Origin: an uncultured Alcanivorax sp.
GTDB lineage: Bacteria > Pseudomonadota > Gammaproteobacteria > Pseudomonadales > Alcanivoracaceae
Direction: 5' to 3'
NCBI RefSeq assembly: GCF_947258575.1
Contig: NZ_CAMYIV010000011.1
Coordinates: 372,001 to 436,000 of the forward strand
Length of the DNA stretch: 64,000 nt
Below, piece by piece: positions 1 to 64,000 of this stretch. The stretch's first letter is position 1. The number at the start of each line of letters is the position of its first letter. Made by a program: the position numbers and the translations under genes. Below the pieces are notes generated by a model. The model ran no database searches and was not told the DNA's origin. It saw only the letters and a program-made list of their open reading frames with translations.

Positions 1-1797
1 GCGAATGGGTTTGGCTTCTGCGTCTAGTGGGTTTTCCAGCTGGCGCAGTTTGCGCTCGTGGCGGGTAACGCCGGCAAAGTCGGCAGTGGACTTAACATCC
101 AGAATCAACGCTACCCGACCATCACCCATGATGGTGGCGCCGGCAAAGCAGGGGTTGTCCTTGAGGAGTCTACCCAGGGGTTTGACCACGATTTCTTCCG
201 TATCGCGAACGTCGTCCACCAGCAGTCCAAATTCCTGCTGGTCGGCGGTGAGCACCAGAATGAACTGATCTTTATGGGTTTCCTTGTCGCCCATCTGCAT
301 CAGCGAGCGCATGTCGACCAGCGGCAGCAGTCTGCCGCGAAGCCGATAGACCAGGGCGTCGTGGACTGTCTCGATATCCTTTTCGAGACGGTCGGCTTCT
401 ACGTAGACCACTTCCATCAGGTTGACCTGGGGAATGGCGAAACGCTGATGGAGGCAACGCACGATCAAAGCCGGGACAATGGCGAGGGTGAGCGGGATTT
501 TCAGTTTCAGTGTCGTACCACGGCCGGGGATGCTCTTGATATCAATGGACCCGCCGATGCGCTCCACATTGGTTCGCACCACATCCAGGCCCACGCCGCG
601 GCCTGACAGGTCGCTGACAGTGTCTGCAGTGGAAAAGCCGGGTTCGAATATATAGCGGATCTTTTCCTGTTCGGTGAGCTGTTCCGCCTGCTCCGGGCGC
701 ACCAGACCGACCTCCATGGCTCGCCGGATAATTTTGTCACTGTCCAGGCCGGCGCCATCGTCGCTGACCTCTACGGTGACGTTGCCACTTTCGTGATAGG
801 CGCTCATGGTCAAGGTGCCGGTTTCCGGTTTGCCTCTGGCGCGACGATGTTCCGGCGTCTCGATGCCATGATCGACGGCGTTGCGAACCAGGTGGATGAG
901 GGGGTCGCGAATGGCTTCGAGCAGACTGCGATCCAGTTCTGTATCCCCGCCCCTGAGTACCGGAGTCACCCGTTTGCCGGTTTTTCTTTCCAGATCCAGA
1001 AGCAGGCGAGGGTAGGTGGACCAGGCATTGCGGATCGGCTGCATGCGGGTTTGCATCAGGCCTTCCTGCAGCTCACTGGTGACCATATTCAGGCGTTGGG
1101 ACAGGTTAACCAGTTGAGCATCGTTCTGGTTGGCGGTGTGCTGCAAAAGCTGGTTGCGGGTGAGTACCAGCTCGCCTACCACATTCATCAGCTTGTCCAG
1201 CAGCATGACATCCACACGTACGGTGGTATCGCTCTTTCCTGCCTGTTGCTGGCTGGTGATTTCCGGCTCTGCTTTTTCCGGCGAGGAATGGTCGCTCGTC
1301 GGCATGACATTCTGTTCGCTGGTTACCGCTGGGTTTGTATGCTCAGGCTTCGCCGGTTCAGTGGGGGGCTGTGTGATTTGAGATGGACTGGCGGCAGCCT
1401 CATTTTCCGTGCGGGTGGGGATCAGTGCATGTAAGCGGTCGATCAAGGCCTGTGGTGCCGGGTCTCCGTCTTTACCATCATTGTGAATACGCTTGAGGAA
1501 AACACGGATTTCATCCACCCCGTCCAGTAGCGCGGTGGCATGCGGAAGATCCATGTGTTGATCTCCGTCGCGCATGGCGCCGAGGATATCTTCCAGAGCA
1601 TGGCTTAGGGTCTCCAGCTGCGTGAAGCCGAAAAAACCGCAGGTGCCCTTGATGGTATGGATTGCCCGGAAGGCGCTGGCAATACGCTCACTGTCATGGG
1701 GTAAGCGCTCCAGTGCCACGATATCCTGTTCCAGTTGCCCCAGATTTTCGTCACTTTCGATCAGAAAACTTTGCAGTGCCTTGTCGTTTTCCTGCAT
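1..1797 (-). CDS. cheA: Chemotaxis histidine kinase CheA (3' end outside window)
   Basis: CheA autophosphorylates on a histidine in its HPt domain and passes phosphate to CheY-type regulators. About 599 residues are visible before the frame leaves the left edge. Residues 1-105 form the HPt domain with H-box AIHTIKGTCGFFGF, predicted phospho-His 47. A Pro/Gln/Glu-rich linker follows, then a dimerisation helix (VGELVLTRNQLLQ), the kinase domain with N box (LVRNAVDHGIE) and G boxes (DDGAGLD, GRGVGMDVV), and a CheW-like domain (RFAIPQVNLMEVVYVE). The frame continues past the CheW domain, so a further domain may lie outside. It sits 56 bp downstream of a CheY-like gene on the same strand, which suggests a small signalling operon. 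No receptor or flagellar gene is visible, so control of motility is not proven. Confidence 0.93.
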   Translation of the reverse strand, partial: MQENDKALQSFLIESDENLGQLEQDIVALERLPHDSERIASAFRAIHTIKGTCGFFGFTQLETLSHALEDILGAMRDGDQHMDLPHATALLDGVDEIRVFLKRIHNDGKDGDPAPQALIDRLHALIPTRTENEAAASPSQITQPPTEPAKPEHTNPAVTSEQNVMPTSDHSSPEKAEPEITSQQQAGKSDTTVRVDVMLLDKLMNVVGELVLTRNQLLQHTANQNDAQLVNLSQRLNMVTSELQEGLMQTRMQPIRNAWSTYPRLLLDLERKTGKRVTPVLRGGDTELDRSLLEAIRDPLIHLVRNAVDHGIETPEHRRARGKPETGTLTMSAYHESGNVTVEVSDDGAGLDSDKIIRRAMEVGLVRPEQAEQLTEQEKIRYIFEPGFSTADTVSDLSGRGVGLDVVRTNVERIGGSIDIKSIPGRGTTLKLKIPLTLAIVPALIVRCLHQRFAIPQVNLMEVVYVEADRLEKDIETVHDALVYRLRGRLLPLVDMRSLMQMGDKETHKDQFILVLTADQQEFGLLVDDVRDTEEIVVKPLGRLLKDNPCFAGATIMGDGRVALILDVKSTADFAGVTRHERKLRQLENPLDAEAKPIR

Positions 1798-1853
1798 TGG
1801 GCCTTCTCCCCCTTGAACCTGTCATGCGTTGTTATTGGTATCGACGTTGCTGT

Positions 1854-2249
1854 TCAGCCGGCGGCGAGTTTGCGCAATGAAGCCAGTCGTAAGATGGAAC
1901 GCAGATCGGCGTCATGCGGAGGTTTGACAAGATAGTTGTCACACCCGGCCTGGCGACCGGCCAGGTGAGCTTCTGCGGAGGTCATGCTGGAAAGCATGGC
2001 GATGCGGGCCGGGCTGCCTTTCTGGCGCAGGGCGCTGCAGGCTTCCAGGCCGCCCATTACCGGCATCTCCACATCGAGGAAGATTAGATCAAAGGGGCGT
2101 TTTTCGGCGCACGCCAGTGCCTGGCTACCGTCAGCGGCCTGGGCGATGTCCAGGTCGTAGGAGCCGGCGGCCAGTTCGTGCAATTTGGCGGTGATAAGGC
2201 TTCGTATGGCGGTGCTGTCGTCCACCACCAGGATGTTGAGTCTATCCAT
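1854..2249 (-). CDS. CheY-like single-domain response regulator
   Basis: This is a stand-alone receiver domain of 131 residues. The acidic pair is D10/D11, the phospho-acceptor D59 is in LIFLDVEMP, the switch position is S87 in LSSMTS, and the conserved lysine is K109 in YLVKPP. There is no output domain, so it probably acts by protein-protein contact or as a phosphate carrier for the CheA encoded just downstream. The frame is open further upstream, but the ATG at 2249 is chosen because GGGGAAGGG lies about 3-10 bases before it and the beta1 strand (LNILVVDD) starts at residue 4. The insertion between alpha4 and K109 is slightly longer than in classical CheY, so it may serve a non-flagellar pathway. 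Confidence 0.88.
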   Translation of the reverse strand: MDRLNILVVDDSTAIRSLITAKLHELAAGSYDLDIAQAADGSQALACAEKRPFDLIFLDVEMPVMGGLEACSALRQKGSPARIAMLSSMTSAEAHLAGRQAGCDNYLVKPPHDADLRSILRLASLRKLAAG

Positions 2250-2644
2250 GACCCTTCCCCGTGTAGCTGCTACTTCCATTCTGTTCCCCGGATCCCGGTT
2301 TATACCGTTAAAGCAGCGCGGGCTGCTTTCCCCCTTAGAACAGGCGCAACTATTTTTATATATGCAGAATATGGAAATGAAAGTGAGGAGGGACGAACGG
2401 TGCCGTTTCGTCGATGTTCGCCCGGTACCTTATTGGTATGCTTTTTTCCAAATCTGCTTCACAAAAAATGGCCATGCCCTTGGTAGGGGAATAAGTACCA
2501 TGGTTCATTTCACGCAAGCTTCACGTAGGGGATAAACGAAAACCGGGAGGCGACGAACGGGCGTCGGAAGAGGAGAAATAGTGTTGCGGGGAAGGAAGAG
2601 CAATCTGCCAGGCCCACCCGGGGCCCGGCAGATTGAAAGCCGGA
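2250..2644. other. Intergenic region with hairpins, no gene
   Basis: No credible coding frame is present. It holds the leader of the cheY/cheA unit (minus strand), including a perfect hairpin at 2310-2329 (AAAGCAGC stem, 4-base loop), and an A+T-rich stretch at 2350-2372 that could hold a minus-strand -10 box. The far end carries the pump terminator hairpin. The promoter assignment is a guess. Confidence 0.4.
2601..2635 (-). terminator. Hairpin downstream of the RND pump operon
   Basis: A perfect 9-bp outer stem (CAATCTGCC/GGCAGATTG) encloses a second GC-rich stem (GGCCC/GGGCC). It starts 10 bases after the pump stop codon. No strong T run follows on the minus strand, so it may protect the 3' end of the mRNA rather than terminate. 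Confidence 0.5.
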
Positions 2645-5600
2645 TCAGTGGTCTGCTGTTTCCTTCGGCTTGCCATTCAGCGGAACGCCAGCGAGCTTGC
2701 GGACGACCACATAGAACAGCGGAATAAAGAAAATCGCCAGCACCGTAGCGGTGAGCATGCCACCGAATACCCCGGTACCGATGGCGTTACGGGCGCCGGC
2801 GCCAGCGCCGGTGCTGATCATCAGCGGGGTAACCCCGAGCATGAAGGCCAGTGAGGTCATTAGGATGGGCCGCAGCCTCATACGTACCGCTTCCAGGGTG
2901 GCCTTGACCAGGTGCTCGCCCTTCTGCTCAAGCTCCAGGGCAAATTCCGCAATCAGAATGGCGTTCTTCGCCGATAGCCCGATGGTGGTGAGCAGGCCAA
3001 CCTGGAAGAACACATCGTTCTCCAGCCCGCGGAAGGTGGCAGCCAGCACGGCACCGATCACGCCGAGCGGGACCACCAGCATGACGGCGAAGGGAATGGA
3101 CCAGCTCTCGTAGAGCGCCGCCAGGCACAGGAACACCACCAGCAGGGAAATCGCATACAGGGCCGGCGCCTGATCACCGGACTGGCGTTCCTGATAGGAT
3201 AGGCCGGTCCATTCGGAGCCGAACCCGGCTGGCAGCTTGGCGGTCAGTTCTTCCATGGCATCCATGGCGTCACCGGTACTGTAGCCGGGTGCCGCGTTGC
3301 CCTGAATGTTCACCGAGGAAACGCCGTTGTAACGCTCCAGTTTGGGTGACCCGTAGGTCCAGTGGCCGGTGGCAAAGGCGGAGAAAGGCACCATTTCGCC
3401 CTGATTGTTGCGCACATACCAGTCATCAATGTTTTCCGGCAGCATGCGATAGGGCGCGTCAGCCTGCACATACACCCGTTTCACCCGGCCCCGGTCGACA
3501 AAGTTATTCACATAGCTCGAGCCCCAGGCAATCTGCAGTGTGCTGTTGATATCGCTGATACTGAGCCCCAACGCCTTGGCTTTCTGTTGGTCAATGTCCA
3601 GTTGATATTGCGGGCTGTCTTCCAGGCCATTGGGGCGCACGCCGGCAAGACGAGGGTCCTGGCTGGCCATGCCCAGTAACTGGTTACGGGCCTGGATCAG
3701 CGCTTCATGACCACGACCGGCCTGATCCAGAAGCTGAAAGTCAAAGCCGCTGGCGTTACCCAGTTCGGGGATCGAGGGCGGGTTGAGGGCAAAGATCATG
3801 GCTTCACGAATGCTGGCGAAGAAGCCCATGGAGCGGCCTACCACCTGGTTGACGCCATCGGTTTCCAGATTCCGTTCGGACCAGTCCTTCAGGTTGACGA
3901 ACGCCAGCCCGGCATTCTGGCCCTGGCCGGTAAAGCTGAAACCGGCCACGGTGAACAGACCATCCACGGCGGAGGTTTCCTCGTTGAGGTAGTAATTCTC
4001 CATCTTCTTCAGGACGTCCACGGTCTGCTCCTGGGTGGAGCCCGCCGGCAGCGTGACCAGGGTAAACATCATGCCCTGATCCTCTTCCGGCAAGAAGCTG
4101 GAGGGCAGGCGCATGAAGGAAAAGCCCAGCACACCGACAATCACCACATAGATCGCCAGGTAACGCCCGCGGCGGCCCAGTATTTTTTCCACCCGACCCT
4201 GGTAGGCCAGGCTGCTGCGATCGAAAGTGCGGTTAAACCAGCCGAAGAAACCCTTGTTGGTCTGGTGCTCTGCATCCTTGGCCTTGAGCATGGTGGCACA
4301 CAGGGCGGGGGTGAGGATCAGGGCAACCAGCACGGACAGCACCATGGCGGACACAATGGTGATCGAGAACTGCCGGTAAATCGCCCCGGTGGAGCCGGGG
4401 AAGAACGCCATGGGGATAAATACCGCTGACAGTACCAGGGCAATACCCACCAGGGCGCCGGTGATCTGGCCCATGGATTTGCGGGTGGCTTCCTTGGGGG
4501 GCAAGCCTTCTTCGTGCATGACCCGTTCCACGTTTTCTACCACCACGATGGCATCGTCCACCAGCAGACCAATAGCCAGCACCATGCCGAACATGGTCAG
4601 GGTGTTAATGGAGAAACCAAAGGCTGCCAATACACCGAAGGTGCCGAGTAGTACCACCGGCACCGCAATGGTGGGAATCAGGGTGGCGCGGAAGTTCTGC
4701 AGGAACAGGTACATCACCAGGAAGACCAGGATGATGGCTTCGAACAGGGTGTGGACCACTTCCTCAATGGAGATCTCCACGAACGGGGTGGTGTCGTAGG
4801 GGTAATCCATCTCCATCTTGTCGGGGAAGAAGGGCTTCAATTCTTCCAGGCGAGCGCGCACCGCATCCGCGGTATCCAGCGCGTTGGCGCCGGAGGCCAG
4901 GCTGATGGCCAGGCCGGCGGCAGGCTGGCCGTTATAGCGCCCCACCACATCGTAGTTCTGTGCGGCCAGTTCCACCCGGGCCACATCCCGCAGGAACACC
5001 TGGGATCCATCCGGGTTTACTTTGAGCAGGATGTTCTGGAACTGTTCGGTACTTTGCAGGCGCGTCTGGGCAATGATGTTGGCATTGAGCTGCTGGCCTT
5101 CCACTGCAGGGGCGCCACCCAACTGGCCACTGGCCACCTGGTTGTTCTGTACCTGAACCGTCTGGGTAATGTCCTGGGGCGTCAGGTCGTATTTGTTCAG
5201 TTTGTTCGGGTCCAGCCAGATACGCATGGCGTAGGGGGAGCCGAACAGCTGGATCTTGCCGACACCCGGTACCCGACTGATCGGATCCTGCACATTGGAG
5301 GCCACATAGTCGGCCAGATCGGCCCGGCTGAGGCTGCCGTCCTCGGAGGAAAAGGACACCACCATCAGGAAGGAATCCGAGGATTTGCTTACCTGGAGAC
5401 CCTGTTGCTGCACTTCCTGGGGGAGTAGGGGGGTGGCCAGTTGCAACTTGTTCTGCACCTGAACCTGGGCGATATCCGCGTCGGTTCCCGGGGCGAATGT
5501 CAGCGTGATCTGGGCGTTGCCGAAGGAATCGCTGCTGGAGCCGATGTAGAGCAGGTTATCGATGCCACTCATCTGCTGCTCGATCACCTGGGTGACCGAG

Positions 5601-5776
5601 TCTTCCACGGTTTTTGCCGAGGCGCCGGGATAGTTACCGGCAATGGTCACCGCTGGCGGGGCCACTGCCGGGTACTGTTCCACCGGCAGGGTATAAATGG
5701 CCAGGGCACCCGCCATCATCATGATGATGGCGATAACCCAGGCAAAAATCGGGCGGTCAATAAAGAATCTGGCCAT
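2645..5776 (-). CDS. RND multidrug efflux transporter, HAE1 family (AcrB/MexB-like)
   Basis: This is the inner-membrane proton/drug antiporter of a tripartite pump. At 1043 residues it matches the AcrB family. The N-terminus ([20 protein letters not shown]) is typical. The TM4 proton-relay pair D407/D408 lies in [13 protein letters not shown] at exactly the AcrB numbering, and the TM10 lysine is K937 in [10 protein letters not shown]. The two large periplasmic loops and twelve membrane spans follow the usual duplicated layout. It lies 27 bp downstream of its adaptor gene in one operon under the divergent TetR regulator. No outer-membrane channel gene follows, so a TolC/OprM-type protein encoded elsewhere is presumably used, as for AcrAB. 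Substrates cannot be read from the sequence. Confidence 0.96.
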
Positions 5777-5803
5777 GGTATTCCCGTTTCTCGTTACGTC
5801 GCG

Positions 5804-7000
5804 TTATTGCGCTGCGCTTTGATCCCCGCCTTGAGTGGCGGGGGCCTGGGATGCTTGAGCCTGCTGTTCGGTATCCACGGGACTAACCGGAATGCCGGGC
5901 TGGATTTTTTGCAGCCCATCCACGATCAACCGGTCTCCGTCTTTCAGGCCGCTGGCGATCAGCCACTGACTACCCACGGCGCGTTCGGTGACCACGTTCA
6001 CCTTTTTTACCGTGTTGTTGTCGTCGATGAGCATGGCGCTGGCCTGGCCGGTGGGGTCACGGGTAATGCCTTTTTGGGGAACCAGAATGGCATCTTCTCG
6101 CTGGCCCTCGGGCAGGCGACCGCGGACAAACATGCCCGGTAGCAGGTCGCCGTCCGGGTTGGGGAAGAGTGCGCGCAGGGTCACCGAGCCGGTGCTTTCG
6201 TCCACCGCATACTCGGAGAACTGCAGCGCGCCGGGTTTGCTGTACTGGCTGCCGTCTTCCAGGATCAGGGTAATACGCGCTTCATCGTCGCTGACCTGCT
6301 GCAGTTCGCCGGCTTCCATGGCCTGGCGCAGGCGACGCAGCTCGATGCTGGACTGGGTCAGATCCACATAGATAGGGTCCAGCTGGCGGATGGTCGCCAG
6401 GGCATTGGCCTGGTTGGCGGTGACCAGTGCGCCGGCCGTCACGGTGGATCGCCCGATGCGGCCGCTGATCGGCGCCTCGATGGTGGCGTAATCCAGGTTG
6501 ATCTGTGCGCTTTGCAGATTGGCTCGGGCGGCGGCTACAGCGGCCTTGTTTTCATCCAGGGCGGCTTTGGCTTCGTCATATTCCTGCTGGCTGACAGAGC
6601 GGCGTTCCAGCAGCGTCTTGAAGCGTTCCACACGCAGGGTGTTGGAGTTCAGGGTGGCCTGGGCCCGGGCAAGCTCCGCCCGGGCAGACGCTACGGTTGC
6701 CTGGTAGGTGCGTGAATCGATCTTGTAGAGAGGTTGCCCGGCTTCGACTTTCTGGCCTTCTTCGAACAGGCGCTTTTCGATCACGCCGCTTACCTGCGGG
6801 CGCACTTCAGCAATCTGGTGAGCGGTGGTGCGCCCGGGCAGCTCCCGGCTAAGGGTGGTGGATTTGGCCTTTACCGTAATAAAGCCAACCTGCGGGGCCT
6901 GTTGCTGTTGTTGCTGGCCGGCCTGGTCAGCGTCACTGCAACCGGCAAGCTGCAGGGCAAGGGCGCCCGCCAGAAGGGAGAGAATCAAACCGCTGCGCAT
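5804..7000 (-). CDS. RND periplasmic adaptor lipoprotein (AcrA/MexA-like)
   Basis: This membrane-fusion protein links the RND transporter to an outer-membrane channel. The lipoprotein signal ends in LAGC, so the mature Cys would be lipidated and held at the inner membrane. A poly-Gln stretch follows, then the beta-barrel and lipoyl halves around a long alpha-hairpin (about residues 95-170, rich in Ala/Glu/Lys). The first lipoyl half reads AEVRPQVSGVIEKRLFEEGQ. The frame is open to a TTG at 7018, but ATG 7000 has an AGAGGTG Shine-Dalgarno and starts directly before the signal peptide, giving 398 aa. It is the first gene of the pump operon. Confidence 0.94.
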   Translation of the reverse strand: MRSGLILSLLAGALALQLAGCSDADQAGQQQQQQAPQVGFITVKAKSTTLSRELPGRTTAHQIAEVRPQVSGVIEKRLFEEGQKVEAGQPLYKIDSRTYQATVASARAELARAQATLNSNTLRVERFKTLLERRSVSQQEYDEAKAALDENKAAVAAARANLQSAQINLDYATIEAPISGRIGRSTVTAGALVTANQANALATIRQLDPIYVDLTQSSIELRRLRQAMEAGELQQVSDDEARITLILEDGSQYSKPGALQFSEYAVDESTGSVTLRALFPNPDGDLLPGMFVRGRLPEGQREDAILVPQKGITRDPTGQASAMLIDDNNTVKKVNVVTERAVGSQWLIASGLKDGDRLIVDGLQKIQPGIPVSPVDTEQQAQASQAPATQGGDQSAAQ

Positions 7001-7083
7001 AATCACCTCTGTTTTCAATACACGCCGTCAGGCACCGACTCGACGAAGGGGCGGTGCTTGCAGGAAATATGAATCAGGTTCAG

Positions 7084-7107
7084 TATATACATTCAGCAAT
7101 GTATGTA
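7084..7107. promoter_or_regulatory. AcrR-like palindromic operator
   Basis: A 24-bp imperfect palindrome with half sites TACATT and AATGTA around a CAGC centre lies between the divergent pump and tetR genes. Read on the minus strand it begins TACATACATT and ends AATGTATATA. This differs at three positions from the E. coli AcrR operator as I remember it. It is the probable binding site for the TetR protein encoded 54 bp to the right and would control both genes. Confidence 0.7.
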
Positions 7108-7160
7108 TAGGCCCGAAAGTGAAATCCATTCAATTTTCTTGAGTCCATTAAGAGTCTTCC

Positions 7161-7805
7161 ATGGTCAGGCGAACAAAGGCAGAAGCGCTGCAAACCCGGG
7201 CTCAGATCCTGGATGCCGCCGAGCAGGTTTTTCACCGTAAAGGGGTACTGTCCGCCTCTTTAAAAGATATTGCCAGTGAGGCCGGGGTGACGCGAGGGGC
7301 GATCTACTGGCACTTCAAGAACAAGCATGATGTGTTCATGGCCATGGTGGATCGCAGTCGCTTGCCATTCGACAGTCTGGCGGAGCGCGCAGAGGATGCC
7401 AGTGAGCCGGATCCGCTGGGTCGCCTGCGTGAGTTTATGGTCTATCTGTTACAGCAAGCGGTCTGTGATCCCGGCCAGCGGCGGCTTTTCGAGATCATGT
7501 TCCAGAAATGCGAATTCAGCGGCGAAAATGCCGATTTGCTGGATCGTCAGCGTGACGCCTGCCGAGACTCCGCCGGGCGACTGACGCGGACCTTTGCCAA
7601 TGCCATCGCCCGTGGGCAACTCCCGGAAAATCTGGATAGGGTGAAATCTGTTACCTGGTTACACAGCCAGCTCACTGGCGTGATCATGTACTGGTTGCTT
7701 GATCCGCAGGTGTTGGATCTGGAGCGGGCGGCCACGGATTTTGTCGATACCTGTCTGTTTGCCCTGCAGCATTCTCCTTCCCTGCGAACGTCTCCCGAGC
7801 TGTAA
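7161..7805 (+). CDS. TetR/AcrR-family repressor of the efflux pump
   Basis: The 214-residue protein has a TetR N-terminal DNA-binding domain. The helix-turn-helix lies about residues 33-58 (ASEAGVTRGAIYWHFKNK), which closely follows the AcrR/TtgR/MexR-TetR pattern. The C-terminal ligand domain is full length. It is divergent from the RND operon with an AcrR-type palindrome between them, the classical layout of a local repressor released by drug binding. It could respond to hydrocarbons, bile-like amphiphiles or other lipophilic compounds; the sequence does not say which. Confidence 0.9.
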   Translation: MVRRTKAEALQTRAQILDAAEQVFHRKGVLSASLKDIASEAGVTRGAIYWHFKNKHDVFMAMVDRSRLPFDSLAERAEDASEPDPLGRLREFMVYLLQQAVCDPGQRRLFEIMFQKCEFSGENADLLDRQRDACRDSAGRLTRTFANAIARGQLPENLDRVKSVTWLHSQLTGVIMYWLLDPQVLDLERAATDFVDTCLFALQHSPSLRTSPEL

Positions 7806-7938
7806 TTCCAAGCCACTGAATTGGCAACTGAAATACCGGTCCGCATTTCCGATAACTGGTCTGTGCAGAGCACATACCCGGTGGTATGTTTTTGGTCCCT
7901 CCTTGAGAGAATCCTCTTTCTAGCCTTTGTCAGATTTC

Positions 7939-8001
7939 GTTTCAAAAAACGAAACGTCATTCCAAAATAGTATTGACGACCCTCCCGAGCCATGTCAGAT
8001 T
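7939..8001 (+). promoter_or_regulatory. Promoter region of ligase/liv genes with shared 32-nt element
   Basis: Positions 7939-7970 match positions 14641-14672 at 26 of 32 bases, sharing GTTTCAAA, GAAA and ATTCCAAAATA. Both copies end at a candidate -35 box (here TTGACG at 7973-7978; a -10 near 7996-8001 is weak). The rest of the 318-base spacer 7806-8123 shows no gene. The element may bind a common fatty-acid- or acyl-CoA-responsive regulator; this is inference. Confidence 0.55.
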
Positions 8002-8123
8002 GACTGGCGAGTCAACATCTTGTTTCCGCTGAAGGGCGGTGGGACCGCCGATTCCCTTCAGCATTCGCTACAGCAGCAACACAAATAAAAGGCGTTCATT
8101 GAAACGCCGCGGGAGAGCTCAAC

Positions 8124-9815
8124 ATGTTTGATCGGCACTATGCGGTCTGGCCGGAGAATATGCCGCGCCACCTCAGCCTGCCGCAGACCAGCCTCTATAC
8201 CAATTTGGAGGTCTCGGCCCTGCGTTATCCTCACCGGGATGCAATCAACTATTACGACAGCCCCATCACCTTTGCCGAACTCAAGCAGCAGGTGGATGCC
8301 CTGGCGGGCTATCTGCAATCGCTGGGGATAGAGAAGGGCGACCGGGTGCTGCTGTTCATGCAGAACGCGCCCCAGTTCATCATCAGCTACTACGCCATCC
8401 TCCGTGCCAATGCCATCGTGGTGCCGGTGAACCCCATGAACCGGGCCGCCGAACTGGAGCATTATCTGGAGGACACCGAAGCCGCCGTGGCCATCTGTGG
8501 CCAGGAACTGTTGCCGCCCGTGGCGCCGGTGGTGGGCATGGTGAATCTTCGCCATGTGATCGTGGCGGCCTACAGCGATTACATCACCCGTGATACGGAC
8601 CTGCCGTTGCCCGCCGAGGTGGAAGCACCGGCGGTGGCGCTGAACAATCCGGCGCACATTGCCTGGAAAGATGCCATTGGTGCCGGTGAAACCCCCAGTG
8701 AACTCTTGGTAGGCCCGGACGATCTGGCGGTGTTTCCTTATAGCTCTGGTACCACCGGTGCTCCCAAGGGTTGTATGCATACCCATCGTTCGGTGATGGC
8801 CACCTGTGTGCAGGGCGGTGTCTGGAGCCACGGCACCACCGAATCGGTAACCCTGGCCACGCTGCCGTACTTTCATGTGACCGGCATGCAGGGCTCCATG
8901 AATACGCCGATCTACGGTGGCTCGCTGATCGTGCTGATGACCCGCTGGGATCGCCGTGTGGCGGCAAAGCTGATCGAACGCTACAAGGTCAGCCGCTGGG
9001 TGAACATCGTCACCATGGCCATCGATCTGCTCTCCGATCCGGACGTGGAGAAGTACGACCTGTCCTCCCTGGAGAATATCGGTGGCGGCGGGGCGGCCAT
9101 GCCCGCGGCGGTCTCCGACAAACTCTTCCAGCTTACCGGCCTGCGTTACATGGAAGGCTATGGCCTGTCCGAAACCATCGCCGGTACCCATATCAATCCC
9201 ACCGATAACCCTAAGTCCCAGTGTCTGGGAATTCCGGTGTTCGATATCGATTCGCGCATTGTGGCGGTTGAAGACGACGGCCAGACCGGCAAGGAACTGG
9301 GCCCCGGCGAGGTAGGGGAGATCCTCATCCATGGCCCGCAGGTGTTCCAGGGCTACTGGAAGCGTCCCCAGGAAACGCAAAAGGCGTTTACCGAACTGGA
9401 TGGCAAGCGTTTCTTCCGCACCGGTGATCTGGGCTACTACGACGAAGAGGGCTATTTCTTCATCGTCGACCGGGTCAAACGGATGATCAACGCGTCCGGC
9501 TTCAAGGTCTGGCCGGCGGAGGTGGAAAGCCTCATGTACCGCCACCCGGCCATTCAGGAAAGCTGCGTCATTTCCACTCCTCACCCGCGTCGCGGTGAAA
9601 CCGTGAAAGCCTGCGTGGTCCTGCGCAACGAGATGAAAGGCACGCTTACCGAGCAGGCCATCATCGATTGGTGCAAGGAAGAAATGGCCGCCTACAAGGT
9701 GCCGCAGGTGGTGGAGTTTCGTGATGAGCTGCCCCGTTCGCCCACCGGCAAGGTGATGTGGCGAGCCCTGCAGGAGCAGGAATGGGCCAGCGAACAGGAA
9801 CAGCAGGCTTGCTAG
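8124..9815 (+). CDS. AMP-forming acyl-CoA ligase (FadD/PimA-like)
   Basis: It activates a carboxylic acid to its CoA thioester through an acyl-adenylate. The 563-residue protein has the P-loop-like motif YSSGTTGAPKG at about residues 206-216, the YGLSE motif, the hinge region (TGDLGYYDEEGYFFIVDR) and the catalytic C-terminal lysine K543 in SPTGKVMWR. It precedes a complete branched-chain-type ABC importer on the same strand (138-bp gap), so it probably activates the imported acid. A long-chain fatty acid ligase is the default label. The neighbouring PimC/PimD-like dehydrogenase genes make a dicarboxylate or aromatic/alicyclic acid ligase equally possible. Substrate is unknown. Confidence 0.9.
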   Translation: MFDRHYAVWPENMPRHLSLPQTSLYTNLEVSALRYPHRDAINYYDSPITFAELKQQVDALAGYLQSLGIEKGDRVLLFMQNAPQFIISYYAILRANAIVVPVNPMNRAAELEHYLEDTEAAVAICGQELLPPVAPVVGMVNLRHVIVAAYSDYITRDTDLPLPAEVEAPAVALNNPAHIAWKDAIGAGETPSELLVGPDDLAVFPYSSGTTGAPKGCMHTHRSVMATCVQGGVWSHGTTESVTLATLPYFHVTGMQGSMNTPIYGGSLIVLMTRWDRRVAAKLIERYKVSRWVNIVTMAIDLLSDPDVEKYDLSSLENIGGGGAAMPAAVSDKLFQLTGLRYMEGYGLSETIAGTHINPTDNPKSQCLGIPVFDIDSRIVAVEDDGQTGKELGPGEVGEILIHGPQVFQGYWKRPQETQKAFTELDGKRFFRTGDLGYYDEEGYFFIVDRVKRMINASGFKVWPAEVESLMYRHPAIQESCVISTPHPRRGETVKACVVLRNEMKGTLTEQAIIDWCKEEMAAYKVPQVVEFRDELPRSPTGKVMWRALQEQEWASEQEQQAC

Positions 9816-9953
9816 TAGGCAGGAACAAACCCCAGTCAGCACCACAATAAAACCTACGCGGCAGCGCTACGTCGCAGGGGCTGACATAACAAAGGAAAAA
9901 CGGGAAACGCGATTGCCGCTTGGCAACCGTTCCCACACACAGGAGGCTTTGCC

Positions 9954-10817
9954 TTGGACTTATTCATGCAGCAAGTGCTTAACGGCCTGACGCTGGGCAG
10001 CATCTACGGGCTGGTGGCCCTGGGGCTGACCCTGGTGTACGGCATTTTGCACGTACCGAACTTCGCCCACGGGGCGCTCTACATGGTGGGCGCCTATGTG
10101 TCCTACGTGATCATGGTCGATGTTGGCGCCAACTACTGGCTGGCCATGCTTGGCGCCGCCGCTGCGGTGGCGTTGCTGGCGGTGTTGTGCGAACGGCTGG
10201 TGTTCAACCCCTTGCGTGATGCGCCGCCGATCCACGACAAGATTGCCGCCATCGGCATCATGCTGTTTCTCGAGGCGCTGGTGCAGATGCACTGGGGCGC
10301 GGAATTCCGCCGCATGCCCACGCCTTATACCGGCATCGTCGAATTTGCCGGCCTGACCATGCCGGCCCAACGGATACTGATCATCGTCGGCGCCTTCTCG
10401 CTGATGGCGGTCCTGCATCTGTTCCTGAAAAAGACCATGACCGGCTCCACCATTGTGGCCATGGCCCAGAACCGGGAAGGGGCCTTCCTGGTGGGGATCG
10501 ATGCCAACCGGGTGGCGATGATGACCTTTGCCATCTCCGGGGTGCTGGCGGCGGTGGGGGCCACCTTGTTCGCGCCGATTAACCTGGTCTACCCGGCCAT
10601 GGGGCATCTGCTGATCATGAAAGCCTTTGTGATCATCATCCTTGGCGGCATGGGCTCCATCCCTGGTGCCATCGTTGGCGGCTTGATCATCGGGTTTGCG
10701 GAAGCCTTTGGTGGCTTCTACATCTCCACTGACTACAAGGACATCATCGCCTTCGCCTTGCTGGTGGTGATTCTCTCTATCAAGCCCACCGGTCTGTTTA
10801 CCAAGGGGGTGCGCTAA
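9954..10817 (+). CDS. ABC importer permease, LivH family
   Basis: One of two membrane subunits of a HAAT-type (branched-chain amino acid family) importer; 287 residues, mostly hydrophobic helices, with the family start NGLTLGSIYGLVALGLTLVY and the EAA-like loop LVGIDANRVAMMTFAISG. The start is taken as TTG 9954, because AGGAGG ends 7 bases before it; the next ATG (9966) is 19 bases away. Its stop overlaps the livM start by one base. In a gene set flanked by a ligase and beta-oxidation genes, members of this family often carry carboxylates or aromatic acids rather than amino acids. Confidence 0.92.
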   Translation: MDLFMQQVLNGLTLGSIYGLVALGLTLVYGILHVPNFAHGALYMVGAYVSYVIMVDVGANYWLAMLGAAAAVALLAVLCERLVFNPLRDAPPIHDKIAAIGIMLFLEALVQMHWGAEFRRMPTPYTGIVEFAGLTMPAQRILIIVGAFSLMAVLHLFLKKTMTGSTIVAMAQNREGAFLVGIDANRVAMMTFAISGVLAAVGATLFAPINLVYPAMGHLLIMKAFVIIILGGMGSIPGAIVGGLIIGFAEAFGGFYISTDYKDIIAFALLVVILSIKPTGLFTKGVR

Positions 10818-11881
10818 TGAACGCCCTGCAGAAGATTTCCGAGTTCTTTATGACGCCGGCGATGAAGATCGTGATGATCCTCGCGGCACTGTTGTTCCCC
10901 TTTGTGGCGAGCAATGAATACCAGATCTATGTGATGGCGCTGGCGTTTGTCTGGGCTATTGCGGTCTACGGTATGAATATCATCACCGGGCTTTGTGGCC
11001 AGTTGAATCTGGCCCATGGCGGCTTCTTTGCCATCGGCGCCTATACCCTGGCGATTCTCACCGTGGATCATGGCTGGGCGTTCTGGTGGGCCTTTGTGGC
11101 TGCCGGTGTGTCCGGTGCGTTGTTGGGCTTCCTGGCCGGGGTGGTGTCGCTGCGCCTGAAGGAGCATTACTTCGCTATTTTCACCCTGTGTGTGGGGTTC
11201 ATCATTTATCTGCTGATCGATAAGTGGGAAGAGCTGACCCACGGTGCCCTTGGCATTATCAATATTCCGGCGCCATCAGGTTTCGGCCTGGTGGATTTCA
11301 CCGAGACCACGCCGTTCTATTACCTGGCTCTGGTATTCATGGTGCTGTCCATCTGGTTGGCCGCACGTATTGCCAATTCCCTGCTGGGCCGCAGCTTCCG
11401 GGCCATTCGTATCAGTGACGAGCTGGCCGCGTCCCTGGGTATCAACCTGATGCGCAACAAGGTTCTGGCGTTTGTGCTGTCCACCACCTATGCCAGCGTG
11501 GCCGGTGCGCTGTATGCCGGCATGGTGCGTTTTATCGGCCCGGCGGAAGCCGACGTGGTGCATACCTTCGACATGATTACCTTCCTGCTGGTGGGGGGCA
11601 TCGGCACCCTGATGGGGCCGTTGTTCGGCACCCTGGCGATTACCTGGCTGACCCAGTCTCTGCAGTTCCTGGAAGAGTACCGGATGATCGTGTTCGGCCC
11701 GTTGCTGGTGGTGCTGGTGATCTTCTTCCCACGAGGCGTGGTGGGCACGTTCCTGACCTGGCGTGGTCGCCGTCTGGCCGCAGCTCATGAAACTGCTCAA
11801 AAGGAATCTGCCAGCGAAAAAAAGCCGTCGTCGAACAAGGCGACGACACCTCGCAATCAGGAGGCCGGTAACCATGCTTAA
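10817..11881 (+). CDS. ABC importer permease, LivM family
   Basis: Second permease subunit of the importer, 354 residues with about ten hydrophobic helices and the LivM signature GLCGQLNLAHGGFFAIGAYT near residue 55. The EAA-type loop is SFRAIRISDELAASLGINL. The C-terminus ends in a polar, low-complexity tail of about 35 residues (Lys/Ser/Asn-rich) that is absent in typical LivM and may be disordered in the cytoplasm. It overlaps livH by 1 base and livG by 8 bases, which indicates translational coupling. Confidence 0.92.
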   Translation: MNALQKISEFFMTPAMKIVMILAALLFPFVASNEYQIYVMALAFVWAIAVYGMNIITGLCGQLNLAHGGFFAIGAYTLAILTVDHGWAFWWAFVAAGVSGALLGFLAGVVSLRLKEHYFAIFTLCVGFIIYLLIDKWEELTHGALGIINIPAPSGFGLVDFTETTPFYYLALVFMVLSIWLAARIANSLLGRSFRAIRISDELAASLGINLMRNKVLAFVLSTTYASVAGALYAGMVRFIGPAEADVVHTFDMITFLLVGGIGTLMGPLFGTLAITWLTQSLQFLEEYRMIVFGPLLVVLVIFFPRGVVGTFLTWRGRRLAAAHETAQKESASEKKPSSNKATTPRNQEAGNHA

Positions 11882-12641
11882 GATCAATAATCTGACCAAA
11901 CGGTTCGGTGGCCTGGCGGCGGTGAACAACGTCAGCATCGAATTCGAAGCCAACAAGATCAACGCCATCATCGGCCCCAACGGGGCCGGCAAGAGCACCT
12001 TCTTCAATCTGGTGGCCGGGGCCATGGCGCCCACCGAAGGTTCCATCGAATACCAGGGTATGGATATCACCGGTATGGCCTGTGATCGCATCGCCCGGCT
12101 GGGTATCGCGCGAACCTTCCAGACCACTTCGCTGTTTGATGAGTCCACGGTGCTGGACAACCTGATCGTAGGCCACCGTCTGCGCACCCAGTCGCGCCTG
12201 TGGGATGTGATCATCAACTCCAAGCGTCTGCGTGATGAAGAGAAGAAATGTCGTTCCCGGGCCCAGGAAGTGCTGGATTTCGTCGGCCTGTCCCATATCG
12301 GTCATCGCATTACCGCGGACATCAGCCAGGAAGAAAAAAAGCGCGTGGCCTTTGCCCTGGCCCTGGCCACCGATCCGGAGCTGGTACTGCTGGATGAGCC
12401 CGCCGGTGGCATCAACCCGGAGGAGACCGAGAACCTGGCATCGCTGATCCGCAAGATGGTGGAGCACGGCGTCACCGTCTGCCTGATCGAGCACAAGATG
12501 GACATGATCATGAACCTGGCGGACAAGATCATGGTGTTGGATCACGGTGAAAAAATTGCCGAAGGCACCCCGGAACAGATTCGAAGCAATCCGGTGGTAA
12601 TCGAAGCCTATCTGGGGAGTGATGACGATGCTGCAGCTTAA
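11874..12641 (+). CDS. ABC importer ATPase, LivG family, with unusual signature motif
   Basis: One of the paired ATPases, 255 residues from ATG 11874 (preceded by GGAGG; overlaps livM by 8 bases). Walker A is GPNGAGKST, the Q-loop region is [10 protein letters not shown], Walker B is [16 protein letters not shown], and the switch His is in CLIEHKMD. The signature helix reads [16 protein letters not shown], where LivG proteins normally have an LSYGQ/LPYGH-type sequence. The LSGGQ-equivalent is therefore ISQEE, without the glycine. The partner ATPase LivF has a normal LSGGQ. The frame is open upstream to 11763 but that part overlaps livM and is not used. Confidence 0.92.
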
Positions 12642-13335
12642 CGATGTGGAAGCGCGCTACGGCAGCTTCAAGGCCCTGGAAAAAGTCTCCATGACGGTGG
12701 GGGAGGGTGAACTGGTGGTATTGCTGGGAGCCAATGGCGCCGGCAAGAGCACGCTGTTCAACACCATAAGTGGCCTGCTCAAACCCACCGCCGGCAAGAT
12801 TTCCCTGAATGGCAAGGATGTCACCGGCCTGAAGCCCTCCGGCCTGGTACAGAGTGGCGTGGTGCAGTGTCCGGAAGGGCGCAAATTGTTCCCGGAAATG
12901 TCGGTGCTGAAAAACCTGATGCTGGGTGCCTATGTGCATCGCCGGGACAAGGCCGCCATGAAGAAGACGCTGGACCAGGTGCTGGCGCTGTTCCCGATTC
13001 TCGACGAGAAAAAGGACCATGCGGCCGGATCTCTCAGTGGTGGCCAGCAACAGATGGTGGCCATTGGTCGCGCCATGATGGGGCGGCCCAAACTGCTGCT
13101 ACTGGACGAGCCTTCCCTGGGGTTGGCTCCGCTGGTGGTGAAGCAGATGTTTGAAACCATCAAGGGCATCAACGAACAGGGCACCACGGTGTTGCTGGCG
13201 GAGCAGAATGCCTTCGCCGCACTGAAAATTGCTCACCGCGCCTACGTGATCGAAAACGGTCGCCTGGTGATGGAGGGTGATAAGGACGCGATGCTGGGTA
13301 ACGAAGAAATTCGCAAGGCCTATATCGGGGCCTGA
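12628..13335 (+). CDS. ABC importer ATPase, LivF family
   Basis: Second ATPase of the importer, 235 residues. Walker A is GANGAGKST, the signature is [16 protein letters not shown], Walker B is [14 protein letters not shown], and the switch His region is replaced by [12 protein letters not shown] as usual for LivF. Three in-frame starts lie close together (GTG 12619, ATG 12622, ATG 12628); the last has GGGGAG eight bases upstream and is chosen. It overlaps livG by 14 bases. Confidence 0.93.
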
Positions 13336-13404
13336 GACATCTTCACCAAACCCGCACCGTGTGCGCTACAACAAGCTTGAGCAAAACAATAACGGGAGAG
13401 TTTC

Positions 13405-14592
13405 ATGAGCAACGGAAAAAATACCCTGGTTAAGCGCTTCTGCCGTCTGGCCTGCGCCAGTGCCATCGCACTGGCTGCCAGCGGCGCGCAGGCGGCCGAA
13501 ACCGTTACCATCGGCTTCACCGGCCCACTGAGTGGCGGTGCTGCCTTGTACGGCCAAAACACCCTGGAAGGCCTGCAAATGGCCGCCAAGGAAATCAACG
13601 ACAAGGGTGGTTTCAAGGTGGGTGATGACACCTACGAGATCAACCTGGTATCCCTGGATGACAAGTATGCCCCCAGTCAGGCGGCGGTGAACGGCAAGCG
13701 CCTGGTGCAGCAGTACAATGCACCGGTGATCTTTACGCCGCATTCCGGTGGTACCTTTGCCCTGCAGGCGTTCAATGAGCGGGATGATTTCCTGGTGATG
13801 TCCTATACCTCGGTGCCCACGGTGACCGAGAAGGGCAATGAATTGACTGTGCGTATCCCGCCCACCTTTACCGGCTACATGAAGCCGTTCACCAAGATCG
13901 CCATGGAGCAGAATGGCAAGAAAGTGGCCATCGCCAATGCCACCCATGACTACGCCAAGTACTGGACCAAGGCATTCGTCCCCACCTGGGAAGCCATGGG
14001 CGGTACCGTGGTAGCGGATAACCCCATGGACTACAACAAGTCGGCGGACTTCTATACCGGCGTGAGCAAGGTACTGGCAGAGAAGCCTGACGTACTGTTC
14101 ATTGGCGGGGCGTCCGAGCCCACTGCACTGGTGGCCAAGCAGGCCCGCCAGCTGGGCTTCAAGGGTGGCTTCGTGATCATGGACCAGGCCAAGATGGGTG
14201 AAATGTCCAAAATCATTGGCGGCTACAAGATGCTGGAAGGCTCCGTGGGTGTGGTCCCGCTGACCATGTACGAAGAACAGGGTGCCAAGGACTTCGTCGC
14301 CAAGTACCAGAAGCAGAATGATGGCGAGGATCCGACCACGGAAGTGGCCTACAACTACTTCGCCATGCACACCGTGATTCAGGCCATGAAGGAAGCCGGT
14401 ACTGTGGAGGACTCCAAGGCAATTCGTGCGGCTATGGGCGATGCCCTGAAGAGCCTTGCGGAAGAGCATAATCCCTACGGCGTGACGGAAATCGATGCCA
14501 AGGGCGGCATGATGGCTGACCCCAACATCGCCACCGTCAAGAAAGGTGGCACCGTAGAGCTGCAGCGTATTTCCGAGGTGCTGGGGGAATAA
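13405..14592 (+). CDS. Periplasmic substrate-binding protein, LivK-type
   Basis: The binding protein of the importer, 395 residues. A Sec signal peptide ends at about residue 30 (ASGAQA|AETVTIGF). The mature part is a type I periplasmic-binding fold starting TIGFTGPLSGGAALYGQNTL, with the lobe-1 ligand motif region TPHSGGTFALQAF. The Ser/Thr-rich ligand loops seen in amino-acid receptors are only partly conserved, which fits a different ligand such as a carboxylate. It is the last gene of the importer unit and is followed by a strong terminator. Confidence 0.93.
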   Translation: MSNGKNTLVKRFCRLACASAIALAASGAQAAETVTIGFTGPLSGGAALYGQNTLEGLQMAAKEINDKGGFKVGDDTYEINLVSLDDKYAPSQAAVNGKRLVQQYNAPVIFTPHSGGTFALQAFNERDDFLVMSYTSVPTVTEKGNELTVRIPPTFTGYMKPFTKIAMEQNGKKVAIANATHDYAKYWTKAFVPTWEAMGGTVVADNPMDYNKSADFYTGVSKVLAEKPDVLFIGGASEPTALVAKQARQLGFKGGFVIMDQAKMGEMSKIIGGYKMLEGSVGVVPLTMYEEQGAKDFVAKYQKQNDGEDPTTEVAYNYFAMHTVIQAMKEAGTVEDSKAIRAAMGDALKSLAEEHNPYGVTEIDAKGGMMADPNIATVKKGGTVELQRISEVLGE

Positions 14593-14610
14593 CCCGGCGA
14601 GGAGGGGAAG

Positions 14611-14634
14611 CAGGGCGCCAGGCGCCCTGTTTTT
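14611..14634 (+). terminator. Rho-independent terminator after livK
   Basis: Perfect 9-bp stem CAGGGCGCC/GGCGCCCTG with a 1-base centre, followed by five T. It closes the ligase-liv transcription unit. Confidence 0.9.
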
Positions 14635-14640
14635 CGGCCT

Positions 14641-14700
14641 GTTTCAAATAATGAAATATAATTCCAAAATAATTGAAACCGGTTCGCCTTTGCTTATACT
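14641..14700 (+). promoter_or_regulatory. Promoter of the hydratase/dehydrogenase gene with shared element
   Basis: The 32-nt element at 14641-14672 is the second copy of the one upstream of the ligase. It abuts a good promoter: TTGAAA at 14673-14678, 16-bp spacer, TATACT at 14695-14700. Within it, TTTCA and TGAAA form a small inverted repeat, and GTTTCAA at its start pairs with TTGAAAC just past its end. The position suits an operator or activator site. Confidence 0.65.
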
Positions 14701-14842
14701 AGAGCCTGTTGGCAGTCATGTGCGTTGCCCTTGAGGCATCGCAGATCAGTGTCAACATATCCATATCTTCCTGACCCGGCGTGAGACCGGGCGGACACTG
14801 TCATGCTTCACCGAAGCATGGCAGTTCAATGAGGAGAGTACT

Positions 14843-16930
14843 ATGAGTCATCCGGTCAGCCTCAGTCGCGATAGCGATATTGGCGTAATTCGAATCAACT
14901 ATCCCCCCGTCAATGCGCTTGGCCATGGGGTCCGGGAAGGACTGCAGAGCTGTCTGCGCGAGGCCCTGGCGGACGACGGCATCAAGGCGGTGGTGGTCAT
15001 TGGTGAAGGCAAGACCTTCCCGGCCGGCGCCGATATCCGTGAATTCGGCAAGCCGCCCCAGCAGCCGGTACTGCCGATGGTGATCGATGAATACGAAGCC
15101 AGCGACAAGCCGGTGATCGCTGCCATCCACGGCACCGCACTGGGTGGCGGGCTGGAAGTGGCGCTGGGCTGTGATTATCGCGTGGCCCTGGATAGCGCCC
15201 GCCTGGGCCTGCCGGAAGTGAAGCTGGGCCTGCTGCCCGGCGCCGGTGGCACCCAGCGCTTGCCGCGTCTGGTCGGGGCTCAGAAAGCCCTGGAAATGAT
15301 CGTCGGCGGTAACCCGATCAAGGCAGCCGAGGCCCGGGAACTGGGCCTGGTGGACGAGGTGGTCAGCGGCGATCTACTGGAGGGTGCACTGGTCTTTGCC
15401 CGCAAGCTGGTGGCTGGTGGCGCGCCGCTGCGCAAAATCTCCGAACTGGACGTGCCCGGTGATACCAGTGCCGAGCTGTTCGACCACTTCGAGCAATCCA
15501 TTGCCAGAAAACAACGGGGTTTAAAGGCGCCGTTTTCCTGTATCAAGGCGGTCAAGGCAGCGGTGGAGCTGCCCTACGACAAGGGTGTTGAGCGCGAACG
15601 GGAGCTGTTCTTCAAGCTGATGGTCTCCAGTGAGTCCGCGGCCCAGCGCCACGTCTTCTTTGCCGAGCGGGAAGTGGCCAAGGTGCCCGGCCTCGACAAG
15701 AACACGCCCAAGCGTGAGATCAAGCTGGCGGCCGTGATTGGCGCGGGCACCATGGGTGGTGGCATCGCCATGAACTTCGCCAATGCCGGCATTCCGGTGA
15801 AGATTCTCGAGGTGAAGGAAGAGGCCCTGGAAAAGGGCATCGCCATCATCCGCAAGAACTACGAAAACACCGCCAAGAAAGGCCGCATCACCCAACAGCA
15901 GGTGGAGCAGCGCATGGCGCTGATTCAGCCTACCCTCAGCTACGATGACCTGAGCGATGTGGATCTGGTGATCGAAGCGGTGTTCGAGAACATGGATGTG
16001 AAGAAGGCCGTGTTCAGTGAGCTGGACCGGGTTTGCAAATCCGGCGCCATTCTTGCCACTAACACCTCCACCCTGGACGTGAACCGCATTGCCAGCTTCA
16101 CAAACCGTCCCGAAGACGTGATGGGCATGCACTTCTTCAGCCCCGCCAACGTGATGAAGCTGCTGGAAAACGTGCGCGGCGAGAAGACCTCCGACGAGGT
16201 GATCGCCACTGTCATGGATCTCAGTCGTCGCATCGGCAAGGTCGGGGTACTGGTGGGCGTTTGCCATGGTTTTGTCGGCAACCGCATGCTGCACAAGCGC
16301 CAGGCAGAAGCCATTCAACTGGTCAACGAAGGCGCCAGTCCCCAGCAGGTGGACAAGGTATTGTTCGATCTGGGCTTCCCCATGGGGCCCTTTGCCATGT
16401 CTGATCTGGCCGGTATGGATGTGGGCTATCGCATCCGCGAGGAACTGCGTAAGGAAGACCCGGACACTGCGCCACCGCGCAACTGGACCGACGAACTGGT
16501 GGAAGCCGGCCGATTGGGCCAGAAAACCCAGGCTGGCGTATTTGACTATAAAGAAGGCGATCGTACCCCTGTGCCTTCACCGGATGTAGACGGCATTATT
16601 GAACAATACCGTAGTGACAACGGGATTGCCCCGCGCGAGATCAGCGATCAGGAAATCCTCGAGCGCTGCATGTACGTGATGGTCAACGAGGGCGCGAGGA
16701 TCCTGGAAGAGGGTATCGCCGCCCGGCCGCTGGATGTGGACGTGATCTGGATCTATGGCTACGGCTTCCCGGTGTATCGTGGTGGGGTGCTGTTCTGGGC
16801 GGACCAGGTGGGCGTGAAAACCATCCATGACAAGATCAACGAGATCTACCAGCAAACCGGCTCGGATGTCTGGAAACCGGCCAAACTGCTCAGCGATCTG
16901 GCAGAGCAGGGCAAGGGCTTTTACAAGTAA
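14843..16930 (+). CDS. Bifunctional enoyl-CoA hydratase/3-hydroxyacyl-CoA dehydrogenase
   Basis: It catalyses two beta-oxidation steps: hydration of the enoyl-CoA and NAD-dependent oxidation to 3-ketoacyl-CoA. The 695-residue protein has a crotonase domain at 1-190, with both catalytic glutamates (E105 in GGGLEVAL, E125 in LGLPEVKLG), spaced as in FadB. A Rossmann domain starts at about 297 ([19 protein letters not shown]) and is followed by two 3HCDH C-terminal domains ([25 protein letters not shown]). The domain order and length resemble the peroxisomal multifunctional enzyme and PimF type rather than classical FadB. It shares its promoter element with the ligase and lies upstream of the dehydrogenase pair. 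Confidence 0.93.
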
Positions 16931-16960
16931 TCTGAATAACGAACGGCTGCAGAGGGAGTT

Positions 16961-17142
16961 AGTTGAAAGTTAAAAGTTGAAAGTTAAAACGCGAATTAGT
17001 GGGGTTGCCAACTGAATAGGGACTGAGCCGCGCCGCCTGACTTTAATTTGTAGCAAATAAAGTCTGGGTCGCGGCCACCGAGTTTCTCGATTGCTGGTGA
17101 CCTTGACCGCGCTTTTAAACTTTGAACTTTATACTTTCAACT
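16961..17142. repeat. Heptad-armed inverted element (AGTTRAA family), copy 1
   Basis: The left arm (16961-16995) is AGTTGAA, AGTTAAA, AGTTGAA, AGTTAAA, ACGCGAA. The right arm (17108-17142), read on the other strand, is AGTTGAA, AGTATAA, AGTTCAA, AGTTTAA, AAGCGCG. The core holds a nested hairpin at 17027-17075 (GCCGCG/CGCGGC outside, GACTTTA...TAAAGTC inside). No coding capacity is seen. It separates the hydratase/dehydrogenase gene from the dehydrogenase pair. Confidence 0.8.
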
Positions 17143-17194
17143 CGATGACCACGGTGGTGAAAACGCTCAACAACCTTTCAAGAGGTTCTGAAAG

Positions 17195-18391
17195 ATGGAT
17201 ATCAATTACACCCCGGAAGAACTGGCGTTTCGCGATGAAGTGCGCGCCTTTCTGGACGAGAAGCTGCCCAAGGAAATTGCCAGCAAGGTGAAAAAAAACC
17301 AGCACCTGGGCAAGGAAGACACCATCCGCTGGCAGAAAATTCTCAACGAAAAAGGCTGGATGGCCCTGCATTGGCCGAAGGAACATGGCGGCACCGGCTG
17401 GTCCCCGATCCAGAAGCATATCTTCGAGGAAGAGTGCGCCGAGTACGGTGCCCCCACCGTGTTGCCCTTTGGTGTGAACATGGTGGCGCCGGTAATCATC
17501 AAGTTCGGCACTGAAGAGCAGAAGAAAACCTATCTGCCCTCCATCCTTAACAGTGATGTGTGGTGGTGTCAGGGGTATTCCGAGCCGGGTGCCGGTTCGG
17601 ATCTGGCCGGGTTGAAAACCAAGGCCGTCCGTGAAGGCGACCACTATGTGGTCAACGGTCAGAAAACCTGGACCACCCTGGGCCAGCATGCGGACTGGAT
17701 CTTCTGTCTGGTACGCACCGACCCCAACGCCAAGAAGCAGGAAGGCATTTCCTTCCTGCTGATCGACATGCAGACCCCGGGCATCACTGTGCGTCCGCTG
17801 ATCACCCTGGACGGCGAGCACGAAGTGAACGAAGTGTTCTTCGACGACGTGAAAGTGCCGGTGGAAAACCTGGTCGGTGAAGAGAACAAGGGCTGGACCT
17901 GCGCCAAGTACTTGCTGACCTTCGAACGTACCGGTATTGCCGGTGTGGGCCAGTCCAAGGCGGCGCTCAAGCATCTCAAGGACGTGGCTGGCAAGGTTCA
18001 GCAGAACGGCAAGCCGCTGATTGAAGACCCGCTGTTCCGCAACCGTCTGGCGGATGTGGAAATGGAGCTGATGGCCCTGGAAATGACCAACCTGCGTACC
18101 GTGGCAGCAGCCCAGGCCGGCGGTGTCCCCGGCGCGGAAAGTTCCTTCCTGAAAATCATGGGTACCGAGCTGCGTCAGGAAATTACCGACCTGTTCCGTC
18201 GTGCGGCGGGCCCGTACGCCCAGCCGTTCCTGCCGGAAACCTTTGAAGCGGATTACGACGGCGAGATGGTGGGCCCGGACTTTGCCAACAGCGTTTCCAC
18301 CAAGTACTTCAATATGCGCAAGCTGTCGATCTTCGGTGGTTCCAACGAAATTCAGAAGAACATCATCGCCAAGATGATTCTCGGTCTGTAA
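17195..18391 (+). CDS. Acyl-CoA dehydrogenase, large subunit (PimC-like)
   Basis: FAD-dependent dehydrogenase of 398 residues, with an ACAD N-terminal helical domain, the FAD/substrate loop WWCQGYSEPGAGSDLAGLKT, the flavin-contact motif KTWTTLGQHADWIF, and a C-terminal domain ending SIFGGSNEIQKNIIAKMIL. It is followed 12 bp later by a second, diverged ACAD gene. Such adjacent pairs form alpha2beta2 enzymes in pimelate and steroid side-chain catabolism. The sequence resembles PimC of Rhodopseudomonas as I remember it. It would form the trans-2-enoyl-CoA used by the upstream hydratase. Confidence 0.9.
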   Translation: MDINYTPEELAFRDEVRAFLDEKLPKEIASKVKKNQHLGKEDTIRWQKILNEKGWMALHWPKEHGGTGWSPIQKHIFEEECAEYGAPTVLPFGVNMVAPVIIKFGTEEQKKTYLPSILNSDVWWCQGYSEPGAGSDLAGLKTKAVREGDHYVVNGQKTWTTLGQHADWIFCLVRTDPNAKKQEGISFLLIDMQTPGITVRPLITLDGEHEVNEVFFDDVKVPVENLVGEENKGWTCAKYLLTFERTGIAGVGQSKAALKHLKDVAGKVQQNGKPLIEDPLFRNRLADVEMELMALEMTNLRTVAAAQAGGVPGAESSFLKIMGTELRQEITDLFRRAAGPYAQPFLPETFEADYDGEMVGPDFANSVSTKYFNMRKLSIFGGSNEIQKNIIAKMILGL

Positions 18392-18403
18392 GGAGTATTG
18401 AGC

Positions 18404-19546
18404 ATGGATTTTAAACTGAGCGACGAACAACGCATGCTCGAGGAAACCGTGGGCCGTCTGGTTCGCGATGGTTATCCCTTCGACGTACGTGAAAAAGCCC
18501 GCACCAGCGAGTTGGGTTACTCAACAGAAATGTGGCAGCAGTTCGCCGAACTGGGTCTGCTGGGCGTGCCATTTGCCGAAGACTTCGGCGGCTTCAATGG
18601 TGGTGGCCCGGAGCTGATGGTAGTGGCCGAAGGGTTTGGTCGTGGCCTGGTGCTGGAGCCCTATCTGGCCACTGTGGTGCTGAGTGGCACCCTGATCGAT
18701 TCCCTGGGCAGCGACAGCCAGAAAGAGGAATTGATCAGCGCCATCGTTGGCGGCGAAGTACGACTGGCCCTGGCCGCCTACGAGCCGGAAGGCCGTTATG
18801 ACCATACCCATGTGGCCACCAGCGCGGAAAAGAGTGGCGATGGCTATGTGATCAACGGTAGCAAGGCGGTGGTCCTGCACGGCGATAGCGCCGACAAACT
18901 GGTGGTGATTGCCCGCACCGCTGGTAGCACCAATGATCGTAATGGTCTGTCTGCCTTTGTGGTGGATGCTTCCGCCGATGGTGTGAGCCGTCGCGGTTAC
19001 GAAACCATTGATGGCCTGCATGCGGCGGAAATCACCTTCAACAAGGCGCCGGCGGAGCTGCTGGGTGAAGAAGGCAGCGCCATTGACGCCCTGGAGAAAT
19101 CCCTGGCGCTGGGCATCGTTGCCCTGTGTGCGGAAGCCACCGGTGCCATGGAAGTGGCCTGTGACCACACCTTGAACTACATCAAGGAACGCCAGCAGTT
19201 CGGCGTACCCATCGGCAAGTTCCAGGCCCTGCAGCACCGTATGGTGGAAATGCGCATGGAACTGGAAAAGGCCCGCTCCATGACCATTCTGGCCGCCTGC
19301 TCCCTGGAGCTGTCAGCGCCGGTGCGCGCCAAGCGCCTGGCCGCCGCCAAGGCCCTGATCGGCAAGTCTGGTCGCAAGGTGGCGGAAGAAGCCATCCAGC
19401 TCCATGGTGGCATGGGCATGATGGAAGAAACCGCACTGTCCCATTACGCCAAGCGTATCGTGATGATCGATCACCAGCTTGGTGATCTGGGCTACCACAT
19501 GCAGCAGCTGGAAAGCCTGCTGGATGTGGACGAAGACGCAGCGTAA
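18404..19546 (+). CDS. Acyl-CoA dehydrogenase, small subunit (PimD-like)
   Basis: This second ACAD-fold subunit has 380 residues from ATG 18404, which has AGGAG eight bases upstream; an in-frame TTG at 18398 is too close. The ACAD fold is retained (KERQQFGVPIGKFQALQHR; IQLHGGMGMMEETALSHY), but the usual C-terminal YEGT catalytic motif is missing (IDHQLGDLGYHMQQLE instead). This suggests it works only as a heteromer with the preceding subunit. It closely follows the PimD pattern. A strong terminator ends the pair. Confidence 0.9.
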   Translation: MDFKLSDEQRMLEETVGRLVRDGYPFDVREKARTSELGYSTEMWQQFAELGLLGVPFAEDFGGFNGGGPELMVVAEGFGRGLVLEPYLATVVLSGTLIDSLGSDSQKEELISAIVGGEVRLALAAYEPEGRYDHTHVATSAEKSGDGYVINGSKAVVLHGDSADKLVVIARTAGSTNDRNGLSAFVVDASADGVSRRGYETIDGLHAAEITFNKAPAELLGEEGSAIDALEKSLALGIVALCAEATGAMEVACDHTLNYIKERQQFGVPIGKFQALQHRMVEMRMELEKARSMTILAACSLELSAPVRAKRLAAAKALIGKSGRKVAEEAIQLHGGMGMMEETALSHYAKRIVMIDHQLGDLGYHMQQLESLLDVDEDAA

Positions 19547-19559
19547 CGCAAAACACCAA

Positions 19560-19581
19560 GGCGGCTTCGGCCGCCTTTTTT
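19560..19581 (+). terminator. Rho-independent terminator
   Basis: GGCGGC-TTCG-GCCGCC tetraloop hairpin followed by six T, 14 bases after the dehydrogenase small-subunit stop. Confidence 0.92.
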
Positions 19582-19602
19582 GATAAATAATATTTCTTAC
19601 CC

Positions 19603-19774
19603 GTAGGAGCGTCGCTGGCGGCGCGATAAAAGACCAGGATCAAAAGCACTCTCACCACAGAGGGCACAGAGTACACAGAGAAGAACCCGTTTTTTTCTCA
19701 GTGATCTCTGTGTCCTCTGTGGTAAATACCGCTTTTCAGGTTTTGGGTGATCGCGCCGCCAGCGACGCTCCTAC
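19603..19774. repeat. GTAGGAGC REP hairpin enclosing a heptad-armed element
   Basis: A perfect 25-bp inverted repeat (19603-19627 and 19750-19774, beginning GTAGGAGCGTCGCTGGCGG) encloses a second inverted repeat (19654-19681 and 19696-19723). The arms of the inner repeat are 7-bp units: ACCACAG, AGGGCAC, AGAGTAC, ACAGAGA on the left; ACCACAG, AGGACAC, AGAGATC, ACTGAGA on the right (minus strand). One mobile or repetitive element has apparently landed inside another. No coding potential. Confidence 0.8.
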
Positions 19775-19802
19775 AGGTAGGTTTGAAATCCGGGAGAGCA
19801 CC

Positions 19803-20831
19803 ATGACAATTAACCGCCAGATCATTCTGTCCGAATACCCCAAGGGCATGCCTCAGGCTGAGCATCTGCCCATGCGCGAAGGGGAGATGCCGTCTGCGAA
19901 AGACGGGCAGGTTCTGATTCGCACCATTTACCTGTCCCTGGACCCCTATATGCGTGGCCGCATGAGTCCGGCCAAGTCCTATGCCGCCAGTGTGGAGCTC
20001 GGTGATGTGATGCAGGGCGCCACCGTGGGCCAGGTGGTGGAATCGCGCCTCGAAGGCTATGAAGCCGGCGATTACGTGCTCGGCTTTGGTGGCTGGCAGG
20101 AATACTCCGTACAGGGCAAGGAGATGCTGCGCAAGCTGGATCCGAAGCAGGCGCCCATCAGTACCGCCGTGGGGGTGCTGGGTATGCCGGGCTTTACTGC
20201 CTATGCCGGGCTGCTGGAAATCGGCCAGCCGAAAGAAGGCGAGACGGTGGTCGTTTCTGCCGCCAGCGGCGCGGTGGGTCAGGTGGTCGGTCAGATCGCC
20301 AAGCTCAAGGGCTGCCGTGTGGTGGGCGTGGCCGGTGCGCCGGATAAATGCCAGCACGTGATCGACACCTATGGCTTCGATGCCTGTGTGAACTACAAGG
20401 ACGACGACTTTGAAGCCCAGCTCAAGGCGGCGTGCCCGGACGGCATCGATATCTATTTCGAAAACGTGGGCGGCAAGGTGTTCGATGCGGTGATGAAGCT
20501 GGTCAACGATTTTGCCCGCATTCCACTGTGTGGTCGCATCGCCCACTACAACGATACCGAAGCGCCCCAAGGGCCGGATCAGTTGCCAGCGTTTCTGACC
20601 AAACTGCTGGTCAAGCGGATCCTGATCAAAGGGTTTATCCAGTTCGATTATGCCCACCTGATGAAGGATTTCGTCCGTGACATGGGTAGCTGGATGCAGG
20701 CCGGAAAAATCCAGTATCAGGAGGATATTGTCCAGGGGCTGGAAAATACCGTGGATGCCTTCCAGGGCCTCCTGGAAGGGCGCAACCGGGGTAAATTGCT
20801 GGTGCAGGTCAGCGAGGATACTTCACGGTAA
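19803..20831 (+). CDS. NADPH-dependent zinc-free MDR oxidoreductase (CurA/PTGR-like)
   Basis: A 342-residue member of the medium-chain dehydrogenase/reductase superfamily. The family probably reduces the double bond of alpha,beta-unsaturated ketones or aldehydes with NADPH. The hallmark LSLDPYMRGRM is near residue 45, and the nucleotide fold has VVSAASGAVGQVVGQIAKLKG. No zinc ligands are present. The start is ATG 19803 after GGGAGAG; the open frame to 19701 runs through the REP element and is not coding. Related proteins include E. coli CurA (YncB) and leukotriene B4 12-hydroxydehydrogenase. A role in detoxifying lipid-derived enones is plausible. Confidence 0.9.
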   Translation: MTINRQIILSEYPKGMPQAEHLPMREGEMPSAKDGQVLIRTIYLSLDPYMRGRMSPAKSYAASVELGDVMQGATVGQVVESRLEGYEAGDYVLGFGGWQEYSVQGKEMLRKLDPKQAPISTAVGVLGMPGFTAYAGLLEIGQPKEGETVVVSAASGAVGQVVGQIAKLKGCRVVGVAGAPDKCQHVIDTYGFDACVNYKDDDFEAQLKAACPDGIDIYFENVGGKVFDAVMKLVNDFARIPLCGRIAHYNDTEAPQGPDQLPAFLTKLLVKRILIKGFIQFDYAHLMKDFVRDMGSWMQAGKIQYQEDIVQGLENTVDAFQGLLEGRNRGKLLVQVSEDTSR

Positions 20832-21001
20832 CGGCGACAGAGGGTGCGCAGTTCCAGGCGCTTTTCGCGTTGCATACCGTGCACTATCACTGGCCAGCCT
20901 CGATAACGGTGAGGCTCGGTACAGGTTGTTGTTGATCGTTATCCTGCTGACATAGTGCTTTTGCATGTCATGCGGCAGGGATTGTTCAGAGAGAAACCCT
21001 T

Positions 21002-21922
21002 ATGACGAATAAACCCAGCATCCTGGTCGTCGGCGCGGGCGCCATCGGCAGCTTTTACGGTGCCATTCTCAAGCGTGCCGGCTGTGAGGTGAGTGTGGTG
21101 CTGCGCTCGGATTATGACGCGGTAAAGGAGGGCGGGTTTCGCTTTACCAGCCCGCTGGGCGACTTGTCCTGGCAGCCAGACCGGGTGTATCGCCCCGATG
21201 ACACACCGGACGCGTTTCCTGACTATGTGCTGCTGTGCGTCAAGGTGCTGCCGGGCGTGGATCGTGCCGCGCTGGTCCGTCCCTGGATGGGCGAACACAC
21301 CGGCCTGGTGCTGATCGAAAATGGCCTGGATATCGAACGAGAGTTGGCTGATGCCTATCCACAGCATCCACTGGTGAGCTGCCTGGCATTTATCGCTGTC
21401 AGCCGCACCGGCCCCGGTGAGGTCCATCATCAGGCCTATGGCCAACTGGTCATGGGCAATTTTCCCGCTGGCTTTGATGATCACTGCCGTCGGTTGAGCG
21501 GCCTGTTCAAGGAAGGGGGCATTGACGTCAACGATAGCGAGGCGGTGGTGGGCGAACGCTGGCGCAAGTGTGTCTGGAATACACCGTTCAATCCCCTAAG
21601 CGTGCTGTGTAATGGCGCCGATACCCTGTCGATTCTCGACGCCCCTGGTGGTGAAGATCTGGTCCGTACGATGATGGAAGAGGTGATGGCCGTGGCCGCT
21701 GCCGATGGTTATCCATTGCCGGTAGATCTGGTGGAAAAGAATCTGGCAGGCACTCGCAAGATGGGTGCCTACAAAAACTCCATGGCGCTGGATTATCTGA
21801 ACGACCGACCCATCGAACTGGATGCCATCCTGGGCAATGTGGTGGCGATTGCCAAACGATGCGGGGTAGCTGTCCCACACCTGACGACGGTGCTGACAGC
21901 ACTGCGTATCCGTTACCAATGA
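21002..21922 (+). CDS. 2-dehydropantoate 2-reductase family protein (PanE/ApbA-like)
   Basis: The 306-residue protein has an N-terminal NADP-binding Rossmann motif (VVGAGAIGSFYGAILKRAG) and the C-terminal ApbA domain, including the conserved WRKCVWNTPFNPLSVL helix. PanE makes pantoate for CoA synthesis, but genomes often contain several paralogues acting on other 2-keto acids. Its position next to a CurA-like enzyme and away from panBC means the pantothenate role is not certain. It stands alone, with a strong terminator behind it. Confidence 0.82.
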   Translation: MTNKPSILVVGAGAIGSFYGAILKRAGCEVSVVLRSDYDAVKEGGFRFTSPLGDLSWQPDRVYRPDDTPDAFPDYVLLCVKVLPGVDRAALVRPWMGEHTGLVLIENGLDIERELADAYPQHPLVSCLAFIAVSRTGPGEVHHQAYGQLVMGNFPAGFDDHCRRLSGLFKEGGIDVNDSEAVVGERWRKCVWNTPFNPLSVLCNGADTLSILDAPGGEDLVRTMMEEVMAVAAADGYPLPVDLVEKNLAGTRKMGAYKNSMALDYLNDRPIELDAILGNVVAIAKRCGVAVPHLTTVLTALRIRYQ

Positions 21923-21935
21923 GGCGTCATTCTGA

Positions 21936-21971
21936 CCGCAGCATGATACAAAACGTCATGTTGCGGTTTTT
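21936..21971 (+). terminator. Rho-independent terminator
   Basis: CCGCAGCATGA pairs with TCATGTTGCGG (one G-U) around a 9-base loop, followed by TTTTTCTTG. It lies 13 bases after the PanE-like stop. Confidence 0.85.
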
Positions 21972-22233
21972 CTTGTCAACGAAGCATTACGAACAAAGTT
22001 TTAGTGCAGAAATCCTGATGGCAAAGTCGGTTTTCAAAAGCCGTTGAATTGCTTGATAATTTGCTGCGTGAAGTATACGTGAATATAAAAATCGTCTATT
22101 TATCAGGTAGATAAAACGCACCAATATGTCGATTTTTGCTTACAAACGATAACTTGTCCCTGTCCGCTCCCCGCTTAATCCTGTCCCGGTAAACAGAAAA
22201 ATCTGTCGCCAAAAACAAGAAACGTGTGAAAGG
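21972..22233 (+). promoter_or_regulatory. A+T-rich leader of the Ig-like lipoprotein gene
   Basis: No gene is seen. The stretch is clearly richer in A+T than its surroundings. It holds a nested inverted repeat: AAAAATCG (22087-22094) with CGATTTTT (22130-22137), and inside it TTTATC with GATAAA. This probably contains the promoter and a possible operator for the lipoprotein/OmpW pair. The exact promoter could not be assigned. Confidence 0.4.
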
Positions 22234-25200
22234 ATGCGCACAACAACTATTCAGCGTCTGGCTGTCTTATCCCTGCTTTATCCCTTACTGAATGCCTGCG
22301 AAGACGACCCGGATTTGTTTATCCCACCGGAGCCCGGTGACGCACTGATCTATGCCTATCCCTCGGACGGTATGGTGGATCTGCCTCTGGGCAGTAAATT
22401 GCTGCTGACCTTTTCCAGTGATATCGACGAAGCAGCGGCCAAGGCGGAGTGTCAGCCTGACGGCGATAACTTTGTGGGTACGCTGTGTCTTGCCGACAGC
22501 GAGGGGAGTCTGGTGGATCTCAGCAGTGCTGAAGTCTCCAACCGGAAACGTACCCTGACGTTCTCCATGTCTGGTCTGCGTGCCGGTGAAGAATACCGAC
22601 TGTGGGTGTCGCCGGAGATCGCTTCCGGAGTCGTCAACCTGGATGATCAGGACGGCCCGCTGATTACCTTCCGTACCCGTCAGTACAACCCGCTTCCCGA
22701 CCAGGCGCCCCAGGTGCTGGCCATCAATCAGGAAATGCCCAGCGTTTACCTGCCCGAGCCTGTCGGTGAGGAACGCTTTCCGTTCATGGATTTCTCGCCA
22801 GTGCGGATCACCTTTACCGAGCCTCTGGTGGAAACCACCGTCCGCTACGGTGACAGCGTCAAACTGGAACATCAGGAATCAAGGGAACTGGTGGATGTAA
22901 GGATTCTCAATGAGCGTCACTACATCACACTGGATCCCAAGGAAGATCTGATCGGTGGCGACACTTACACACTGACCCTGCAAGGCCTGGAAGATTTTGA
23001 TGAGGACCTGCTGGAGACGGTGACCTATGAGTTGACGCCCACGCTGTCCAAGGATGACGTGGTCGATCTCAACCCGCCGATCAAGCAACTGATGAAAGCC
23101 CAGCCGGCACTGGGGGACCCGGGCTACCCGCAAACCTCGCGTCTGCATGGGTTACCCCTTAACCAGTTCAACCTGGTTACCGAAGCGCTGGGTGTGACCC
23201 AGGTAAATGCCATGCCGCTGGTGCTGGAAGGCTGGATGGGCCGACCGGATGTGCATGTGGATGCTGTTCCAGTGGTTGCTCGTGCCGGCCAGCAGCTGCG
23301 CATTGCCGGCATCGATCCGATCAAGCTCGGTGGCGAGGTGCGCACGCCCATGTTCACCGGTGACATCATCGGTACCTTTGTGACCGACGTGACGGGCTAC
23401 CTGGTGACTAACCCCTATCGCCCGAAGGGCTTTCAGCCCGATGACGATTATGCGCCGATGTTTGTTTACATGAATTTTGACCTTGCCATGCATGCGGAAG
23501 AACCACGCGGCAATGCCTCGGTAAATCAGAATCTGATGCATATCCAGGCGGTTGGTGTGGTGGATGTGAGGGATGGTGCGCTGACATTCGAGGTGTTTCG
23601 AACCCTGGAACTGGACGTGCTTAGCGGTGCCGCCAAAGTCAGTGCGGACTTTGCACTGGGGGTGCGTGCGGATGTGGATTTCGAGTTCGAACAGCTCAAT
23701 CGCGATCCGCTTCAGGCAACCGGGTCGTTTCCCGAACACAATCAGGCCCAGGTAGAACCGAGTAACAATATTGTTGTGGTATTCAACGAGCCGGTACACG
23801 ACGAAGGAATGGAACAGGTGAAGTTGTTCCGCCAGGACAGCAACGAACCGGTGCCGGTGCAGGTGCGAAGCAGTGGTTCCAACCTGGTGATTACTCCGCT
23901 CAATGAACTGGCAGCGGGGCAGCGCTATTACCTGGATCTGGGCGATGGCCTGAAAGACCAGGATTTGTTCGATCCTTCGCACCTGCAGTTCGTGCCCGGG
24001 GATGCCACTGATGGCACTGGCCAGATTGTTTTCGATACCGCCAGTTATGCGGCCAACGATGATGCGCCGGTGCTGCCGCCGGTAGTACTGGGGGCCTACC
24101 CCGGTATCGGTTGTGCGTTGCAGGACCGCGGTGTTGAGCGCCAGGATGCAGACGGCAACACGGTGAAAATGGCTGGCCGGTGTGTGGGGGGGCTGGCGTC
24201 GGATTCGCTCTTCTACCCTTTCTTCTATGACGTCAGTCGCCCCATCGAGATCAGTTTCAATATGCCCATGGAAATGGCCTCCATGACTTTCGGCACCATT
24301 GCCGCTGACGGTGAATCCTGCGAAGGCGGGGCCATGTGTCTGGGCGAACAGGCCAATGGACAGTGGCAGAATATTCCCATGTCGGCACGGCGCAACAGCC
24401 TGCGTCTGCGGGCACTGCCGGCACCGGACACCATTGTCCCGGGTAATGCCTACCGGCTGGTGATCAACGGTGGCGACAATGGGGAAGCGGTATTCCGCAG
24501 CCACGACCGCTTCGGCAACCTGGATATCAATACGGACCCGCTCAACGGCATGGGTACCTGCGGTCCTCTCTCTAACCAACCCTGTGAGGGTGGTCCGCCG
24601 ATTCTGCTCGATTTCACCGCCACGCCGGATGAAGGCGCCGCCTATGCCACCGTGCTGACCCGGGAATACACCGACGTCAATGGCAATGGCAACTGGGATG
24701 ATGATGAAGTGGAAGCGGTCAACAACCATGCCCGTGGCCATGTGAAAAGCACAGGAGGGCTGATTGGTGGCGCCAACCTGGATGACGGCGACCAGATCTT
24801 TACCCATGCGGCTCTGCCCATGGCGTTCCTGCCCAAGGAACCCCTGGACCTGAGTTATATCGGTCTGGTCGATGAAGGCAATGGCCGCTGGTGTGCCACC
24901 CAGGAAGATGCCGATGGCGATATCTTCTGTATCCAGACCGTGGGGGAGTCAGCGATCCCGGTGGAGATCAATGCCCAGCATGTGATGGGCACATCACTGA
25001 CCGCCAACGCTACCCTGGCCATTCCGGTTCTGGGCGATCTGATTCCGTTACCGCTGGAAACCGGAGCACTGGTGCTGCGTTTTCGGCCCTATGACGACAA
25101 GCCCCCGCAGCCTTTGCGCGGGTTTGTGGTGAACCAGATTGACCCGGACACCGGTGAGGAAATCGACAATCCGATCTTCATCACCCGCCTGGATGCCTGG

Positions 25201-25587
25201 CTGGATGCACCGGACCTGCGGCTGCTCTCCGCTTTGATCCCCGGTGGGCAAGCTATCCCCAATGTGGCGGATGCCAACGTGAGAAGCCTGCCGGTCTCTG
25301 CCTACCTGACCGGGCCGGTGAAATTCCTGCGCAACGGGCAGATCACGCTGGAGTCGCGTAATGCGTCCGCCATTGCCGCAACGCTGAACCTGTCGGTGGA
25401 TCTTGGCGCCCTGATTCCGGTGCTGGGCGATCTGCTTGATCTGATCATCGGCGGCATCGTCCCCGAAGAAGGTGTGGGCTCTCTGGAGCTGGGCATTGCC
25501 AAGGACGACTTCCGCATCCGTGTGGTCAACAACCCGACCCACGCACGCCTCACTACGGCTGGTCAGGAAAATGCGGGGGAGCTTTGA
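22234..25587 (+). CDS. Large Ig-like (Big_5-type) lipoprotein, 1117 aa
   Basis: The function is unknown. The N-terminus carries a lipoprotein signal with lipobox LLNAC (Cys 22), so it is probably anchored in a membrane, perhaps at the outer surface. The mature protein is acidic and contains several Ig-like segments of the Big_5 kind. They are recognisable by PSDGMVDLPLGSKLLLTFS near residue 43, SPVRITFTEPL near 190, EPSNNIVVVFNEPVHDEGM near 508 and a fourth near 670. Each ends in a phrase such as AAGQRYYLDLGDGL. Two Cys-rich loops (ESCEGGAMC; TCGPLSNQPC) could form disulfides. The C-terminus has two similar hydrophobic segments with IPVLGDL. The AAAGG ribosome site abuts the ATG unusually closely. 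The downstream OmpW-like gene follows after 2 bases. Confidence 0.8.
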   Translation: MRTTTIQRLAVLSLLYPLLNACEDDPDLFIPPEPGDALIYAYPSDGMVDLPLGSKLLLTFSSDIDEAAAKAECQPDGDNFVGTLCLADSEGSLVDLSSAEVSNRKRTLTFSMSGLRAGEEYRLWVSPEIASGVVNLDDQDGPLITFRTRQYNPLPDQAPQVLAINQEMPSVYLPEPVGEERFPFMDFSPVRITFTEPLVETTVRYGDSVKLEHQESRELVDVRILNERHYITLDPKEDLIGGDTYTLTLQGLEDFDEDLLETVTYELTPTLSKDDVVDLNPPIKQLMKAQPALGDPGYPQTSRLHGLPLNQFNLVTEALGVTQVNAMPLVLEGWMGRPDVHVDAVPVVARAGQQLRIAGIDPIKLGGEVRTPMFTGDIIGTFVTDVTGYLVTNPYRPKGFQPDDDYAPMFVYMNFDLAMHAEEPRGNASVNQNLMHIQAVGVVDVRDGALTFEVFRTLELDVLSGAAKVSADFALGVRADVDFEFEQLNRDPLQATGSFPEHNQAQVEPSNNIVVVFNEPVHDEGMEQVKLFRQDSNEPVPVQVRSSGSNLVITPLNELAAGQRYYLDLGDGLKDQDLFDPSHLQFVPGDATDGTGQIVFDTASYAANDDAPVLPPVVLGAYPGIGCALQDRGVERQDADGNTVKMAGRCVGGLASDSLFYPFFYDVSRPIEISFNMPMEMASMTFGTIAADGESCEGGAMCLGEQANGQWQNIPMSARRNSLRLRALPAPDTIVPGNAYRLVINGGDNGEAVFRSHDRFGNLDINTDPLNGMGTCGPLSNQPCEGGPPILLDFTATPDEGAAYATVLTREYTDVNGNGNWDDDEVEAVNNHARGHVKSTGGLIGGANLDDGDQIFTHAALPMAFLPKEPLDLSYIGLVDEGNGRWCATQEDADGDIFCIQTVGESAIPVEINAQHVMGTSLTANATLAIPVLGDLIPLPLETGALVLRFRPYDDKPPQPLRGFVVNQIDPDTGEEIDNPIFITRLDAWLDAPDLRLLSALIPGGQAIPNVADANVRSLPVSAYLTGPVKFLRNGQITLESRNASAIAATLNLSVDLGALIPVLGDLLDLIIGGIVPEEGVGSLELGIAKDDFRIRVVNNPTHARLTTAGQENAGEL

Positions 25588-25589
25588 TA

Positions 25590-26456
25590 ATGAGAAGAAT
25601 AATGGATCATAAAAAACGGTTTCTCCTGTTTGTCGTGCTGGGGCTCTTTTCTGCCAATGTTGCCAGTCAGGACAAATACGGCCCGGATTATCCCGGAGTG
25701 AAATTTACCCAGAAGATTTTTGGCGAGGACCGGCTGTATTTCCGCTTCGGCGCGATCCACATGTCCCCGGACATAAAAACCCGCTCGATCACTCTCAGTA
25801 ATCTCTCTGAAATTGCTGAAGTGGCGGTGGAGCCTGGCGAGCAGGAAGGGGAGGCGTTCAGTGACCCGCTCACCATTCCGGCCGCCATCATCGGCTACAA
25901 GCTGCGCTGGGGGGATGGAGGCTGGTCCATTGAAACCATGGTGGCATTACCGCCCACGCTGGAGCTGAAGGCCAAGGGCAAGCTGGCGGATGAGCCCCTG
26001 GTCACCGAGGCCAACGGCATTCCCACCGGGGTGCCGGCACTGGGCGAAAAGGTGGGCGAAACCAAGGTGGCACCGCCCATGGTGACCCTGGTGAAGCGAT
26101 TCCGCATGGATCACAACTTCCGGCCCTATGTGGGCCTGGGAGCCGTGTACCTGTTTACCTACGATAGCCACGTCACCAACCCGATTCTCACGGAAGTGGG
26201 AGAACCGGAGCTGGAGATTCAGGATAAATTCGGCTGGGTAGGGCAGATCGGCGCGGATTGGCGGCTGAGCGATCACTGGTGGCTGGCGGCGGATGCCAAG
26301 TACATCAGCGTCAAGGAAGTGAAAGCCAAGGTGGATCGCACCTTCATCCGCGCCCCGGGCCTTCCCCAGTATCAGTTCGCGGAAGTGGGTGATGCAGAAT
26401 TCGTGGCTGACATGAATGTGTATGCCTTCCACCTGGGGGTGGGGTTCACGTTCTGA
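25590..26456 (+). CDS. OmpW-family outer membrane protein
   Basis: A 288-residue predicted beta-barrel with a cleavable signal peptide (RFLLFVVLGLFSANVASQ). It has the OmpW features: an early strand with LYFRFGAIHMSPD, RPYVGLGAVYLFTYD in the middle, a DWRLSDHWWLAADAKYISV hairpin and a C-terminal aromatic strand ending VGFTF. OmpW-family proteins are eight-stranded barrels with a lateral hydrophobic channel, and relatives (AlkL) help alkanes cross the outer membrane. ATG 25590 is chosen because GGGGGAG lies about 8 bases before it. It follows the Ig-like lipoprotein by 2 bases, so the two are very likely co-translated. It is longer than E. coli OmpW (about 210 aa), with an insertion after the first strands. 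Confidence 0.87.
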   Translation: MRRIMDHKKRFLLFVVLGLFSANVASQDKYGPDYPGVKFTQKIFGEDRLYFRFGAIHMSPDIKTRSITLSNLSEIAEVAVEPGEQEGEAFSDPLTIPAAIIGYKLRWGDGGWSIETMVALPPTLELKAKGKLADEPLVTEANGIPTGVPALGEKVGETKVAPPMVTLVKRFRMDHNFRPYVGLGAVYLFTYDSHVTNPILTEVGEPELEIQDKFGWVGQIGADWRLSDHWWLAADAKYISVKEVKAKVDRTFIRAPGLPQYQFAEVGDAEFVADMNVYAFHLGVGFTF

Positions 26457-26555
26457 CTTGCCGGCGGTAATGCGCCGGTATCAGGGGAAAGCGCTTTCGT
26501 TGACCATCGACACAAACCGTAGTCAGGCCTGATGTTTTTGGTCATTGAGGCCTTG

Positions 26556-26595
26556 GCGGGAAACGTGAAATAGTATTTCAAATACTGTTTCCCGC
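26556..26595. terminator. Bidirectional hairpin between convergent genes
   Basis: The outer stem GCGGGAAAC/GTTTCCCGC encloses a perfect inner palindrome AGTATTT-C-AAATACT, with a 7-base bulge on the left. It lies between the OmpW-like gene and the oppositely oriented quinone reductase gene. Confidence 0.65.
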
Positions 26596-26610
26596 TGGGC
26601 CTTGCTCATG

Positions 26611-27579
26611 TCAGTCGCCAACCACAATCACACGCTTGCCACTAAAGTCGTTACCGGCCATATGGTCGTGGGCGGCTTTGGCGTCGGTGAAGGTGAAGGT
26701 TTCCAGCGGCAGGGGCAGCAGGCGACCGCTGGCAAACAGGGGTGCAAGACGGTCATTGAAGACCTGCGCCATACGGATGCGGTTTTCCAGTGGCTGGCTG
26801 CGCATGGTCATGCTTTTCAGGGTCTGGCGTTTCATCAGCAGGGCGCCCAGATTCAGCTCCGTGGTCAGCCCGCCAAGAATGCCGATATTCACCAGGGTGC
26901 CCTCGGCGTGCAGGCCGCCGAGCAGGGCGTTCCAGTCCGGGCCGACCATATCCAGAATTACCGCCACACCCTGTCCGTCGGTGAGCGCATCAAGCTGGGC
27001 TTTCAAGGTACCGTCCTCGCACACCTGAGCCGCCAGGCCCATGTCGTTGGCGGTGTCCAGTTTACTCAGATCCCGGCTGCTGCCGATGGGGCGGGCGCCC
27101 AGCGCCGCGGCCAATTGGGTGGCGGCCAGGCCGACTCCGGCGGTGGCCGGGCGAATCAGGCACCACTGGCCGGGCTGCAAACCGCCTTCCAGAAACAACG
27201 CCCGGTAGGCGGTCAGAAACGCCTCGGGCAGGGTGGCGGCGCGGGCGAAGTCCATGCCCTCGGGAACGGTCAGCGCCTCCCGTTCGTGGGTGACGATCTG
27301 TTCGGCATAGGCACAACCGGGCACCAGGCCCATCACCGCATCGCCCACTTGCCGTTGCTGCACCCGCTCACCCACGGCGCTGACCACCCCGGCGTATTCC
27401 AGCCCGGGAATGCGGCTGTCGGTGCCCGGCGGTGCCGGGTAGCGGCCCAGTACCTGCAACAGATCCGCCCGGTTCACGCCGATGGCTTTCACCTGCACGC
27501 AAATTTCCCCCGGCCCCGGTTGCAGGTCCGGCAGTGTGTCCAGTTGCAGTTGCTGATCCTCAATACACCAGGCACGCAT
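26611..27579 (-). CDS. NAD(P)H quinone oxidoreductase, PIG3/QorA-type
   Basis: A 322-residue zinc-free MDR protein. The signature GVNRADLLQVLGRYPAPPG near residue 35 is typical of the PIG3 quinone reductase group. The nucleotide-binding region (PATAGVGLAATQLAAALGA) departs slightly from the canonical AAAGGVG, with a Thr in the middle. It probably reduces quinones or enones with NADPH. It is monocistronic, and its upstream side holds a heptad-armed repeat. Confidence 0.88.
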   Translation of the reverse strand: MRAWCIEDQQLQLDTLPDLQPGPGEICVQVKAIGVNRADLLQVLGRYPAPPGTDSRIPGLEYAGVVSAVGERVQQRQVGDAVMGLVPGCAYAEQIVTHEREALTVPEGMDFARAATLPEAFLTAYRALFLEGGLQPGQWCLIRPATAGVGLAATQLAAALGARPIGSSRDLSKLDTANDMGLAAQVCEDGTLKAQLDALTDGQGVAVILDMVGPDWNALLGGLHAEGTLVNIGILGGLTTELNLGALLMKRQTLKSMTMRSQPLENRIRMAQVFNDRLAPLFASGRLLPLPLETFTFTDAKAAHDHMAGNDFSGKRVIVVGD

Positions 27580-27605
27580 GGCTGTGCTCCTATCAATAAT
27601 GGTTT

Positions 27606-27731
27606 ACCACAGAGGGCACAGAGTGCACTGAGAAAACCCCTTGCCTGGAAGGCCTGTAAGCGGCTTTCAGAAACCAGCGGCGTTGCAAACAGCAGTTTGT
27701 TTTTCTCTGTGTACTCGGTGACCTCTGTGGT
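27606..27731. repeat. Heptad-armed inverted element (ACCACAG/AGGGCAC family)
   Basis: The left arm 27606-27633 reads ACCACAG, AGGGCAC, AGAGTGC, ACTGAGA. The right arm 27704-27731, on the other strand, reads ACCACAG, AGGTCAC, CGAGTAC, ACAGAGA. Its core differs completely from that of the same family at 19654-19723. It fills the divergent spacer between the quinone reductase and the MBL-fold gene. Confidence 0.8.
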
Positions 27732-27751
27732 GAAAAAACAAAAGGTTGGTT

Positions 27752-28771
27752 ATGTCACTACACTATCCGTTCACTGATCTGCCGCCGGCAGGCCAGCGTT
27801 TCAAGGTGGCCGACGGGGTTTACTGGCTGCGTTTCCCGCTGCCCTTTGCCCTCGACCATATCAATCTCTGGTTGCTGGAAGATAACCATGGCTGGGTAAT
27901 CGTGGATACCGGCCTGGGAGTGCGCCGCAGCCGGGACATCTGGCAGCAGCTGTTGGCCGAACAACTGGACGGCAAGCCGGTGACCCGCATCATCGTCACC
28001 CATTACCACCCGGACCATCTCGGCATGGCCGGCTGGTTGCAGCAACACTGCCAGGCGCCGGTGATCATGAGCCGCGGCGAGTGGCAGTTGGCCAGCCATA
28101 TCTGTGACGCCAGCGATGAACAGACCATCCAGCGCTTCAAGCATTTTCTCGGCAGCCATGGCCTGCAGGGCGACAACCTCGACAAGGTGGCCGGCAAGGG
28201 CAATGGCTTCCGCCGGGTGGTGATGCCCATGCCTACCGACCCGCAATTTGTCGGTGCCGGTGACAGCCTGACTATCAATGGTCAGCACTGGCAGATTCAC
28301 ATCGGTCGTGGCCATGCTCCCGAGCACCTGTGTCTGTACCGGAATGACGATCGCTTGCTGATCAGCGGCGACCAGGTGTTGCCCACCATTTCCAGCAATC
28401 TTATGGTGCGGCCCACGGAACCGGAGGCGAACCCGGTGGTAGCGTTTGTGGACAGCCTCAAGGCAATTCGCGATGCCCTGCCGCAGGACACCCTGGTTTT
28501 GCCGGCCCACGGCCTGCCGTTCCGGGGTCTGCATCACCGCATCAATGCGCTGGTCGCCCATCACGACCAGCAACTGGACCAGGTACAGGCCGCCTGCCGT
28601 CATCACCCCCACAACGCCCACGATATTCTGCCGGTGATGTTCAACCGGGAGCTGGATGTGCAGCAGCTCATGTTTGCCATGGGTGAAAGCATTGCGCATC
28701 TCAATTGTCTGGTGGAGCAGGGGCGGGTGCAGCGCGAAGACCGCGATGGGATCTGGCACTTCGCGGCCTGA
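27752..28771 (+). CDS. MBL-fold metallo-hydrolase
   Basis: A 339-residue metallo-beta-lactamase-fold protein. The metal motif THYHPDHLGMAG (HxHxDH) lies near residue 88, the next His ligand is in GRGHAPEHLCLY, and the bridging Asp is in LLISGDQVLP. The C-terminus (VLPAHGLPFRGLHHRINAL and beyond) resembles the winged-helix tail of LACTB2-like hydrolases. Family members cleave thioesters, RNA or lactones; the substrate is unknown. The start is ATG 27752; the TTG six bases upstream lacks a ribosome site. Confidence 0.88.
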   Translation: MSLHYPFTDLPPAGQRFKVADGVYWLRFPLPFALDHINLWLLEDNHGWVIVDTGLGVRRSRDIWQQLLAEQLDGKPVTRIIVTHYHPDHLGMAGWLQQHCQAPVIMSRGEWQLASHICDASDEQTIQRFKHFLGSHGLQGDNLDKVAGKGNGFRRVVMPMPTDPQFVGAGDSLTINGQHWQIHIGRGHAPEHLCLYRNDDRLLISGDQVLPTISSNLMVRPTEPEANPVVAFVDSLKAIRDALPQDTLVLPAHGLPFRGLHHRINALVAHHDQQLDQVQAACRHHPHNAHDILPVMFNRELDVQQLMFAMGESIAHLNCLVEQGRVQREDRDGIWHFAA

Positions 28772-28782
28772 TCAAGAAGGTG

Positions 28783-28945
28783 AGCTACAAGCTTCAAGCT
28801 GCAAGATACAAGGCACGGAGAACGGTATAGCCATCCGACCAGCGCTTTCCTCCGCGTTGCAGCAAACGCTGTAACGCGGGCATGGCTTGGCAGTTTATTC
28901 GTGGCTCGCACGCGCCTTGTAGCTTGTAACTTGAAGCTTGTAACT
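28783..28945. repeat. Heptad-armed inverted element (AGCTNCA family)
   Basis: The left arm 28783-28817 reads AGCTACA, AGCTTCA, AGCTGCA, AGATACA, AGGCACG. The right arm 28911-28945, on the other strand, reads AGTTACA, AGCTTCA, AGTTACA, AGCTACA, AGGCGCG. It fills the convergent spacer between the MBL-fold gene and the membrane protein gene, so it could serve as a terminator for both. Confidence 0.8.
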
Positions 28946-28949
28946 CTTC

Positions 28950-30362
28950 TCATAACCACTGCCCCAACACCCCGATCCACAACGCCAGCATCGGCACCAC
29001 CAACAAGAAAAAGACCCCATTCCAGCGCCAGGCAATCCGGTAGGGCGAGCGGCCGATCAATTGGCTGAGGACCAGCATGGACGCGGTGAAGGGTGAGGAG
29101 ATCATCGACAGGCTCCAGGCGCACATCAGGCCCACGGCCAGCAGGCGGGGATCCGCGCCCACACCATCGCCCAGCAACGATGCCAGTAGCGTTACCGACA
29201 CAATCGGGTTGAGGCCGATCTGGGCCAGCGCCACTACCAGCAACATGGCGGCCACGGCCATGGCGGCGCCCTGAAGATGAGTGGCCAACAGCAGCTCATG
29301 CAGCATCTGCGGGTCAATCAATGGCGTGATCAGCGCGCCCAGGCAGGCGGAGCCACCCAGCACCGCAATTTCCCCCCGGTTGGCGCCAAAGATCAGCCGT
29401 GAATGTCGCCCCAGTAATGTCAGTGCTCGAGGCAAGCCGGTGCCGCCACCCAGTCGCTGCCGTTGCAGGGCCATCCACAAAATAGCTGACAATGGGCAGG
29501 CCACCAGTACCGCCACCGGTAGACGCAGCTCGGCTGCTATCGATACCGCAAAGACTCCCAGGGTGATCGCCAGTGCCAGCAGGGTGAATTGCCACAAGGG
29601 TGTCAGGGAGTGCGGCGCAGTGTGTGGAACGCGGCTGGCCAGATGACCGGGGCGCAGACGCCAGTCCAGCCACCAGCCGAGCAGGAAGAACAGGCCGGCG
29701 GTGGGCAGTGCCACCGGCGCCAGTGTGGCCCAGGTAAGGCTCGGCATATTCGCCAGAATCACCGCCATGGTGATACCCAGTGGCGACACCAGCGGAGCCA
29801 GGGCAAAACCACGCAGAATCGACAGCATCATGCGTCGCTCCCGCGCCGCCTGAATATCATCATGGCCACCGGCGGCTTTCAGGGAATTGCTGCGCAGTAC
29901 CATGGCGCCGAACAGATTGAGCACACCGATATTGATGATGACCCCGAACAGGGCGGTGCCCAGGGACAGGGTGGGGTAACGCAGGGTGGGCTTCTGCCTT
30001 ATCAGGGTATTGCCAGCCTCGCGCACCAGCCGCGAGCGCATGGCGGAGACCCGCAGCAGACCCAGGGACGACACAAAGGTGGCAAAGAAACAGAGCCGGT
30101 CGAGAGCCTGTAGCAGAATGGGGATAGGGTGGGTTTCACGCCAGACAACCACGCCGGCCATGGCGATAACCACCAGCAGAATCCCCTTTGCCATCCGTGT
30201 CTGGCGCGGCCATTGCACCAGCAGATAAAGCAGCAGTGCGATCCGCGCCAGCCAGGCACCGGCTTGCAGATCGAACACCAGAAACAGCAGGGTGCCCAGC
30301 ATGCACAGGGGAAGGGTGGTGTTAAGCGCTTTACTCAATCGCCGTGGGAGCCATGCTTGCAT
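28950..30362 (-). CDS. Polytopic inner-membrane protein, transporter-like
   Basis: A 470-residue protein with roughly eleven to twelve hydrophobic helices. The distribution of helices, with polar breaks such as SPLGITMAVI and GLNPIVSVTLLASLL, resembles two-fold pseudosymmetric anion permeases (DcuC/ArsB-like superfamilies). No family was recognised with certainty and the substrate is unknown. The only N-terminal ATG (30362) lies inside a REP hairpin, and no Shine-Dalgarno precedes it. The repeat may have replaced the original start region, so the first about 10 residues are doubtful. Confidence 0.6.
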   Translation of the reverse strand: MQAWLPRRLSKALNTTLPLCMLGTLLFLVFDLQAGAWLARIALLLYLLVQWPRQTRMAKGILLVVIAMAGVVVWRETHPIPILLQALDRLCFFATFVSSLGLLRVSAMRSRLVREAGNTLIRQKPTLRYPTLSLGTALFGVIINIGVLNLFGAMVLRSNSLKAAGGHDDIQAARERRMMLSILRGFALAPLVSPLGITMAVILANMPSLTWATLAPVALPTAGLFFLLGWWLDWRLRPGHLASRVPHTAPHSLTPLWQFTLLALAITLGVFAVSIAAELRLPVAVLVACPLSAILWMALQRQRLGGGTGLPRALTLLGRHSRLIFGANRGEIAVLGGSACLGALITPLIDPQMLHELLLATHLQGAAMAVAAMLLVVALAQIGLNPIVSVTLLASLLGDGVGADPRLLAVGLMCAWSLSMISSPFTASMLVLSQLIGRSPYRIAWRWNGVFFLLVVPMLALWIGVLGQWL

Positions 30363-30404
30363 GGCGAATCAGCGTGCCCTTCGCCATGCAAGCATCGCTC
30401 CTAC
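30344..30404. repeat. REP hairpin, GTAGGAGC...ATGCTTGCATGGCGAA family
   Basis: Two 25-base arms (30344-30368 and 30380-30404) pair with two mismatches around an 11-base loop. The 16-base segment ATGCTTGCATGGCGAA is identical to that in the REP at 56892-56956. It supplies the ATG of the adjacent membrane protein frame and lies 9 bases from the end of the acyl-CoA dehydrogenase gene. Confidence 0.8.
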
Positions 30405-30412
30405 AGGGATCA

Positions 30413-31633
30413 TCATGATTGTGCTGCCTGCCGGGCCAGCTCCCGGGCAATGACGATCTGCTGGATCTGGGTGGTGCCTTCGTAGATCCGAAACAGGCGC
30501 ACGTCACGGTAGAAACGTTCCACCGCGTAGTCAGCCATATAACCGGCACCGCCGTGAATCTGCACCGCCCGGTCGGCCACGCGGCCTACCATTTCGGAAC
30601 AGAACAACTTGCAGCAGGACGCATCCAGGCTGACTTTTTCACCCCGGTCCTTGCTGCGGGCCGCTTCCAGCACCATGGACCGGCCGGCGAACATTTCCGC
30701 GCGGGAATCCGCCAGCATGGCCTGGATCAGCTGGTGCTCGATGATGGGTTTACCGAACTGTTTGCGATCGGCGGCAAAATTCACTGCGTCTTCGATCAGT
30801 CGTGTGGCCACGCCCACACAGATAGCAGAGATATGCAGACGGCCACGGTCCAGGACTTTCATGGCGGTCTTGAAACCCACGCCTTCCTTGCCACCGATGA
30901 TGTTCTCGGCGGGCACCCGGCAGTTGTCGAAAATGATGTCGCAGGTGTGGGCGCCTTTCTGGCCCATCTTCACGTCGGCCTTGCCGCGGGAAATGCCGGG
31001 GGTATCGCCTTCCACAATAAAGGCGGTGACGCCGCCGCCCCCCTGGATCTCCGGGTTGGTGCGGGCCATTACCGTAAACAGGCCCGCATGGGGACCATTG
31101 GTGATGTAGCGTTTGGTGCCATTGAGAATGTAGTGATCGCCGTCCCGCTGGGCGCGGGTTTTCACTGAGCCGGAATCTGAGCCCACATCCGGCTCGGTGA
31201 GACAGAAGGCGCCGATCACCTCGCCGGTGGCCAGCGGTGGGACGTACTTCTGCTTTTGCTCTTCGGTACCATCAATGAGAATGCCCTGGGCACCGATGCC
31301 ATTATTGGTGCCCATCAGGGAGCGGAAGGCAGGGGAGGTACGACCCAGCTCGAAGGCCACCAGCACTTCCTCCTCCATGGTTAGCCCCAGACCGCCATAT
31401 TCTTCGGGGATCGACAGACCGAATAGCCCCATGGCCTTCATGTCGGCGACAATGTCCTCGGGAATGGTGTCCGTCTCGGCCACGTGCTGCTCGGCAGGCA
31501 CCAGCCGTTCACGGACAAAGCGGGCAATGGTATCGGTCAGTTGAGTGAGGGTTTCGGCATCACGGATCATGGTCGGGTCCGGCTGTAGCGTGGCTTCTTT
31601 TAGGGGTGTTATCGCAGGGCGAATCTCTTGCAT
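30413..31633 (-). CDS. Acyl-CoA dehydrogenase (single-subunit type)
   Basis: A 406-residue FAD-dependent acyl-CoA dehydrogenase with all three ACAD domains. The motif FCLTEPDVGSDSGSVKTRAQ is the flavin/substrate loop, RKQFGKPIIEHQLIQAMLA lies in the C-terminal domain, and E385 in RIYEGTTQIQQ is the likely catalytic base. The reading frame has an N-terminal extension of 21 residues compared with relatives I remember starting at MIRDAETLTQL (ATG 31570). Neither start has a strong ribosome site. It is divergent from the thiolase gene. The chain-length preference is unknown. Confidence 0.88.
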   Translation of the reverse strand: MQEIRPAITPLKEATLQPDPTMIRDAETLTQLTDTIARFVRERLVPAEQHVAETDTIPEDIVADMKAMGLFGLSIPEEYGGLGLTMEEEVLVAFELGRTSPAFRSLMGTNNGIGAQGILIDGTEEQKQKYVPPLATGEVIGAFCLTEPDVGSDSGSVKTRAQRDGDHYILNGTKRYITNGPHAGLFTVMARTNPEIQGGGGVTAFIVEGDTPGISRGKADVKMGQKGAHTCDIIFDNCRVPAENIIGGKEGVGFKTAMKVLDRGRLHISAICVGVATRLIEDAVNFAADRKQFGKPIIEHQLIQAMLADSRAEMFAGRSMVLEAARSKDRGEKVSLDASCCKLFCSEMVGRVADRAVQIHGGAGYMADYAVERFYRDVRLFRIYEGTTQIQQIVIARELARQAAQS

Positions 31634-31665
31634 CGCACTCTGTCACGGCCTATCCTGCTCGTCAA

Positions 31666-31680
31666 GTTATTCAAAATAAC
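31666..31680. promoter_or_regulatory. Palindrome at the acyl-CoA dehydrogenase promoter
   Basis: Perfect inverted repeat GTTATT-CAA-AATAAC, 33 bp before the dehydrogenase start. On the minus strand it is followed directly by TTGACG, a possible -35 box. The position fits an operator. Confidence 0.45.
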
Positions 31681-31702
31681 ATTCCGCACAGCGGACAAGA
31701 GT

Positions 31703-31873
31703 GGTTGAAAGTGTAAAGTTCAAAGTTGAAACGCGACTGAGTCAGTCGCCACCCCTTGCACTCATTCCCTCGCAATGGCGGGCTTGAGAGCCAGCATTGG
31801 GGCGCGACGATATCGCTTATCGAATGGCAGATTCCCATCCCGCGTTTCAACGTTAAACTTTGAACGTTCAACT
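31703..31873. repeat. Heptad-armed inverted element (AGTTNAA family), copy 2
   Basis: The left arm 31703-31737 reads GGTTGAA, AGTGTAA, AGTTCAA, AGTTGAA, ACGCGAC. The right arm 31841-31873, on the other strand, reads AGTTGAA, CGTTCAA, AGTTTAA, CGTTGAA, ACGCG. The arms belong with the copy at 16961-17142, but the cores are unrelated. It lies in the divergent spacer between dehydrogenase and thiolase. Confidence 0.8.
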
Positions 31874-31893
31874 CTCTGAATGGGAGAGTGCAA

Positions 31894-33096
31894 ATGCTGG
31901 ATGCCTATATTTACGACGGCCTGCGAACCCCCTTTGGTCGCCATGGTGGCGCCCTGGCACCGGTGCGGCCGGATGATCTGTTGGCCGGGGTGATCCGTGA
32001 GCTGGTGCAGCGCAACGGGTTCGAGCTGTCCCGCTATGAAGATGTGGTGATCGGTAATACCAATCAGGCCGGGGAGGATGCCCGCAATGTGGCGCGCCAC
32101 GCCGGGTTGCTGGCGGGGCTGCCGGAATCCGTGGCCGGGATAACCGTTAACCGCCTGTGTGGCAGTGGCCTGGCGGCGACGCTGGATGCCGCGCGCATGG
32201 TGACGGTGGGCGAGGGCGAGCTGATCGTGTCTGGCGGTACCGAATCCATGAGCCGGGCGCCCTTTGTGATGGCCAAGGCGGAGAAAGCCTTTAGCCGCGA
32301 CATGACCATTTTCGATAGCACCATCGGTGCCCGCTTTCCCAACCCGGCCATTCTCCGCCAGTTCGGTGCCGACACCATGCCGGAAACCGCCCAGAACGTG
32401 GCGGACGATCTGGGCATCAGCCGTGACGCATCAGATGCGTTTGCCGCCCGCTCGCAGCAGCGCTACCAGGCCGCCCGGGAGCGCGGTTTCTACCAGGCAG
32501 AAATTCTGCCGGTCACCGTTCCCCAGGGCCGCAAGAAAGATCCGCTGACTGTGGCAGAGGATGAGCATCCCCGTGCCGGCACCACTGCCGAAAAATTGGC
32601 AAAACTGCCTGCTATCGTTGAGGGTGGCACCATCACCGCAGGGAATGCATCGGGCGTGAATGACGGCGCGGCGGCACTGATTATCGGTTCTCGCGCTGCC
32701 GGTGATGCGGCGGGCATTGCGCCCCGCGCACGGATTCTCGCCGGTGCCGTGGCCGGTGTGGCGCCCCGTGTGATGGGGCTGGGACCGGTAGAGGCCTGCA
32801 ACAAGGCACTGGCCCGGGCCGGGCTGACCCTGGACCAGATGGATGTGATCGAAATTAACGAGGCGTTCGCCACCCAGGTCTTAGGCTGTTGCAAGCAGCT
32901 GGGCCTGGCCGGCGATGATGAACGCCTGAACCCGAATGGTGGCGCCATTGCTGTGGGCCATCCACTGGGGGCGTCCGGCGCTCGCCTGGCCCTCACCGCC
33001 ATGCGCCAGCTGGAAGCCATTGGTGGTCGCTATGCGCTGGTCAGTTTGTGTATTGGGGTGGGGCAGGGCGTGGCCATGGTGATTGAAAGGCAGTGA
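31894..33096 (+). CDS. Acetyl-CoA C-acyltransferase (PcaF/PimB-like thiolase)
   Basis: This thiolase cleaves 3-ketoacyl-CoA with CoA. It has 400 residues from ATG 31894 (GGGAGAG six bases upstream). The nucleophile is C89 in NRLCGSGL, with His H356 in VGHPLGASGA and the second Cys C386 in SLCIGVGQG. The CIGVGQG ending and overall pattern resemble beta-ketoadipyl-CoA thiolases as well as general biosynthetic/degradative thiolases. It lies directly upstream of glutaryl-CoA dehydrogenase, which suits dicarboxylyl-CoA degradation. Its stop codon lies inside the first heptad of a repeat. Confidence 0.9.
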   Translation: MLDAYIYDGLRTPFGRHGGALAPVRPDDLLAGVIRELVQRNGFELSRYEDVVIGNTNQAGEDARNVARHAGLLAGLPESVAGITVNRLCGSGLAATLDAARMVTVGEGELIVSGGTESMSRAPFVMAKAEKAFSRDMTIFDSTIGARFPNPAILRQFGADTMPETAQNVADDLGISRDASDAFAARSQQRYQAARERGFYQAEILPVTVPQGRKKDPLTVAEDEHPRAGTTAEKLAKLPAIVEGGTITAGNASGVNDGAAALIIGSRAAGDAAGIAPRARILAGAVAGVAPRVMGLGPVEACNKALARAGLTLDQMDVIEINEAFATQVLGCCKQLGLAGDDERLNPNGGAIAVGHPLGASGARLALTAMRQLEAIGGRYALVSLCIGVGQGVAMVIERQ

Positions 33097-33126
33097 ACAG
33101 TTAATAGTGAATAGTTAACAGCGAAA
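33092..33126. repeat. Single-armed heptad array (AGTTAAY family)
   Basis: Five consecutive 7-bp units: AGTGAAC, AGTTAAT, AGTGAAT, AGTTAAC, AGCGAAA. No inverted partner is nearby. The thiolase TGA is part of the first unit, so the array directly abuts the gene. It leaves only 15 bases before the next start codon. Confidence 0.75.
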
Positions 33127-33141
33127 AATTCAGGAAAAAAC

Positions 33142-34308
33142 ATGCAGAGATTCGATTGGAAAGACCCGTTATTGCTGGAAACTCAGCTCACCGAAGATGA
33201 GCGCATGATTCGTGATGCGGCCCATGATTACTGTCAGAGCAAACTGATGACCCGGGTGCTGGAAGCCAACCGGCACGAGATTTTCCACCGGGACATCATG
33301 ACGGAAATGGGTGAGCTGGGTTTTCTCGGTCCCACCATTCCCGAGCAATACGGCGGCGCCGGCGTGAACCATGTGAGCTACGGCCTGGTGGCCCGGGAAG
33401 TGGAGCGGGTGGATTCCGGTTATCGCTCTGCCATGAGTGTGCAGTCGTCGCTGGTAATGTTCCCGATTCATGCCTTTGGCAGTGAAGCGGTGCGCCAGAA
33501 ATACCTGCCGAAACTGGCCACTGGCGAGTGGGTCGGCTGCTTTGGTCTTACCGAGCCGGATCACGGTTCTGACCCGGGCTCCATGAGCACCCGCGCCAAA
33601 AAGGTGGACGGTGGCTACCTGCTCAACGGCGCCAAGACCTGGATTACCAATTCCCCCATTGCCGACGTGGCGGTGGTGTGGGCCAATCTGGACGGCAAGA
33701 TCACCGGCTTTGTGGTGGAGCGCAGCTTTGAGGGTTTCACCACCCCGAAGATCGACGGCAAGTTTTCCCTGCGCGCCTCCATCACCGGGCAGATCATGCT
33801 GGATGACTGCTTCGTGCCGGACGAAAATCGTCTGGACGTAGAGGGGCTGAAAGGCCCGTTCAGCTGCCTGAACAAGGCCCGCTACGGGATCAGCTGGGGC
33901 GCCATGGGCGCGGCGGAATTCTGCTGGCAGGCGGCGCGCCAGTACACCCTGGACCGCAAGCAATTCGGTCGGCCACTGGCCGCTACGCAGCTGATCCAGA
34001 AAAAGCTGGCGGACATGCAGACCGAAATTACCCTTGGCCTGCAGGGTGCGCTACAGCTGGGCCGACTGATGGATGCCGGCAACTGGGCGCCGGAAATGGT
34101 GTCGCTGATGAAACGCAACAACTGCGGCAAGGCCATCGATATCGCCCGCCAGGCCCGTGACATGCACGGCGGTAACGGTATCAGCGACGAGTACCACGTG
34201 ATCCGCCATGTGATGAACCTGGAGGCGGTAAACACCTACGAGGGTACCCATGATGTTCATGCCCTGATTCTGGGCCGGTCACAGACCGGGATTCCGGCTT
34301 TCGGTTAA
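33142..34308 (+). CDS. gcdH: Glutaryl-CoA dehydrogenase
   Basis: It oxidises and decarboxylates glutaryl-CoA to crotonyl-CoA in lysine, tryptophan and odd-chain dicarboxylate breakdown. The 388-residue protein has the family N-terminus ([20 protein letters not shown]), [17 protein letters not shown] as the flavin loop, and the catalytic base E367 in [16 protein letters not shown], which is characteristic of GcdH. It follows the thiolase by 45 bp and probably shares its transcript. A terminator lies directly behind. No LysR regulator or CoA transferase is adjacent. Confidence 0.94.
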
Positions 34309-34341
34309 TTGCCTCTAGCGTTAAGAACCTTGAAGAAAGGT

Positions 34342-34370
34342 AAAAAAGCAGTCCTCAGGGCTGCTTTTTT
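34342..34370 (+). terminator. Rho-independent terminator after gcdH
   Basis: GCAGTCC/GGGCTGC stem with a TCA loop, preceded by A6 and followed by T6, so it could act in both directions. Confidence 0.88.
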
Positions 34371-34458
34371 ATTTGGGTTCCTTTAATAGTGTTACCACGG
34401 CAGGGAACCGCCGAACGTCCAGGGACTCTGACCATGCAGACGACAACAAGGAATCATT

Positions 34459-35301
34459 ATGCGCCCTTCAACACTTACTATCCCTTCTCTTCCCGTTTTG
34501 CTCGGCTCCGCCGGTATTGTTGTCCTGTTTGCTCTCTCAGGCTGTGATCAGGGAAAACCGGAATCTGATAGCCAGCAACCTACCGTTGAGCAGCAGAGTG
34601 AAAAGACTGAGCAACAGGTTCTCAGTGGTAAAGTGATGTACCGCGAGCGCATGGCCATGCCGCAAGGGGCAACGCTCACGGTAACCCTGGAGGATGTATC
34701 GCTGGCCGACGCGCCGTCCAAAGTGATCGCCGAGCAGCATATCGACGACCCGGGCCAGGTACCGGTGCCCTTTACCCTGCGTTATGACAGGGATGCCGTA
34801 ATGCATGATCATCCAATGGCTTATGCAGTACGCGCAGAAATCCGTGGCGCGGATGGGCAGTTGCTGTGGCTCACCACCGAACGACACACCGCTGAACTGG
34901 GCGAACGTGCCAGTGGTGAAGAGATCACTGTCATGTTGCAGCGGGTTGGCGCCGAGCAATCCGCGGAGGCACGACCGAAAACAGCCATGGTGAAGGCGAA
35001 GGAAGCGGGAGCGTCATTCTGGGCCGTCGGTAACGAGCCTGGCTGGCATCTGGCAATTTACCCGGACGAAAAGCTGGTCTTTGTGGGCGACTACGGTGAA
35101 ACCACGGTAACCACTCCGGACCCAGGGGCGCAGACCGAAGGCACGGAAACCATTTACCTTGCCAACACCGACACTGACCAGCTGAAAGTGGAAATTAGTG
35201 AAATGCCCTGCGAGGATACCATGAGTGGCGAGACCTTCGATTTTCAGGTGAAGGTCACCAGTAACGAGAAGCTCTACGGTGGTTGCGGCCGAGATCTGTA
35301 G
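34459..35301 (+). CDS. YbaY-like lipoprotein with C-terminal COG3650-like domain
   Basis: The 280-residue lipoprotein has a signal ending LSGC (Cys about 29). Residues about 53-165 form a YbaY/YscW-like beta domain (GKVMYRERMAMPQGATLTV; LEDVSLADAPSKVIAEQ). After a short linker, a second beta domain runs from FWAVGNEPGWHLAIY to the C-terminus, with a conserved Cys pair (MPCEDTMSGETF ... YGGCGRDL) of the kind found in COG3650/MliC-like proteins. It is probably a periplasmic outer-membrane lipoprotein. The function is unknown; lysozyme inhibition is possible for the second domain. Confidence 0.75.
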   Translation: MRPSTLTIPSLPVLLGSAGIVVLFALSGCDQGKPESDSQQPTVEQQSEKTEQQVLSGKVMYRERMAMPQGATLTVTLEDVSLADAPSKVIAEQHIDDPGQVPVPFTLRYDRDAVMHDHPMAYAVRAEIRGADGQLLWLTTERHTAELGERASGEEITVMLQRVGAEQSAEARPKTAMVKAKEAGASFWAVGNEPGWHLAIYPDEKLVFVGDYGETTVTTPDPGAQTEGTETIYLANTDTDQLKVEISEMPCEDTMSGETFDFQVKVTSNEKLYGGCGRDL

Positions 35302-35383
35302 ACGGCCATACATGCTGGCGTTTGCTGCTGGCATGGATTAGCGGTGAAGGAAATCCGCTGAAACTGACAAGGGGGAAGGATGA

Positions 35384-35731
35384 ATGTTGAGTTATCTGGC
35401 TCTGGGCTTGCTGATATTTGTGGCGCTGGTGCTGTTTTACGGCATCATCGTTATCCACGATATCCCCTATGAAATTGCGAAGAAACGGAATCACCCTCAC
35501 CAGGATGCCATCCATGTGGCCGGTTGGGTGAGCCTGTTCACTCTGCACGTGCTTTGGCCTTTCCTGTGGATCTGGGCAACGCTTTATCGCCCTGAGCGGG
35601 GCTGGGGCTTTCAGCAGATTCAGGAACAGCAACAGGTTGATGAGGCGTTGTTGGTTGCCTTACAGGAAAAGCTGGATGCCCAGGCTGAGCGGATTGCCAG
35701 CCTGGAAAGCAGATTGGAGGAGAAAGCCTGA
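35384..35731 (+). CDS. DUF3302 membrane protein (YiaW-like)
   Basis: A 115-residue inner-membrane protein with two hydrophobic segments and the strongly conserved block IIVIHDIPYEIAKKRNHPHQ followed by DAIHVAGWVSLFTLHVLWPF. This matches E. coli YiaW closely from memory. The C-terminal 30 residues are a predicted coiled coil. It overlaps the next gene by one base, the same gene pair as yiaW-yiaV in enterics. Confidence 0.88.
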   Translation: MLSYLALGLLIFVALVLFYGIIVIHDIPYEIAKKRNHPHQDAIHVAGWVSLFTLHVLWPFLWIWATLYRPERGWGFQQIQEQQQVDEALLVALQEKLDAQAERIASLESRLEEKA

Positions 35732-36858
35732 TGGAAATGCTCATTCTCCTCACCTATACCGCGATCTGTGTTTTTATTTTCAAACTGTTCAAGATTCCGC
35801 TGAATAAATGGTCGGTGCCCACCGCTGTACTCGGGGGCGTTGTTCTGGTGGGGGCCATGGTGCTGGCCATGAACTACAACCACCCGTTCACCCGCAAGGT
35901 TCGTCAGGTCTATGTGGTGACGCCGATAGTGCCGGAGGTGCGTGCCCGCGTACAGGAAGTCCTGGTGACACCAAACACCCCGGTGAAGCAGGGTGATCCA
36001 CTGGTCATTCTCGATGATACCCGCTACAAGGCCAGGGTGGCTCAGTTGGAGGCGCAGCTGGCAGATACCAGTCAGCTTGCACAAGGCAATGTGGTGTCCG
36101 TGGCGGAAGCGCGAGCCAGAGTCAGGCAGGTTACGGCCAAACGTGACCAGGCGGTAGGCACCCTGCGCCGCTACGAAGGGGCGTTGTCTGCGTTCAGCAA
36201 GCAGCAGGTCGATACGCAGCGTCAACTTGTGACGGCGGCCAATGCGGAGCTGGAAGCCGCGCGAGCAGCGTTGGCCAAGGCAGAAACCCAGCTCAATGGG
36301 TCCGTGGATGGTGACGACCCGGCGGTAGCCGCCATCAAGGCGCAATTGGAAGAGGCGCGTTTTGATCTGCAGAACACCATCATTCGGGCTCCCCTGGATG
36401 GGTTTGTTACCCAGCTGGCGGTTCGTCCGGGCATGATGGCGGTGCCTTTGCCGCTCAAGCCGCTGGCCAATTTTGTGAATAGCGAGAAACGCCGCTATGT
36501 GGGCGCCTTCCGCCAGCAGTCCCTGCTGCGTTTGCAGGCCGGCAACGAAGCGGAGATCACCTTCACCTCGTTACCAGGGCAAGTGTTCACTGGCAAGCTT
36601 GTGGAAGTACTGCCGACGATTGCCGAATCCCAGTTGTCGGCGGGTCAGCAGTTGCTCGGTAGTGACGCCTTCCGGCGCATGGATAATGAAGCCCTGGCGA
36701 TCATCGAACTGGAACCCAATGAGAGTGTAGAGGCACTACCGATGGGTGTTAGCGCCCAGGCAGCCGTCTATTCAGAGCATCTTCACCATGTGGCGATTAT
36801 TCGCCGCATGCTGTTGAGGATGATGAGCTGGCAGCATTACCTCTATGTGGATCACTGA
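35731..36858 (+). CDS. HlyD/EmrA-family membrane fusion protein (YiaV-like)
   Basis: A 375-residue protein with two N-terminal membrane segments, a lipoyl half (PIVPEVRARVQEVLVTPN), a long coiled-coil hairpin (about residues 95-200) and a second lipoyl half (DLQNTIIRAPLDGFVTQL). It is the partner of the DUF3302 protein. No ATPase or MFS transporter is nearby, as also for yiaVW, so the transported substrate and partners are unknown. Its 3' end overlaps the convergent small gene by 7 bases. Confidence 0.87.
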   Translation: MEMLILLTYTAICVFIFKLFKIPLNKWSVPTAVLGGVVLVGAMVLAMNYNHPFTRKVRQVYVVTPIVPEVRARVQEVLVTPNTPVKQGDPLVILDDTRYKARVAQLEAQLADTSQLAQGNVVSVAEARARVRQVTAKRDQAVGTLRRYEGALSAFSKQQVDTQRQLVTAANAELEAARAALAKAETQLNGSVDGDDPAVAAIKAQLEEARFDLQNTIIRAPLDGFVTQLAVRPGMMAVPLPLKPLANFVNSEKRRYVGAFRQQSLLRLQAGNEAEITFTSLPGQVFTGKLVEVLPTIAESQLSAGQQLLGSDAFRRMDNEALAIIELEPNESVEALPMGVSAQAAVYSEHLHHVAIIRRMLLRMMSWQHYLYVDH

Positions 36859-37097
36859 TCCTTATCGCGGGCGGCCATGTGCCGCCCTTTTTCATCCGGT
36901 GCCAGCAGGTGATAGACAAATCGCCCGACGCCAAGCCATAACAGGGCACAAAGCGCAAAGAAGAAAATACTGCCGTCCTGGTACAAGGCCCACAGTAGCG
37001 GTGCGAAAATGACACCGGTGACGGGCAGGGCAACACCGACGGCCAGCCGCTTGCGGCGGCGCAGGCTGTCATCGTCTCGGCTGAGGGGATCGGTCAT
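36852..37097 (-). CDS. Small membrane protein, 81 aa
   Basis: Two hydrophobic segments (LAVGVALPVTGVIFAPLLWA and IFFFALCALLWLGVGRFVYH) separated by YQDGS, with a basic N-terminus and polar tail. No family was recognised. It converges on and overlaps the YiaV-like gene. Confidence 0.55.
   Translation of the reverse strand: MTDPLSRDDDSLRRRKRLAVGVALPVTGVIFAPLLWALYQDGSIFFFALCALLWLGVGRFVYHLLAPDEKGRHMAARDKDQ
36869..36892 (+). terminator. Terminator of the yiaW-yiaV pair, embedded in the convergent gene
   Basis: GGGCGGC-CATGT-GCCGCCC stem followed by five T, beginning 11 bases after the YiaV-like stop. It lies within the last codons of the convergent small membrane protein gene. Confidence 0.7.
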
Positions 37098-37154
37098 GGC
37101 AAGTCGCGTATTCGGATAAAGGCGGCATTTACCTTACCATAGCGGCTCTCGCCA

Positions 37155-37772
37155 GTGATCACCCCGGAGTGTGCCATCAAAGGTTATCCCGTTCCCGCCG
37201 GTCCCGTTGACCGGGAACTGCTGATCAACAAAAGCCGTTTCATCACCTGGCTGCGCCCGGTAGCCAGCCGCGAACAGGCCATGGCCGTGATCGACGAGGC
37301 CAGGGCTCGATACCCGGATGCAAGCCACCATTGCTACGCCTACCTGCTGGGTAATCCGGCTTCTGCGCAAGCCGCCATGAATGACGATGGCGAGCCCTCC
37401 GGCACCGCCGGCAAACCCATTTTCAATGTGATCCAGCACAAGGGCATGAGTGATGTGCTGGTGGTGGTGAGTCGCTATTTCGGGGGAGTGAAACTGGGGG
37501 CGGGCGGTCTGGTCCGTGCCTATGCGTCAGCGGCAGAAGCGGTGCTGGCGGAAGTGGAACGGGTGGAAAGTGTTCCGCAAGTCACCTGCCGGCTGGAATT
37601 GGACTTTCCCCTGGAGCAGCGCCTTCGTCACTGGGCGGACCAGAATGCGGCAGAGGTGCTGGAGGTGCACTACAGTCAATCGGTGGCGATGACGCTGCGC
37701 TGTCCGACGCAGTATCTGGAGGATCTGGAGAGTCTCTGTGCGGCGGAACAGATTGCCCTGATAACACTGTGA
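37155..37772 (+). CDS. yigZ: YigZ/IMPACT family protein
   Basis: The 205-residue protein has the IMPACT N-terminal domain, with the motifs SHHCYAYLLG, NDDGEPSGTAGKPI and RYFGGVKLGAGGLVRAY, and a small C-terminal alpha/beta domain (DUF1949). IMPACT-family proteins bind ribosomes or RNA and are linked to translational control; the bacterial role is not settled. The best start is GTG 37155, without a clear ribosome site. Confidence 0.9.
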   Translation: MITPECAIKGYPVPAGPVDRELLINKSRFITWLRPVASREQAMAVIDEARARYPDASHHCYAYLLGNPASAQAAMNDDGEPSGTAGKPIFNVIQHKGMSDVLVVVSRYFGGVKLGAGGLVRAYASAAEAVLAEVERVESVPQVTCRLELDFPLEQRLRHWADQNAAEVLEVHYSQSVAMTLRCPTQYLEDLESLCAAEQIALITL

Positions 37773-37916
37773 CCGCTTTGGCGGTCAGGGCGTCGTTATC
37801 GGCCCTGTCTTTCTTCCTGACACGGCGGCAAGGTGGTGATTGCGCGTCGCCTTGCCAGCAAAGCGACGGATGAATAAAAGCCTGACCTTGCCGATAAGAA
37901 ACCAGACGGAGTCACC

Positions 37917-38324
37917 ATGTCAGAGAAACCGGTCATCGACCCGAATCCTCATACCTTGCCCGATATCCTGGCATCCCTGCCGGATGATACCCCCATCGTC
38001 ATGCTCAACCTGCTGCGCTTTAACGAGACCGCGCGCTACAAGGATGGTGAAGCCGATTACAGCGGTCGTGAGGCATACCAGAAATATTCTGACGTGGCCT
38101 TTGGCAAGGTACGCGGCGTTGGCGGTGAGCTGGTCTGGAAGGGCAAGGCCCTGGCCGGCGTGATTGCCCCGGACGCAGAGAAATGGGACGACGTGCTGCT
38201 GGTACGTTACCCCTCCAAACAGGCCTTCGCCTCCATGCTGGCCGACCCCGAATACCGCGAAGCCACCAAACACCGCACCGCCGCCCTGCAGGAAGCGCGG
38301 CTGGTGGCCATGCAGGAAGGGTGA
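37917..38324 (+). CDS. DUF1330 family protein
   Basis: A 135-residue ferredoxin-like alpha+beta protein of the DUF1330/dimeric alpha-beta barrel kind, with DTPIVMLNLLRFNETARY near the start and WDDVLLVRYPSKQAFASMLA in the second half. The function is unknown. It is followed 6 bases later by a heptad-armed element. Confidence 0.8.
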   Translation: MSEKPVIDPNPHTLPDILASLPDDTPIVMLNLLRFNETARYKDGEADYSGREAYQKYSDVAFGKVRGVGGELVWKGKALAGVIAPDAEKWDDVLLVRYPSKQAFASMLADPEYREATKHRTAALQEARLVAMQEG

Positions 38325-38329
38325 GAGGC

Positions 38330-38467
38330 AGTTAATAGTGAATAGTTAACAGTTAACAGCGAAACCAGTCGTAGCGTCAGACGTGGGAGCTATCTTGAAT
38401 GCGTCGTTTGGCCTGAGGAGAGTGGTGATTGGGAGCATAATTCGCTATTACTTGTTCACTGTTAACT
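38330..38467. repeat. Heptad-armed inverted element (AGTTAAY family)
   Basis: The left arm 38330-38364 reads AGTTAAT, AGTGAAT, AGTTAAC, AGTTAAC, AGCGAAA. The right arm 38441-38467, on the other strand, reads AGTTAAC, AGTGAAC, AAGTAAT, AGCGAA. The same heptads occur as single arms at 33092-33126 and 51894-51960. It fills the spacer between the DUF1330 and dienelactone hydrolase genes. Confidence 0.8.
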
Positions 38468-38483
38468 GTTCTCTGGGTTTCTC

Positions 38484-39215
38484 ATGTCCAACCAACCTGT
38501 AGGCATTCCCATTCCCGGCGGTCACACCATGCGTGCCCGTTGGCTGCGCCCTGAAACGGCCAATCCTCACCAGGCGGCGGTGATCGCGATCCATGACATC
38601 TTTGGCTACACCGAGGATATCGAGCGCATTGCCCAGCGGCTGGCCGATAACGGTTATCCGGTACTGGTGCCGGATCTCTACGATCTGCCGGGCAGCAAGG
38701 CGCTTTGCGTAGTGAAAACCCTCAAGGCCCATGAAACCGGTAAGGGCCAGACCTTCGAGCAACTGGACGCCTGCCGTGAATGGTTGCTGAATCAGGGGGA
38801 AGAGGCGGTCACCCAGGTGGGGGTGATGGGCTTCTGCATGGGCGGGCGCTTTGCGGTGCTCTACGCCAGCCAGGCACCGGTCCAGGTGGTGGCGCCTTTC
38901 TATGGTGGTATGCCCAAAAACGTGAAAGAGGTGAGTGGCATCTGCCCGGCTGTGGGGGGCTGGGGACGCACGGACATGCTCTTTGGCGATCATGGTGATC
39001 GTCTGGCAAAGCATATGGAGGCGCTGGGTGTGCCCCATGACATCAAGACCTATGAAGACGTGGGCCACTCCTTCATGAATGACCACCAGACCTTTACCTT
39101 CAAGAAACTGGGGCCGTTGCCGCCGCTACGTTCAAAATTCGATGCGGGTGCGTCAGAGGACAGTTGGAAGCGGGTGCTGGCGTTTTTTGAGAAGGTGTTT
39201 GCCGGAGAGATCTGA
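38484..39215 (+). CDS. Dienelactone hydrolase family protein
   Basis: A 243-residue alpha/beta hydrolase with a cysteine nucleophile (C118 in GFCMGGRF), His H195 in GHSFMND and an acidic residue in DMLFGDHGDRL, the DLH pattern. The N-terminal glutamate-region (AIHDIFG) replaces the usual EIFG. Classical DLH acts in chlorocatechol degradation; many relatives are general esterases. No catechol genes are near, so the substrate is open. Confidence 0.85.
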   Translation: MSNQPVGIPIPGGHTMRARWLRPETANPHQAAVIAIHDIFGYTEDIERIAQRLADNGYPVLVPDLYDLPGSKALCVVKTLKAHETGKGQTFEQLDACREWLLNQGEEAVTQVGVMGFCMGGRFAVLYASQAPVQVVAPFYGGMPKNVKEVSGICPAVGGWGRTDMLFGDHGDRLAKHMEALGVPHDIKTYEDVGHSFMNDHQTFTFKKLGPLPPLRSKFDAGASEDSWKRVLAFFEKVFAGEI

Positions 39216-39238
39216 CGCTCACGGCACCTTTGCCGTAG

Positions 39239-39270
39239 CTGTTGGAGCCATGCAAGCATAGCTCCAACAG
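39239..39270. repeat. Short REP hairpin (CTGTTGGAGC type)
   Basis: Inverted repeat GTTGGAGC...GCTCCAAC with an internal ATGC-AA-GCAT, a shortened relative of the GTAGGAGC hairpins elsewhere in the window. It lies between two convergent genes. Confidence 0.7.
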
Positions 39271-39320
39271 TCAGGTCAGGATCCTGTTGGCGCCTTGTTT
39301 ACAAGGCGAACCTTATCGGA

Positions 39321-39740
39321 TTACTCGGGGCAGTCTGCGCTTACCCATTCCCCTTCGCTGGTCGACACCATCTTGTTGCCCGGCATGGTCATGTCGATGA
39401 CGCTGGTGTAACCGGTGTCGCTGTGTAGCGTCACTGAGCCTTTCATTGTGCTCTTCATGCCATTCTGGTTGCAGGATGCCTCCCAGGTGAGGTTATCTCC
39501 GTTGCGATCAACCTCGCCCAGGTCACACCCTTCCGCGTTCCAGTCCTTGCGCAGGGCAGTCACCACGTCCTCTGCCTGACCGGCGCTGAGGCAATCCTGC
39601 TGAGTATGAGCCCGCATCTGCGGCGGCAGGTTGTCGCCTTCCATGGTGGTATTGATCTGCCACAGGCCCGGCTTCAGGTCGCCGGCCAGCACCGGGGCGC
39701 ACAGGCCAAGCAGCGTTGCCAGCAGTATCTTGTGTTTCAT
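39321..39740 (-). CDS. DUF3617 periplasmic protein
   Basis: A 139-residue secreted protein with a signal peptide (LLATLLGLCAPVLA). The mature start DLKPGLWQINTTMEGDNLPP and the Cys pattern (QQDCLSA, EGCDLG, ASCNQNG, ADCPE) are typical of DUF3617. Four cysteines suggest two disulfides. The function is unknown. Confidence 0.82.
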   Translation of the reverse strand: MKHKILLATLLGLCAPVLAGDLKPGLWQINTTMEGDNLPPQMRAHTQQDCLSAGQAEDVVTALRKDWNAEGCDLGEVDRNGDNLTWEASCNQNGMKSTMKGSVTLHSDTGYTSVIDMTMPGNKMVSTSEGEWVSADCPE

Positions 39741-39812
39741 GTCGCGTCCCTTTTGTCACAAAACGGAATATCATCCAGCCTAGCAATGGCCGGTGATGTG
39801 CTCAATTGCCGC

Positions 39813-40451
39813 TTACGATGGCCGCTGGCTTGCCGGGAATTCGCACAGATCTGCGATCAGACATTCGCCACATTTGGGTTTGCGGGCCGTACACACATAG
39901 CGGCCGTGCAGGATCAGCCAGTGATGCGCATCGCGCAGGAATTCCTCCGGCACCAGCCGTACCAGCCGTTTTTCTACTTCCAGCACATTCTTGCCCGGTG
40001 CAATGCGGGTGCGGTTGGATACCCGGAAAATGTGTGTGTCTACCGCCATGGTGGGCAGCCCATAGGCCGTATTGAGCACCACATTGGCGGTTTTGCGACC
40101 CACACCGGGCAGCGCTTCCAGCGCTTCGCGGGTACGCGGCACCTGGCTATCATGCTGCTCAAGGAGAATTTTACACAGCTGAATGATGTTTTCGGCCTTG
40201 GAATTAAACAGGCCGATGGTCTTGATGTACTCTTTAAGCCCGTCGACCCCCAGGGCGAAGATCGCCTCTGGGGTATTGGCCACCGGATAGAGCCTGGCGG
40301 TGGCCTTGTTCACGCCCACGTCCGTGGCCTGGGCAGACAGCACCACGGCCACCAGTAACTCGAAATCGCTGCTGTATTCCAGCTCGGTGGTGGGGTGGGG
40401 GTTCTGATCCCGCAGACGGGTAAAGATTTCAGTTCGTTTTTCGCGATTCAT
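39813..40451 (-). CDS. nth: Endonuclease III
   Basis: A base-excision repair glycosylase/AP lyase for oxidised pyrimidines. The 212 residues include the helix-hairpin-helix LPGVGRKTANVVL with catalytic K120, the active-site D138 in AVDTHIF, and the [4Fe-4S] ligands C187, C194, C197 and C203, all at E. coli numbering or very close to it. In many gammaproteobacteria nth directly follows rsxE. Here it is separated from the Rsx operon by about 3.6 kb. Confidence 0.96.
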   Translation of the reverse strand: MNREKRTEIFTRLRDQNPHPTTELEYSSDFELLVAVVLSAQATDVGVNKATARLYPVANTPEAIFALGVDGLKEYIKTIGLFNSKAENIIQLCKILLEQHDSQVPRTREALEALPGVGRKTANVVLNTAYGLPTMAVDTHIFRVSNRTRIAPGKNVLEVEKRLVRLVPEEFLRDAHHWLILHGRYVCTARKPKCGECLIADLCEFPASQRPS

Positions 40452-40536
40452 AACAGCTTCCCGTTGTCGCGGGCAGTATAACGGATCAATCGGTGGCTGT
40501 GAGGGGCAAGCCTCAGCCGCCTACAAGGAGAAAGGG

Positions 40537-41721
40537 ATGCAGTTTTCCGCCATGGAAACCCTCATGGTCGCATTGTTGGTTCTGGGCGCCGGGCAGTGGA
40601 TCGTTCACAAGGTGGACTTGCTGTCGCGGCTGAACATGCCGGAGCCGGTTGTGGGTGGTTTGCTGGCGACCATTGTGGTCACTGCCATGCAGCTTTCCGG
40701 TATCAGCCTGACCTTTGATGAAAGCATCAAGACACCCGCCATGCTGTTTTTCTTCGGTGCGGTAGGCCTGGCCGCGGACTTTCGCCTGCTGCGCCGGGGC
40801 GGCTGGGCCATGCTGTTGTTCGCGACACTGGTAATCGTGCTGGTGGCACTGCAGGATCTGGCCGGGGTGATGATGGCCAAGTTGATGGGGCTGGATGCCT
40901 GGTATGGCCTGATTGGCGGCTCGGTGACCATGACCGGTGGCCACGGCACGGGGGCCGCCTGGGCGGGGGTCTTCGAGCGGGACTTCGGTCTTACCGGCGT
41001 CAGTGAACTGGCGGCGGCGTCTGCCACTTTCGGTCTGATATTCGGGGCGCTGCTGGGCGGGCCACTGGCCATGTTCCTGATTCGTCGCTACCGGCTTGCC
41101 GCACCGGCCCATGGTGCGGCGGCGGAAGACGCCGGGCATGACGAAGCGGAAACCCCTCGTCCCATTTCCGCCGCCAGCGTGATTCGCATCATGATGTTGC
41201 TGTCAGTGGGTGTGGTGGTCGGCACGGTGGCGGCGGAAGAGTTTGCGTCCGTGTTCCGGTTGCCCACCTTTGTCTGGGTGCTGTTTGTCTGCATTGTGCT
41301 GGGTAACACGGCTCGCCGACTGTGGCAGGTCAACGATGCCACCATCGATGTGGTGGGTAACACGGCGTTGGGGATTTTCCTGGCGATTACGTTAATGAGT
41401 CTGCAATTGTTGCAGCTGGTGGATCTGGCCCTGCCCATGATTGCCATGCTGCTGGTGCAGGTGGGGCTGGCGCTGGCGTTTATTACCCTGGTGACCTTCC
41501 GGCTGATGGGGCGCAACTATGATTCGGCGGTGCTCTGTGCGGGCCATTGCGGTTTTGCCATGGGGGCGACGCCCACAGCGGTGGCCAACATCCAGGCGGT
41601 GACCCAACATCATGGCCCGTCACCATTGGCGTTTATCATCGTGCCGGTGGTAGGGGGCTTTATCGTGGATATTGCCAACGCGACGATCATCCAGACGTTT
41701 GTATCGGTGTTGTCGGGGTGA
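40537..41721 (+). CDS. gltS: Sodium/glutamate symporter
   Basis: A 394-residue GltS-family transporter with about ten hydrophobic helices and the two re-entrant-loop motifs SVTMTGGHGTGAAWAGVF and GHCGFAMGATPTAVANIQAV, which are family hallmarks. It is divergent from nth with an 85-bp spacer and a GGAGAAAGGG ribosome site. A charged loop (residues about 188-212) joins the two halves. Confidence 0.93.
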   Translation: MQFSAMETLMVALLVLGAGQWIVHKVDLLSRLNMPEPVVGGLLATIVVTAMQLSGISLTFDESIKTPAMLFFFGAVGLAADFRLLRRGGWAMLLFATLVIVLVALQDLAGVMMAKLMGLDAWYGLIGGSVTMTGGHGTGAAWAGVFERDFGLTGVSELAAASATFGLIFGALLGGPLAMFLIRRYRLAAPAHGAAAEDAGHDEAETPRPISAASVIRIMMLLSVGVVVGTVAAEEFASVFRLPTFVWVLFVCIVLGNTARRLWQVNDATIDVVGNTALGIFLAITLMSLQLLQLVDLALPMIAMLLVQVGLALAFITLVTFRLMGRNYDSAVLCAGHCGFAMGATPTAVANIQAVTQHHGPSPLAFIIVPVVGGFIVDIANATIIQTFVSVLSG

Positions 41722-41735
41722 TCGTAAAGGCGCCA

Positions 41736-41764
41736 TAAAAAAGCCCGCAGACGCGGGCTTTTTT
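41736..41764. terminator. Bidirectional terminator between gltS and the glycine-zipper gene
   Basis: AAGCCCGC-AGAC-GCGGGCTT stem flanked by A-run and T-run, serving both convergent genes. Confidence 0.92.
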
Positions 41765-41781
41765 ATCCAGGCAGGAAAGGG

Positions 41782-42312
41782 TTACTGGGTAACCACTTCC
41801 CCTTCTTCGATACGCAACCGCTCGCCGGGCTTTTTGTCCATGCGAATAGTGTCTTCCTGATCATTGAAGACATAGGTCACGTCATAACCTTCTGTACGAC
41901 TCTTGTCTTCCATCACGGTGTTACAGCGCTGCTCCGTGGTGGTGTAGGTATTTTTTTCCTGCATGCCTTTCTGGATTTGATTACCTGCTACACCACCGGC
42001 AATGGCACCACCCGCGGTAGCCGCATCTTTACCGCTACCACCGCCAAACTGGTGGCCGATCACACCGCCAACCACAGCACCGACAACACTCCCGGTAACC
42101 CTGTGTTGGTCTTTGACCGGTTTCTTGCGTTCCACGGTTACCTGCTGACAGACCTCACGGGGTTCCTGCCAGGTTTTCACAATCGGGTCCACATTCACCA
42201 CTTCGGCATAGCCTGAGGTAGCGGGGGTTATGGCCTGGTAAGCGCCATAGCCGACACCGGCGATGGCCACGGCCCCTACGATACCCAGGGCGGCAACTGC
42301 TGCGCTTTTCAT
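41782..42312 (-). CDS. Glycine-zipper 2TM domain protein
   Basis: The 176-residue protein has an N-terminal hydrophobic segment and a central glycine zipper (GSVVGAVVGGVIGHQFGGGS ... AGGAIAGGVAGNQI), as in the Rickettsia 17-kDa antigen/SlyB family. The C-terminus (YDVTYVFNDQEDTIRMDKKP) is a conserved beta segment of these proteins. It is probably membrane-associated and linked to envelope integrity. There is no lipobox Cys, so it is likely anchored by its N-terminal helix. Confidence 0.85.
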   Translation of the reverse strand: MKSAAVAALGIVGAVAIAGVGYGAYQAITPATSGYAEVVNVDPIVKTWQEPREVCQQVTVERKKPVKDQHRVTGSVVGAVVGGVIGHQFGGGSGKDAATAGGAIAGGVAGNQIQKGMQEKNTYTTTEQRCNTVMEDKSRTEGYDVTYVFNDQEDTIRMDKKPGERLRIEEGEVVTQ

Positions 42313-42411
42313 GGCTCACTCCTTATTGGTTGGTTGTGCCTAGTATGATCCTGTAATGGCCATAATGTTCGTTGCCTGGCGCACACCAAGTGCAAAAGAA
42401 TGTGAATTTAA

Positions 42412-42676
42412 GGGAGTCTTTGGGTCACTCCTTGCATACTCAGCGTGGCCTGAAGGGTGCAGCTGTTGTGTTTTGTCGCGACGGACAGGGTGGCTCCCTT
42501 TCCTAGCGACAAAGCGCAGCAGATGGGCCCTTCAGGCCGCGCCCTCCGGGTCTTCCAGGCTGGCCCGTACTCGTTGTTGCAATGTCTCGATGGGTGGACA
42601 CACACCTTCAACATTGCGCCTAGATTACGAATCAGTCTGAAAGACTGAGTATGCAAGGAGTGACCCAAAGACTCCC
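42412..42676. repeat. 265-bp element with perfect 32-bp terminal inverted repeats
   Basis: GGGAGTCTTTGGGTCACTCC and the next 12 bases at 42412-42443 recur exactly inverted at 42645-42676. Inside, GGCCTGAAGGG (42448-42458) pairs with CCCTTCAGGCC, and TTTGTCGC pairs with GCGACAAA, giving a second long hairpin in the left half. No protein is encoded, and no obvious target duplication flanks it. It occupies most of the 389-base gap 42313-42701. It resembles a MITE or a highly structured RNA. Confidence 0.75.
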
Positions 42677-42701
42677 TCGCCGTTCAATAGAACGCAAAAA
42701 A

Positions 42702-43265
42702 TTACATGTACAGCAAATAAATGGGCATGATGATCTCTTCTTCATCGTCCATGTGGCGGTGCAGCAGCCGGATCAGTTTGTCGGCCTGGGCGTGGGCTTC
42801 ACTAATCACCTGGGTTGCCGGTTTTTGTTCTGCAAAACGGCGCAAATTGCGATCCAGTTCTTCCAGGCTGGCCTCCAGCACCCCGTGATCCTGCTCGAGA
42901 AGATCGAAGCCGGCGGTCAGTCTGGGATGATCCCGGCGCAGAACCGGAAACACGCTACTGTCCTCGTAGCCATGATGGCTGTGCAGATTGCGCAGCAGGC
43001 TTTTACCAAGCTGCTCCACCTCCACCATTCCATCCATGTCTGCACCGGCTGATTCGCGCTGGTTCAGTAGCTGCTCAAGGCTTGCGTGGTAATGGCGAGC
43101 CTGTCGTTTCAGGCTGTTGTGGTTGCGCTGCAAGGGGCGAGCGTTGCTGATCAGGTAATTTTCATGCTCACGCCATTCCTCGCGAGGCAATGCGATCAGT
43201 CTGTTGCGCACCTCTTCCGGCAACCCTTGCCGTGATAGCACATGATGATCTGATTTGAATGCCAT
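42702..43265 (-). CDS. Hemerythrin-domain protein
   Basis: A 187-residue HHE/hemerythrin-like four-helix protein likely to bind a di-iron centre. Candidate ligands lie in RNLHSHHGYEDSSVFPVL, LLEQDHGVLEASLEEL and LLHRHMDDEEEIIMP. Such proteins sense or carry oxygen or nitric oxide. The frame is open to 43391, but ATG 43265 (AGGGAGCG upstream) is the likely start, because the extension overlaps the divergent gene. Confidence 0.85.
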   Translation of the reverse strand: MAFKSDHHVLSRQGLPEEVRNRLIALPREEWREHENYLISNARPLQRNHNSLKRQARHYHASLEQLLNQRESAGADMDGMVEVEQLGKSLLRNLHSHHGYEDSSVFPVLRRDHPRLTAGFDLLEQDHGVLEASLEELDRNLRRFAEQKPATQVISEAHAQADKLIRLLHRHMDDEEEIIMPIYLLYM

Positions 43266-43378
43266 GATTCGCTCCCTGGTTGATGGGGGCACTATAGGTT
43301 TTTGTTTGCCTGCAATGAATCGGGTTAAATGATGCCGTTTTATCAGACCATCTGATCTTTGGGGAACGGGGAACAACA

Positions 43379-43804
43379 ATGCTGGATACACAGCTGCAAG
43401 CGGAATACTTTCATCTTACCAACCTGATCGATGCCTTCGACCAGAAGTCACTCACGATCAAGGCCTGGAGCGTCACTCTGGCTGGCATTCTGGCTGGGTC
43501 CGGTGCCTTCTTCGACCGGCCGGCGCTATTGTGGGTGGGTGTGCTGGGCAGTTTGCTGTTCTGGTTGGTGGAAGGGCACTGGAAGGCGTTTCAGTCGGCG
43601 CATTTTGCGCGTATCGAAAAGATTGAAGCCTATTTTCGTGGCGAAGTAGACGATATAGCCCCGTTCCAGACCGCCGCCAGCTGGGATCGCAGCCGCAAGA
43701 GCGGTGGCTTTGCCGAGTTGCTGCGCATTCTCCGCTGGCGCCATGTGTTTCTGCCACATGGGTTGGTGGCGGTGGCGTTATTGGTGGCGGCAGGGCTTGT
43801 GTAG
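43379..43804 (+). CDS. Membrane protein of unknown function, 141 aa
   Basis: It has three hydrophobic segments (AWSVTLAGILAGSGAFF; LLWVGVLGSLLFWLVEG; HGLVAVALLVAAGLV) and an amphipathic N-terminus (QAEYFHLTNLIDAFDQKSL). No family was recognised with confidence. The last codons and stop (GTGTAGGAGCG) run into a REP element. Confidence 0.65.
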   Translation: MLDTQLQAEYFHLTNLIDAFDQKSLTIKAWSVTLAGILAGSGAFFDRPALLWVGVLGSLLFWLVEGHWKAFQSAHFARIEKIEAYFRGEVDDIAPFQTAASWDRSRKSGGFAELLRILRWRHVFLPHGLVAVALLVAAGLV

Positions 43805-43928
43805 GAGCGAAGTGAAGCAGCTAGTGGCGAGTAACGAGGAGCGAGTTTTGAAAACCTAAACAATCCTGGGTTTTGCCTTTCGTGGCTCGCTTCTCGTTAC
43901 TCGTTACTGGGCAAGCGAACGCTCCTAC
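43801..43928. repeat. REP-bounded heptad-armed element (AGNNNCG family)
   Basis: The outer repeat GTAGGAGCG (43801-43809) / CGCTCCTAC (43920-43928) encloses heptad arms. The left arm 43823-43850 reads AGTGGCG, AGTAACG, AGGAGCG, AGTTTTG. The right arm 43881-43908, on the other strand, reads AGTAACG, AGTAACG, AGAAGCG, AGCCACG. This is the second case of a REP pair enclosing a heptad element. Confidence 0.75.
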
Positions 43929-43956
43929 GGAGAGGTGGGTTCGGCTTGGGGGGAGA

Positions 43957-44039
43957 GGTGGATAACGCCTGCCGGCTAATCCACCCTACGGGAGGTTGGT
44001 GTGTGGGTAGGGTGGATTAGCCGGCAGGCGTTATCCACC
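43957..44039. repeat. Perfect 33-bp inverted repeat (GTAGGGTGGATTAGC type)
   Basis: GGTGGATAACGCCTGCCGGC and the next 13 bases (43957-43989) recur exactly inverted at 44007-44039, with a 17-base loop. It lies just downstream of rsxE and could terminate that operon. Similar GTAGGGTGGATTA repeats are common in proteobacterial genomes. Confidence 0.8.
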
Positions 44040-44057
44040 ATGATGCGATGACGGTTG

Positions 44058-44771
44058 TTAACTGACTTTCCCGGTGGTGCGTACCCGGCGGCTGACCTTG
44101 GGTTCGTCGCTGGCCCTGGCTTTCTGGATCGCCTTGAGGCGTTTGTCGATCACGTTCTTGCCGGCAATGATCAAACCCAGGCCCACGAAAGCGCCCGGGG
44201 GCAGGATGGCGAACAGGAAGCCGCCGTAGTTTTCCACCACCTGTAGCTGCCAGTCCGCCGCCATGGGGCCGAACAGCAGCTGCATGTTGGTGAACAGGGT
44301 GCCCTGGCCGATCAGCTCGCGCATGCCGCCCAGGATCAGCAGAATCACCAGAAAGCCCAGCCCCATCATGAAACCGTCCAGTGCTGCTGGCAGTACCGGA
44401 TTCTTGCTGGCAAAGGCATCGGCACGGCCCAGCACGGTGCAGTTGGTAACGATCAGCGGAATGAAGATGCCGAGGATTTCGTACAGCTCGAAGGTGAAGG
44501 CCTGCATCATCATTTCAATCACCGTCACCATGGCGGCGATGATCATCACGAAAGCGGGAAGACGTACCGCGTCGGTCACGTACTGGCGAATCAGTGACAC
44601 GCAGATGTTGGAGCCCATCAGCACCACCAGGGTGGCCAGGCCAAGGCCCAGCGCGTTGACCACGGTGCCGGTCACCGCCAGCAGGGGGCACAGGCCGAGA
44701 ATCTGCACGGTGGCCGGGTTGTTGTTCCACAACCCGTCCATGCTGATCTTCTTGTAGTTCACATCACTCAT
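44058..44771 (-). CDS. rsxE: Rnf/Rsx electron transport complex subunit E
   Basis: A 237-residue inner-membrane subunit of the six-subunit Rnf/Rsx complex, with about six hydrophobic helices. Typical motifs are [20 protein letters not shown] near the start and [20 protein letters not shown], with the membrane Cys residues. The start is ATG 44771, which overlaps the end of rsxG by 8 bases; the open frame further upstream is not used. It is the last gene of rsxABCDGE. Confidence 0.94.
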
Positions 44772-45411
44772 CACACGTCTCCACCGATACCGCTTCCGCC
44801 GGAGCACTGAATACAGCGTCGCGGTTGGCGTCGAAATATTGCAGGGCACGGTGCACGGCCCCCACCACGGCACGGGGGGTGATGGTGGCGCCGGTAAAGC
44901 TGTCGAACTGGCCGCCATCCTTTTTCACCGCCCAGCCCTCACTGGCGGGGTTGCCCAGTGACAGGCCATTGAAACCATAGATCCAGTCGGATTTTTTGGT
45001 TTCGATTTTATCACCGAGCCCCGGGGTTTCATTGTGTGGAGGCACCACGCGCACGCCCTGAACCTTGCCTTGTGTATCCACGCCGACGATCAGGGCAATA
45101 TTGCCACCGTAACCGTCCGCGGCGGTGGCTTCCAGCACGGCCCCACTGGGCTCGCCATCAAGACGGGCCCGGTAGACATGGTGGCCGTTGCGGCCCAGCA
45201 GGGGGGCGCTGACGGTAAGGCGGTCGGCGAGCAGGTCATTATCGTGCTGCTCGTGGGGCATCACTTCGTTGAGCGATGCCATCAGTGCGGCCTGCTTGTT
45301 GCACTCGACCTTGCCGATAGTCAGCTCGTTGGTGATCGCCAGGGTGGCAGCGGTGCCGATGGCGAACACGCTGAGGATCACCATATTCCGGGAGATGGCC
45401 TGGCGCATCAT
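44764..45411 (-). CDS. rsxG: Rnf/Rsx complex subunit G
   Basis: A 215-residue subunit with one N-terminal membrane helix and a periplasmic FMN-binding domain. The flavinylation motif is [13 protein letters not shown], with T176 as the probable covalent FMN site. It has the conserved [20 protein letters not shown] segment. It overlaps rsxD and rsxE. Confidence 0.94.
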
Positions 45412-46448
45412 GAGTCACCCCCTTGTTTGGCGCTGTTGGTGCCCCGGTTCGCCTTGTTGTGCCCGTAGGTCCGTGGCTGGGTGTAGTAATCGATAAAGGG
45501 GGCGCACAGGTTAAGCAGCAGCACCGAGAACGCCACCGCATCCGGGTAGCCGCCAAAGCTGCGGATCACCCAGATCAGCACACCGATCAGCGCTGCATAG
45601 ATCAGCCGGCCGCTGCGGCTGGTGGCGGCGCTCACCGGGTCGGTGGCGATAAAGAAGGCGCCCAGCATGGCGCCGCCGGAGAATATCTGGAACATCGGGT
45701 CGGAAAACCGCACCGGGTCGATCAGCCAGGCGACCAGGGCGGGCAGCGCCAGGCCGCCCAGAAAGCCCACCGGGATATGCCAGGTAATGATCTTGCGGCT
45801 GATCAGATACAGGCCGCCCAGCAAGAAGGCCAGGTTCAACCATTCCCAGCCCAGCCCGGCAAACTGGCCATGCAGGATGCTGTGGCTGGCCAGTTCGCTC
45901 TCGTTGCCGGCCCAGGTGCGGAAGGTATCCAGGGGCGTGGCGCCGCTCAGGCCGTCCACCGGCAACTGGCCGGTAAACAGCTGCCAGCTTTGCGCCAGGC
46001 TGGGCGCTTCGCCGGGGGCGATCCACTGGGTCATGGCCACCGGGAACGAAATCAACAGCAGCACATAGCCGACCATGGCCGGGTTGAACGGGTTCATGCC
46101 CAGGCCACCGTAGAGCTGCTTGGCAACGATAATGGCAAAGCCCACCCCGATCAGGGTCAGCCACCAGGGGGAGGTGGGCGGCAGGGCCAGGGCCAGCAGC
46201 ACGGCGGTGAGCACCGCACTGTAGTCCTTCAGGTAGAAGGCAACCGGACGACCGCGGGCTTTCAGGATCAGCGCCTCACTGACCAGTGCCACCACCACGG
46301 CCCACAGCACATTGATCACCGTGCCCCAGCCAAACAGCCAGGTCAGTACCGCCAGGCCGGGCAGGGTGGCGTAAATCACCTGGCGCATGAAGGCACCGGT
46401 GTTGTTGCTCACCGTGGTGTGGGGCGAGGTTGAAGAGATCAGTGCCAT
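45408..46448 (-). CDS. rsxD: Rnf/Rsx complex subunit D
   Basis: A 346-residue membrane subunit (NqrB/RnfD family) with about ten helices. The covalent FMN motif is GLSGATPLDTFR, and the N-terminal block is SPHTTVSNNTGAFMRQVIYA. GGLGMNPFNPAMVGYVLL is also conserved. Start and stop overlap the neighbouring genes (ATGA junctions), so the operon is translationally coupled. Confidence 0.95.
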   Translation of the reverse strand: MALISSTSPHTTVSNNTGAFMRQVIYATLPGLAVLTWLFGWGTVINVLWAVVVALVSEALILKARGRPVAFYLKDYSAVLTAVLLALALPPTSPWWLTLIGVGFAIIVAKQLYGGLGMNPFNPAMVGYVLLLISFPVAMTQWIAPGEAPSLAQSWQLFTGQLPVDGLSGATPLDTFRTWAGNESELASHSILHGQFAGLGWEWLNLAFLLGGLYLISRKIITWHIPVGFLGGLALPALVAWLIDPVRFSDPMFQIFSGGAMLGAFFIATDPVSAATSRSGRLIYAALIGVLIWVIRSFGGYPDAVAFSVLLLNLCAPFIDYYTQPRTYGHNKANRGTNSAKQGGDS

Positions 46449-49333
46449 CAGTCTTGCAGTCCTTGTTCTTCTACCGCCTGCTTGAGCGCCATGCGGGCGA
46501 TCTGGGCTTCCGCCTCCAGGGCCTGTAATTCGGAACTGAGGGCTTCCAGAGTGTCTTCCGAGGCGCTATCGCGCTGTTGTTCGAGCTCGCGCTGTTTGTC
46601 GCCAAGGGCACTTTCTGCCCGGGCGGCTTCCAACTTGAGGGTTTTCAGGTCCTTGCCGGTGTGAGCGCGGATATCCGCCTTGGCTTCTTCCACCAACGCA
46701 TCCAGGGCATCGCGGGCCACGTCGGCCTTGCCCTTCAGCTTGTCCACTTTGCGCTCCATGGCATTGAGCTCTTCGGCGGGAATATCGCCGTTACGCTCGC
46801 CGCGCTCCAGGGCGGCATGGGCTTCCTTGTACTGTTTGTGGGCCATGTTGTAGGCGGTTTTCAGGGCCTTGAGCCGCTTCTGGCGCTTGGCAGCCACCTC
46901 TGGATCTACCGCCGTCAGAGCCTGCGGGGCCTCGGTTTCCGGGGCTTTGGGGGTATCCGTGGGGGCCGGTGGTGTTTTGGGTGTAGCCGGCGCGGGGGCG
47001 GAGGCTTTTGCTTCGCGGAGCTCGGCTTTCCAGTGATCGGCCTCGGCTTTCAGGCGATCCGCTTCGGCGCGCAACTCGGCAGCGTTGTCGGCCCCGTTCT
47101 CGTCGGCCTCTTTGGCGGCTTTGACGGCGGCCTTGTAGGTGGAGGAGACCTCGCCCACTTTTGTCTTCAGGTCGGCCAGCGGGTCGGCTGGTGCTGCGGC
47201 AGGTGCCGGAGTGGGCGTAGCCGGCGCATTGGCCTTGGCGTCGCGCAGGTCGGCCTTGAGCTGGTCCGCCCTGGCTTTCAGTTCGTCCGCCTGGCTGCGG
47301 AGTTCGGCAGCGTTGTCGGCGCCGTTTTCTTCCGCTTCCTTGGCCGCTTTCACCGCTGCCTTGTAGGCGGAAGAGGCGTCACCCACCTGTTTCTTCAGGT
47401 CTGCCACCGGGTCAGCCTGGGGCGCTGCTGCCGGGGTGGCGGGGGCGCTGGCCTTGGCGTCACGCAGTTCCGCCTTGAGTTTGTCGGCGGCGGCCTTGAG
47501 CTCATCGGCTTTGGCGCGTAGCTCGGCGGCGTTGTCGTCGCCATTGGCTTCCGCTTCCTTGGCGGCTTTCACCGCCGTTTTGTAGGCAGTGGACGCCTCG
47601 CCAACCTGCTTCTTCAGATTGCCTACCAGGTCTTCTGCCGGTGCGGCGGCGGGGCCCGCATCCTTGGCGTCACGCACGGTGGCCTTGGCCTTGTCGGCCT
47701 CGGCTTTCAGGCGATCCACTTCGGCTTTCAGTTCATCGATGTTGTCGGCGCCTTCCGCCTCGGCGGCTTTAGCCGCTTTCACGGCAGCCTTATAGGCCTT
47801 GGAGGCGTCCAGGGACGCCTGTTTGAGGGCGGCCGTGTCGACTGAGGGTGCGCTGGTCTCGACTTTCTTCTTGCGGTTGGCTTCCAGCCGCGCCTGACGA
47901 CGGGCTTCTTTCTCGGCCTTTTCCGCTTCGATGCGGGCCTGGCGGGCTTCAAAGCGCTGGCGGGCCTTGTCGGCTTTTACCTGTTCCGCTGCCTGTTGGC
48001 GCACTTCTGCCTTGGCATAGCGGTAGTACTGCACCAGCGGGATATGGCTGGGGCACACATAGGCACAGGCGCCGCACTCGATGCAGTCCATCAGGTTATG
48101 GTGCTGGGCCTTTTCCAGATCGTCGTTCTTGGCGTGCCAGTAGAGCTGCTGGGGCAGCAGATTGGCCGGGCACACGTCGGCACAGGAGCCGCAGCGAATG
48201 CAGGGCTGTTCCGGCGGTGGCTCGGGCAGTTCTTCCAGGGTGGCGGCGATGATGCAGTTGGTGGTTTTCACCACCGGCACTGCCGGGTTGTGCAGGGTGA
48301 AGCCCATCATCGGGCCGCCCATGACCAGGCGGCCGATATTGTCCGGGTCTACGCCGCCATGCAGCAGCAGATCGCGTACCGGGGTGCCCAGTAGCACCTC
48401 CATATTGCCCGGCTGGCTCACGCCTTCGCCGGTGAGCGTGGTCACCCGCGAGAGCAGGGGCTCGCCGTCGATCACCGCTCGCTTGATGGCGTAGGCGGTG
48501 CCCACGTTCTGGCACACCACACCCACCTTTGCCGGTAGCTGGCCGCTTTTCACTTCCTTGCCGGTGAGCAGCTGAATCAGCTGTTTTTCGCCGCCGGAGG
48601 GGTACTTGGTGGGCACTACCCGCACGTCGATGTCGCAGCCCTTGCAGGCTCGCTTGATGGCGGAGATGGCGTCGGGCTTGTTGTCCTCGATGCCGATCAG
48701 GGTGCGGCGCGGATTGAGCAGGTATTGCAGGATGTTGATGCCGGCAATGATCTCGTCGGCGCGCTCGCGCATCAGGCGGTCGTCGGCGGTGATGTAGGGC
48801 TCGCACTCCACCGCATTGATCACCAGTTCTTCCACTCGCTGGTGGTCGCCCAGGTTCACCTTGATGCTGGTGGGGAAGCCGGCGCCACCCATGCCGGCGA
48901 TGCCCGCATGGCGGATGGTGTCCACCAGTTCGCCGGGGCTGCGCTCGGTGTAGTCGGCCACACCGGTGTGCTCGATCCATTCATCCTTGCCGTCGGTGTC
49001 GATGACGATACAGATGGCATCCATCCCGGACGGGTGCTGAATAGCGCGCGGGCCGATGGCGTTGACGGTGCCGGAGGTGGGGGCATGAATGGCCGCGCTC
49101 ACCGCGCCGCTGGGCTCGGCAATCATCTGGCCTTTCAGGACTCGCTCACCGGGTTCCACCAGCGGTTTGGCCGGGGCGCCGATGTGCATGTTCAGTGGCA
49201 GTATCAGCTGCGCCGGCATCGGGCCGGGGACAATGGCGGTGCCGTTGGAAAGCGCTTTCCTTTCCGGCGGGTGAATACCGCCGTGGAAGTCGTAGACCTT
49301 GCGGCTGCGCGAACTGAACAGGGTACGAATCAC
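46448..49333 (-). CDS. rsxC: Rnf/Rsx complex subunit C with expanded repeat tail
   Basis: The NADH/ferredoxin-side subunit of the complex. Residues 1-about 445 are the conserved part: an N-terminal GGIHPPERK segment, the NADH/FMN-binding domain ([15 protein letters not shown]) and two [4Fe-4S] clusters ([34 protein letters not shown]). From about residue 450 a charged helical stretch begins. At about 500-780 there are four copies of a 70-76-residue Ala/Lys/Glu/Asp repeat, followed by another coiled coil. At 961 residues it is longer than E. coli RsxC (about 740). The start is GTG 49333, overlapping the rsxB stop. Confidence 0.95.
46990..47830 (-). repeat. Four tandem coding repeats in the RsxC tail
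   Basis: The module Y-K-x-A-V-K-A-A-K-x-A-E-x-x-G-x-D-N ... ELRDAKA ... P/A linker ... LKKQVG recurs four times. At DNA level the GTTGTCG landmarks lie at 47084, 47312, 47531 and 47741, spaced 228, 219 and 210 bases, all multiples of three. The near-identity of the copies at DNA level suggests recent expansion. Confidence 0.85.
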
Positions 49334-49914
49334 AGGTTCACCACTTCAATACGGCTGTCCGGGCGCTCGCCGATACCGGCCGGGCGGTTCCAGCCCCAGG
49401 TCTGCAGGGTGGGCTTCACTTCCACCATGTCGATGCAGTCCACCGGGCAGGGCTCCACGCACAGGTCGCAGCCGGTGCATTCGTCCACGATCACCGTGTG
49501 CATCAGCTTGGCAGCGCCGACGATGGCATCCACCGGGCAGGCCTGGATGCACTTGGTACAGCCAATGCACTCGTCTTCGCGGATATAGGCCACCTTGGGG
49601 ATGTCCGCATCCTCGGCGCCTTCGTCATCCAGGGTCAGCTCGTCACGGCCGAGCAGGTCGGTGAGCGAATCCACGGTGTCCTGACCGCCTGGCGGGCAGC
49701 GGTTGTGGTCTTCGCCCTCGGCAATGGCTTCGGCGTAGGGGCGACAGCCCGGGTGCCCGCACTGGCCACACTGGGTTTGCGGCAAAAGTGAATCGATCTG
49801 GTCGACAATGGGGTCGCCCTCGACCTTGAATTTCTCCGAGGCAAAGCCCAATACCGCGCCGAACACGGCGGCCAGGGCAAGCAGGGCGGCCACGGCAATC
49901 AGTACAGCGGTCAT
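49330..49914 (-). CDS. rsxB: Rnf/Rsx complex subunit B (ferredoxin subunit)
   Basis: A 194-residue subunit with an N-terminal membrane helix, a four-Cys cluster domain (CGQCGHPGC ... CPPGG) and two ferredoxin-type motifs ([28 protein letters not shown]), giving three predicted [4Fe-4S] clusters. It overlaps rsxA by 4 bases and rsxC by 4 bases. Confidence 0.96.
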
Positions 49915-50495
49915 AACTTGATCAGCCCGGAAAAGCCCATGAAGGCCAGCGACATCAGGCCGGCGGTGATCAGGCCGATGCTGGGGCCACGGAACGCTTC
50001 CGGCACATCGGCCACGGCAATACGCTCACGCATGGCGGCAAACAGCACCAGCACCAGGGAAAAGCCCAGCGCCGCGCCCAGCCCGTAGGTGAGCGATGAC
50101 ATAAAGGTGGCATCTTCCTGGCGTACATTCAGCAGTGCCACACCCAGCACCGCACAGTTAGAGGTGATCAGCGGCAGGAACACGCCCAGCACCCGATAGA
50201 GCAGGGGGCTGGCCTTCTTCACGAACATCTCGGTGAACTGTACCGCCACGGCGATCACCAGAATAAAGCTGATGGTGCGCAGGTACTCCAGCTCGAAGGG
50301 CACCAGAATATAGGCCCAGGTCAGGTAGGCGAGCACGGACGACAATGTCAGCACAAAGGTGGTCGCCAGGGACATGCCCATGGCGGTCTCGATCTTGTTG
50401 GAGACCCCCATAAAGGGACACAGCCCCAGGAACTGCACCAGGACAAAATTGTTTACCAGCACAGCGCTGATCAGAATCAGGACGTACTCTGTCAT
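49911..50495 (-). CDS. rsxA: Rnf/Rsx complex subunit A
   Basis: A 194-residue membrane subunit homologous to NqrE, with six hydrophobic helices. The conserved motifs [19 protein letters not shown] and [18 protein letters not shown] carry the Cys residues thought to hold an intramembrane iron centre. It is the first gene of rsxABCDGE. The complex couples NADH-ferredoxin redox chemistry to an ion gradient and, in enterics, keeps SoxR reduced. Confidence 0.96.
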
Positions 50496-50776
50496 GTGAT
50501 CGTGGCTCGCTTGCCGAAGAATAGGGGTTAAACGCTGTGTTTACAGGGCGTTAAGGGCGCATAGTATGAGGCAGCGCCCCGGTTGGCTCAAGAATGATAA
50601 TGCATAAGCTTACTTGACTGCAGACGACAGTCATTGACTGCGAATTAACCAGTTGATGCCCCTTTTGCCATGCTTTTTGCCCCGGACGGTTGCGGCGCTG
50701 CCAGCAATCCAGTATCCAAGGCAGACAATAACGCGACGAGACCGGCCAGCGCCGGTTGCTGCAGAGGTGACCCCCA

Positions 50777-51913
50777 GTGACAGATTTGCCCCGTGACTTT
50801 GACCGAGACGGCCTGCTTGAGTATTCCGTGGTTTTCACCGACCGCTCCCTGAACCACATGTCCCAGCGTTTCCAGCAGGTGATGCGGGATATTTCCAGCA
50901 ACCTGAAGCAGGTCTACAACGCCCACTCGGTTACCGTGGTGCCCGGTGGCGGCAGCTTCGGCATGGAAGCAGTGGCCCGTCAGTTCGCCACCGCCCAGCA
51001 TTGCCTGGTGATCCGTAACGGCTTCTTCAGCTTCCGCTGGAGCCAGATCTTTGAGATGGGCAGCATCCCGTCCAAAGAGACCGTATTGAAGGCCGCCCCC
51101 ATCAGCGACCAGCCCCAGGCACCGTTCGCCCCGGCACCCATTGAGCAGGTGGTCGATACCATCAAGGCCGAAAAGCCGGCCATGGTGTTCGCCCCCCATG
51201 TGGAAACCGCCTCCGGCATCATCCTGCCGGACGACTACCTGAAACAGGTGGCCGATGCCGTACACAGCGTGGGCGGCCTGTTCGTACTGGACTGCATTGC
51301 TTCCGGCACCATCTGGGTGGACATGAAAAAGGTCGGTGTGGACGTACTGATCAGCGCCCCCCAGAAAGGCTGGAGCTCCTCGCCCTGTAGCGCCCTGGTG
51401 ATGCTCAGCGAAGCCGCCGACCAGCGCCTGCACGAAACCACCAGCACCAGCTTCGCCTGCGACCTGCGCAAATGGCGCGACATCATGATCGCCTATGAAA
51501 ACGGCGGCCATGCCTACCACGCCACCATGCCCACCGATGCCCTGCGCGGCTTCCGTGACACCATGCTGGAAACCATGAAAGAAGGCCTCACCGCCGTGAA
51601 GGAACGCCAGTGGAAACTGGGCACCGCCGTGCGCGAGCTGATGGCGAAGCACGGCTTCGCCAGCGTCGCCGCCCCCGGCTTCGAAGCCCCCGGCGTAGTG
51701 GTGTCCTACACCGACAACGACACCATCAAGAGCGGCGCCGCCTTCGTCCAGCTCGGCTTGCAGACGGCCGGGGGCGTGCCCCTTATGTGCGACGAACCGG
51801 CAGACTTCAAGACCTTCCGCGTGGGCCTGTTCGGCCTGGACAAGCTGGGGGATGTGGATGCGGCGGTGGCGCGGCTGGAGGCGGCGTTGAATCAGTTAAC
51901 AGTTAACAGTTAA
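50777..51913 (+). CDS. Class V aminotransferase (alanine-glyoxylate/serine-pyruvate type)
   Basis: A 378-residue PLP enzyme of fold type I. The PLP-binding lysine is K197 in LISAPQKGWSSSP; the cofactor Asp is in LFVLDCIASGTIW, and the N-terminal Gly-rich loop is VVPGGGSFGMEAVARQF. It starts at GTG 50777 with GAGGTGA upstream. The last residues (QLTVNS) and the stop codon are encoded by a heptad repeat array, so the natural C-terminus has been replaced or extended. It is divergent from rsxA with a 281-base spacer that shows no gene. Donor and acceptor are uncertain. Confidence 0.88.
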   Translation: MTDLPRDFDRDGLLEYSVVFTDRSLNHMSQRFQQVMRDISSNLKQVYNAHSVTVVPGGGSFGMEAVARQFATAQHCLVIRNGFFSFRWSQIFEMGSIPSKETVLKAAPISDQPQAPFAPAPIEQVVDTIKAEKPAMVFAPHVETASGIILPDDYLKQVADAVHSVGGLFVLDCIASGTIWVDMKKVGVDVLISAPQKGWSSSPCSALVMLSEAADQRLHETTSTSFACDLRKWRDIMIAYENGGHAYHATMPTDALRGFRDTMLETMKEGLTAVKERQWKLGTAVRELMAKHGFASVAAPGFEAPGVVVSYTDNDTIKSGAAFVQLGLQTAGGVPLMCDEPADFKTFRVGLFGLDKLGDVDAAVARLEAALNQLTVNS

Positions 51914-51960
51914 TAGTTAATAGTTAATAGTTAATAGTTAATAGTTAATAGTTAACAGCG
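51894..51960. repeat. Long single-armed heptad array (AGTTAAY family)
   Basis: Nine consecutive units: two AGTTAAC, six AGTTAAT, one AGTTAAC, then AGCG. It starts within the aminotransferase reading frame and supplies its stop codon. No inverted right arm is seen. It is the longest and most uniform array in the window, so a likely site of copy-number variation. Confidence 0.88.
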
Positions 51961-52031
51961 GAAAGCCGGTAAAGCGATGGCTAGCCTGATTCTGAGGTTC
52001 TGTATCGGCTTGATGCTTGGGGTTTGTTCAA

Positions 52032-52071
52032 GCCCTTCTCCCCTTGCGGGAGAGGGGCTGGGGAGAGGGGG
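52032..52071. repeat. CCCTTCTCCC/GGGAGAGGGG palindromic repeat
   Basis: A stem-loop of the widespread CCCTCTCCC...GGGAGAGGG type, followed by GGCTGGGGAGAGGGGG. Read through in frame it gives the well-known spurious peptide SPLAGEGLGRGG. It lies upstream of the lipase start. Confidence 0.8.
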
Positions 52072-52102
52072 AACGGCCTTGCTGAATAAAGAGGGCGCAA
52101 CA

Positions 52103-52753
52103 ATGAAAACCCAGAACCCTCAATGCGTCATCCTGCTCCATGGCCTGGCCAGAACTGCCCACGCCATGAAGAAAATGGAAAAGGCCCTGGTGAACACCGG
52201 CTACACCGTAGTGAACCAGGGCTACCCCTCCACCAAAAAAGACATCCAGACCCTCGCCGCAGAGACTCTGCCCAAAGCCCTGGCTAAATGCCCGGCCACC
52301 GGCACCATTCATTTCGTCACCCACTCAATGGGCGGCATCCTGCTACGCCAGTACCTCAGCCAGCACACCATCGAGAGAATGGGCCGCACCGTCATGCTCG
52401 GCCCGCCCAACCAGGGCAGTGAAGTGGTGGACAGTCTGGGTGACTGGGCCCCGTTCCAGTGGTTCAACGGCCCCGCCGGCAGCCAGATGGGCACAGGCCC
52501 CGACAGCGTCCCCAACCAGCTCGGCCCTGTGGACTTTCCCCTGGGCGTCATCGCCGGTAGCGACACCATCAACTTTCTGCTCTCCACCCAATTACCTGGC
52601 CCCAATGACGGCAAGGTCACCGTGGAAAGAACCAAGGTCGAGGGCATGCAGGACCATCTGGTCTTGCCGGTGACGCACCCGTTCATGATGCGTAATGGGG
52701 AGGTGATTGAGCAGGTGAAGGCATTCCTGGCAACGGGGGCGTTCAGCAAATAG
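52103..52753 (+). CDS. Small alpha/beta-hydrolase (lipase-like)
   Basis: A 216-residue hydrolase without signal peptide. The oxyanion region is VILLHGLART near the N-terminus and the nucleophile S75 is in THSMGGILL. A probable catalytic His is near the C-terminus (DHLVLPVTHPFMM). The frame is open to 51977, but that extension translates a palindromic repeat (52032-52071), so ATG 52103 with GAGGG upstream is preferred. It resembles short PGAP1/LipA-like esterases. The substrate is unknown. Confidence 0.82.
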   Translation: MKTQNPQCVILLHGLARTAHAMKKMEKALVNTGYTVVNQGYPSTKKDIQTLAAETLPKALAKCPATGTIHFVTHSMGGILLRQYLSQHTIERMGRTVMLGPPNQGSEVVDSLGDWAPFQWFNGPAGSQMGTGPDSVPNQLGPVDFPLGVIAGSDTINFLLSTQLPGPNDGKVTVERTKVEGMQDHLVLPVTHPFMMRNGEVIEQVKAFLATGAFSK

Positions 52754-52770
52754 GGATTGCGATTCCCCTT

Positions 52771-52792
52771 TTCAACGGAAGCTTCCGTTGAA
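52771..52792 (+). terminator. 22-bp perfect palindrome after the lipase gene
   Basis: TTCAACGGAAGCTTCCGTTGAA is its own reverse complement. It is flanked by CCCCTT and a G-rich right side (AAAGGG) that can extend the stem. It lies 17 bases behind the lipase stop. It may terminate transcription, although no T run follows. Confidence 0.5.
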
Positions 52793-52863
52793 CCCGGAAA
52801 GGGAAATGCCAACATGTTGATTTAGTGGGGCTTTGGTTTTTCTGTCTCCGAGTTCAAAGGAAA

Positions 52864-52997
52864 GGAGTTATAAGGAAGGTTCCGCATAACTCCGTGTAGG
52901 AAATTGGCTATAGCCTGCCAAACGATTGTTATGGCAGGATTTTTTTCTGGTGCGGGGGTACGGTTCCAGAGTTATACGGAACCGGGTTATGCGGAAC
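52864..52997. repeat. Repeated GRGTTATNNGGAA motifs around a terminator hairpin
   Basis: GAGTTATAAGGAA (52865-52877), GAGTTATACGGAA (52970-52982) and GGGTTATGCGGAA (52984-52996) are direct copies. GTTCCGCATAAC (52879-52890) is an exact inverted copy of GTTATGCGGAAC (52986-52997). Between them CCTGCCA/TGGCAGG (52914-52938) with a following T7 looks like a terminator. The rest of the gap up to 53032 holds the motif GTTAGGC (53015-53021), an integron core-site sequence. No gene is seen. Confidence 0.6.
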
Positions 52998-53032
52998 GTT
53001 CTAATTAATATGCTGTTAGGCGATAAAGACGT

Positions 53033-53416
53033 ATGAGTGTTGAGCCACTAGCCGTCAAAGATGAAGAATCAGCTCATCCTATAGCAGGAAGCTGGCGGCC
53101 AGTCTTCCGAGCGGTTGTAAAAGCCTTTTCGGAGGATGACTTTGAGCTTTCTCGGGGAGTGGCCGGAGTGGCGCCAGTTGACTCGGGAATTGCCTCTCAA
53201 AACCGAGCATACGTCAGAAACTATGGCGAGCTCTTGGTGGAGTTGCCGGAAGATACATGGGCTACATCATGTGCGCAGTGGATGGGGAAGCATTGGGACG
53301 TTTTGGTTGACTTATATACTGAGGGCGAGGGAGCTAGCGATCTAGTTCTCACGGGCCAAATGAATGAACTGAACGGAAAGCCGCAATTTTCGGTGGGGCT
53401 TGTCTATGTTCCGTAA
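53033..53416 (+). CDS. Cassette-type hypothetical protein, 127 aa
   Basis: A soluble alpha/beta protein with SWRPVFRAVVKAFSEDDFEL, YVRNYGELLVELPEDTW and QWMGKHWDVLVDLYTEGEG. It resembles a family of small proteins often found in integron cassettes (I believe DUF7668, from memory). The function is unknown. It starts 11 bases after a GTTAGGC core-like sequence and is followed 17 bases later by an attC-like site. The base composition is less G+C-rich than the neighbouring chromosome. Confidence 0.7.
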   Translation: MSVEPLAVKDEESAHPIAGSWRPVFRAVVKAFSEDDFELSRGVAGVAPVDSGIASQNRAYVRNYGELLVELPEDTWATSCAQWMGKHWDVLVDLYTEGEGASDLVLTGQMNELNGKPQFSVGLVYVP

Positions 53417-53433
53417 CGCATCCGAACTGAGCC

Positions 53434-53520
53434 GCCTAACCAGCCAAAGCAGAGGGACACATTTTTGCTTCGCTGCGCTCAAAACGCAAATATGCGCCCC
53501 TGTTTGGGGCGTTAAAAGGC
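53434..53520 (+). other. attC-like recombination site (integron cassette boundary)
   Basis: It starts with the inverse core GCCTAAC (53434-53440) and ends with GGCGTTA (53508-53514) followed by AAAGGC. The reverse complement of the right end (TAACGCCCCAAAC-AGGGG) aligns with the left end (TAACCAGCCAAAGCAGAGGG), as expected for the imperfect arms of attC. The centre contains TTTTGCTTCGCTGCGCTCAAAA, typical of cassette attC sites. The last core bases depart from GTTRRRY because of an apparent insertion. Confidence 0.6.
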
Positions 53521-53527
53521 AATGCAA

Positions 53528-53839
53528 ATGAGCGATGAGGGTGACTATGTTGAATGTTGCGAGCATGGCAAGCAGCAGGCGACGTATGTTTGCCAGCATA
53601 TAGTGCAAAGTCTACGAGATGGAAAGCCGCGAGGATTCTGGTCTTCGGAAGAAAGTCCAGAGAACCCCCGTCCGGATTCTTGGTGTTCGGCCTGCGAGGA
53701 TGTCGCAAATCGCGTAGGCGAATGGAACGATGAATCTGAAGCGTTTGCTGGCGTAAAGCTGCTTTGTGGAGCCTGCTACGATAAAGCCAAGCAAATGAAC
53801 TTGGTTAACCGGAAGCGATGGTGGCAGCTATGGAAGTAA
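53528..53839 (+). CDS. Cys-rich small cassette protein, 103 aa
   Basis: A probable zinc-binding protein: VECCEHGKQQATYVCQHI, SWCSACEDVA and LLCGACYDKAKQ provide six to seven cysteines plus histidines in CxxH/CxxC-like spacing. The start is ATG 53528, eight bases after AAAAGG; the ATG at 53522 is too close. No family name is certain. It ends in a Trp/Lys-rich tail. It lies between two attC-like sites. Confidence 0.7.
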   Translation: MSDEGDYVECCEHGKQQATYVCQHIVQSLRDGKPRGFWSSEESPENPRPDSWCSACEDVANRVGEWNDESEAFAGVKLLCGACYDKAKQMNLVNRKRWWQLWK

Positions 53840-53842
53840 AAC

Positions 53843-53927
53843 CTTTTAGCAAGGCCAGGAACGGCGACGACTTTTCCGTTGCGGCTTCGCCTCCACTACA
53901 AAACCGAGCGTGCTGGCGGCGTTAAGT
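53843..53927 (+). other. Second attC-like site (weaker)
   Basis: It ends with GGCGTTAAGT, whose last seven bases GTTAAGT fit the core consensus GTTRRRY. The left end (CTTTTAGCAAGGCCAGGAACGG) partly mirrors the right end (reverse complement ACTTAACGCCGCCAGCACG). It lies exactly between the second and third small genes. Confidence 0.45.
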
Positions 53928-53942
53928 ATTTGAGGTGGGAAT

Positions 53943-54332
53943 ATGGATGAAACAATTGAAGTAAGTATTGTTTTCCCTTACATGATTTTGGTGCCCACAT
54001 TTTGTGGAATTGTCACGAGCATAGTTTTCACATTTGCATCAAGTAAAAAGGTAAGCTCAACATTTTCACTTTTAGCTGCTGGTGTCGTACTGGCAGTTTT
54101 CTTTTCTCTTCTTGCCGGAGATGTTCCTGGGCCTTGGCAGGCCCCAAATGGATATCTCTTGGAAAGTCCAAGTCCAGGATCTGAGGAAATCGTTGAAGAT
54201 TTCTTATCGTCAGAGAGAAGGAGAATATTCTACCAAGTTATATTCACTGTCGCGTGCTTAGTTCCTTCTTTGTTTATGGTTCGTAGGCTTGTTGGTCCTT
54301 CGAATGAAAACACTAATAAGTCAGGGCGGTAG
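53943..54332 (+). CDS. Small membrane protein, 129 aa, low G+C
   Basis: Three predicted membrane segments (VFPYMILVPTFCGIVTSIVF; TFSLLAAGVVLAVFFSLLAG; YQVIFTVACLVPSLFMVRRL) with a polar loop between the second and third. No family was recognised. Its codon use is clearly more A/T-rich than the host average, a sign of transfer. It starts 15 bases after the attC-like core, as a cassette gene would. Confidence 0.65.
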   Translation: MDETIEVSIVFPYMILVPTFCGIVTSIVFTFASSKKVSSTFSLLAAGVVLAVFFSLLAGDVPGPWQAPNGYLLESPSPGSEEIVEDFLSSERRRIFYQVIFTVACLVPSLFMVRRLVGPSNENTNKSGR

Positions 54333-54531
54333 GGCTTATCTTGCACCGCGCAATAAAAAAGCGAGAAGCAAACAGGCTTAGATCTTCCCATGCGCTAATA
54401 TAAGGTCTAAACGTCCTCGGACGTCTCAGACTTGTGGCCGGGGCTTCGGGCCACTATCGATTCTCTCCGTAAACCAGCAAGCCGCCCCATTGTGGTAAAG
54501 TGGCCCCACAATCCCAACCCCGGACTCCGAT

Positions 54532-54903
54532 ATGCTCGTCTACCTCCTCGTCGCCTCCGACCGCCTGGATGAAAAGCAAGAAAAGAAGCTCAAGCGCAAC
54601 CTGGCTGACCTGCAAGCGGCGTTGCAGACTTATGTGGATGAGAATGAAGCAGGCAAGGTCACTCTGATCAATGACTGCGAGAGTGACGATTGTGAGGACT
54701 GGCAACTGGGTATCAGCCAGCCGGTGAAGAAGAAGGCGCAGCTCAAGACGCCGGTCGCTCTGTTCAATGATCTTGCCAAGCAATACGCCATCGATTGTGA
54801 GGTCGGCTCTATTGAGAACGGTGAGCGTGATCCGGTGAGCTACTTTGGCAAGCAGGAAGGGCAGGGGGATGCGTTTCTGATCGGGGAGTATCTGGGCGTC
54901 TAG
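54532..54903 (+). CDS. Hypothetical protein, 123 aa
   Basis: A soluble acidic protein: a beta strand (MLVYLLVASDRLD), a helix (EKKLKRNLADLQAALQTYVD), and a CESDDCEDW motif with two Cys. The base composition is host-like, so it probably marks the return to the chromosome. The preceding spacer (54333-54531) holds two hairpins: ACGTCC/GGACGT within GTCT...AGAC (54405-54431) and GTGGCC/GGCCAC (54434-54454). Its TAG stop shares CTAG with the stop of the convergent gene. Confidence 0.6.
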   Translation: MLVYLLVASDRLDEKQEKKLKRNLADLQAALQTYVDENEAGKVTLINDCESDDCEDWQLGISQPVKKKAQLKTPVALFNDLAKQYAIDCEVGSIENGERDPVSYFGKQEGQGDAFLIGEYLGV

Positions 54904-55256
54904 AGGGCGTTATTCCCGTTTACTGGCTCCGGAGCTGATCCTCTCAGCCTGCCGATCAGCATGAGTCTTGTGCAAGTCTGCATATCTTGAGCAATGCTCT
55001 TTGCGAGTCGCTTTTCTCCAGCCTTGCCATCAAGCGTGTGGCTGAATCTGCAGCCATTTTCCACTTTCTCTCCCTGACGAAGCTCGTAATACAGGGTCTC
55101 GAATTCCTCCTGGCTGGTTTCCCGGCGAATGCTGACGGATGGGCTGGATAGAAAGTCATCAAAGTCTGCCAGATTCTGGCTTTTGCGTAGTAGCGAATCA
55201 GCGTTCGCGGGGCTGGCCATGACGCAGGGCAGCAGTATCAGAAGCGTCTTTTTCAT
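54900..55256 (-). CDS. Periplasmic hypothetical protein, 118 aa
   Basis: A signal peptide (KKTLLILLPCVMASPANA) followed by a small mature domain with two Cys (GCRFSHT; MQTCTRL) that may form a disulfide. No family was recognised. ATG 55256 is chosen; an overlapping GTG three bases earlier is possible. AGGAGAG lies upstream. Confidence 0.6.
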   Translation of the reverse strand: MKKTLLILLPCVMASPANADSLLRKSQNLADFDDFLSSPSVSIRRETSQEEFETLYYELRQGEKVENGCRFSHTLDGKAGEKRLAKSIAQDMQTCTRLMLIGRLRGSAPEPVNGNNAL

Positions 55257-55312
55257 CACCCTCTCCTGAAAGACTCATGCCGTACAGCATAGCAGGGCCG
55301 TAGAGGGAAGAG

Positions 55313-55347
55313 CTCTCGGATGGCGATGGTAAATCGCCGTCCGAGAG
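55313..55347. repeat. REP-like hairpin (GTGGGAGC...TCTCGGA type)
   Basis: CTCTCGGATGGCGAT pairs with ATCGCCGTCCGAGAG (one mismatch) around a 5-base loop. On the right it is followed by ACGGCTCCCAC, the inverse of the GTGGGAGC REP head. It lies downstream of the oxygenase gene. Confidence 0.65.
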
Positions 55348-55373
55348 ACGGCTCCCACAGTGGGTGGGATGGG

Positions 55374-56714
55374 TCAGGTAACGCTTTTGATGGTGGGAGT
55401 GTACTGCGCCGCGTCGGTGGTGAATTCCGCGTGGCCATAGTCCACCAGTAGCTCGTTGATGCGCCTGACCAATATCTTGTCTGCAACCTTGTTGGCCACG
55501 GGAATGTCTTGCAGTGTCCGGTAGGCGATCAGGCGGGGCATGATGAATAGCGTGCCGATGCTGGACAGGGCGTAGTCGATCAGGTGCGGCTCCACGCCCA
55601 TTTCTTTCGCTTTGGATTTGTCGTTTTTGCCGAGAAATGCCTGGTTGAAGAACACCTTGGAGACGCTGCGCTCTACCAGGTTGTGGAGCTTGCTGGTGAG
55701 CTTGTTGTCCTTTGGGCGGTAGACGGACATGGTGGCGCGAGTGAGTTCGCCGCAGGTGTCGTCGTCGTAGCCTTCGCGCAGGGTGCCGGAGTAGGTGAGC
55801 ATGGTGTCGATAATGTCCGGCGCCTCGGCGGGTAGCAGTTCTTCGGGCAGGCCCAGCAGGAAGCACTGGTAGCGGGACAGCTCGACGATGGCCCGCTCGT
55901 TGTCGGTGAAATGCTTGCGGCCCTTGCGCATGGCTTTGAAGGCGGCCAGGTAGGCGGGCATGGTGCCAGCGGGCATCTGGTCTACCTGGGGGATGGGGAT
56001 GCCGTAGATAGCCGGGTCCCATTTTTTTACGCGCTTGAGGATGTTGAAGCGGACCATGGAGTGCATCAGGCGGACCATGGCGGCGGCCTTGAAGCCGGGG
56101 CCGAAGCGTTCCAGGGCGCCGGGCAGGGTGGCGGTGGTGAAGAAGCTGGCGGTTTCGTTGATGCGCCGGTTTACCGAATCGTTGGCCAGGGTGCCGGTGA
56201 TGGCCATGGGCAGGCCGGAGTACTTGTTCATGAAGGTGGCCACGAAGGCGCCACGGATCACGTAGGGGGCCAGGTTGGCCATCTGGTTGCGGCTCAGACG
56301 GGCGCCTTCGCGTACCAGGTCCATGTCCACCCAGTCCGGGGTGGTTTCCATGGCGGTGATGAAGTCCACCAGTTCCTGCGGCGCATCAGGGACTGCGTCG
56401 AGTCCTTCGTCGCAGGCTTTCTTGAGCATGCCGATCAGGTCGCGGAAGCTGTATTCCGGCATCAGCGCGGCGTAGGCATCGGCCACGGTGTCGCCCAGCA
56501 GGGTGTAGGCGCGGGCGCGCTCCACTTTCTCATTCTCGGCGAGGATTTTTTCGCGGTACTTCCTGGCGAAATGGCTCGGCAGGGTGCTGCGGATGTCCAT
56601 GGAATCGGTGAAACGCTCCGGGGTGACATCGAAATCGATATCGCCATAGAGAGAGGGAATCCGGGTTTTCTGTAAGCGAACTTTTTCCCAGAGTGCGTCC
56701 AGTGACTGTGTCAT
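55374..56714 (-). CDS. MpaB/latex-clearing-type oxygenase (DUF2236)
   Basis: The 446-residue all-helical protein fits the DUF2236 (ER-bound oxygenase MpaB/rubber oxygenase Lcp) superfamily. Motifs include DWVDMDLVREGARLSRNQ, the conserved YSGLPMAITGTLANDS, the His-containing helix RLMHSMVRFNIL, and ALSSIGTLFIMPRLIAYR. In Lcp a His of a comparable helix binds heme; H at RLMHSMV is a candidate ligand. The substrate is unknown; oxidative cleavage of isoprenoid or steroid chains is possible. No signal peptide is present. Confidence 0.75.
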   Translation of the reverse strand: MTQSLDALWEKVRLQKTRIPSLYGDIDFDVTPERFTDSMDIRSTLPSHFARKYREKILAENEKVERARAYTLLGDTVADAYAALMPEYSFRDLIGMLKKACDEGLDAVPDAPQELVDFITAMETTPDWVDMDLVREGARLSRNQMANLAPYVIRGAFVATFMNKYSGLPMAITGTLANDSVNRRINETASFFTTATLPGALERFGPGFKAAAMVRLMHSMVRFNILKRVKKWDPAIYGIPIPQVDQMPAGTMPAYLAAFKAMRKGRKHFTDNERAIVELSRYQCFLLGLPEELLPAEAPDIIDTMLTYSGTLREGYDDDTCGELTRATMSVYRPKDNKLTSKLHNLVERSVSKVFFNQAFLGKNDKSKAKEMGVEPHLIDYALSSIGTLFIMPRLIAYRTLQDIPVANKVADKILVRRINELLVDYGHAEFTTDAAQYTPTIKSVT

Positions 56715-56891
56715 CGGTAACCTCGGTAGACAGTGTCTTTCAATGCCCTACACATTGCGTATACCTGTCTGGCAAGACAATTAACGGAAGTCGCCTTTCT
56801 GTATAGGTTGGCCGGTTTTGGCCTGCTTTGACAGGGGAAAGTGGGCGGGAGGAAACAGATTTGGGTTGGGTGTTTGGGTTGGGCCAAGTGT

Positions 56892-56956
56892 TGTAGGAGC
56901 TATGCTTGCATGGCGAAAGGGGTGGGTTGGTTCGCCATGCAAGCATAGCTCCTACA
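56892..56956. repeat. REP hairpin, TGTAGGAGCTATGCTTGCATGGCGAA family
   Basis: A perfect 26-bp inverted repeat (56892-56917 and 56931-56956) with a 13-base loop. It shares ATGCTTGCATGGCGAA with the REP at 30344-30404. It lies in the 275-base gap between the oxygenase start and the aldolase end, where no gene is seen; another GTAGGAGC head lies at 56974-56981. Confidence 0.85.
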
Positions 56957-56989
56957 GAGGCAAGCTTGGTGCTGTAGGAGCGTGCGGGT

Positions 56990-57775
56990 TTATTTCTCGT
57001 AGCCGGGGTTCTGGCGGTCCAGTTTGCGCAGCAGGCCGGGCCAGGCCAGGTTGCCGCCCATGCCTTTGGTGACCTGGGACGCCTGCTGTTTGATGGTGTT
57101 GACGATGCCATCCGGGATCGGGGTGAGCGGGCGGTTGCCGGACAGGGCCTGGAGCTGGATTTCGCAGGCGCGCTGGAGGATGAACATGCCCAGGAAGGCA
57201 TCGGCGATGCTGCTGCCCACGGTGAGCAGGCCATGGTTGCGCAGGATCATGAAGTTGGCGTCGCCCAGGTCGGCCTGCAGGCGGGCCTTTTCGTCTTCAC
57301 GCAGGGCCACGCCTTCGTAGTCGTGGTAGGCCAGGCTGGCCAGCGGGAACAGGCTCTGTTGCGACAGAGCGAGCAGGCCTTCCTGCTGGGCGGACACGGC
57401 CACACCGGCGGTGGTGTGGGTGTGCATCACGCAGTTGGCATCCTCGCGCACGGCGTGGATGGCGCTGTGGATGGTGAAGCCCGCCGGGTTGATATCGAAG
57501 TCACTGTCATCGAGTTTGTTGCCGGCCTGATCCACGCGCACCAGGCTGGAAGCGGTGATCTCGTCGAACATCATGCCGTAGGGATTGATCAGGAAGTGAT
57601 GCTCGTCGCCGGGGATGCGGGCAGACAGGTGGGTAAAGATCAGGTCGTCCCAGCCGTGCAGGGCGATCAGCCGGTAGGCGGCGGCCAGATCCACACGCAG
57701 TTGCCATTCTTCTGCGCTGACGGTGTTTTTCTTGGACTGGATGGCATCCGGGGTCAATGTTGCCTGGCGGTTCAT
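56990..57775 (-). CDS. Class II aldolase/adducin-domain protein
   Basis: A 261-residue protein with the aldolase II fold: FTHLSARIPGDEHHFLINPYG at the start, the metal motif CVMHTHTTAGVAV, and RNHGLLTVGSSIADAF carrying the third His. The family includes L-fuculose-phosphate aldolases and many enzymes of unknown substrate. It is not accompanied by sugar genes. GGGAGAGCG precedes ATG 57775. Confidence 0.88.
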   Translation of the reverse strand: MNRQATLTPDAIQSKKNTVSAEEWQLRVDLAAAYRLIALHGWDDLIFTHLSARIPGDEHHFLINPYGMMFDEITASSLVRVDQAGNKLDDSDFDINPAGFTIHSAIHAVREDANCVMHTHTTAGVAVSAQQEGLLALSQQSLFPLASLAYHDYEGVALREDEKARLQADLGDANFMILRNHGLLTVGSSIADAFLGMFILQRACEIQLQALSGNRPLTPIPDGIVNTIKQQASQVTKGMGGNLAWPGLLRKLDRQNPGYEK

Positions 57776-57930
57776 GGTAGCGCTCTCCCTTGTTTTTCGT
57801 TTTTACAGTGTAGAGGGAAAGACCTTATCCGGGGCAAGGGGAAAGCGATTGTACGTCGTGGCTGGCCGCAAAGATGGCGGTAACGGCACAGGGGAGGGAT
57901 GTCGGGGTGAGTTCGGGAAGGAACGCATTC

Positions 57931-57953
57931 GCGGTGGCACCACCGCTCCCACG
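57931..57953. repeat. REP-like hairpin near the metG 3' end
   Basis: GCGGTGG/CCACCGC stem followed by TCCCAC, i.e. an inverted GTGGGAGCGGTGG head. It lies 24 bases downstream of the metG stop and may act in 3'-end formation. Confidence 0.65.
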
Positions 57954-57977
57954 AGGGGAGCGGGGATCGGTGCCGGG

Positions 57978-60008
57978 TTAGCGCACTTCCATACCGGGCT
58001 GTGCACCACTGTCGGGGCTGAGGATGTGGATGTCCTCACCGCCGGGGCCGGCGGCCAGCACCATGCCTTCGGAAACGCCGAACTTCATCTTGCGCGGGGC
58101 CAGGTTGGCCACCAGTACCACCAGTTTGCCTTCCAGGTCTTCCGGGCTGTATTTGGCCTTGATGCCGGCAAACACATTGCGTTCGCCCAGTTCGCCCACG
58201 TCCAGGGTGAGCTGCAGCAGCTTGTCGGCCCCTTCCACATGGGCGGCTTTGGCTACGCGGGCCACACGCAGTTTTACCTTGAGGAAGTCATCGATGGTGA
58301 TGGTGTCGTCTGCCACGTCGTCGGCCTTTTTCGGTTCGTTTTTGCTGCTGGCCGGTTTGGCCGGGACGTCTTCCTTGGAAGCAGTGAGCATGCTTTCGAT
58401 CTGCGACATGTCGATGCGGTTGAGCAGCGGTTTGAACTTGGCGATCTCGTGGCCCAACAGCAGGGTGTCGCTGTCGTTCCAGGTCAGCGGCTCCACCTGC
58501 AGGAAGGCTTCCGCGCGCTCGGCCAGGGCCGGCAGTACCGGCTTCAGGTAGATCACCAGCAGGCGGAACACGTTGATGGCGGTGGTGCAGATGGCCAGCA
58601 CTTCCTGTTCCTTGCCGTCTTCCTTGGCCAGGGTCCAGGGGGCCTTGTCGGCGATGTAGCCGTTGGCGTGGTCCGCCAGGGCCATGATTTCGCGCATGGC
58701 CTTGCCGAATTCGCGCTTCTCGTAGAAGTCGGCAAGGCGCGGTGCCGCTTCCTGTACTTCGCGAACCAGCAGCGGGTTGTCCAGCTCGTCGCTGAGGGTG
58801 CCGCCGAATTTCTTCACGAAGTTGCCGGTGCGGCTGGCGATGTTCACCAGTTTGCCCACCAGGTCGGAGTTCACTCGCTGGGCGAAGTCTTCCAGGTTCA
58901 GGTCGAAGTCATCCACCCGGCTGGAGAGCTTGGCAGCGAAGTAGTAGCGCAGGTATTCCGGGCCCAGGTGATCCAGGTAGGTGCGTGCCTTGATAAAGGT
59001 GCCGCGGGACTTGGACATCTTGGCGCCGTTCACGGTGACGAAGCCGTGGCTGTAGATGGCGGTGGGTTTGCGCAGGCCGGCGCCGTCGAGCATGGCGGGC
59101 CAGAACAGGCCGTGGAAGTTGATGATGTCCTTGCCGATAAAGTGGTACAGCTCGGCGGTGGATTCCTTGCCCCAGTAGTCGTCGAAACTCAGGCCTTCCC
59201 GGTCGCAGTAGTTCTGGAAGCTGGCCATGTAGCCGATGGGCGCGTCCAGCCACACGTAGAAGTATTTGCCCGGGTAGCCGGGGATTTCGAAGCCGAAGTA
59301 GGGGGCTTCGCGGGAGATGTCCCAGGGCTGCAGGTCTTCGATCCATTCCTGCAGCTTGTTGGCCACCTGCTCCTGCAGGGCGCCGGAGCGGGTCCATTCG
59401 CGCAGCAGGGGCTCGAACTTGGGCAGATCGAAGAACAGCTGGGTGGTTTCCTTTTCCACCGGGGTGGCGCCGCTGACGGAGGAGTAGGGTTCGATCAGCT
59501 CCGCCGGGGTGTAGGTGGCGCCGCACACTTCACAGTTGTCGCCGTACTGGTCTTCGGATTTGCACTTGGGGCAGGTGCCCTTGACGAAGCGGTCCGCCAG
59601 GAACATGCCTTTTTGCGGGTCGTAGAGCTGGGTAATGGTCTTCTCGACGATATAGCCGGCGTCCTTGTTGCGCTGGAACACCATTTCCGACAGGGCACGG
59701 TTTTCCGGGCTGTGGGTGCTGTAGTAGTTGTCGAACTGGATCTGGAAGTCGGCGAAGTCCTTCTCGTGGTCCGCTTTTACTTGCGCAATTTGTTGCTCCG
59801 GGGTGATGCCGTTTTCTTCCGCCTTGAGCATGATGGCGGTGCCGTGGGCATCGTCGGCGCACACATAGGTGCACTGCTCGCCGCGCAGTTTCTGGAAGCG
59901 TACCCAGATGTCGGTCTGGATGTATTCCAGCAGGTGGCCCAGGTGAATGGGGCCGTTGGCGTAGGGAAGGGCACTGGTCACCAGGATTTTGCGGGGCGTG
60001 TCACTCAT
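57978..60008 (-). CDS. metG: Methionyl-tRNA synthetase
   Basis: It charges tRNA-Met. The 676-residue protein has the HIGH-type motif PIHLGHL at residues 20-26, the zinc knuckle [18 protein letters not shown], the KMSKS loop at about 330-334, an anticodon-binding helical domain, a Lys/Ala/Ser linker at about 545-570 and the C-terminal tRNA-binding OB domain ([14 protein letters not shown] to the end), which allows dimerisation. Length and domain order are those of E. coli MetG. It is divergent from a hybrid kinase gene. Confidence 0.98.
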
Positions 60009-60255
60009 GGGGTCGACGTCGTCATTCCGGAAAAAGGGTGGCCTATGATACGGGTGCGGCGGGGCTTTTTCATCCTGTGGGTGAACGGCTGTGCGGCATC
60101 TGCCACCGCTGATGACAGCAGGGGCCCGCTGCGGGGAATCTTGTGCTAGGGTTTCGCCTCAAAACAATTCTTTCAAGCAAGTGATTCCGGGGGCTCACGC
60201 AGGCCATGGGACGGCACCTTTTGCCGTCCGGCCACCCGGTCAGGGGAAGGTAACG

Positions 60256-62346
60256 ATGTCACTGAGAGTGCGCATTCGGTGGTTGCTGGTGATTTCTGCG
60301 GCATGTTGTGTGGCCCTGGCCACCGTGGCGTTGTATTGGGTGAACCTGTCGCTGGTGGAAACCCTCACCGAGCGCAACGCCGAGCGGGAGCTGGAAAAGG
60401 TGGAGGCCTCGTTCCTGGATCAGCTTTCCATCCTGCGGGTGCGGGCGCAGGACTGGAGTCAGCAGCCGGACAAACCGCCTACCAATCAGGGGGGGTTAGG
60501 GTATCTGGATCTGATGATGGAACTGCGAGGCAGCTCGGTGGTGTGGAATAACGGCGCCGATGAGATCGCGTCTCCGGTGTTTGCCACCCTGGCGGAGCGG
60601 TTTGACGAGCAGGGCTGCATGCCGATCTGGGGAGTGGTAAAGGTGGAGGGCCGCCCCCTGTTGTTCAGCACTGCGGTGGAGGTGGGCTGCCAGGCCTACC
60701 TGCTGGGGGTATGGCTGGACAGTGACTGGATGAGCTATCTGTCGGACCGGGTGGGCCACGCGTTGTACGTGCGCGAGGTGCCCGCTTCATTGAAGCCGCA
60801 ACGTGGCCTGACTGTGGCTGAGAGTGATCAGTTGCTCGGGCGTTTTCCTGTGCCGGATTTTCTCGGTGGCAATCCGCTGGAAGTAGTGGTGGAACTGCCT
60901 CGCGATGGCTACAAATCCTTGAACCTGTCGGTATTGGTGATCGGATTGATCATGGCGGTGCTGGCCGGGCTTACCGTGATGGTGATCAACTACCGGATTC
61001 AGCCGATGTTGTTCGGACGCTTGAACCTGGTGCATAACGCGGTGCGTTCCATCGCCCGGGGAGGGGCGCTGGACCAGCGGGTGCCGGTGCTGGGTAACGA
61101 TGAAATCGGTGCCCTGGCGGAAGATTTCAACGCCATGGTGGACAGCATCAACCACGCCCAGACCCAGCTGGCGGATGCCCGCCGTCAGGCGGAAGAGGCG
61201 AGCCAGACCAAGAGTCAGTTTCTGGCCAATATCAGCCATGAAATCCGCACCCCGATGACGGCGATTCTCGGTTATACCGAACTGTTGCGTGATGGTTCCC
61301 TGAGCCAGGCAGATCAGAATCGTTATCTCACCATTATTCAGCAGAATGGCGATGCCCTGCTGGCACTGATTAATGATGTGCTGGACCTGTCGCGTATCGA
61401 GGCGGGGCAATTACATAACGAGCAGCGTCTGTTTTCCGTGACCGAGCTACTGGATGAAGTGGTCGATAGTCTGCAATTACGGGCGCAGGAAAAGCAGATT
61501 GATCTTGGTCTCAATTATCTCTCGGCCATGCCGATGACCGTGTGTGGCGATGCCTTCCGGCTACGCCAGATTCTGGTGAACCTGGTAGGCAATGCAGTGA
61601 AGTTCACTGAGGAAGGCCAGGTTCAGGTCCGCGCTAGCTGGTCGGAAGTGGAGCAGCAGCTGCAGGTGTCGGTGGAGGATTCCGGCATTGGCATCAGTGA
61701 CGCGGAGCAACAGAAGATTTTTCAGCCGTTTTCCCAGGCGGACGCTTCCCATTCCCGTCGCTATACAGGAACCGGGCTGGGGTTAAGCATTGCCCGCCAG
61801 CTGGCCCGTTCCCAGGGTGGTGATATCTCGGTGTTCAGTGAGCTGAACAAGGGCAGCCATTTCTCCCTGGCAATGCCACTGTCTCAGGCGACTGAAGTGG
61901 ATATGCGGGACGCTGCGGCCCAGCAGCTGCCTGAACTGGCCGGGACCGCCATGGAGCTGAAAGGCCGGGTGTTACTCGTGGAAGATAACGCGGTGAATCG
62001 TTTGTTTGTCCGCAAAGTGCTGGAAAAATCCGGTATGCAGGTGGTTGAAGCCGAGGATGGGCGCGAAGCCTGCCGTTATTATACCGAGGACAGTTTTGAT
62101 CTGGTGGTGCTGGATATGCAGATGCCGGTGATGGACGGCTATGAAACCGCCCAGGCTCTTCGTGACCGGGGTTTTGCGGGCCCGATACTGGCATTAACCG
62201 CCAACGTACTGGCGGTGGACCGCCAGCGCTGCATGGATGCGGGCTGCAATGCCTTCCTTGGCAAGCCCATTCGCGTGAAACAACTGATTACCGTGTGTGC
62301 AGGGTTGCTTGCTCAGCCAGAGATCCCTGAAGGGGTAGCGACCTGA
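60256..62346 (+). CDS. Hybrid sensor histidine kinase with extracytoplasmic sensor and receiver
   Basis: A 696-residue membrane kinase. TM1 is at about residues 8-28, then a periplasmic CHASE4-like sensor domain of about 200 residues containing two Cys ([16 protein letters not shown]). TM2 is [20 protein letters not shown], then comes HAMP ([20 protein letters not shown]), a short coiled coil, HisKA with H328 in [15 protein letters not shown], HATPase_c, and a receiver with D577 and phospho-acceptor D620 in [14 protein letters not shown]. There is no HPt domain, so a separate phosphotransfer protein is expected. ATG 60256 follows AGGGGAAGG; the frame upstream is not used. The 3' end overlaps the convergent kinase gene by 34 bases. 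Confidence 0.92.
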
Positions 62347-64000
62347 CCGCGATGGAGCGCTTCGCGCACCTGTTGCTGGGAAACCGGTTTGCTCAGGTAG
62401 TCATCCACGCCGGCGTCGCGGGCTTTTTGTACATAATCGCCGGTGGCATGGGCTGACAGGGCGATAATCCAGCAATGTGGGTGAGCGGTGGATGCCTGCT
62501 CCAGGGTGCGGATTTCCCGGGTTGCCTGGTAACCGTCCATCACCGGCATCTCACAATCCATGAAGATGATGTCCCAGTAACCGGGTTGTTCGCCAACCAG
62601 TTCCAGAGCCTGCTCGCCGTCACTTACCAGGGTCGCGTAGATACCCAGGGATTTGAGAATGCTGTCGATCACCAGCTGATTGACCGGGTTATCTTCGGCC
62701 ACGATCACGTTCAGGGCGTTGCCCTTGTCCAGCACGATGGCGGGTTCTTCAGCGCTTTGTTGGGCAAGCTGTTCGTCATGGCCGGTGAGTAGGCTGCGTT
62801 TGAGAGCCTGACAGGAGAACGGCGTTTCGATCAGCAACAGGTTCTCGGGCAGATTGTCGCTCAGCGGTTTGCCGGTGGGGTGTAGCAGTACCAGCACCGG
62901 GTTACCGAAGTGTTGTTTCAGCCGTTGCACATACTGCGGGTTTTCCAGCACCGCATGCTCGGCGATGACAAAGTCCACCGGCCGTGACGGATTGGCCGGA
63001 TCCAGAGCGCTTTCCACATCACGGTATTCCAGGGTCTTGGCTCCCCAGCGCGTGAGAATCTGGGACAGGCTCAGCAACTGGGCCGGGGTATTGGAAATGA
63101 GCAGGGCACTGCGGTTGCTCAATACCGGTTTGCTTTGCGGTTTTTCCACTTCCACCGGCAGGGACAGCCAGAAGGTGGCGCCACGGCCCAGCGAGCTGGA
63201 CACACCGATATCGCCATTGAGCAGTTCGATCAGCCGTTTGCAGATCACCAGCCCGAGACCGGCGCCAGTATGTTTGCCCTTGCCGGACAGCTCGTGGAAT
63301 GCCTGGAACAAACTGTTCTGCTGCCCTTCGTCCAGGCCGACACCGGTATCCACCACTTCAAACATCAGCACGCAGAGGTTTTTTTCATTCACCGGTTGTT
63401 TCACGGTGACGTGCAGCGAGACATTGCCTCGCTCGGTGAATTTGAAGGCATTGCTGAGCAGGTTGGTAATGATCTGCTTGAGACGGATCGGGTCGGTCTT
63501 GATGCGTTCGGGAACGCGGCTGTCGATATGGATATACAGCGGCAGTTGTTTCTCGCTGGAACGCAGGGCAAACAGCCGCACACAGTCGTCGACAATGCTT
63601 TCCAGCTGCACGCTCTGGTAATCCAGCTCCAGCTTGCCGGATTCAATCTTGGAATAATCGAGAATGTCGTTAATGACGGTGAGCAGGGACTGGGTGGACT
63701 GGTAGATGGTGCCCACATACTGAGCCTGCTGCTGGGTCATGGAGGTGCGACGCAGCAAGTCGGTCATACCCATGATGCCATTCATGGGGGTGCGGATTTC
63801 ATGACTCATGGTAGCCAGGAATTCGCTCTTGGCATGGTTGCGAGCGCCGGCTTTGAAGGCTTCCATTTCCGCAATCGCTTTTTCGCGAATGGAGTCGGAA
63901 TGGGCTTCCTTGAGTCGGCTGATGCGCCGGGCCAGCGCCAGTGACAACAGAATGACTTCCAGGAACACACCGGTCTGGACCAGGTTTTCCGTGAGGCTGG
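62313..64000 (-). CDS. Hybrid sensor histidine kinase, 7TMR-DISM type (5' end outside window)
   Basis: The frame enters from the right edge. The first visible residues ([20 protein letters not shown]) match the last helix of a 7TMR-DISM sensor module. Then follow a coiled coil, HisKA ([18 protein letters not shown]), HATPase_c with N and G boxes ([37 protein letters not shown]), a degenerate receiver, and a C-terminal receiver ([36 protein letters not shown]). The first receiver lacks the phospho-acceptor Asp ([14 protein letters not shown]). At least 560 residues are visible. It is convergent with, and overlaps, the preceding kinase gene. Confidence 0.92.

Follow-up and report, generated by a model that had tools for sequence, protein, structure and literature searches.

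The 7-bp repeats of this Alcanivorax genome are interpreted, with about even confidence, as the arms of symmetrical cassettes at gene ends. Many of these cassettes would carry a hairpin resembling a bidirectional terminator, and their arms would recombine with one another. This reading comes from sequence comparison and draws on the anatomy of the cassette, its position, the agreement in dialect between its two arms, the inversion of its core in place and the presence of different whole cassettes at three sites. In the proposed mechanism the cassettes would form a dispersed family of small, non-coding elements with two-fold symmetry, located at gene ends. The GGCCGCG-type hairpin would terminate transcription in both directions, and AGTKAAY and ARTKGAY heptads would stop translation in each of the three frames. 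By recombining with each other, the inverted arms would flip the core and stay in one dialect, and replacement would be an exchange with lineages of other dialects, the boundaries of which are set by the arms.

The 7-bp period is real, specific and far above chance. In the window (the whole stretch analysed, 64 kb) it occurs at five loci, compared with a mean of 0.05 and a maximum of 1 in 20 shuffles; among offsets 4–15 nothing is present beyond period 7 except its multiple, 14. A sample of 864 kb from the genome contains 82 loci with 7-bp repetition, and three shuffles gave 0, 1, and 0. Both comparisons were made on whole stretches, coding and intergenic DNA together. In one pattern scan, the reversed control gave 25 hits against 54. 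The preliminary description had defined the class by this period and had offered to give it up if the period proved no commoner than in shuffled sequence; on whole stretches the result was the opposite. It had suggested a protein or a recombination complex that recognises the 7-bp spacing, or copying in 7-base steps; a link to recombination is supported, and a protein that reads the period is putative.

The features of the window are collected in Table 1. Inverted arms are present at all seven locations of the preliminary description and, as it stated, the units mostly begin with AG and several heptad families lie side by side. Five of the seven are heptad elements. For the two ACCACAG elements the heptad unit was discarded, as Tandem Repeats Finder gives a 9-bp unit; one of them (19654) is enclosed by an inverted REP-like pair (19598-19627/19750-19779). 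Two arrays (33091 and 51889) and the CGCG at the inner ends of the arms had been missed.

Table 1. Repeat elements and arrays located in the window
Feature	Coordinates	Strand	Remarks
Heptad element, AGTTNAA dialect	16961..17142	.	Arms 16961-16993 and 17110-17142
Inverted element, 9-bp units CACAGAGNN	19654..19723	.	ACCACAG type
Inverted element, 9-bp units CACAGAGNN	27606..27731	.	ACCACAG type
Heptad element, AGCTNCA dialect	28783..28945	.	Arms 28783-28812 and 28916-28945
Heptad element, AGTTNAA dialect	31703..31873	.	Flanking genes divergent
Lone heptad arm, AGTGAAC AGTTAAT AGTGAAT AGTTAAC	33091..33118	+	Absent from the earlier list of seven
Heptad element, AGTKAAY dialect	38330..38467	.	Begins 5 nt past the stop at 38324
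Short heptad element, AGNNNCG arms	43823..43908	.	Core GAAAACC...GGTTTTGCCTTTCG
Direct array, about nine AGTTAAY heptads	51889..51962	+	Absent from the earlier list of seven

The element at 16961 has CGCG junctions on the inner side of its arms and a nested GC-rich palindrome inside the core. Tandem genes lie on either side, with a stop at 16930 (distance 30 nt). No heptads are found at this site in seven other readable genomes of the genus (in G009 over about 215 nt past the gene only), the G016 and G010 loci and a G004 match of 39 bases being set aside. The element at 28783 occupies the whole convergent gap (flanking stops 28771 and 28950). Two called genes have their stop codon inside an array: 31894-33096 in the arm at 33091, and 50777-51913 (stop 51911-51913) in the array at 51889. 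The arm type of the element at 43823 is found in six relatives at the site C5:281581 of this genome, two of which (G014 and G010) have a similar core motif.

In its canonical form the element measures about 160 bp. Four heptads lead through a CGCG junction and a spacer to a GC-rich palindrome, and the mirror image follows. AGTKAAY elements have 4+4 arm units in 26 of 44 cases, and the gap between the arms is nearly fixed, at 101–109 bp in 33 of the 44. Of 398 arms, 247 have CGCG at their inner edge and 30 at their outer edge. Among 199 distinct cores, pooled from this genome, G004, G013 and other Alcanivoracaceae loci, 72 contain a GGCCGCG...CGCGGCC hairpin and 19 a GCCCGCG...CGCGGGC hairpin; 108 fit neither strict pattern. 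The earlier claim that cores are unrelated was therefore too strong, and wholly unrelated cores were discarded from the description, since these two hairpins recur. The GGCCGCG hairpin and the heptad arms occur together (51 of 55 hairpins have an arm on one side or both at the threshold used). The copies in the window illustrate the core hairpin poorly; the pattern is visible elsewhere in the genome. The arm-pair set comprised 37 pairs minus one contig-end artefact. The unit-by-unit match between the two arms is borderline, with 130 and 94 of 2000 permutations equally high. An apparent strand bias of arrays in G004 was discarded as a product of how hits were listed.

That the arrays are no more than simple heptanucleotide repeats, arising by slippage of a polymerase that favours period 7, we regard as highly improbable. 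Heptamers are over-represented in bacteria and slippage has been proposed for them (PMC4692102), and long direct arrays of 9–25 units do exist. Slippage does not, however, account for inverted pairs, the nearly fixed gap of about 105 bp, the four-unit mode, the CGCG junction, the hairpin or the flips. It is disfavoured as the whole story, although single arrays may grow in this way.

The cassette lies directly against the stop codon at which an incoming gene ends; where two genes converge, it usually takes up all the DNA between their stops. Two called genes flank 94 of 98 elements. The neighbours are convergent for 51 of the 98, as compared to 188 of 899 intergenic regions of at least 100 bp (odds ratio 5.8, p = 3e-14), and 41 of these 51 elements are flush at both sides. 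Stop-side edges lie at a median of -5 nt from the stop codon (121 of 140 inside -25 to +15 nt); genes were taken from a simple home-made caller in which a frame ends at the first stop by definition, so small stop distances are favoured for stop-rich arms. The element at 31703, with its divergent neighbours, breaks the gene-end rule.

REP clusters in the same genomes have their stop-side edge inside -25 to +15 nt in only 39 of 153 cases, which argues against an origin as MITE- or REPIN-like miniature transposons, mobilised in trans by a heptad-binding transposase and surviving best between convergent genes. This explanation we consider unlikely. It would fit the terminal inverted repeats expected of a MITE, the many dispersed copies, and sister-species sites at which one species has the element and another has nothing, other repeats or different DNA; a tail-to-tail bias in Pseudomonas fluorescens was explained likewise by the authors of that study (PMC2718517). 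Yet no dispersed recent copies were found in the partial samples of this genome, G004 and G013, where the best non-local core identity within a genome was 0.75. Long-range arm pairs (about 1.5 Mb of this genome plus G004) looked like two separate elements, and no autonomous parent was recognised among them. No clean empty site was present among the sister-species sites, and a target duplication was not readable there. The arms are tandem heptads, not the palindromes of a REP; the same genomes contain GTAGGAGC REPs as elements in their own right. The preliminary description had looked to a gene whose presence tracks element number. The one family tested, the Y1 (RAYT) transposase PF01797, is present in 16 of 17 genomes of the genus with no clear relation to array counts, including G002, which has no AGTKAAY arrays; yet G001, the sole genome without a PF01797 match, is also the sole genome nearly without arrays. 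Local duplications of elements occur in G004.

The GGCCGCG type appears to combine the GC-rich stem and T-rich tract of an intrinsic terminator, a combination seemingly absent from the GCCCGCG type. At least five T in 12 nt are found in 115 of 144 strand-wise tails of the GGCCGCG hairpin (genomic T content 21%), and in only 1 of 38 tails of GCCCGCG-type cores, which have no T tract. A terminator scan of window positions 28000–44500, which include four facing-arm elements and the arm at 33091, gave 18 sites (14.9 expected); a weak site at 28877 alone falls within the elements. Three-frame stops are provided by 75% of AGTKAAY arms (11% when shuffled) and by 73% of 15 ARTKGAY arms (20% shuffled). 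Inward stops are found in none of 70 AGCTNCA arms, and AGTTNMA arms are at chance level (19% and 17%). The supply of stops thus fails to account for all families, and three-frame stops were discarded as a general property.

The gene-end position, the T-rich tails and the all-frame stops would also be produced by selection for strong bidirectional terminators and translation stops, with no recombination system, the swaps being allelic transfer between species. We hold this to be doubtful, but to merit serious weight. At one orthologous location (site 1) G001 keeps the same hairpin without clean arms, as such selection would allow; terminators, however, have no need of heptad arms.

Of 199 distinct elements, 173 have one dialect in both their left and right arms (permutations gave 57 on average and 80 at most); with repeats counted the figure is 187 of 213. 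At site 1 the two arms agree in all 16 armed species. Sister species have different dialects at one and the same site, and a single genome can hold several dialects at once. AGTKAAY and ARTKGAY hits number 346 and 23 in this genome and 75 and 186 in its sister G003; 374 and 26 in G004 and 31 and 174 in its sister G012; G011 (34 and 36) and G016 (121 and 122) are mixed. The reversed ARTKGAY control is not clean, exceeding the pattern hits in AGTKAAY-rich genomes (116 against 23 in this genome), and in the sample of this genome 39 of 43 reversed-control hits lie inside or beside AGTKAAY runs. The 0 AGTKAAY hits of G002, beside 92 ARTKGAY hits, do not mean that it lacks elements; it uses a different dialect.

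The dialect shifts between the sisters, and the agreement of both arms at site 1, would also be expected if the arms were bound by a nucleoid, uptake or recombination protein of drifting specificity, so that one dialect prevails among the arms of a species, by analogy with uptake dialects and ComP. In Neisseriaceae, inverted pairs of uptake sequences are located at terminators and have species dialects (Frye et al. 2013, PMC3630211). Against such a protein are the multiple dialects within one genome, the mixed hits of G011 and G016 and, in most comparable close relatives, a dialect change that accompanies a different core and not point changes of the arms alone. No candidate protein was identified, and on balance we find this account quite improbable. 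DNA uptake sequences are single words of 10–12 letters. Unlike the Alcanivorax elements they number thousands per genome, are common within genes and have no tandem heptad arms, and a flip of the core is not part of the available text of that account (PMC3630211).

Orthologous elements are inverted in place in 9 of 100 pairs, at 2 of 15 sites (control false rate 0.4%; three self-pairs with 100% flank identity excluded), with cores aligning at 0.93 inverted and 0.63 direct, 0.85 and 0.61, or 0.83 and 0.55. In-place inversion implies that the arms recombined with each other, which argues against selected terminators and allelic transfer alone and supports the link to recombination made in the preliminary description, as do whole cassettes that differ between close relatives at some sites. 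The spacer comparison covers 102 of 213 elements, those whose hairpin was recognised (the other 111 have none). Where near flanks are at least 89% identical and the dialects differ, spacers are at random level in six of six pairs, at 3 of 15 sites; where the dialect is the same, they are kept in 11 of 11 pairs (one a local duplication within G004). Two further sister pairs of different dialects do not show a clear replacement: G008/G010 (flank identity 0.94, spacer 0.58 direct and 0.64 inverted) and G007/G011 (flank 0.85, spacer 0.62 direct, near the upper control limit of 0.61–0.62).

At site 1 this genome and G003 diverge from about 10 nt or less from the stop codons, with adjoining coding DNA alike, a boundary that stands against simple allelic transfer. 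The BLAST-matched near flanks are 93.8% identical (0.88 across the 2.6 kb on which the tree is based). G003 and G012 (inverted in the latter) share an ARTKGAY allele lineage that resembles the alleles of G011 and G002, while their sisters carry another. Sharing of this kind is what transfer would produce. The G001 locus was left out of the comparison at site 2.

In a more specific form of the recombining-cassette reading, the heptad arms would be the sites of recombination machinery of their own, so far unrecognised, by which non-coding gene-end cassettes are flipped and exchanged. The spacing of 7 bp would then be what this machinery recognises, and the dialect would reflect the specificity of the recombinase or binding protein in each species. 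We think this rather unlikely.

The closest published relatives found are the inverted GGGAATC heptamer pairs of Xanthomonas, described as intergenic G-quadruplex simple repeats of mostly four units with variable positions, at a mean distance of 28 nt from the ORF upstream, with 70 facing opposite-strand pairs in Xcc and 75 in Xac (Rehm et al. 2015, PMC4692102). The preliminary description knew of no name for the class; with these pairs on record that statement does not quite hold. The Alcanivorax arrays likewise face each other, have about four units and lie near the upstream gene. They differ in the heptad, and AGTKAAY, AGTTNAA and AGCTNCA have no G-tracts and so do not qualify as G-quadruplex repeats; a bounded cassette, core, fixed gap, flip or dialect is not described in the available part of the Xanthomonas text. 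Its authors record that heptamer over-representation in bacteria was noted in 2007 and that they knew of no detailed study of such heptamers (PMC4692102).

TAACTGA repeats of Beggiatoaceae, cyanobacteria and Bacteroidetes are tandem heptamers, mostly intergenic, with stop codons in the unit (MacGregor 2015, PMC4679880). In contrast to the Alcanivorax arms they are direct (one is indirect in the main genome) and mostly just 5' of start codons, and the accessible portion of that description has no symmetrical cassette. Intergenic repeats of P. fluorescens (Silby et al. 2009, PMC2718517) have inverted repeats, a variable core and a tail-to-tail gene bias; one of their families, R6 in strain Pf0-1, has 34-bp inverted repeats in 177 bp and may resemble the Alcanivorax element. 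REP, BIME and REPIN elements have arms that are short palindromes, tagged GTAG or CGTC in REPs and REPINs (PMC3733652) and of GTAGGAGC type here, and are not flush with stops, whereas the Alcanivorax elements are stop-flush heptad arrays. Among the titles and abstract openings returned by literature searches, none describes heptad elements that flip, are swapped or have dialects.

Inverted heptad pairs may be a recurrent type of gene-end DNA, present in Alcanivorax, G383, G304 and G210. What the Alcanivorax heptads add is a bounded cassette with a stop-to-stop position rule, a flip that can be measured, replacement site by site and dialects that differ between species. In cassette form, the bacterial preference for 7-bp repeats becomes testable through an arm binder, two-way termination and dialect change at dispersed sites. 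G383 has facing GGGAATC pairs, four loci of which have neither the CGCG junction nor the GGCCGCG hairpin; in a 400-kb stretch of this genome period 7 is not in excess (two loci). G304 and G210, in which facing heptad pairs are also present, are gammaproteobacterial genomes, and heptad arrays of the same style occur in viral contigs.

Inverted arms were present at all seven places in the window where the preliminary description had put them. Its claim that every arm is built of 7-bp units (heptads) held for five of these elements; in the two with ACCACAG arms (19654-19723 and 27606-27731), the unit is 9 bp. The 7-bp period was borne out as a real signal, with 5 loci in the window against a mean of 0.05 in 20 shuffles. 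When the window was matched to itself at offsets of 4-15, offset 7 gave the 5 loci and the other offsets none, save the multiple 14. An 864-kb sample of this genome (the window together with stretches totalling 800 kb; full genome 3.5 Mb) contains 82 loci with the 7-bp period and three shuffles give 0-1; the multiples 14 and 21 gave 28 and 9 loci, and any other offset (2-24) at most 7. Such loci are likewise frequent in two of the compared genomes, G004 (62 in 640 kb) and G013 (58 in 400 kb), and almost missing from G001 (2 in 400 kb). At the T/G position of AGTKAAY arms, neighbouring units alternate 174 times and are equal 100 times (long arrays counted too), hinting at a 14-bp sub-period.

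The 864-kb sample holds 36 elements with facing arms (37 rows minus one contig-end artefact), or 44 with a looser detector; by scaling, the whole genome would hold some 150-180. The most regular type is AGTKAAY (44 elements in the samples of three genomes), with four units per side in 26/44 and an inter-arm distance of 101-109 bp in 33/44. For all heptad types, CGCG lies at the inner arm edge in 247/398 arms and at the outer edge in 30/398. In canonical elements, the core between the arms contains a GC-rich palindrome, for example AAGAGGCCGCGCCCA-loop-TGGGCGCGGCCTCTT. Of the 55 hairpins of this type in the samples (none in that of G001), 51 pass the threshold for one arm or more, and inspection reveals weak arms at three of the remaining four. 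Among 199 distinct cores, this hairpin is matched by 72 and a variant with GCCCGCG by 19, which leaves 108 outside both patterns; the window copies rank among the less canonical elements. Of the tails that follow the hairpin, 115/144 are T-rich, and a hairpin-type cassette may terminate transcription in both directions; a terminator scan of the window elements covered flagged one weak site and no other.

Positions relative to genes were taken from a simple codon-usage caller in samples of the source genome, G004 and G013. Of 98 elements, 51 lie between convergent genes, 38 between tandem and 5 between divergent genes, with 4 in a gene or lacking two neighbours; the background of 899 intergenic regions of at least 100 bp comprises 188, 483 and 228, respectively (Fisher p 3e-14). 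The median distance of the arm edge is -5 nt for stop codons (within -25 to +15 in 121/140) and 43 nt for start codons, and 41 of the 51 convergent elements are flush with stops on both sides. REP clusters, the separate palindromic repeats of the same DNA, are not flush with stops (39/153). When gene calls are replaced by open frames of 150 codons or more, 102/122 AGTKAAY arms meet an inward open frame, the stop falling inside the heptads in 60 of those 102; for AGCTNCA, the figures are 70/116 and 9/70. As 7 equals 1 modulo 3, successive TAA/TGA triplets of the heptads fall in successive frames. All three frames are stopped by 75% of AGTKAAY arms (shuffled 11%) and 73% of 15 ARTKGAY arms (20%), by only 19% of AGTTNMA arms (17%) and by no AGCTNCA arm. 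The arms of two dialects, as we call the heptad types, could act as translation stops.

In 173/199 distinct elements, the two arms share one heptad group (permutations gave 57 on average and 80 at most); with repeats counted, the figure is 187/213. At site 1, between convergent genes (C12:376371), the flank was located in 17/17 genomes of the genus set. Armed elements occur in 16, both arms concordant in 16/16 (A form in eleven, G form in five), several arms being reduced to one or two units; G001, the 17th, keeps the hairpin with a mere trace of arms. By the flank tree, the dialect differs here within four sister pairs (the source genome/G003, G004/G012, G007/G011 and G008/G010). Genome-wide matches to AGTKAAY and ARTKGAY, patterns of unequal degeneracy whose matches overlap inside one arm, shift in the same direction and number, for example, 346 vs 23 in the source genome, 75 vs 186 in G003 and 0 vs 92 in G002, with mixed counts in G011 (34/36) and G016 (121/122); the backwards control of this counting is not clean, as AGTKAAY arms themselves match it.

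Spacers (the core minus the hairpin) were compared for the 102/213 elements with a recognised hairpin, giving 100 distinct orthologous pairs at 15 sites, most supplied by site 1. Twelve pairs match directly, 9 only with one spacer inverted (control false rate 0.4%) and 79, mostly distant pairs, neither way. Inverted and direct alignments score 0.93 and 0.63 for G015/G006, 0.85 and 0.61 for G003/G012 and, at another site, 0.83 and 0.55 for G003/G004. Among close relatives (near-flank identity at least 89%, three self-pairs taken out), spacers are kept in 11/11 pairs of the same dialect (one of these pairs inverted, one being a duplication local to G004) and are at random level in 6/6 pairs of different dialects, at three sites; G004/G012, of different dialects, are in line with this (0.55/0.53). 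At sequence level, whole cassettes differ between close relatives at three sites. Two sister pairs with different dialects are borderline (G008/G010, 0.58 direct and 0.64 inverted; G007/G011, 0.62 direct), so that a dialect might also have changed there without replacement of the cassette. At a further site, where the source genome has an AGTTNAA cassette, the cassettes of six relatives are short and their arms are of AGNNNCG type, and three more genomes lack such an element; at window site 16961-17142, the 7 other genomes readable there have no heptads. Locus L202 of Alcanivorax jadensis T9 has the element that G003, a member of the genus set, has too; this, and the almost exclusive listing of Alcanivoracaceae in a scan with the arm pattern, speaks for Alcanivorax as the genus of the source genome. 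Judged from sequence, anatomy, gene-end position, arm concordance and inversion are established. Arm-to-arm recombination would account for the flips and the concordance, and exchange among dialect lineages may also have taken place. One heptad element with its flanks is present as three local duplicates in G004 (C1, about 3207000, 3215500 and 3224000).

REP-like sequences surround two of the window elements, as if small elements nest in shared intergenic hot spots; these and further repeats are listed here.

Other repeats in the window
Feature	Position	Relation
Perfect 33-nt inverted repeat (GGTGGATAACGCCTGCCGGCTAATCCACCCTAC), 17-nt loop	43957-44039	adjoins element at 43823
Two perfect inverted arms of 33 nt with 201 nt between them, more inverted repeats inside	42411-42677	
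REP-like GTAGGAGCG	19598-19779	around 9-bp element at 19654
REP-like GTAGGAGCG	43780-43950	around heptad element at 43823
Tandem repeat, 219 bp, 2.6 copies	47057-47632	within reverse-strand frame 46448-49333

The preliminary description had set up a class defined by its period; the arms are real, and we file the elements as a variant of inverted heptamer pairs. The nearest published system is the GGGAATC pairs of Xanthomonas (PMC4692102). Like the TAACTGA repeats (PMC4679880), the intergenic inverted-repeat families of P. fluorescens (PMC2718517) and the uptake-sequence dialects (PMC3630211), it shows a partial likeness to the heptad cassettes; the cassettes were not found to have the complete set of tested defining features for any of the four. 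Among the titles and opening lines of abstracts listed by literature searches in a collection that lacks many subscription papers, none describes heptad elements as flipping, being swapped or having dialects.

When AGYTNMA arms with ACGCG were sought in a collection of 84,980 species genomes, at least 111 stretches came up. Among the 80 matches listed, 78 are from Alcanivoracaceae, one, a full element, from a Pseudomonadales bin and one from a gut Bacteroidales bin (L219 200-500), where a single AGTTGAA/AGTTAAA arm, apparently just past a gene end, precedes ACGCGG and a hairpin. AGCTNCA arrays occur in 10/244 sampled genomes of the order (the source genome included; 5 families) and GGGAATC arrays in 1/369 of the class, there as facing pairs; two further genomes (G304 and G210) also have facing heptad pairs. 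In viral contigs, AGTKAAY arrays were found in 52 stretches of 29-64% G+C, with a facing partner in 4. Three viral contigs (L386, L396 and L368) carry direct arrays of 22-25 AGTKAAY heptads.
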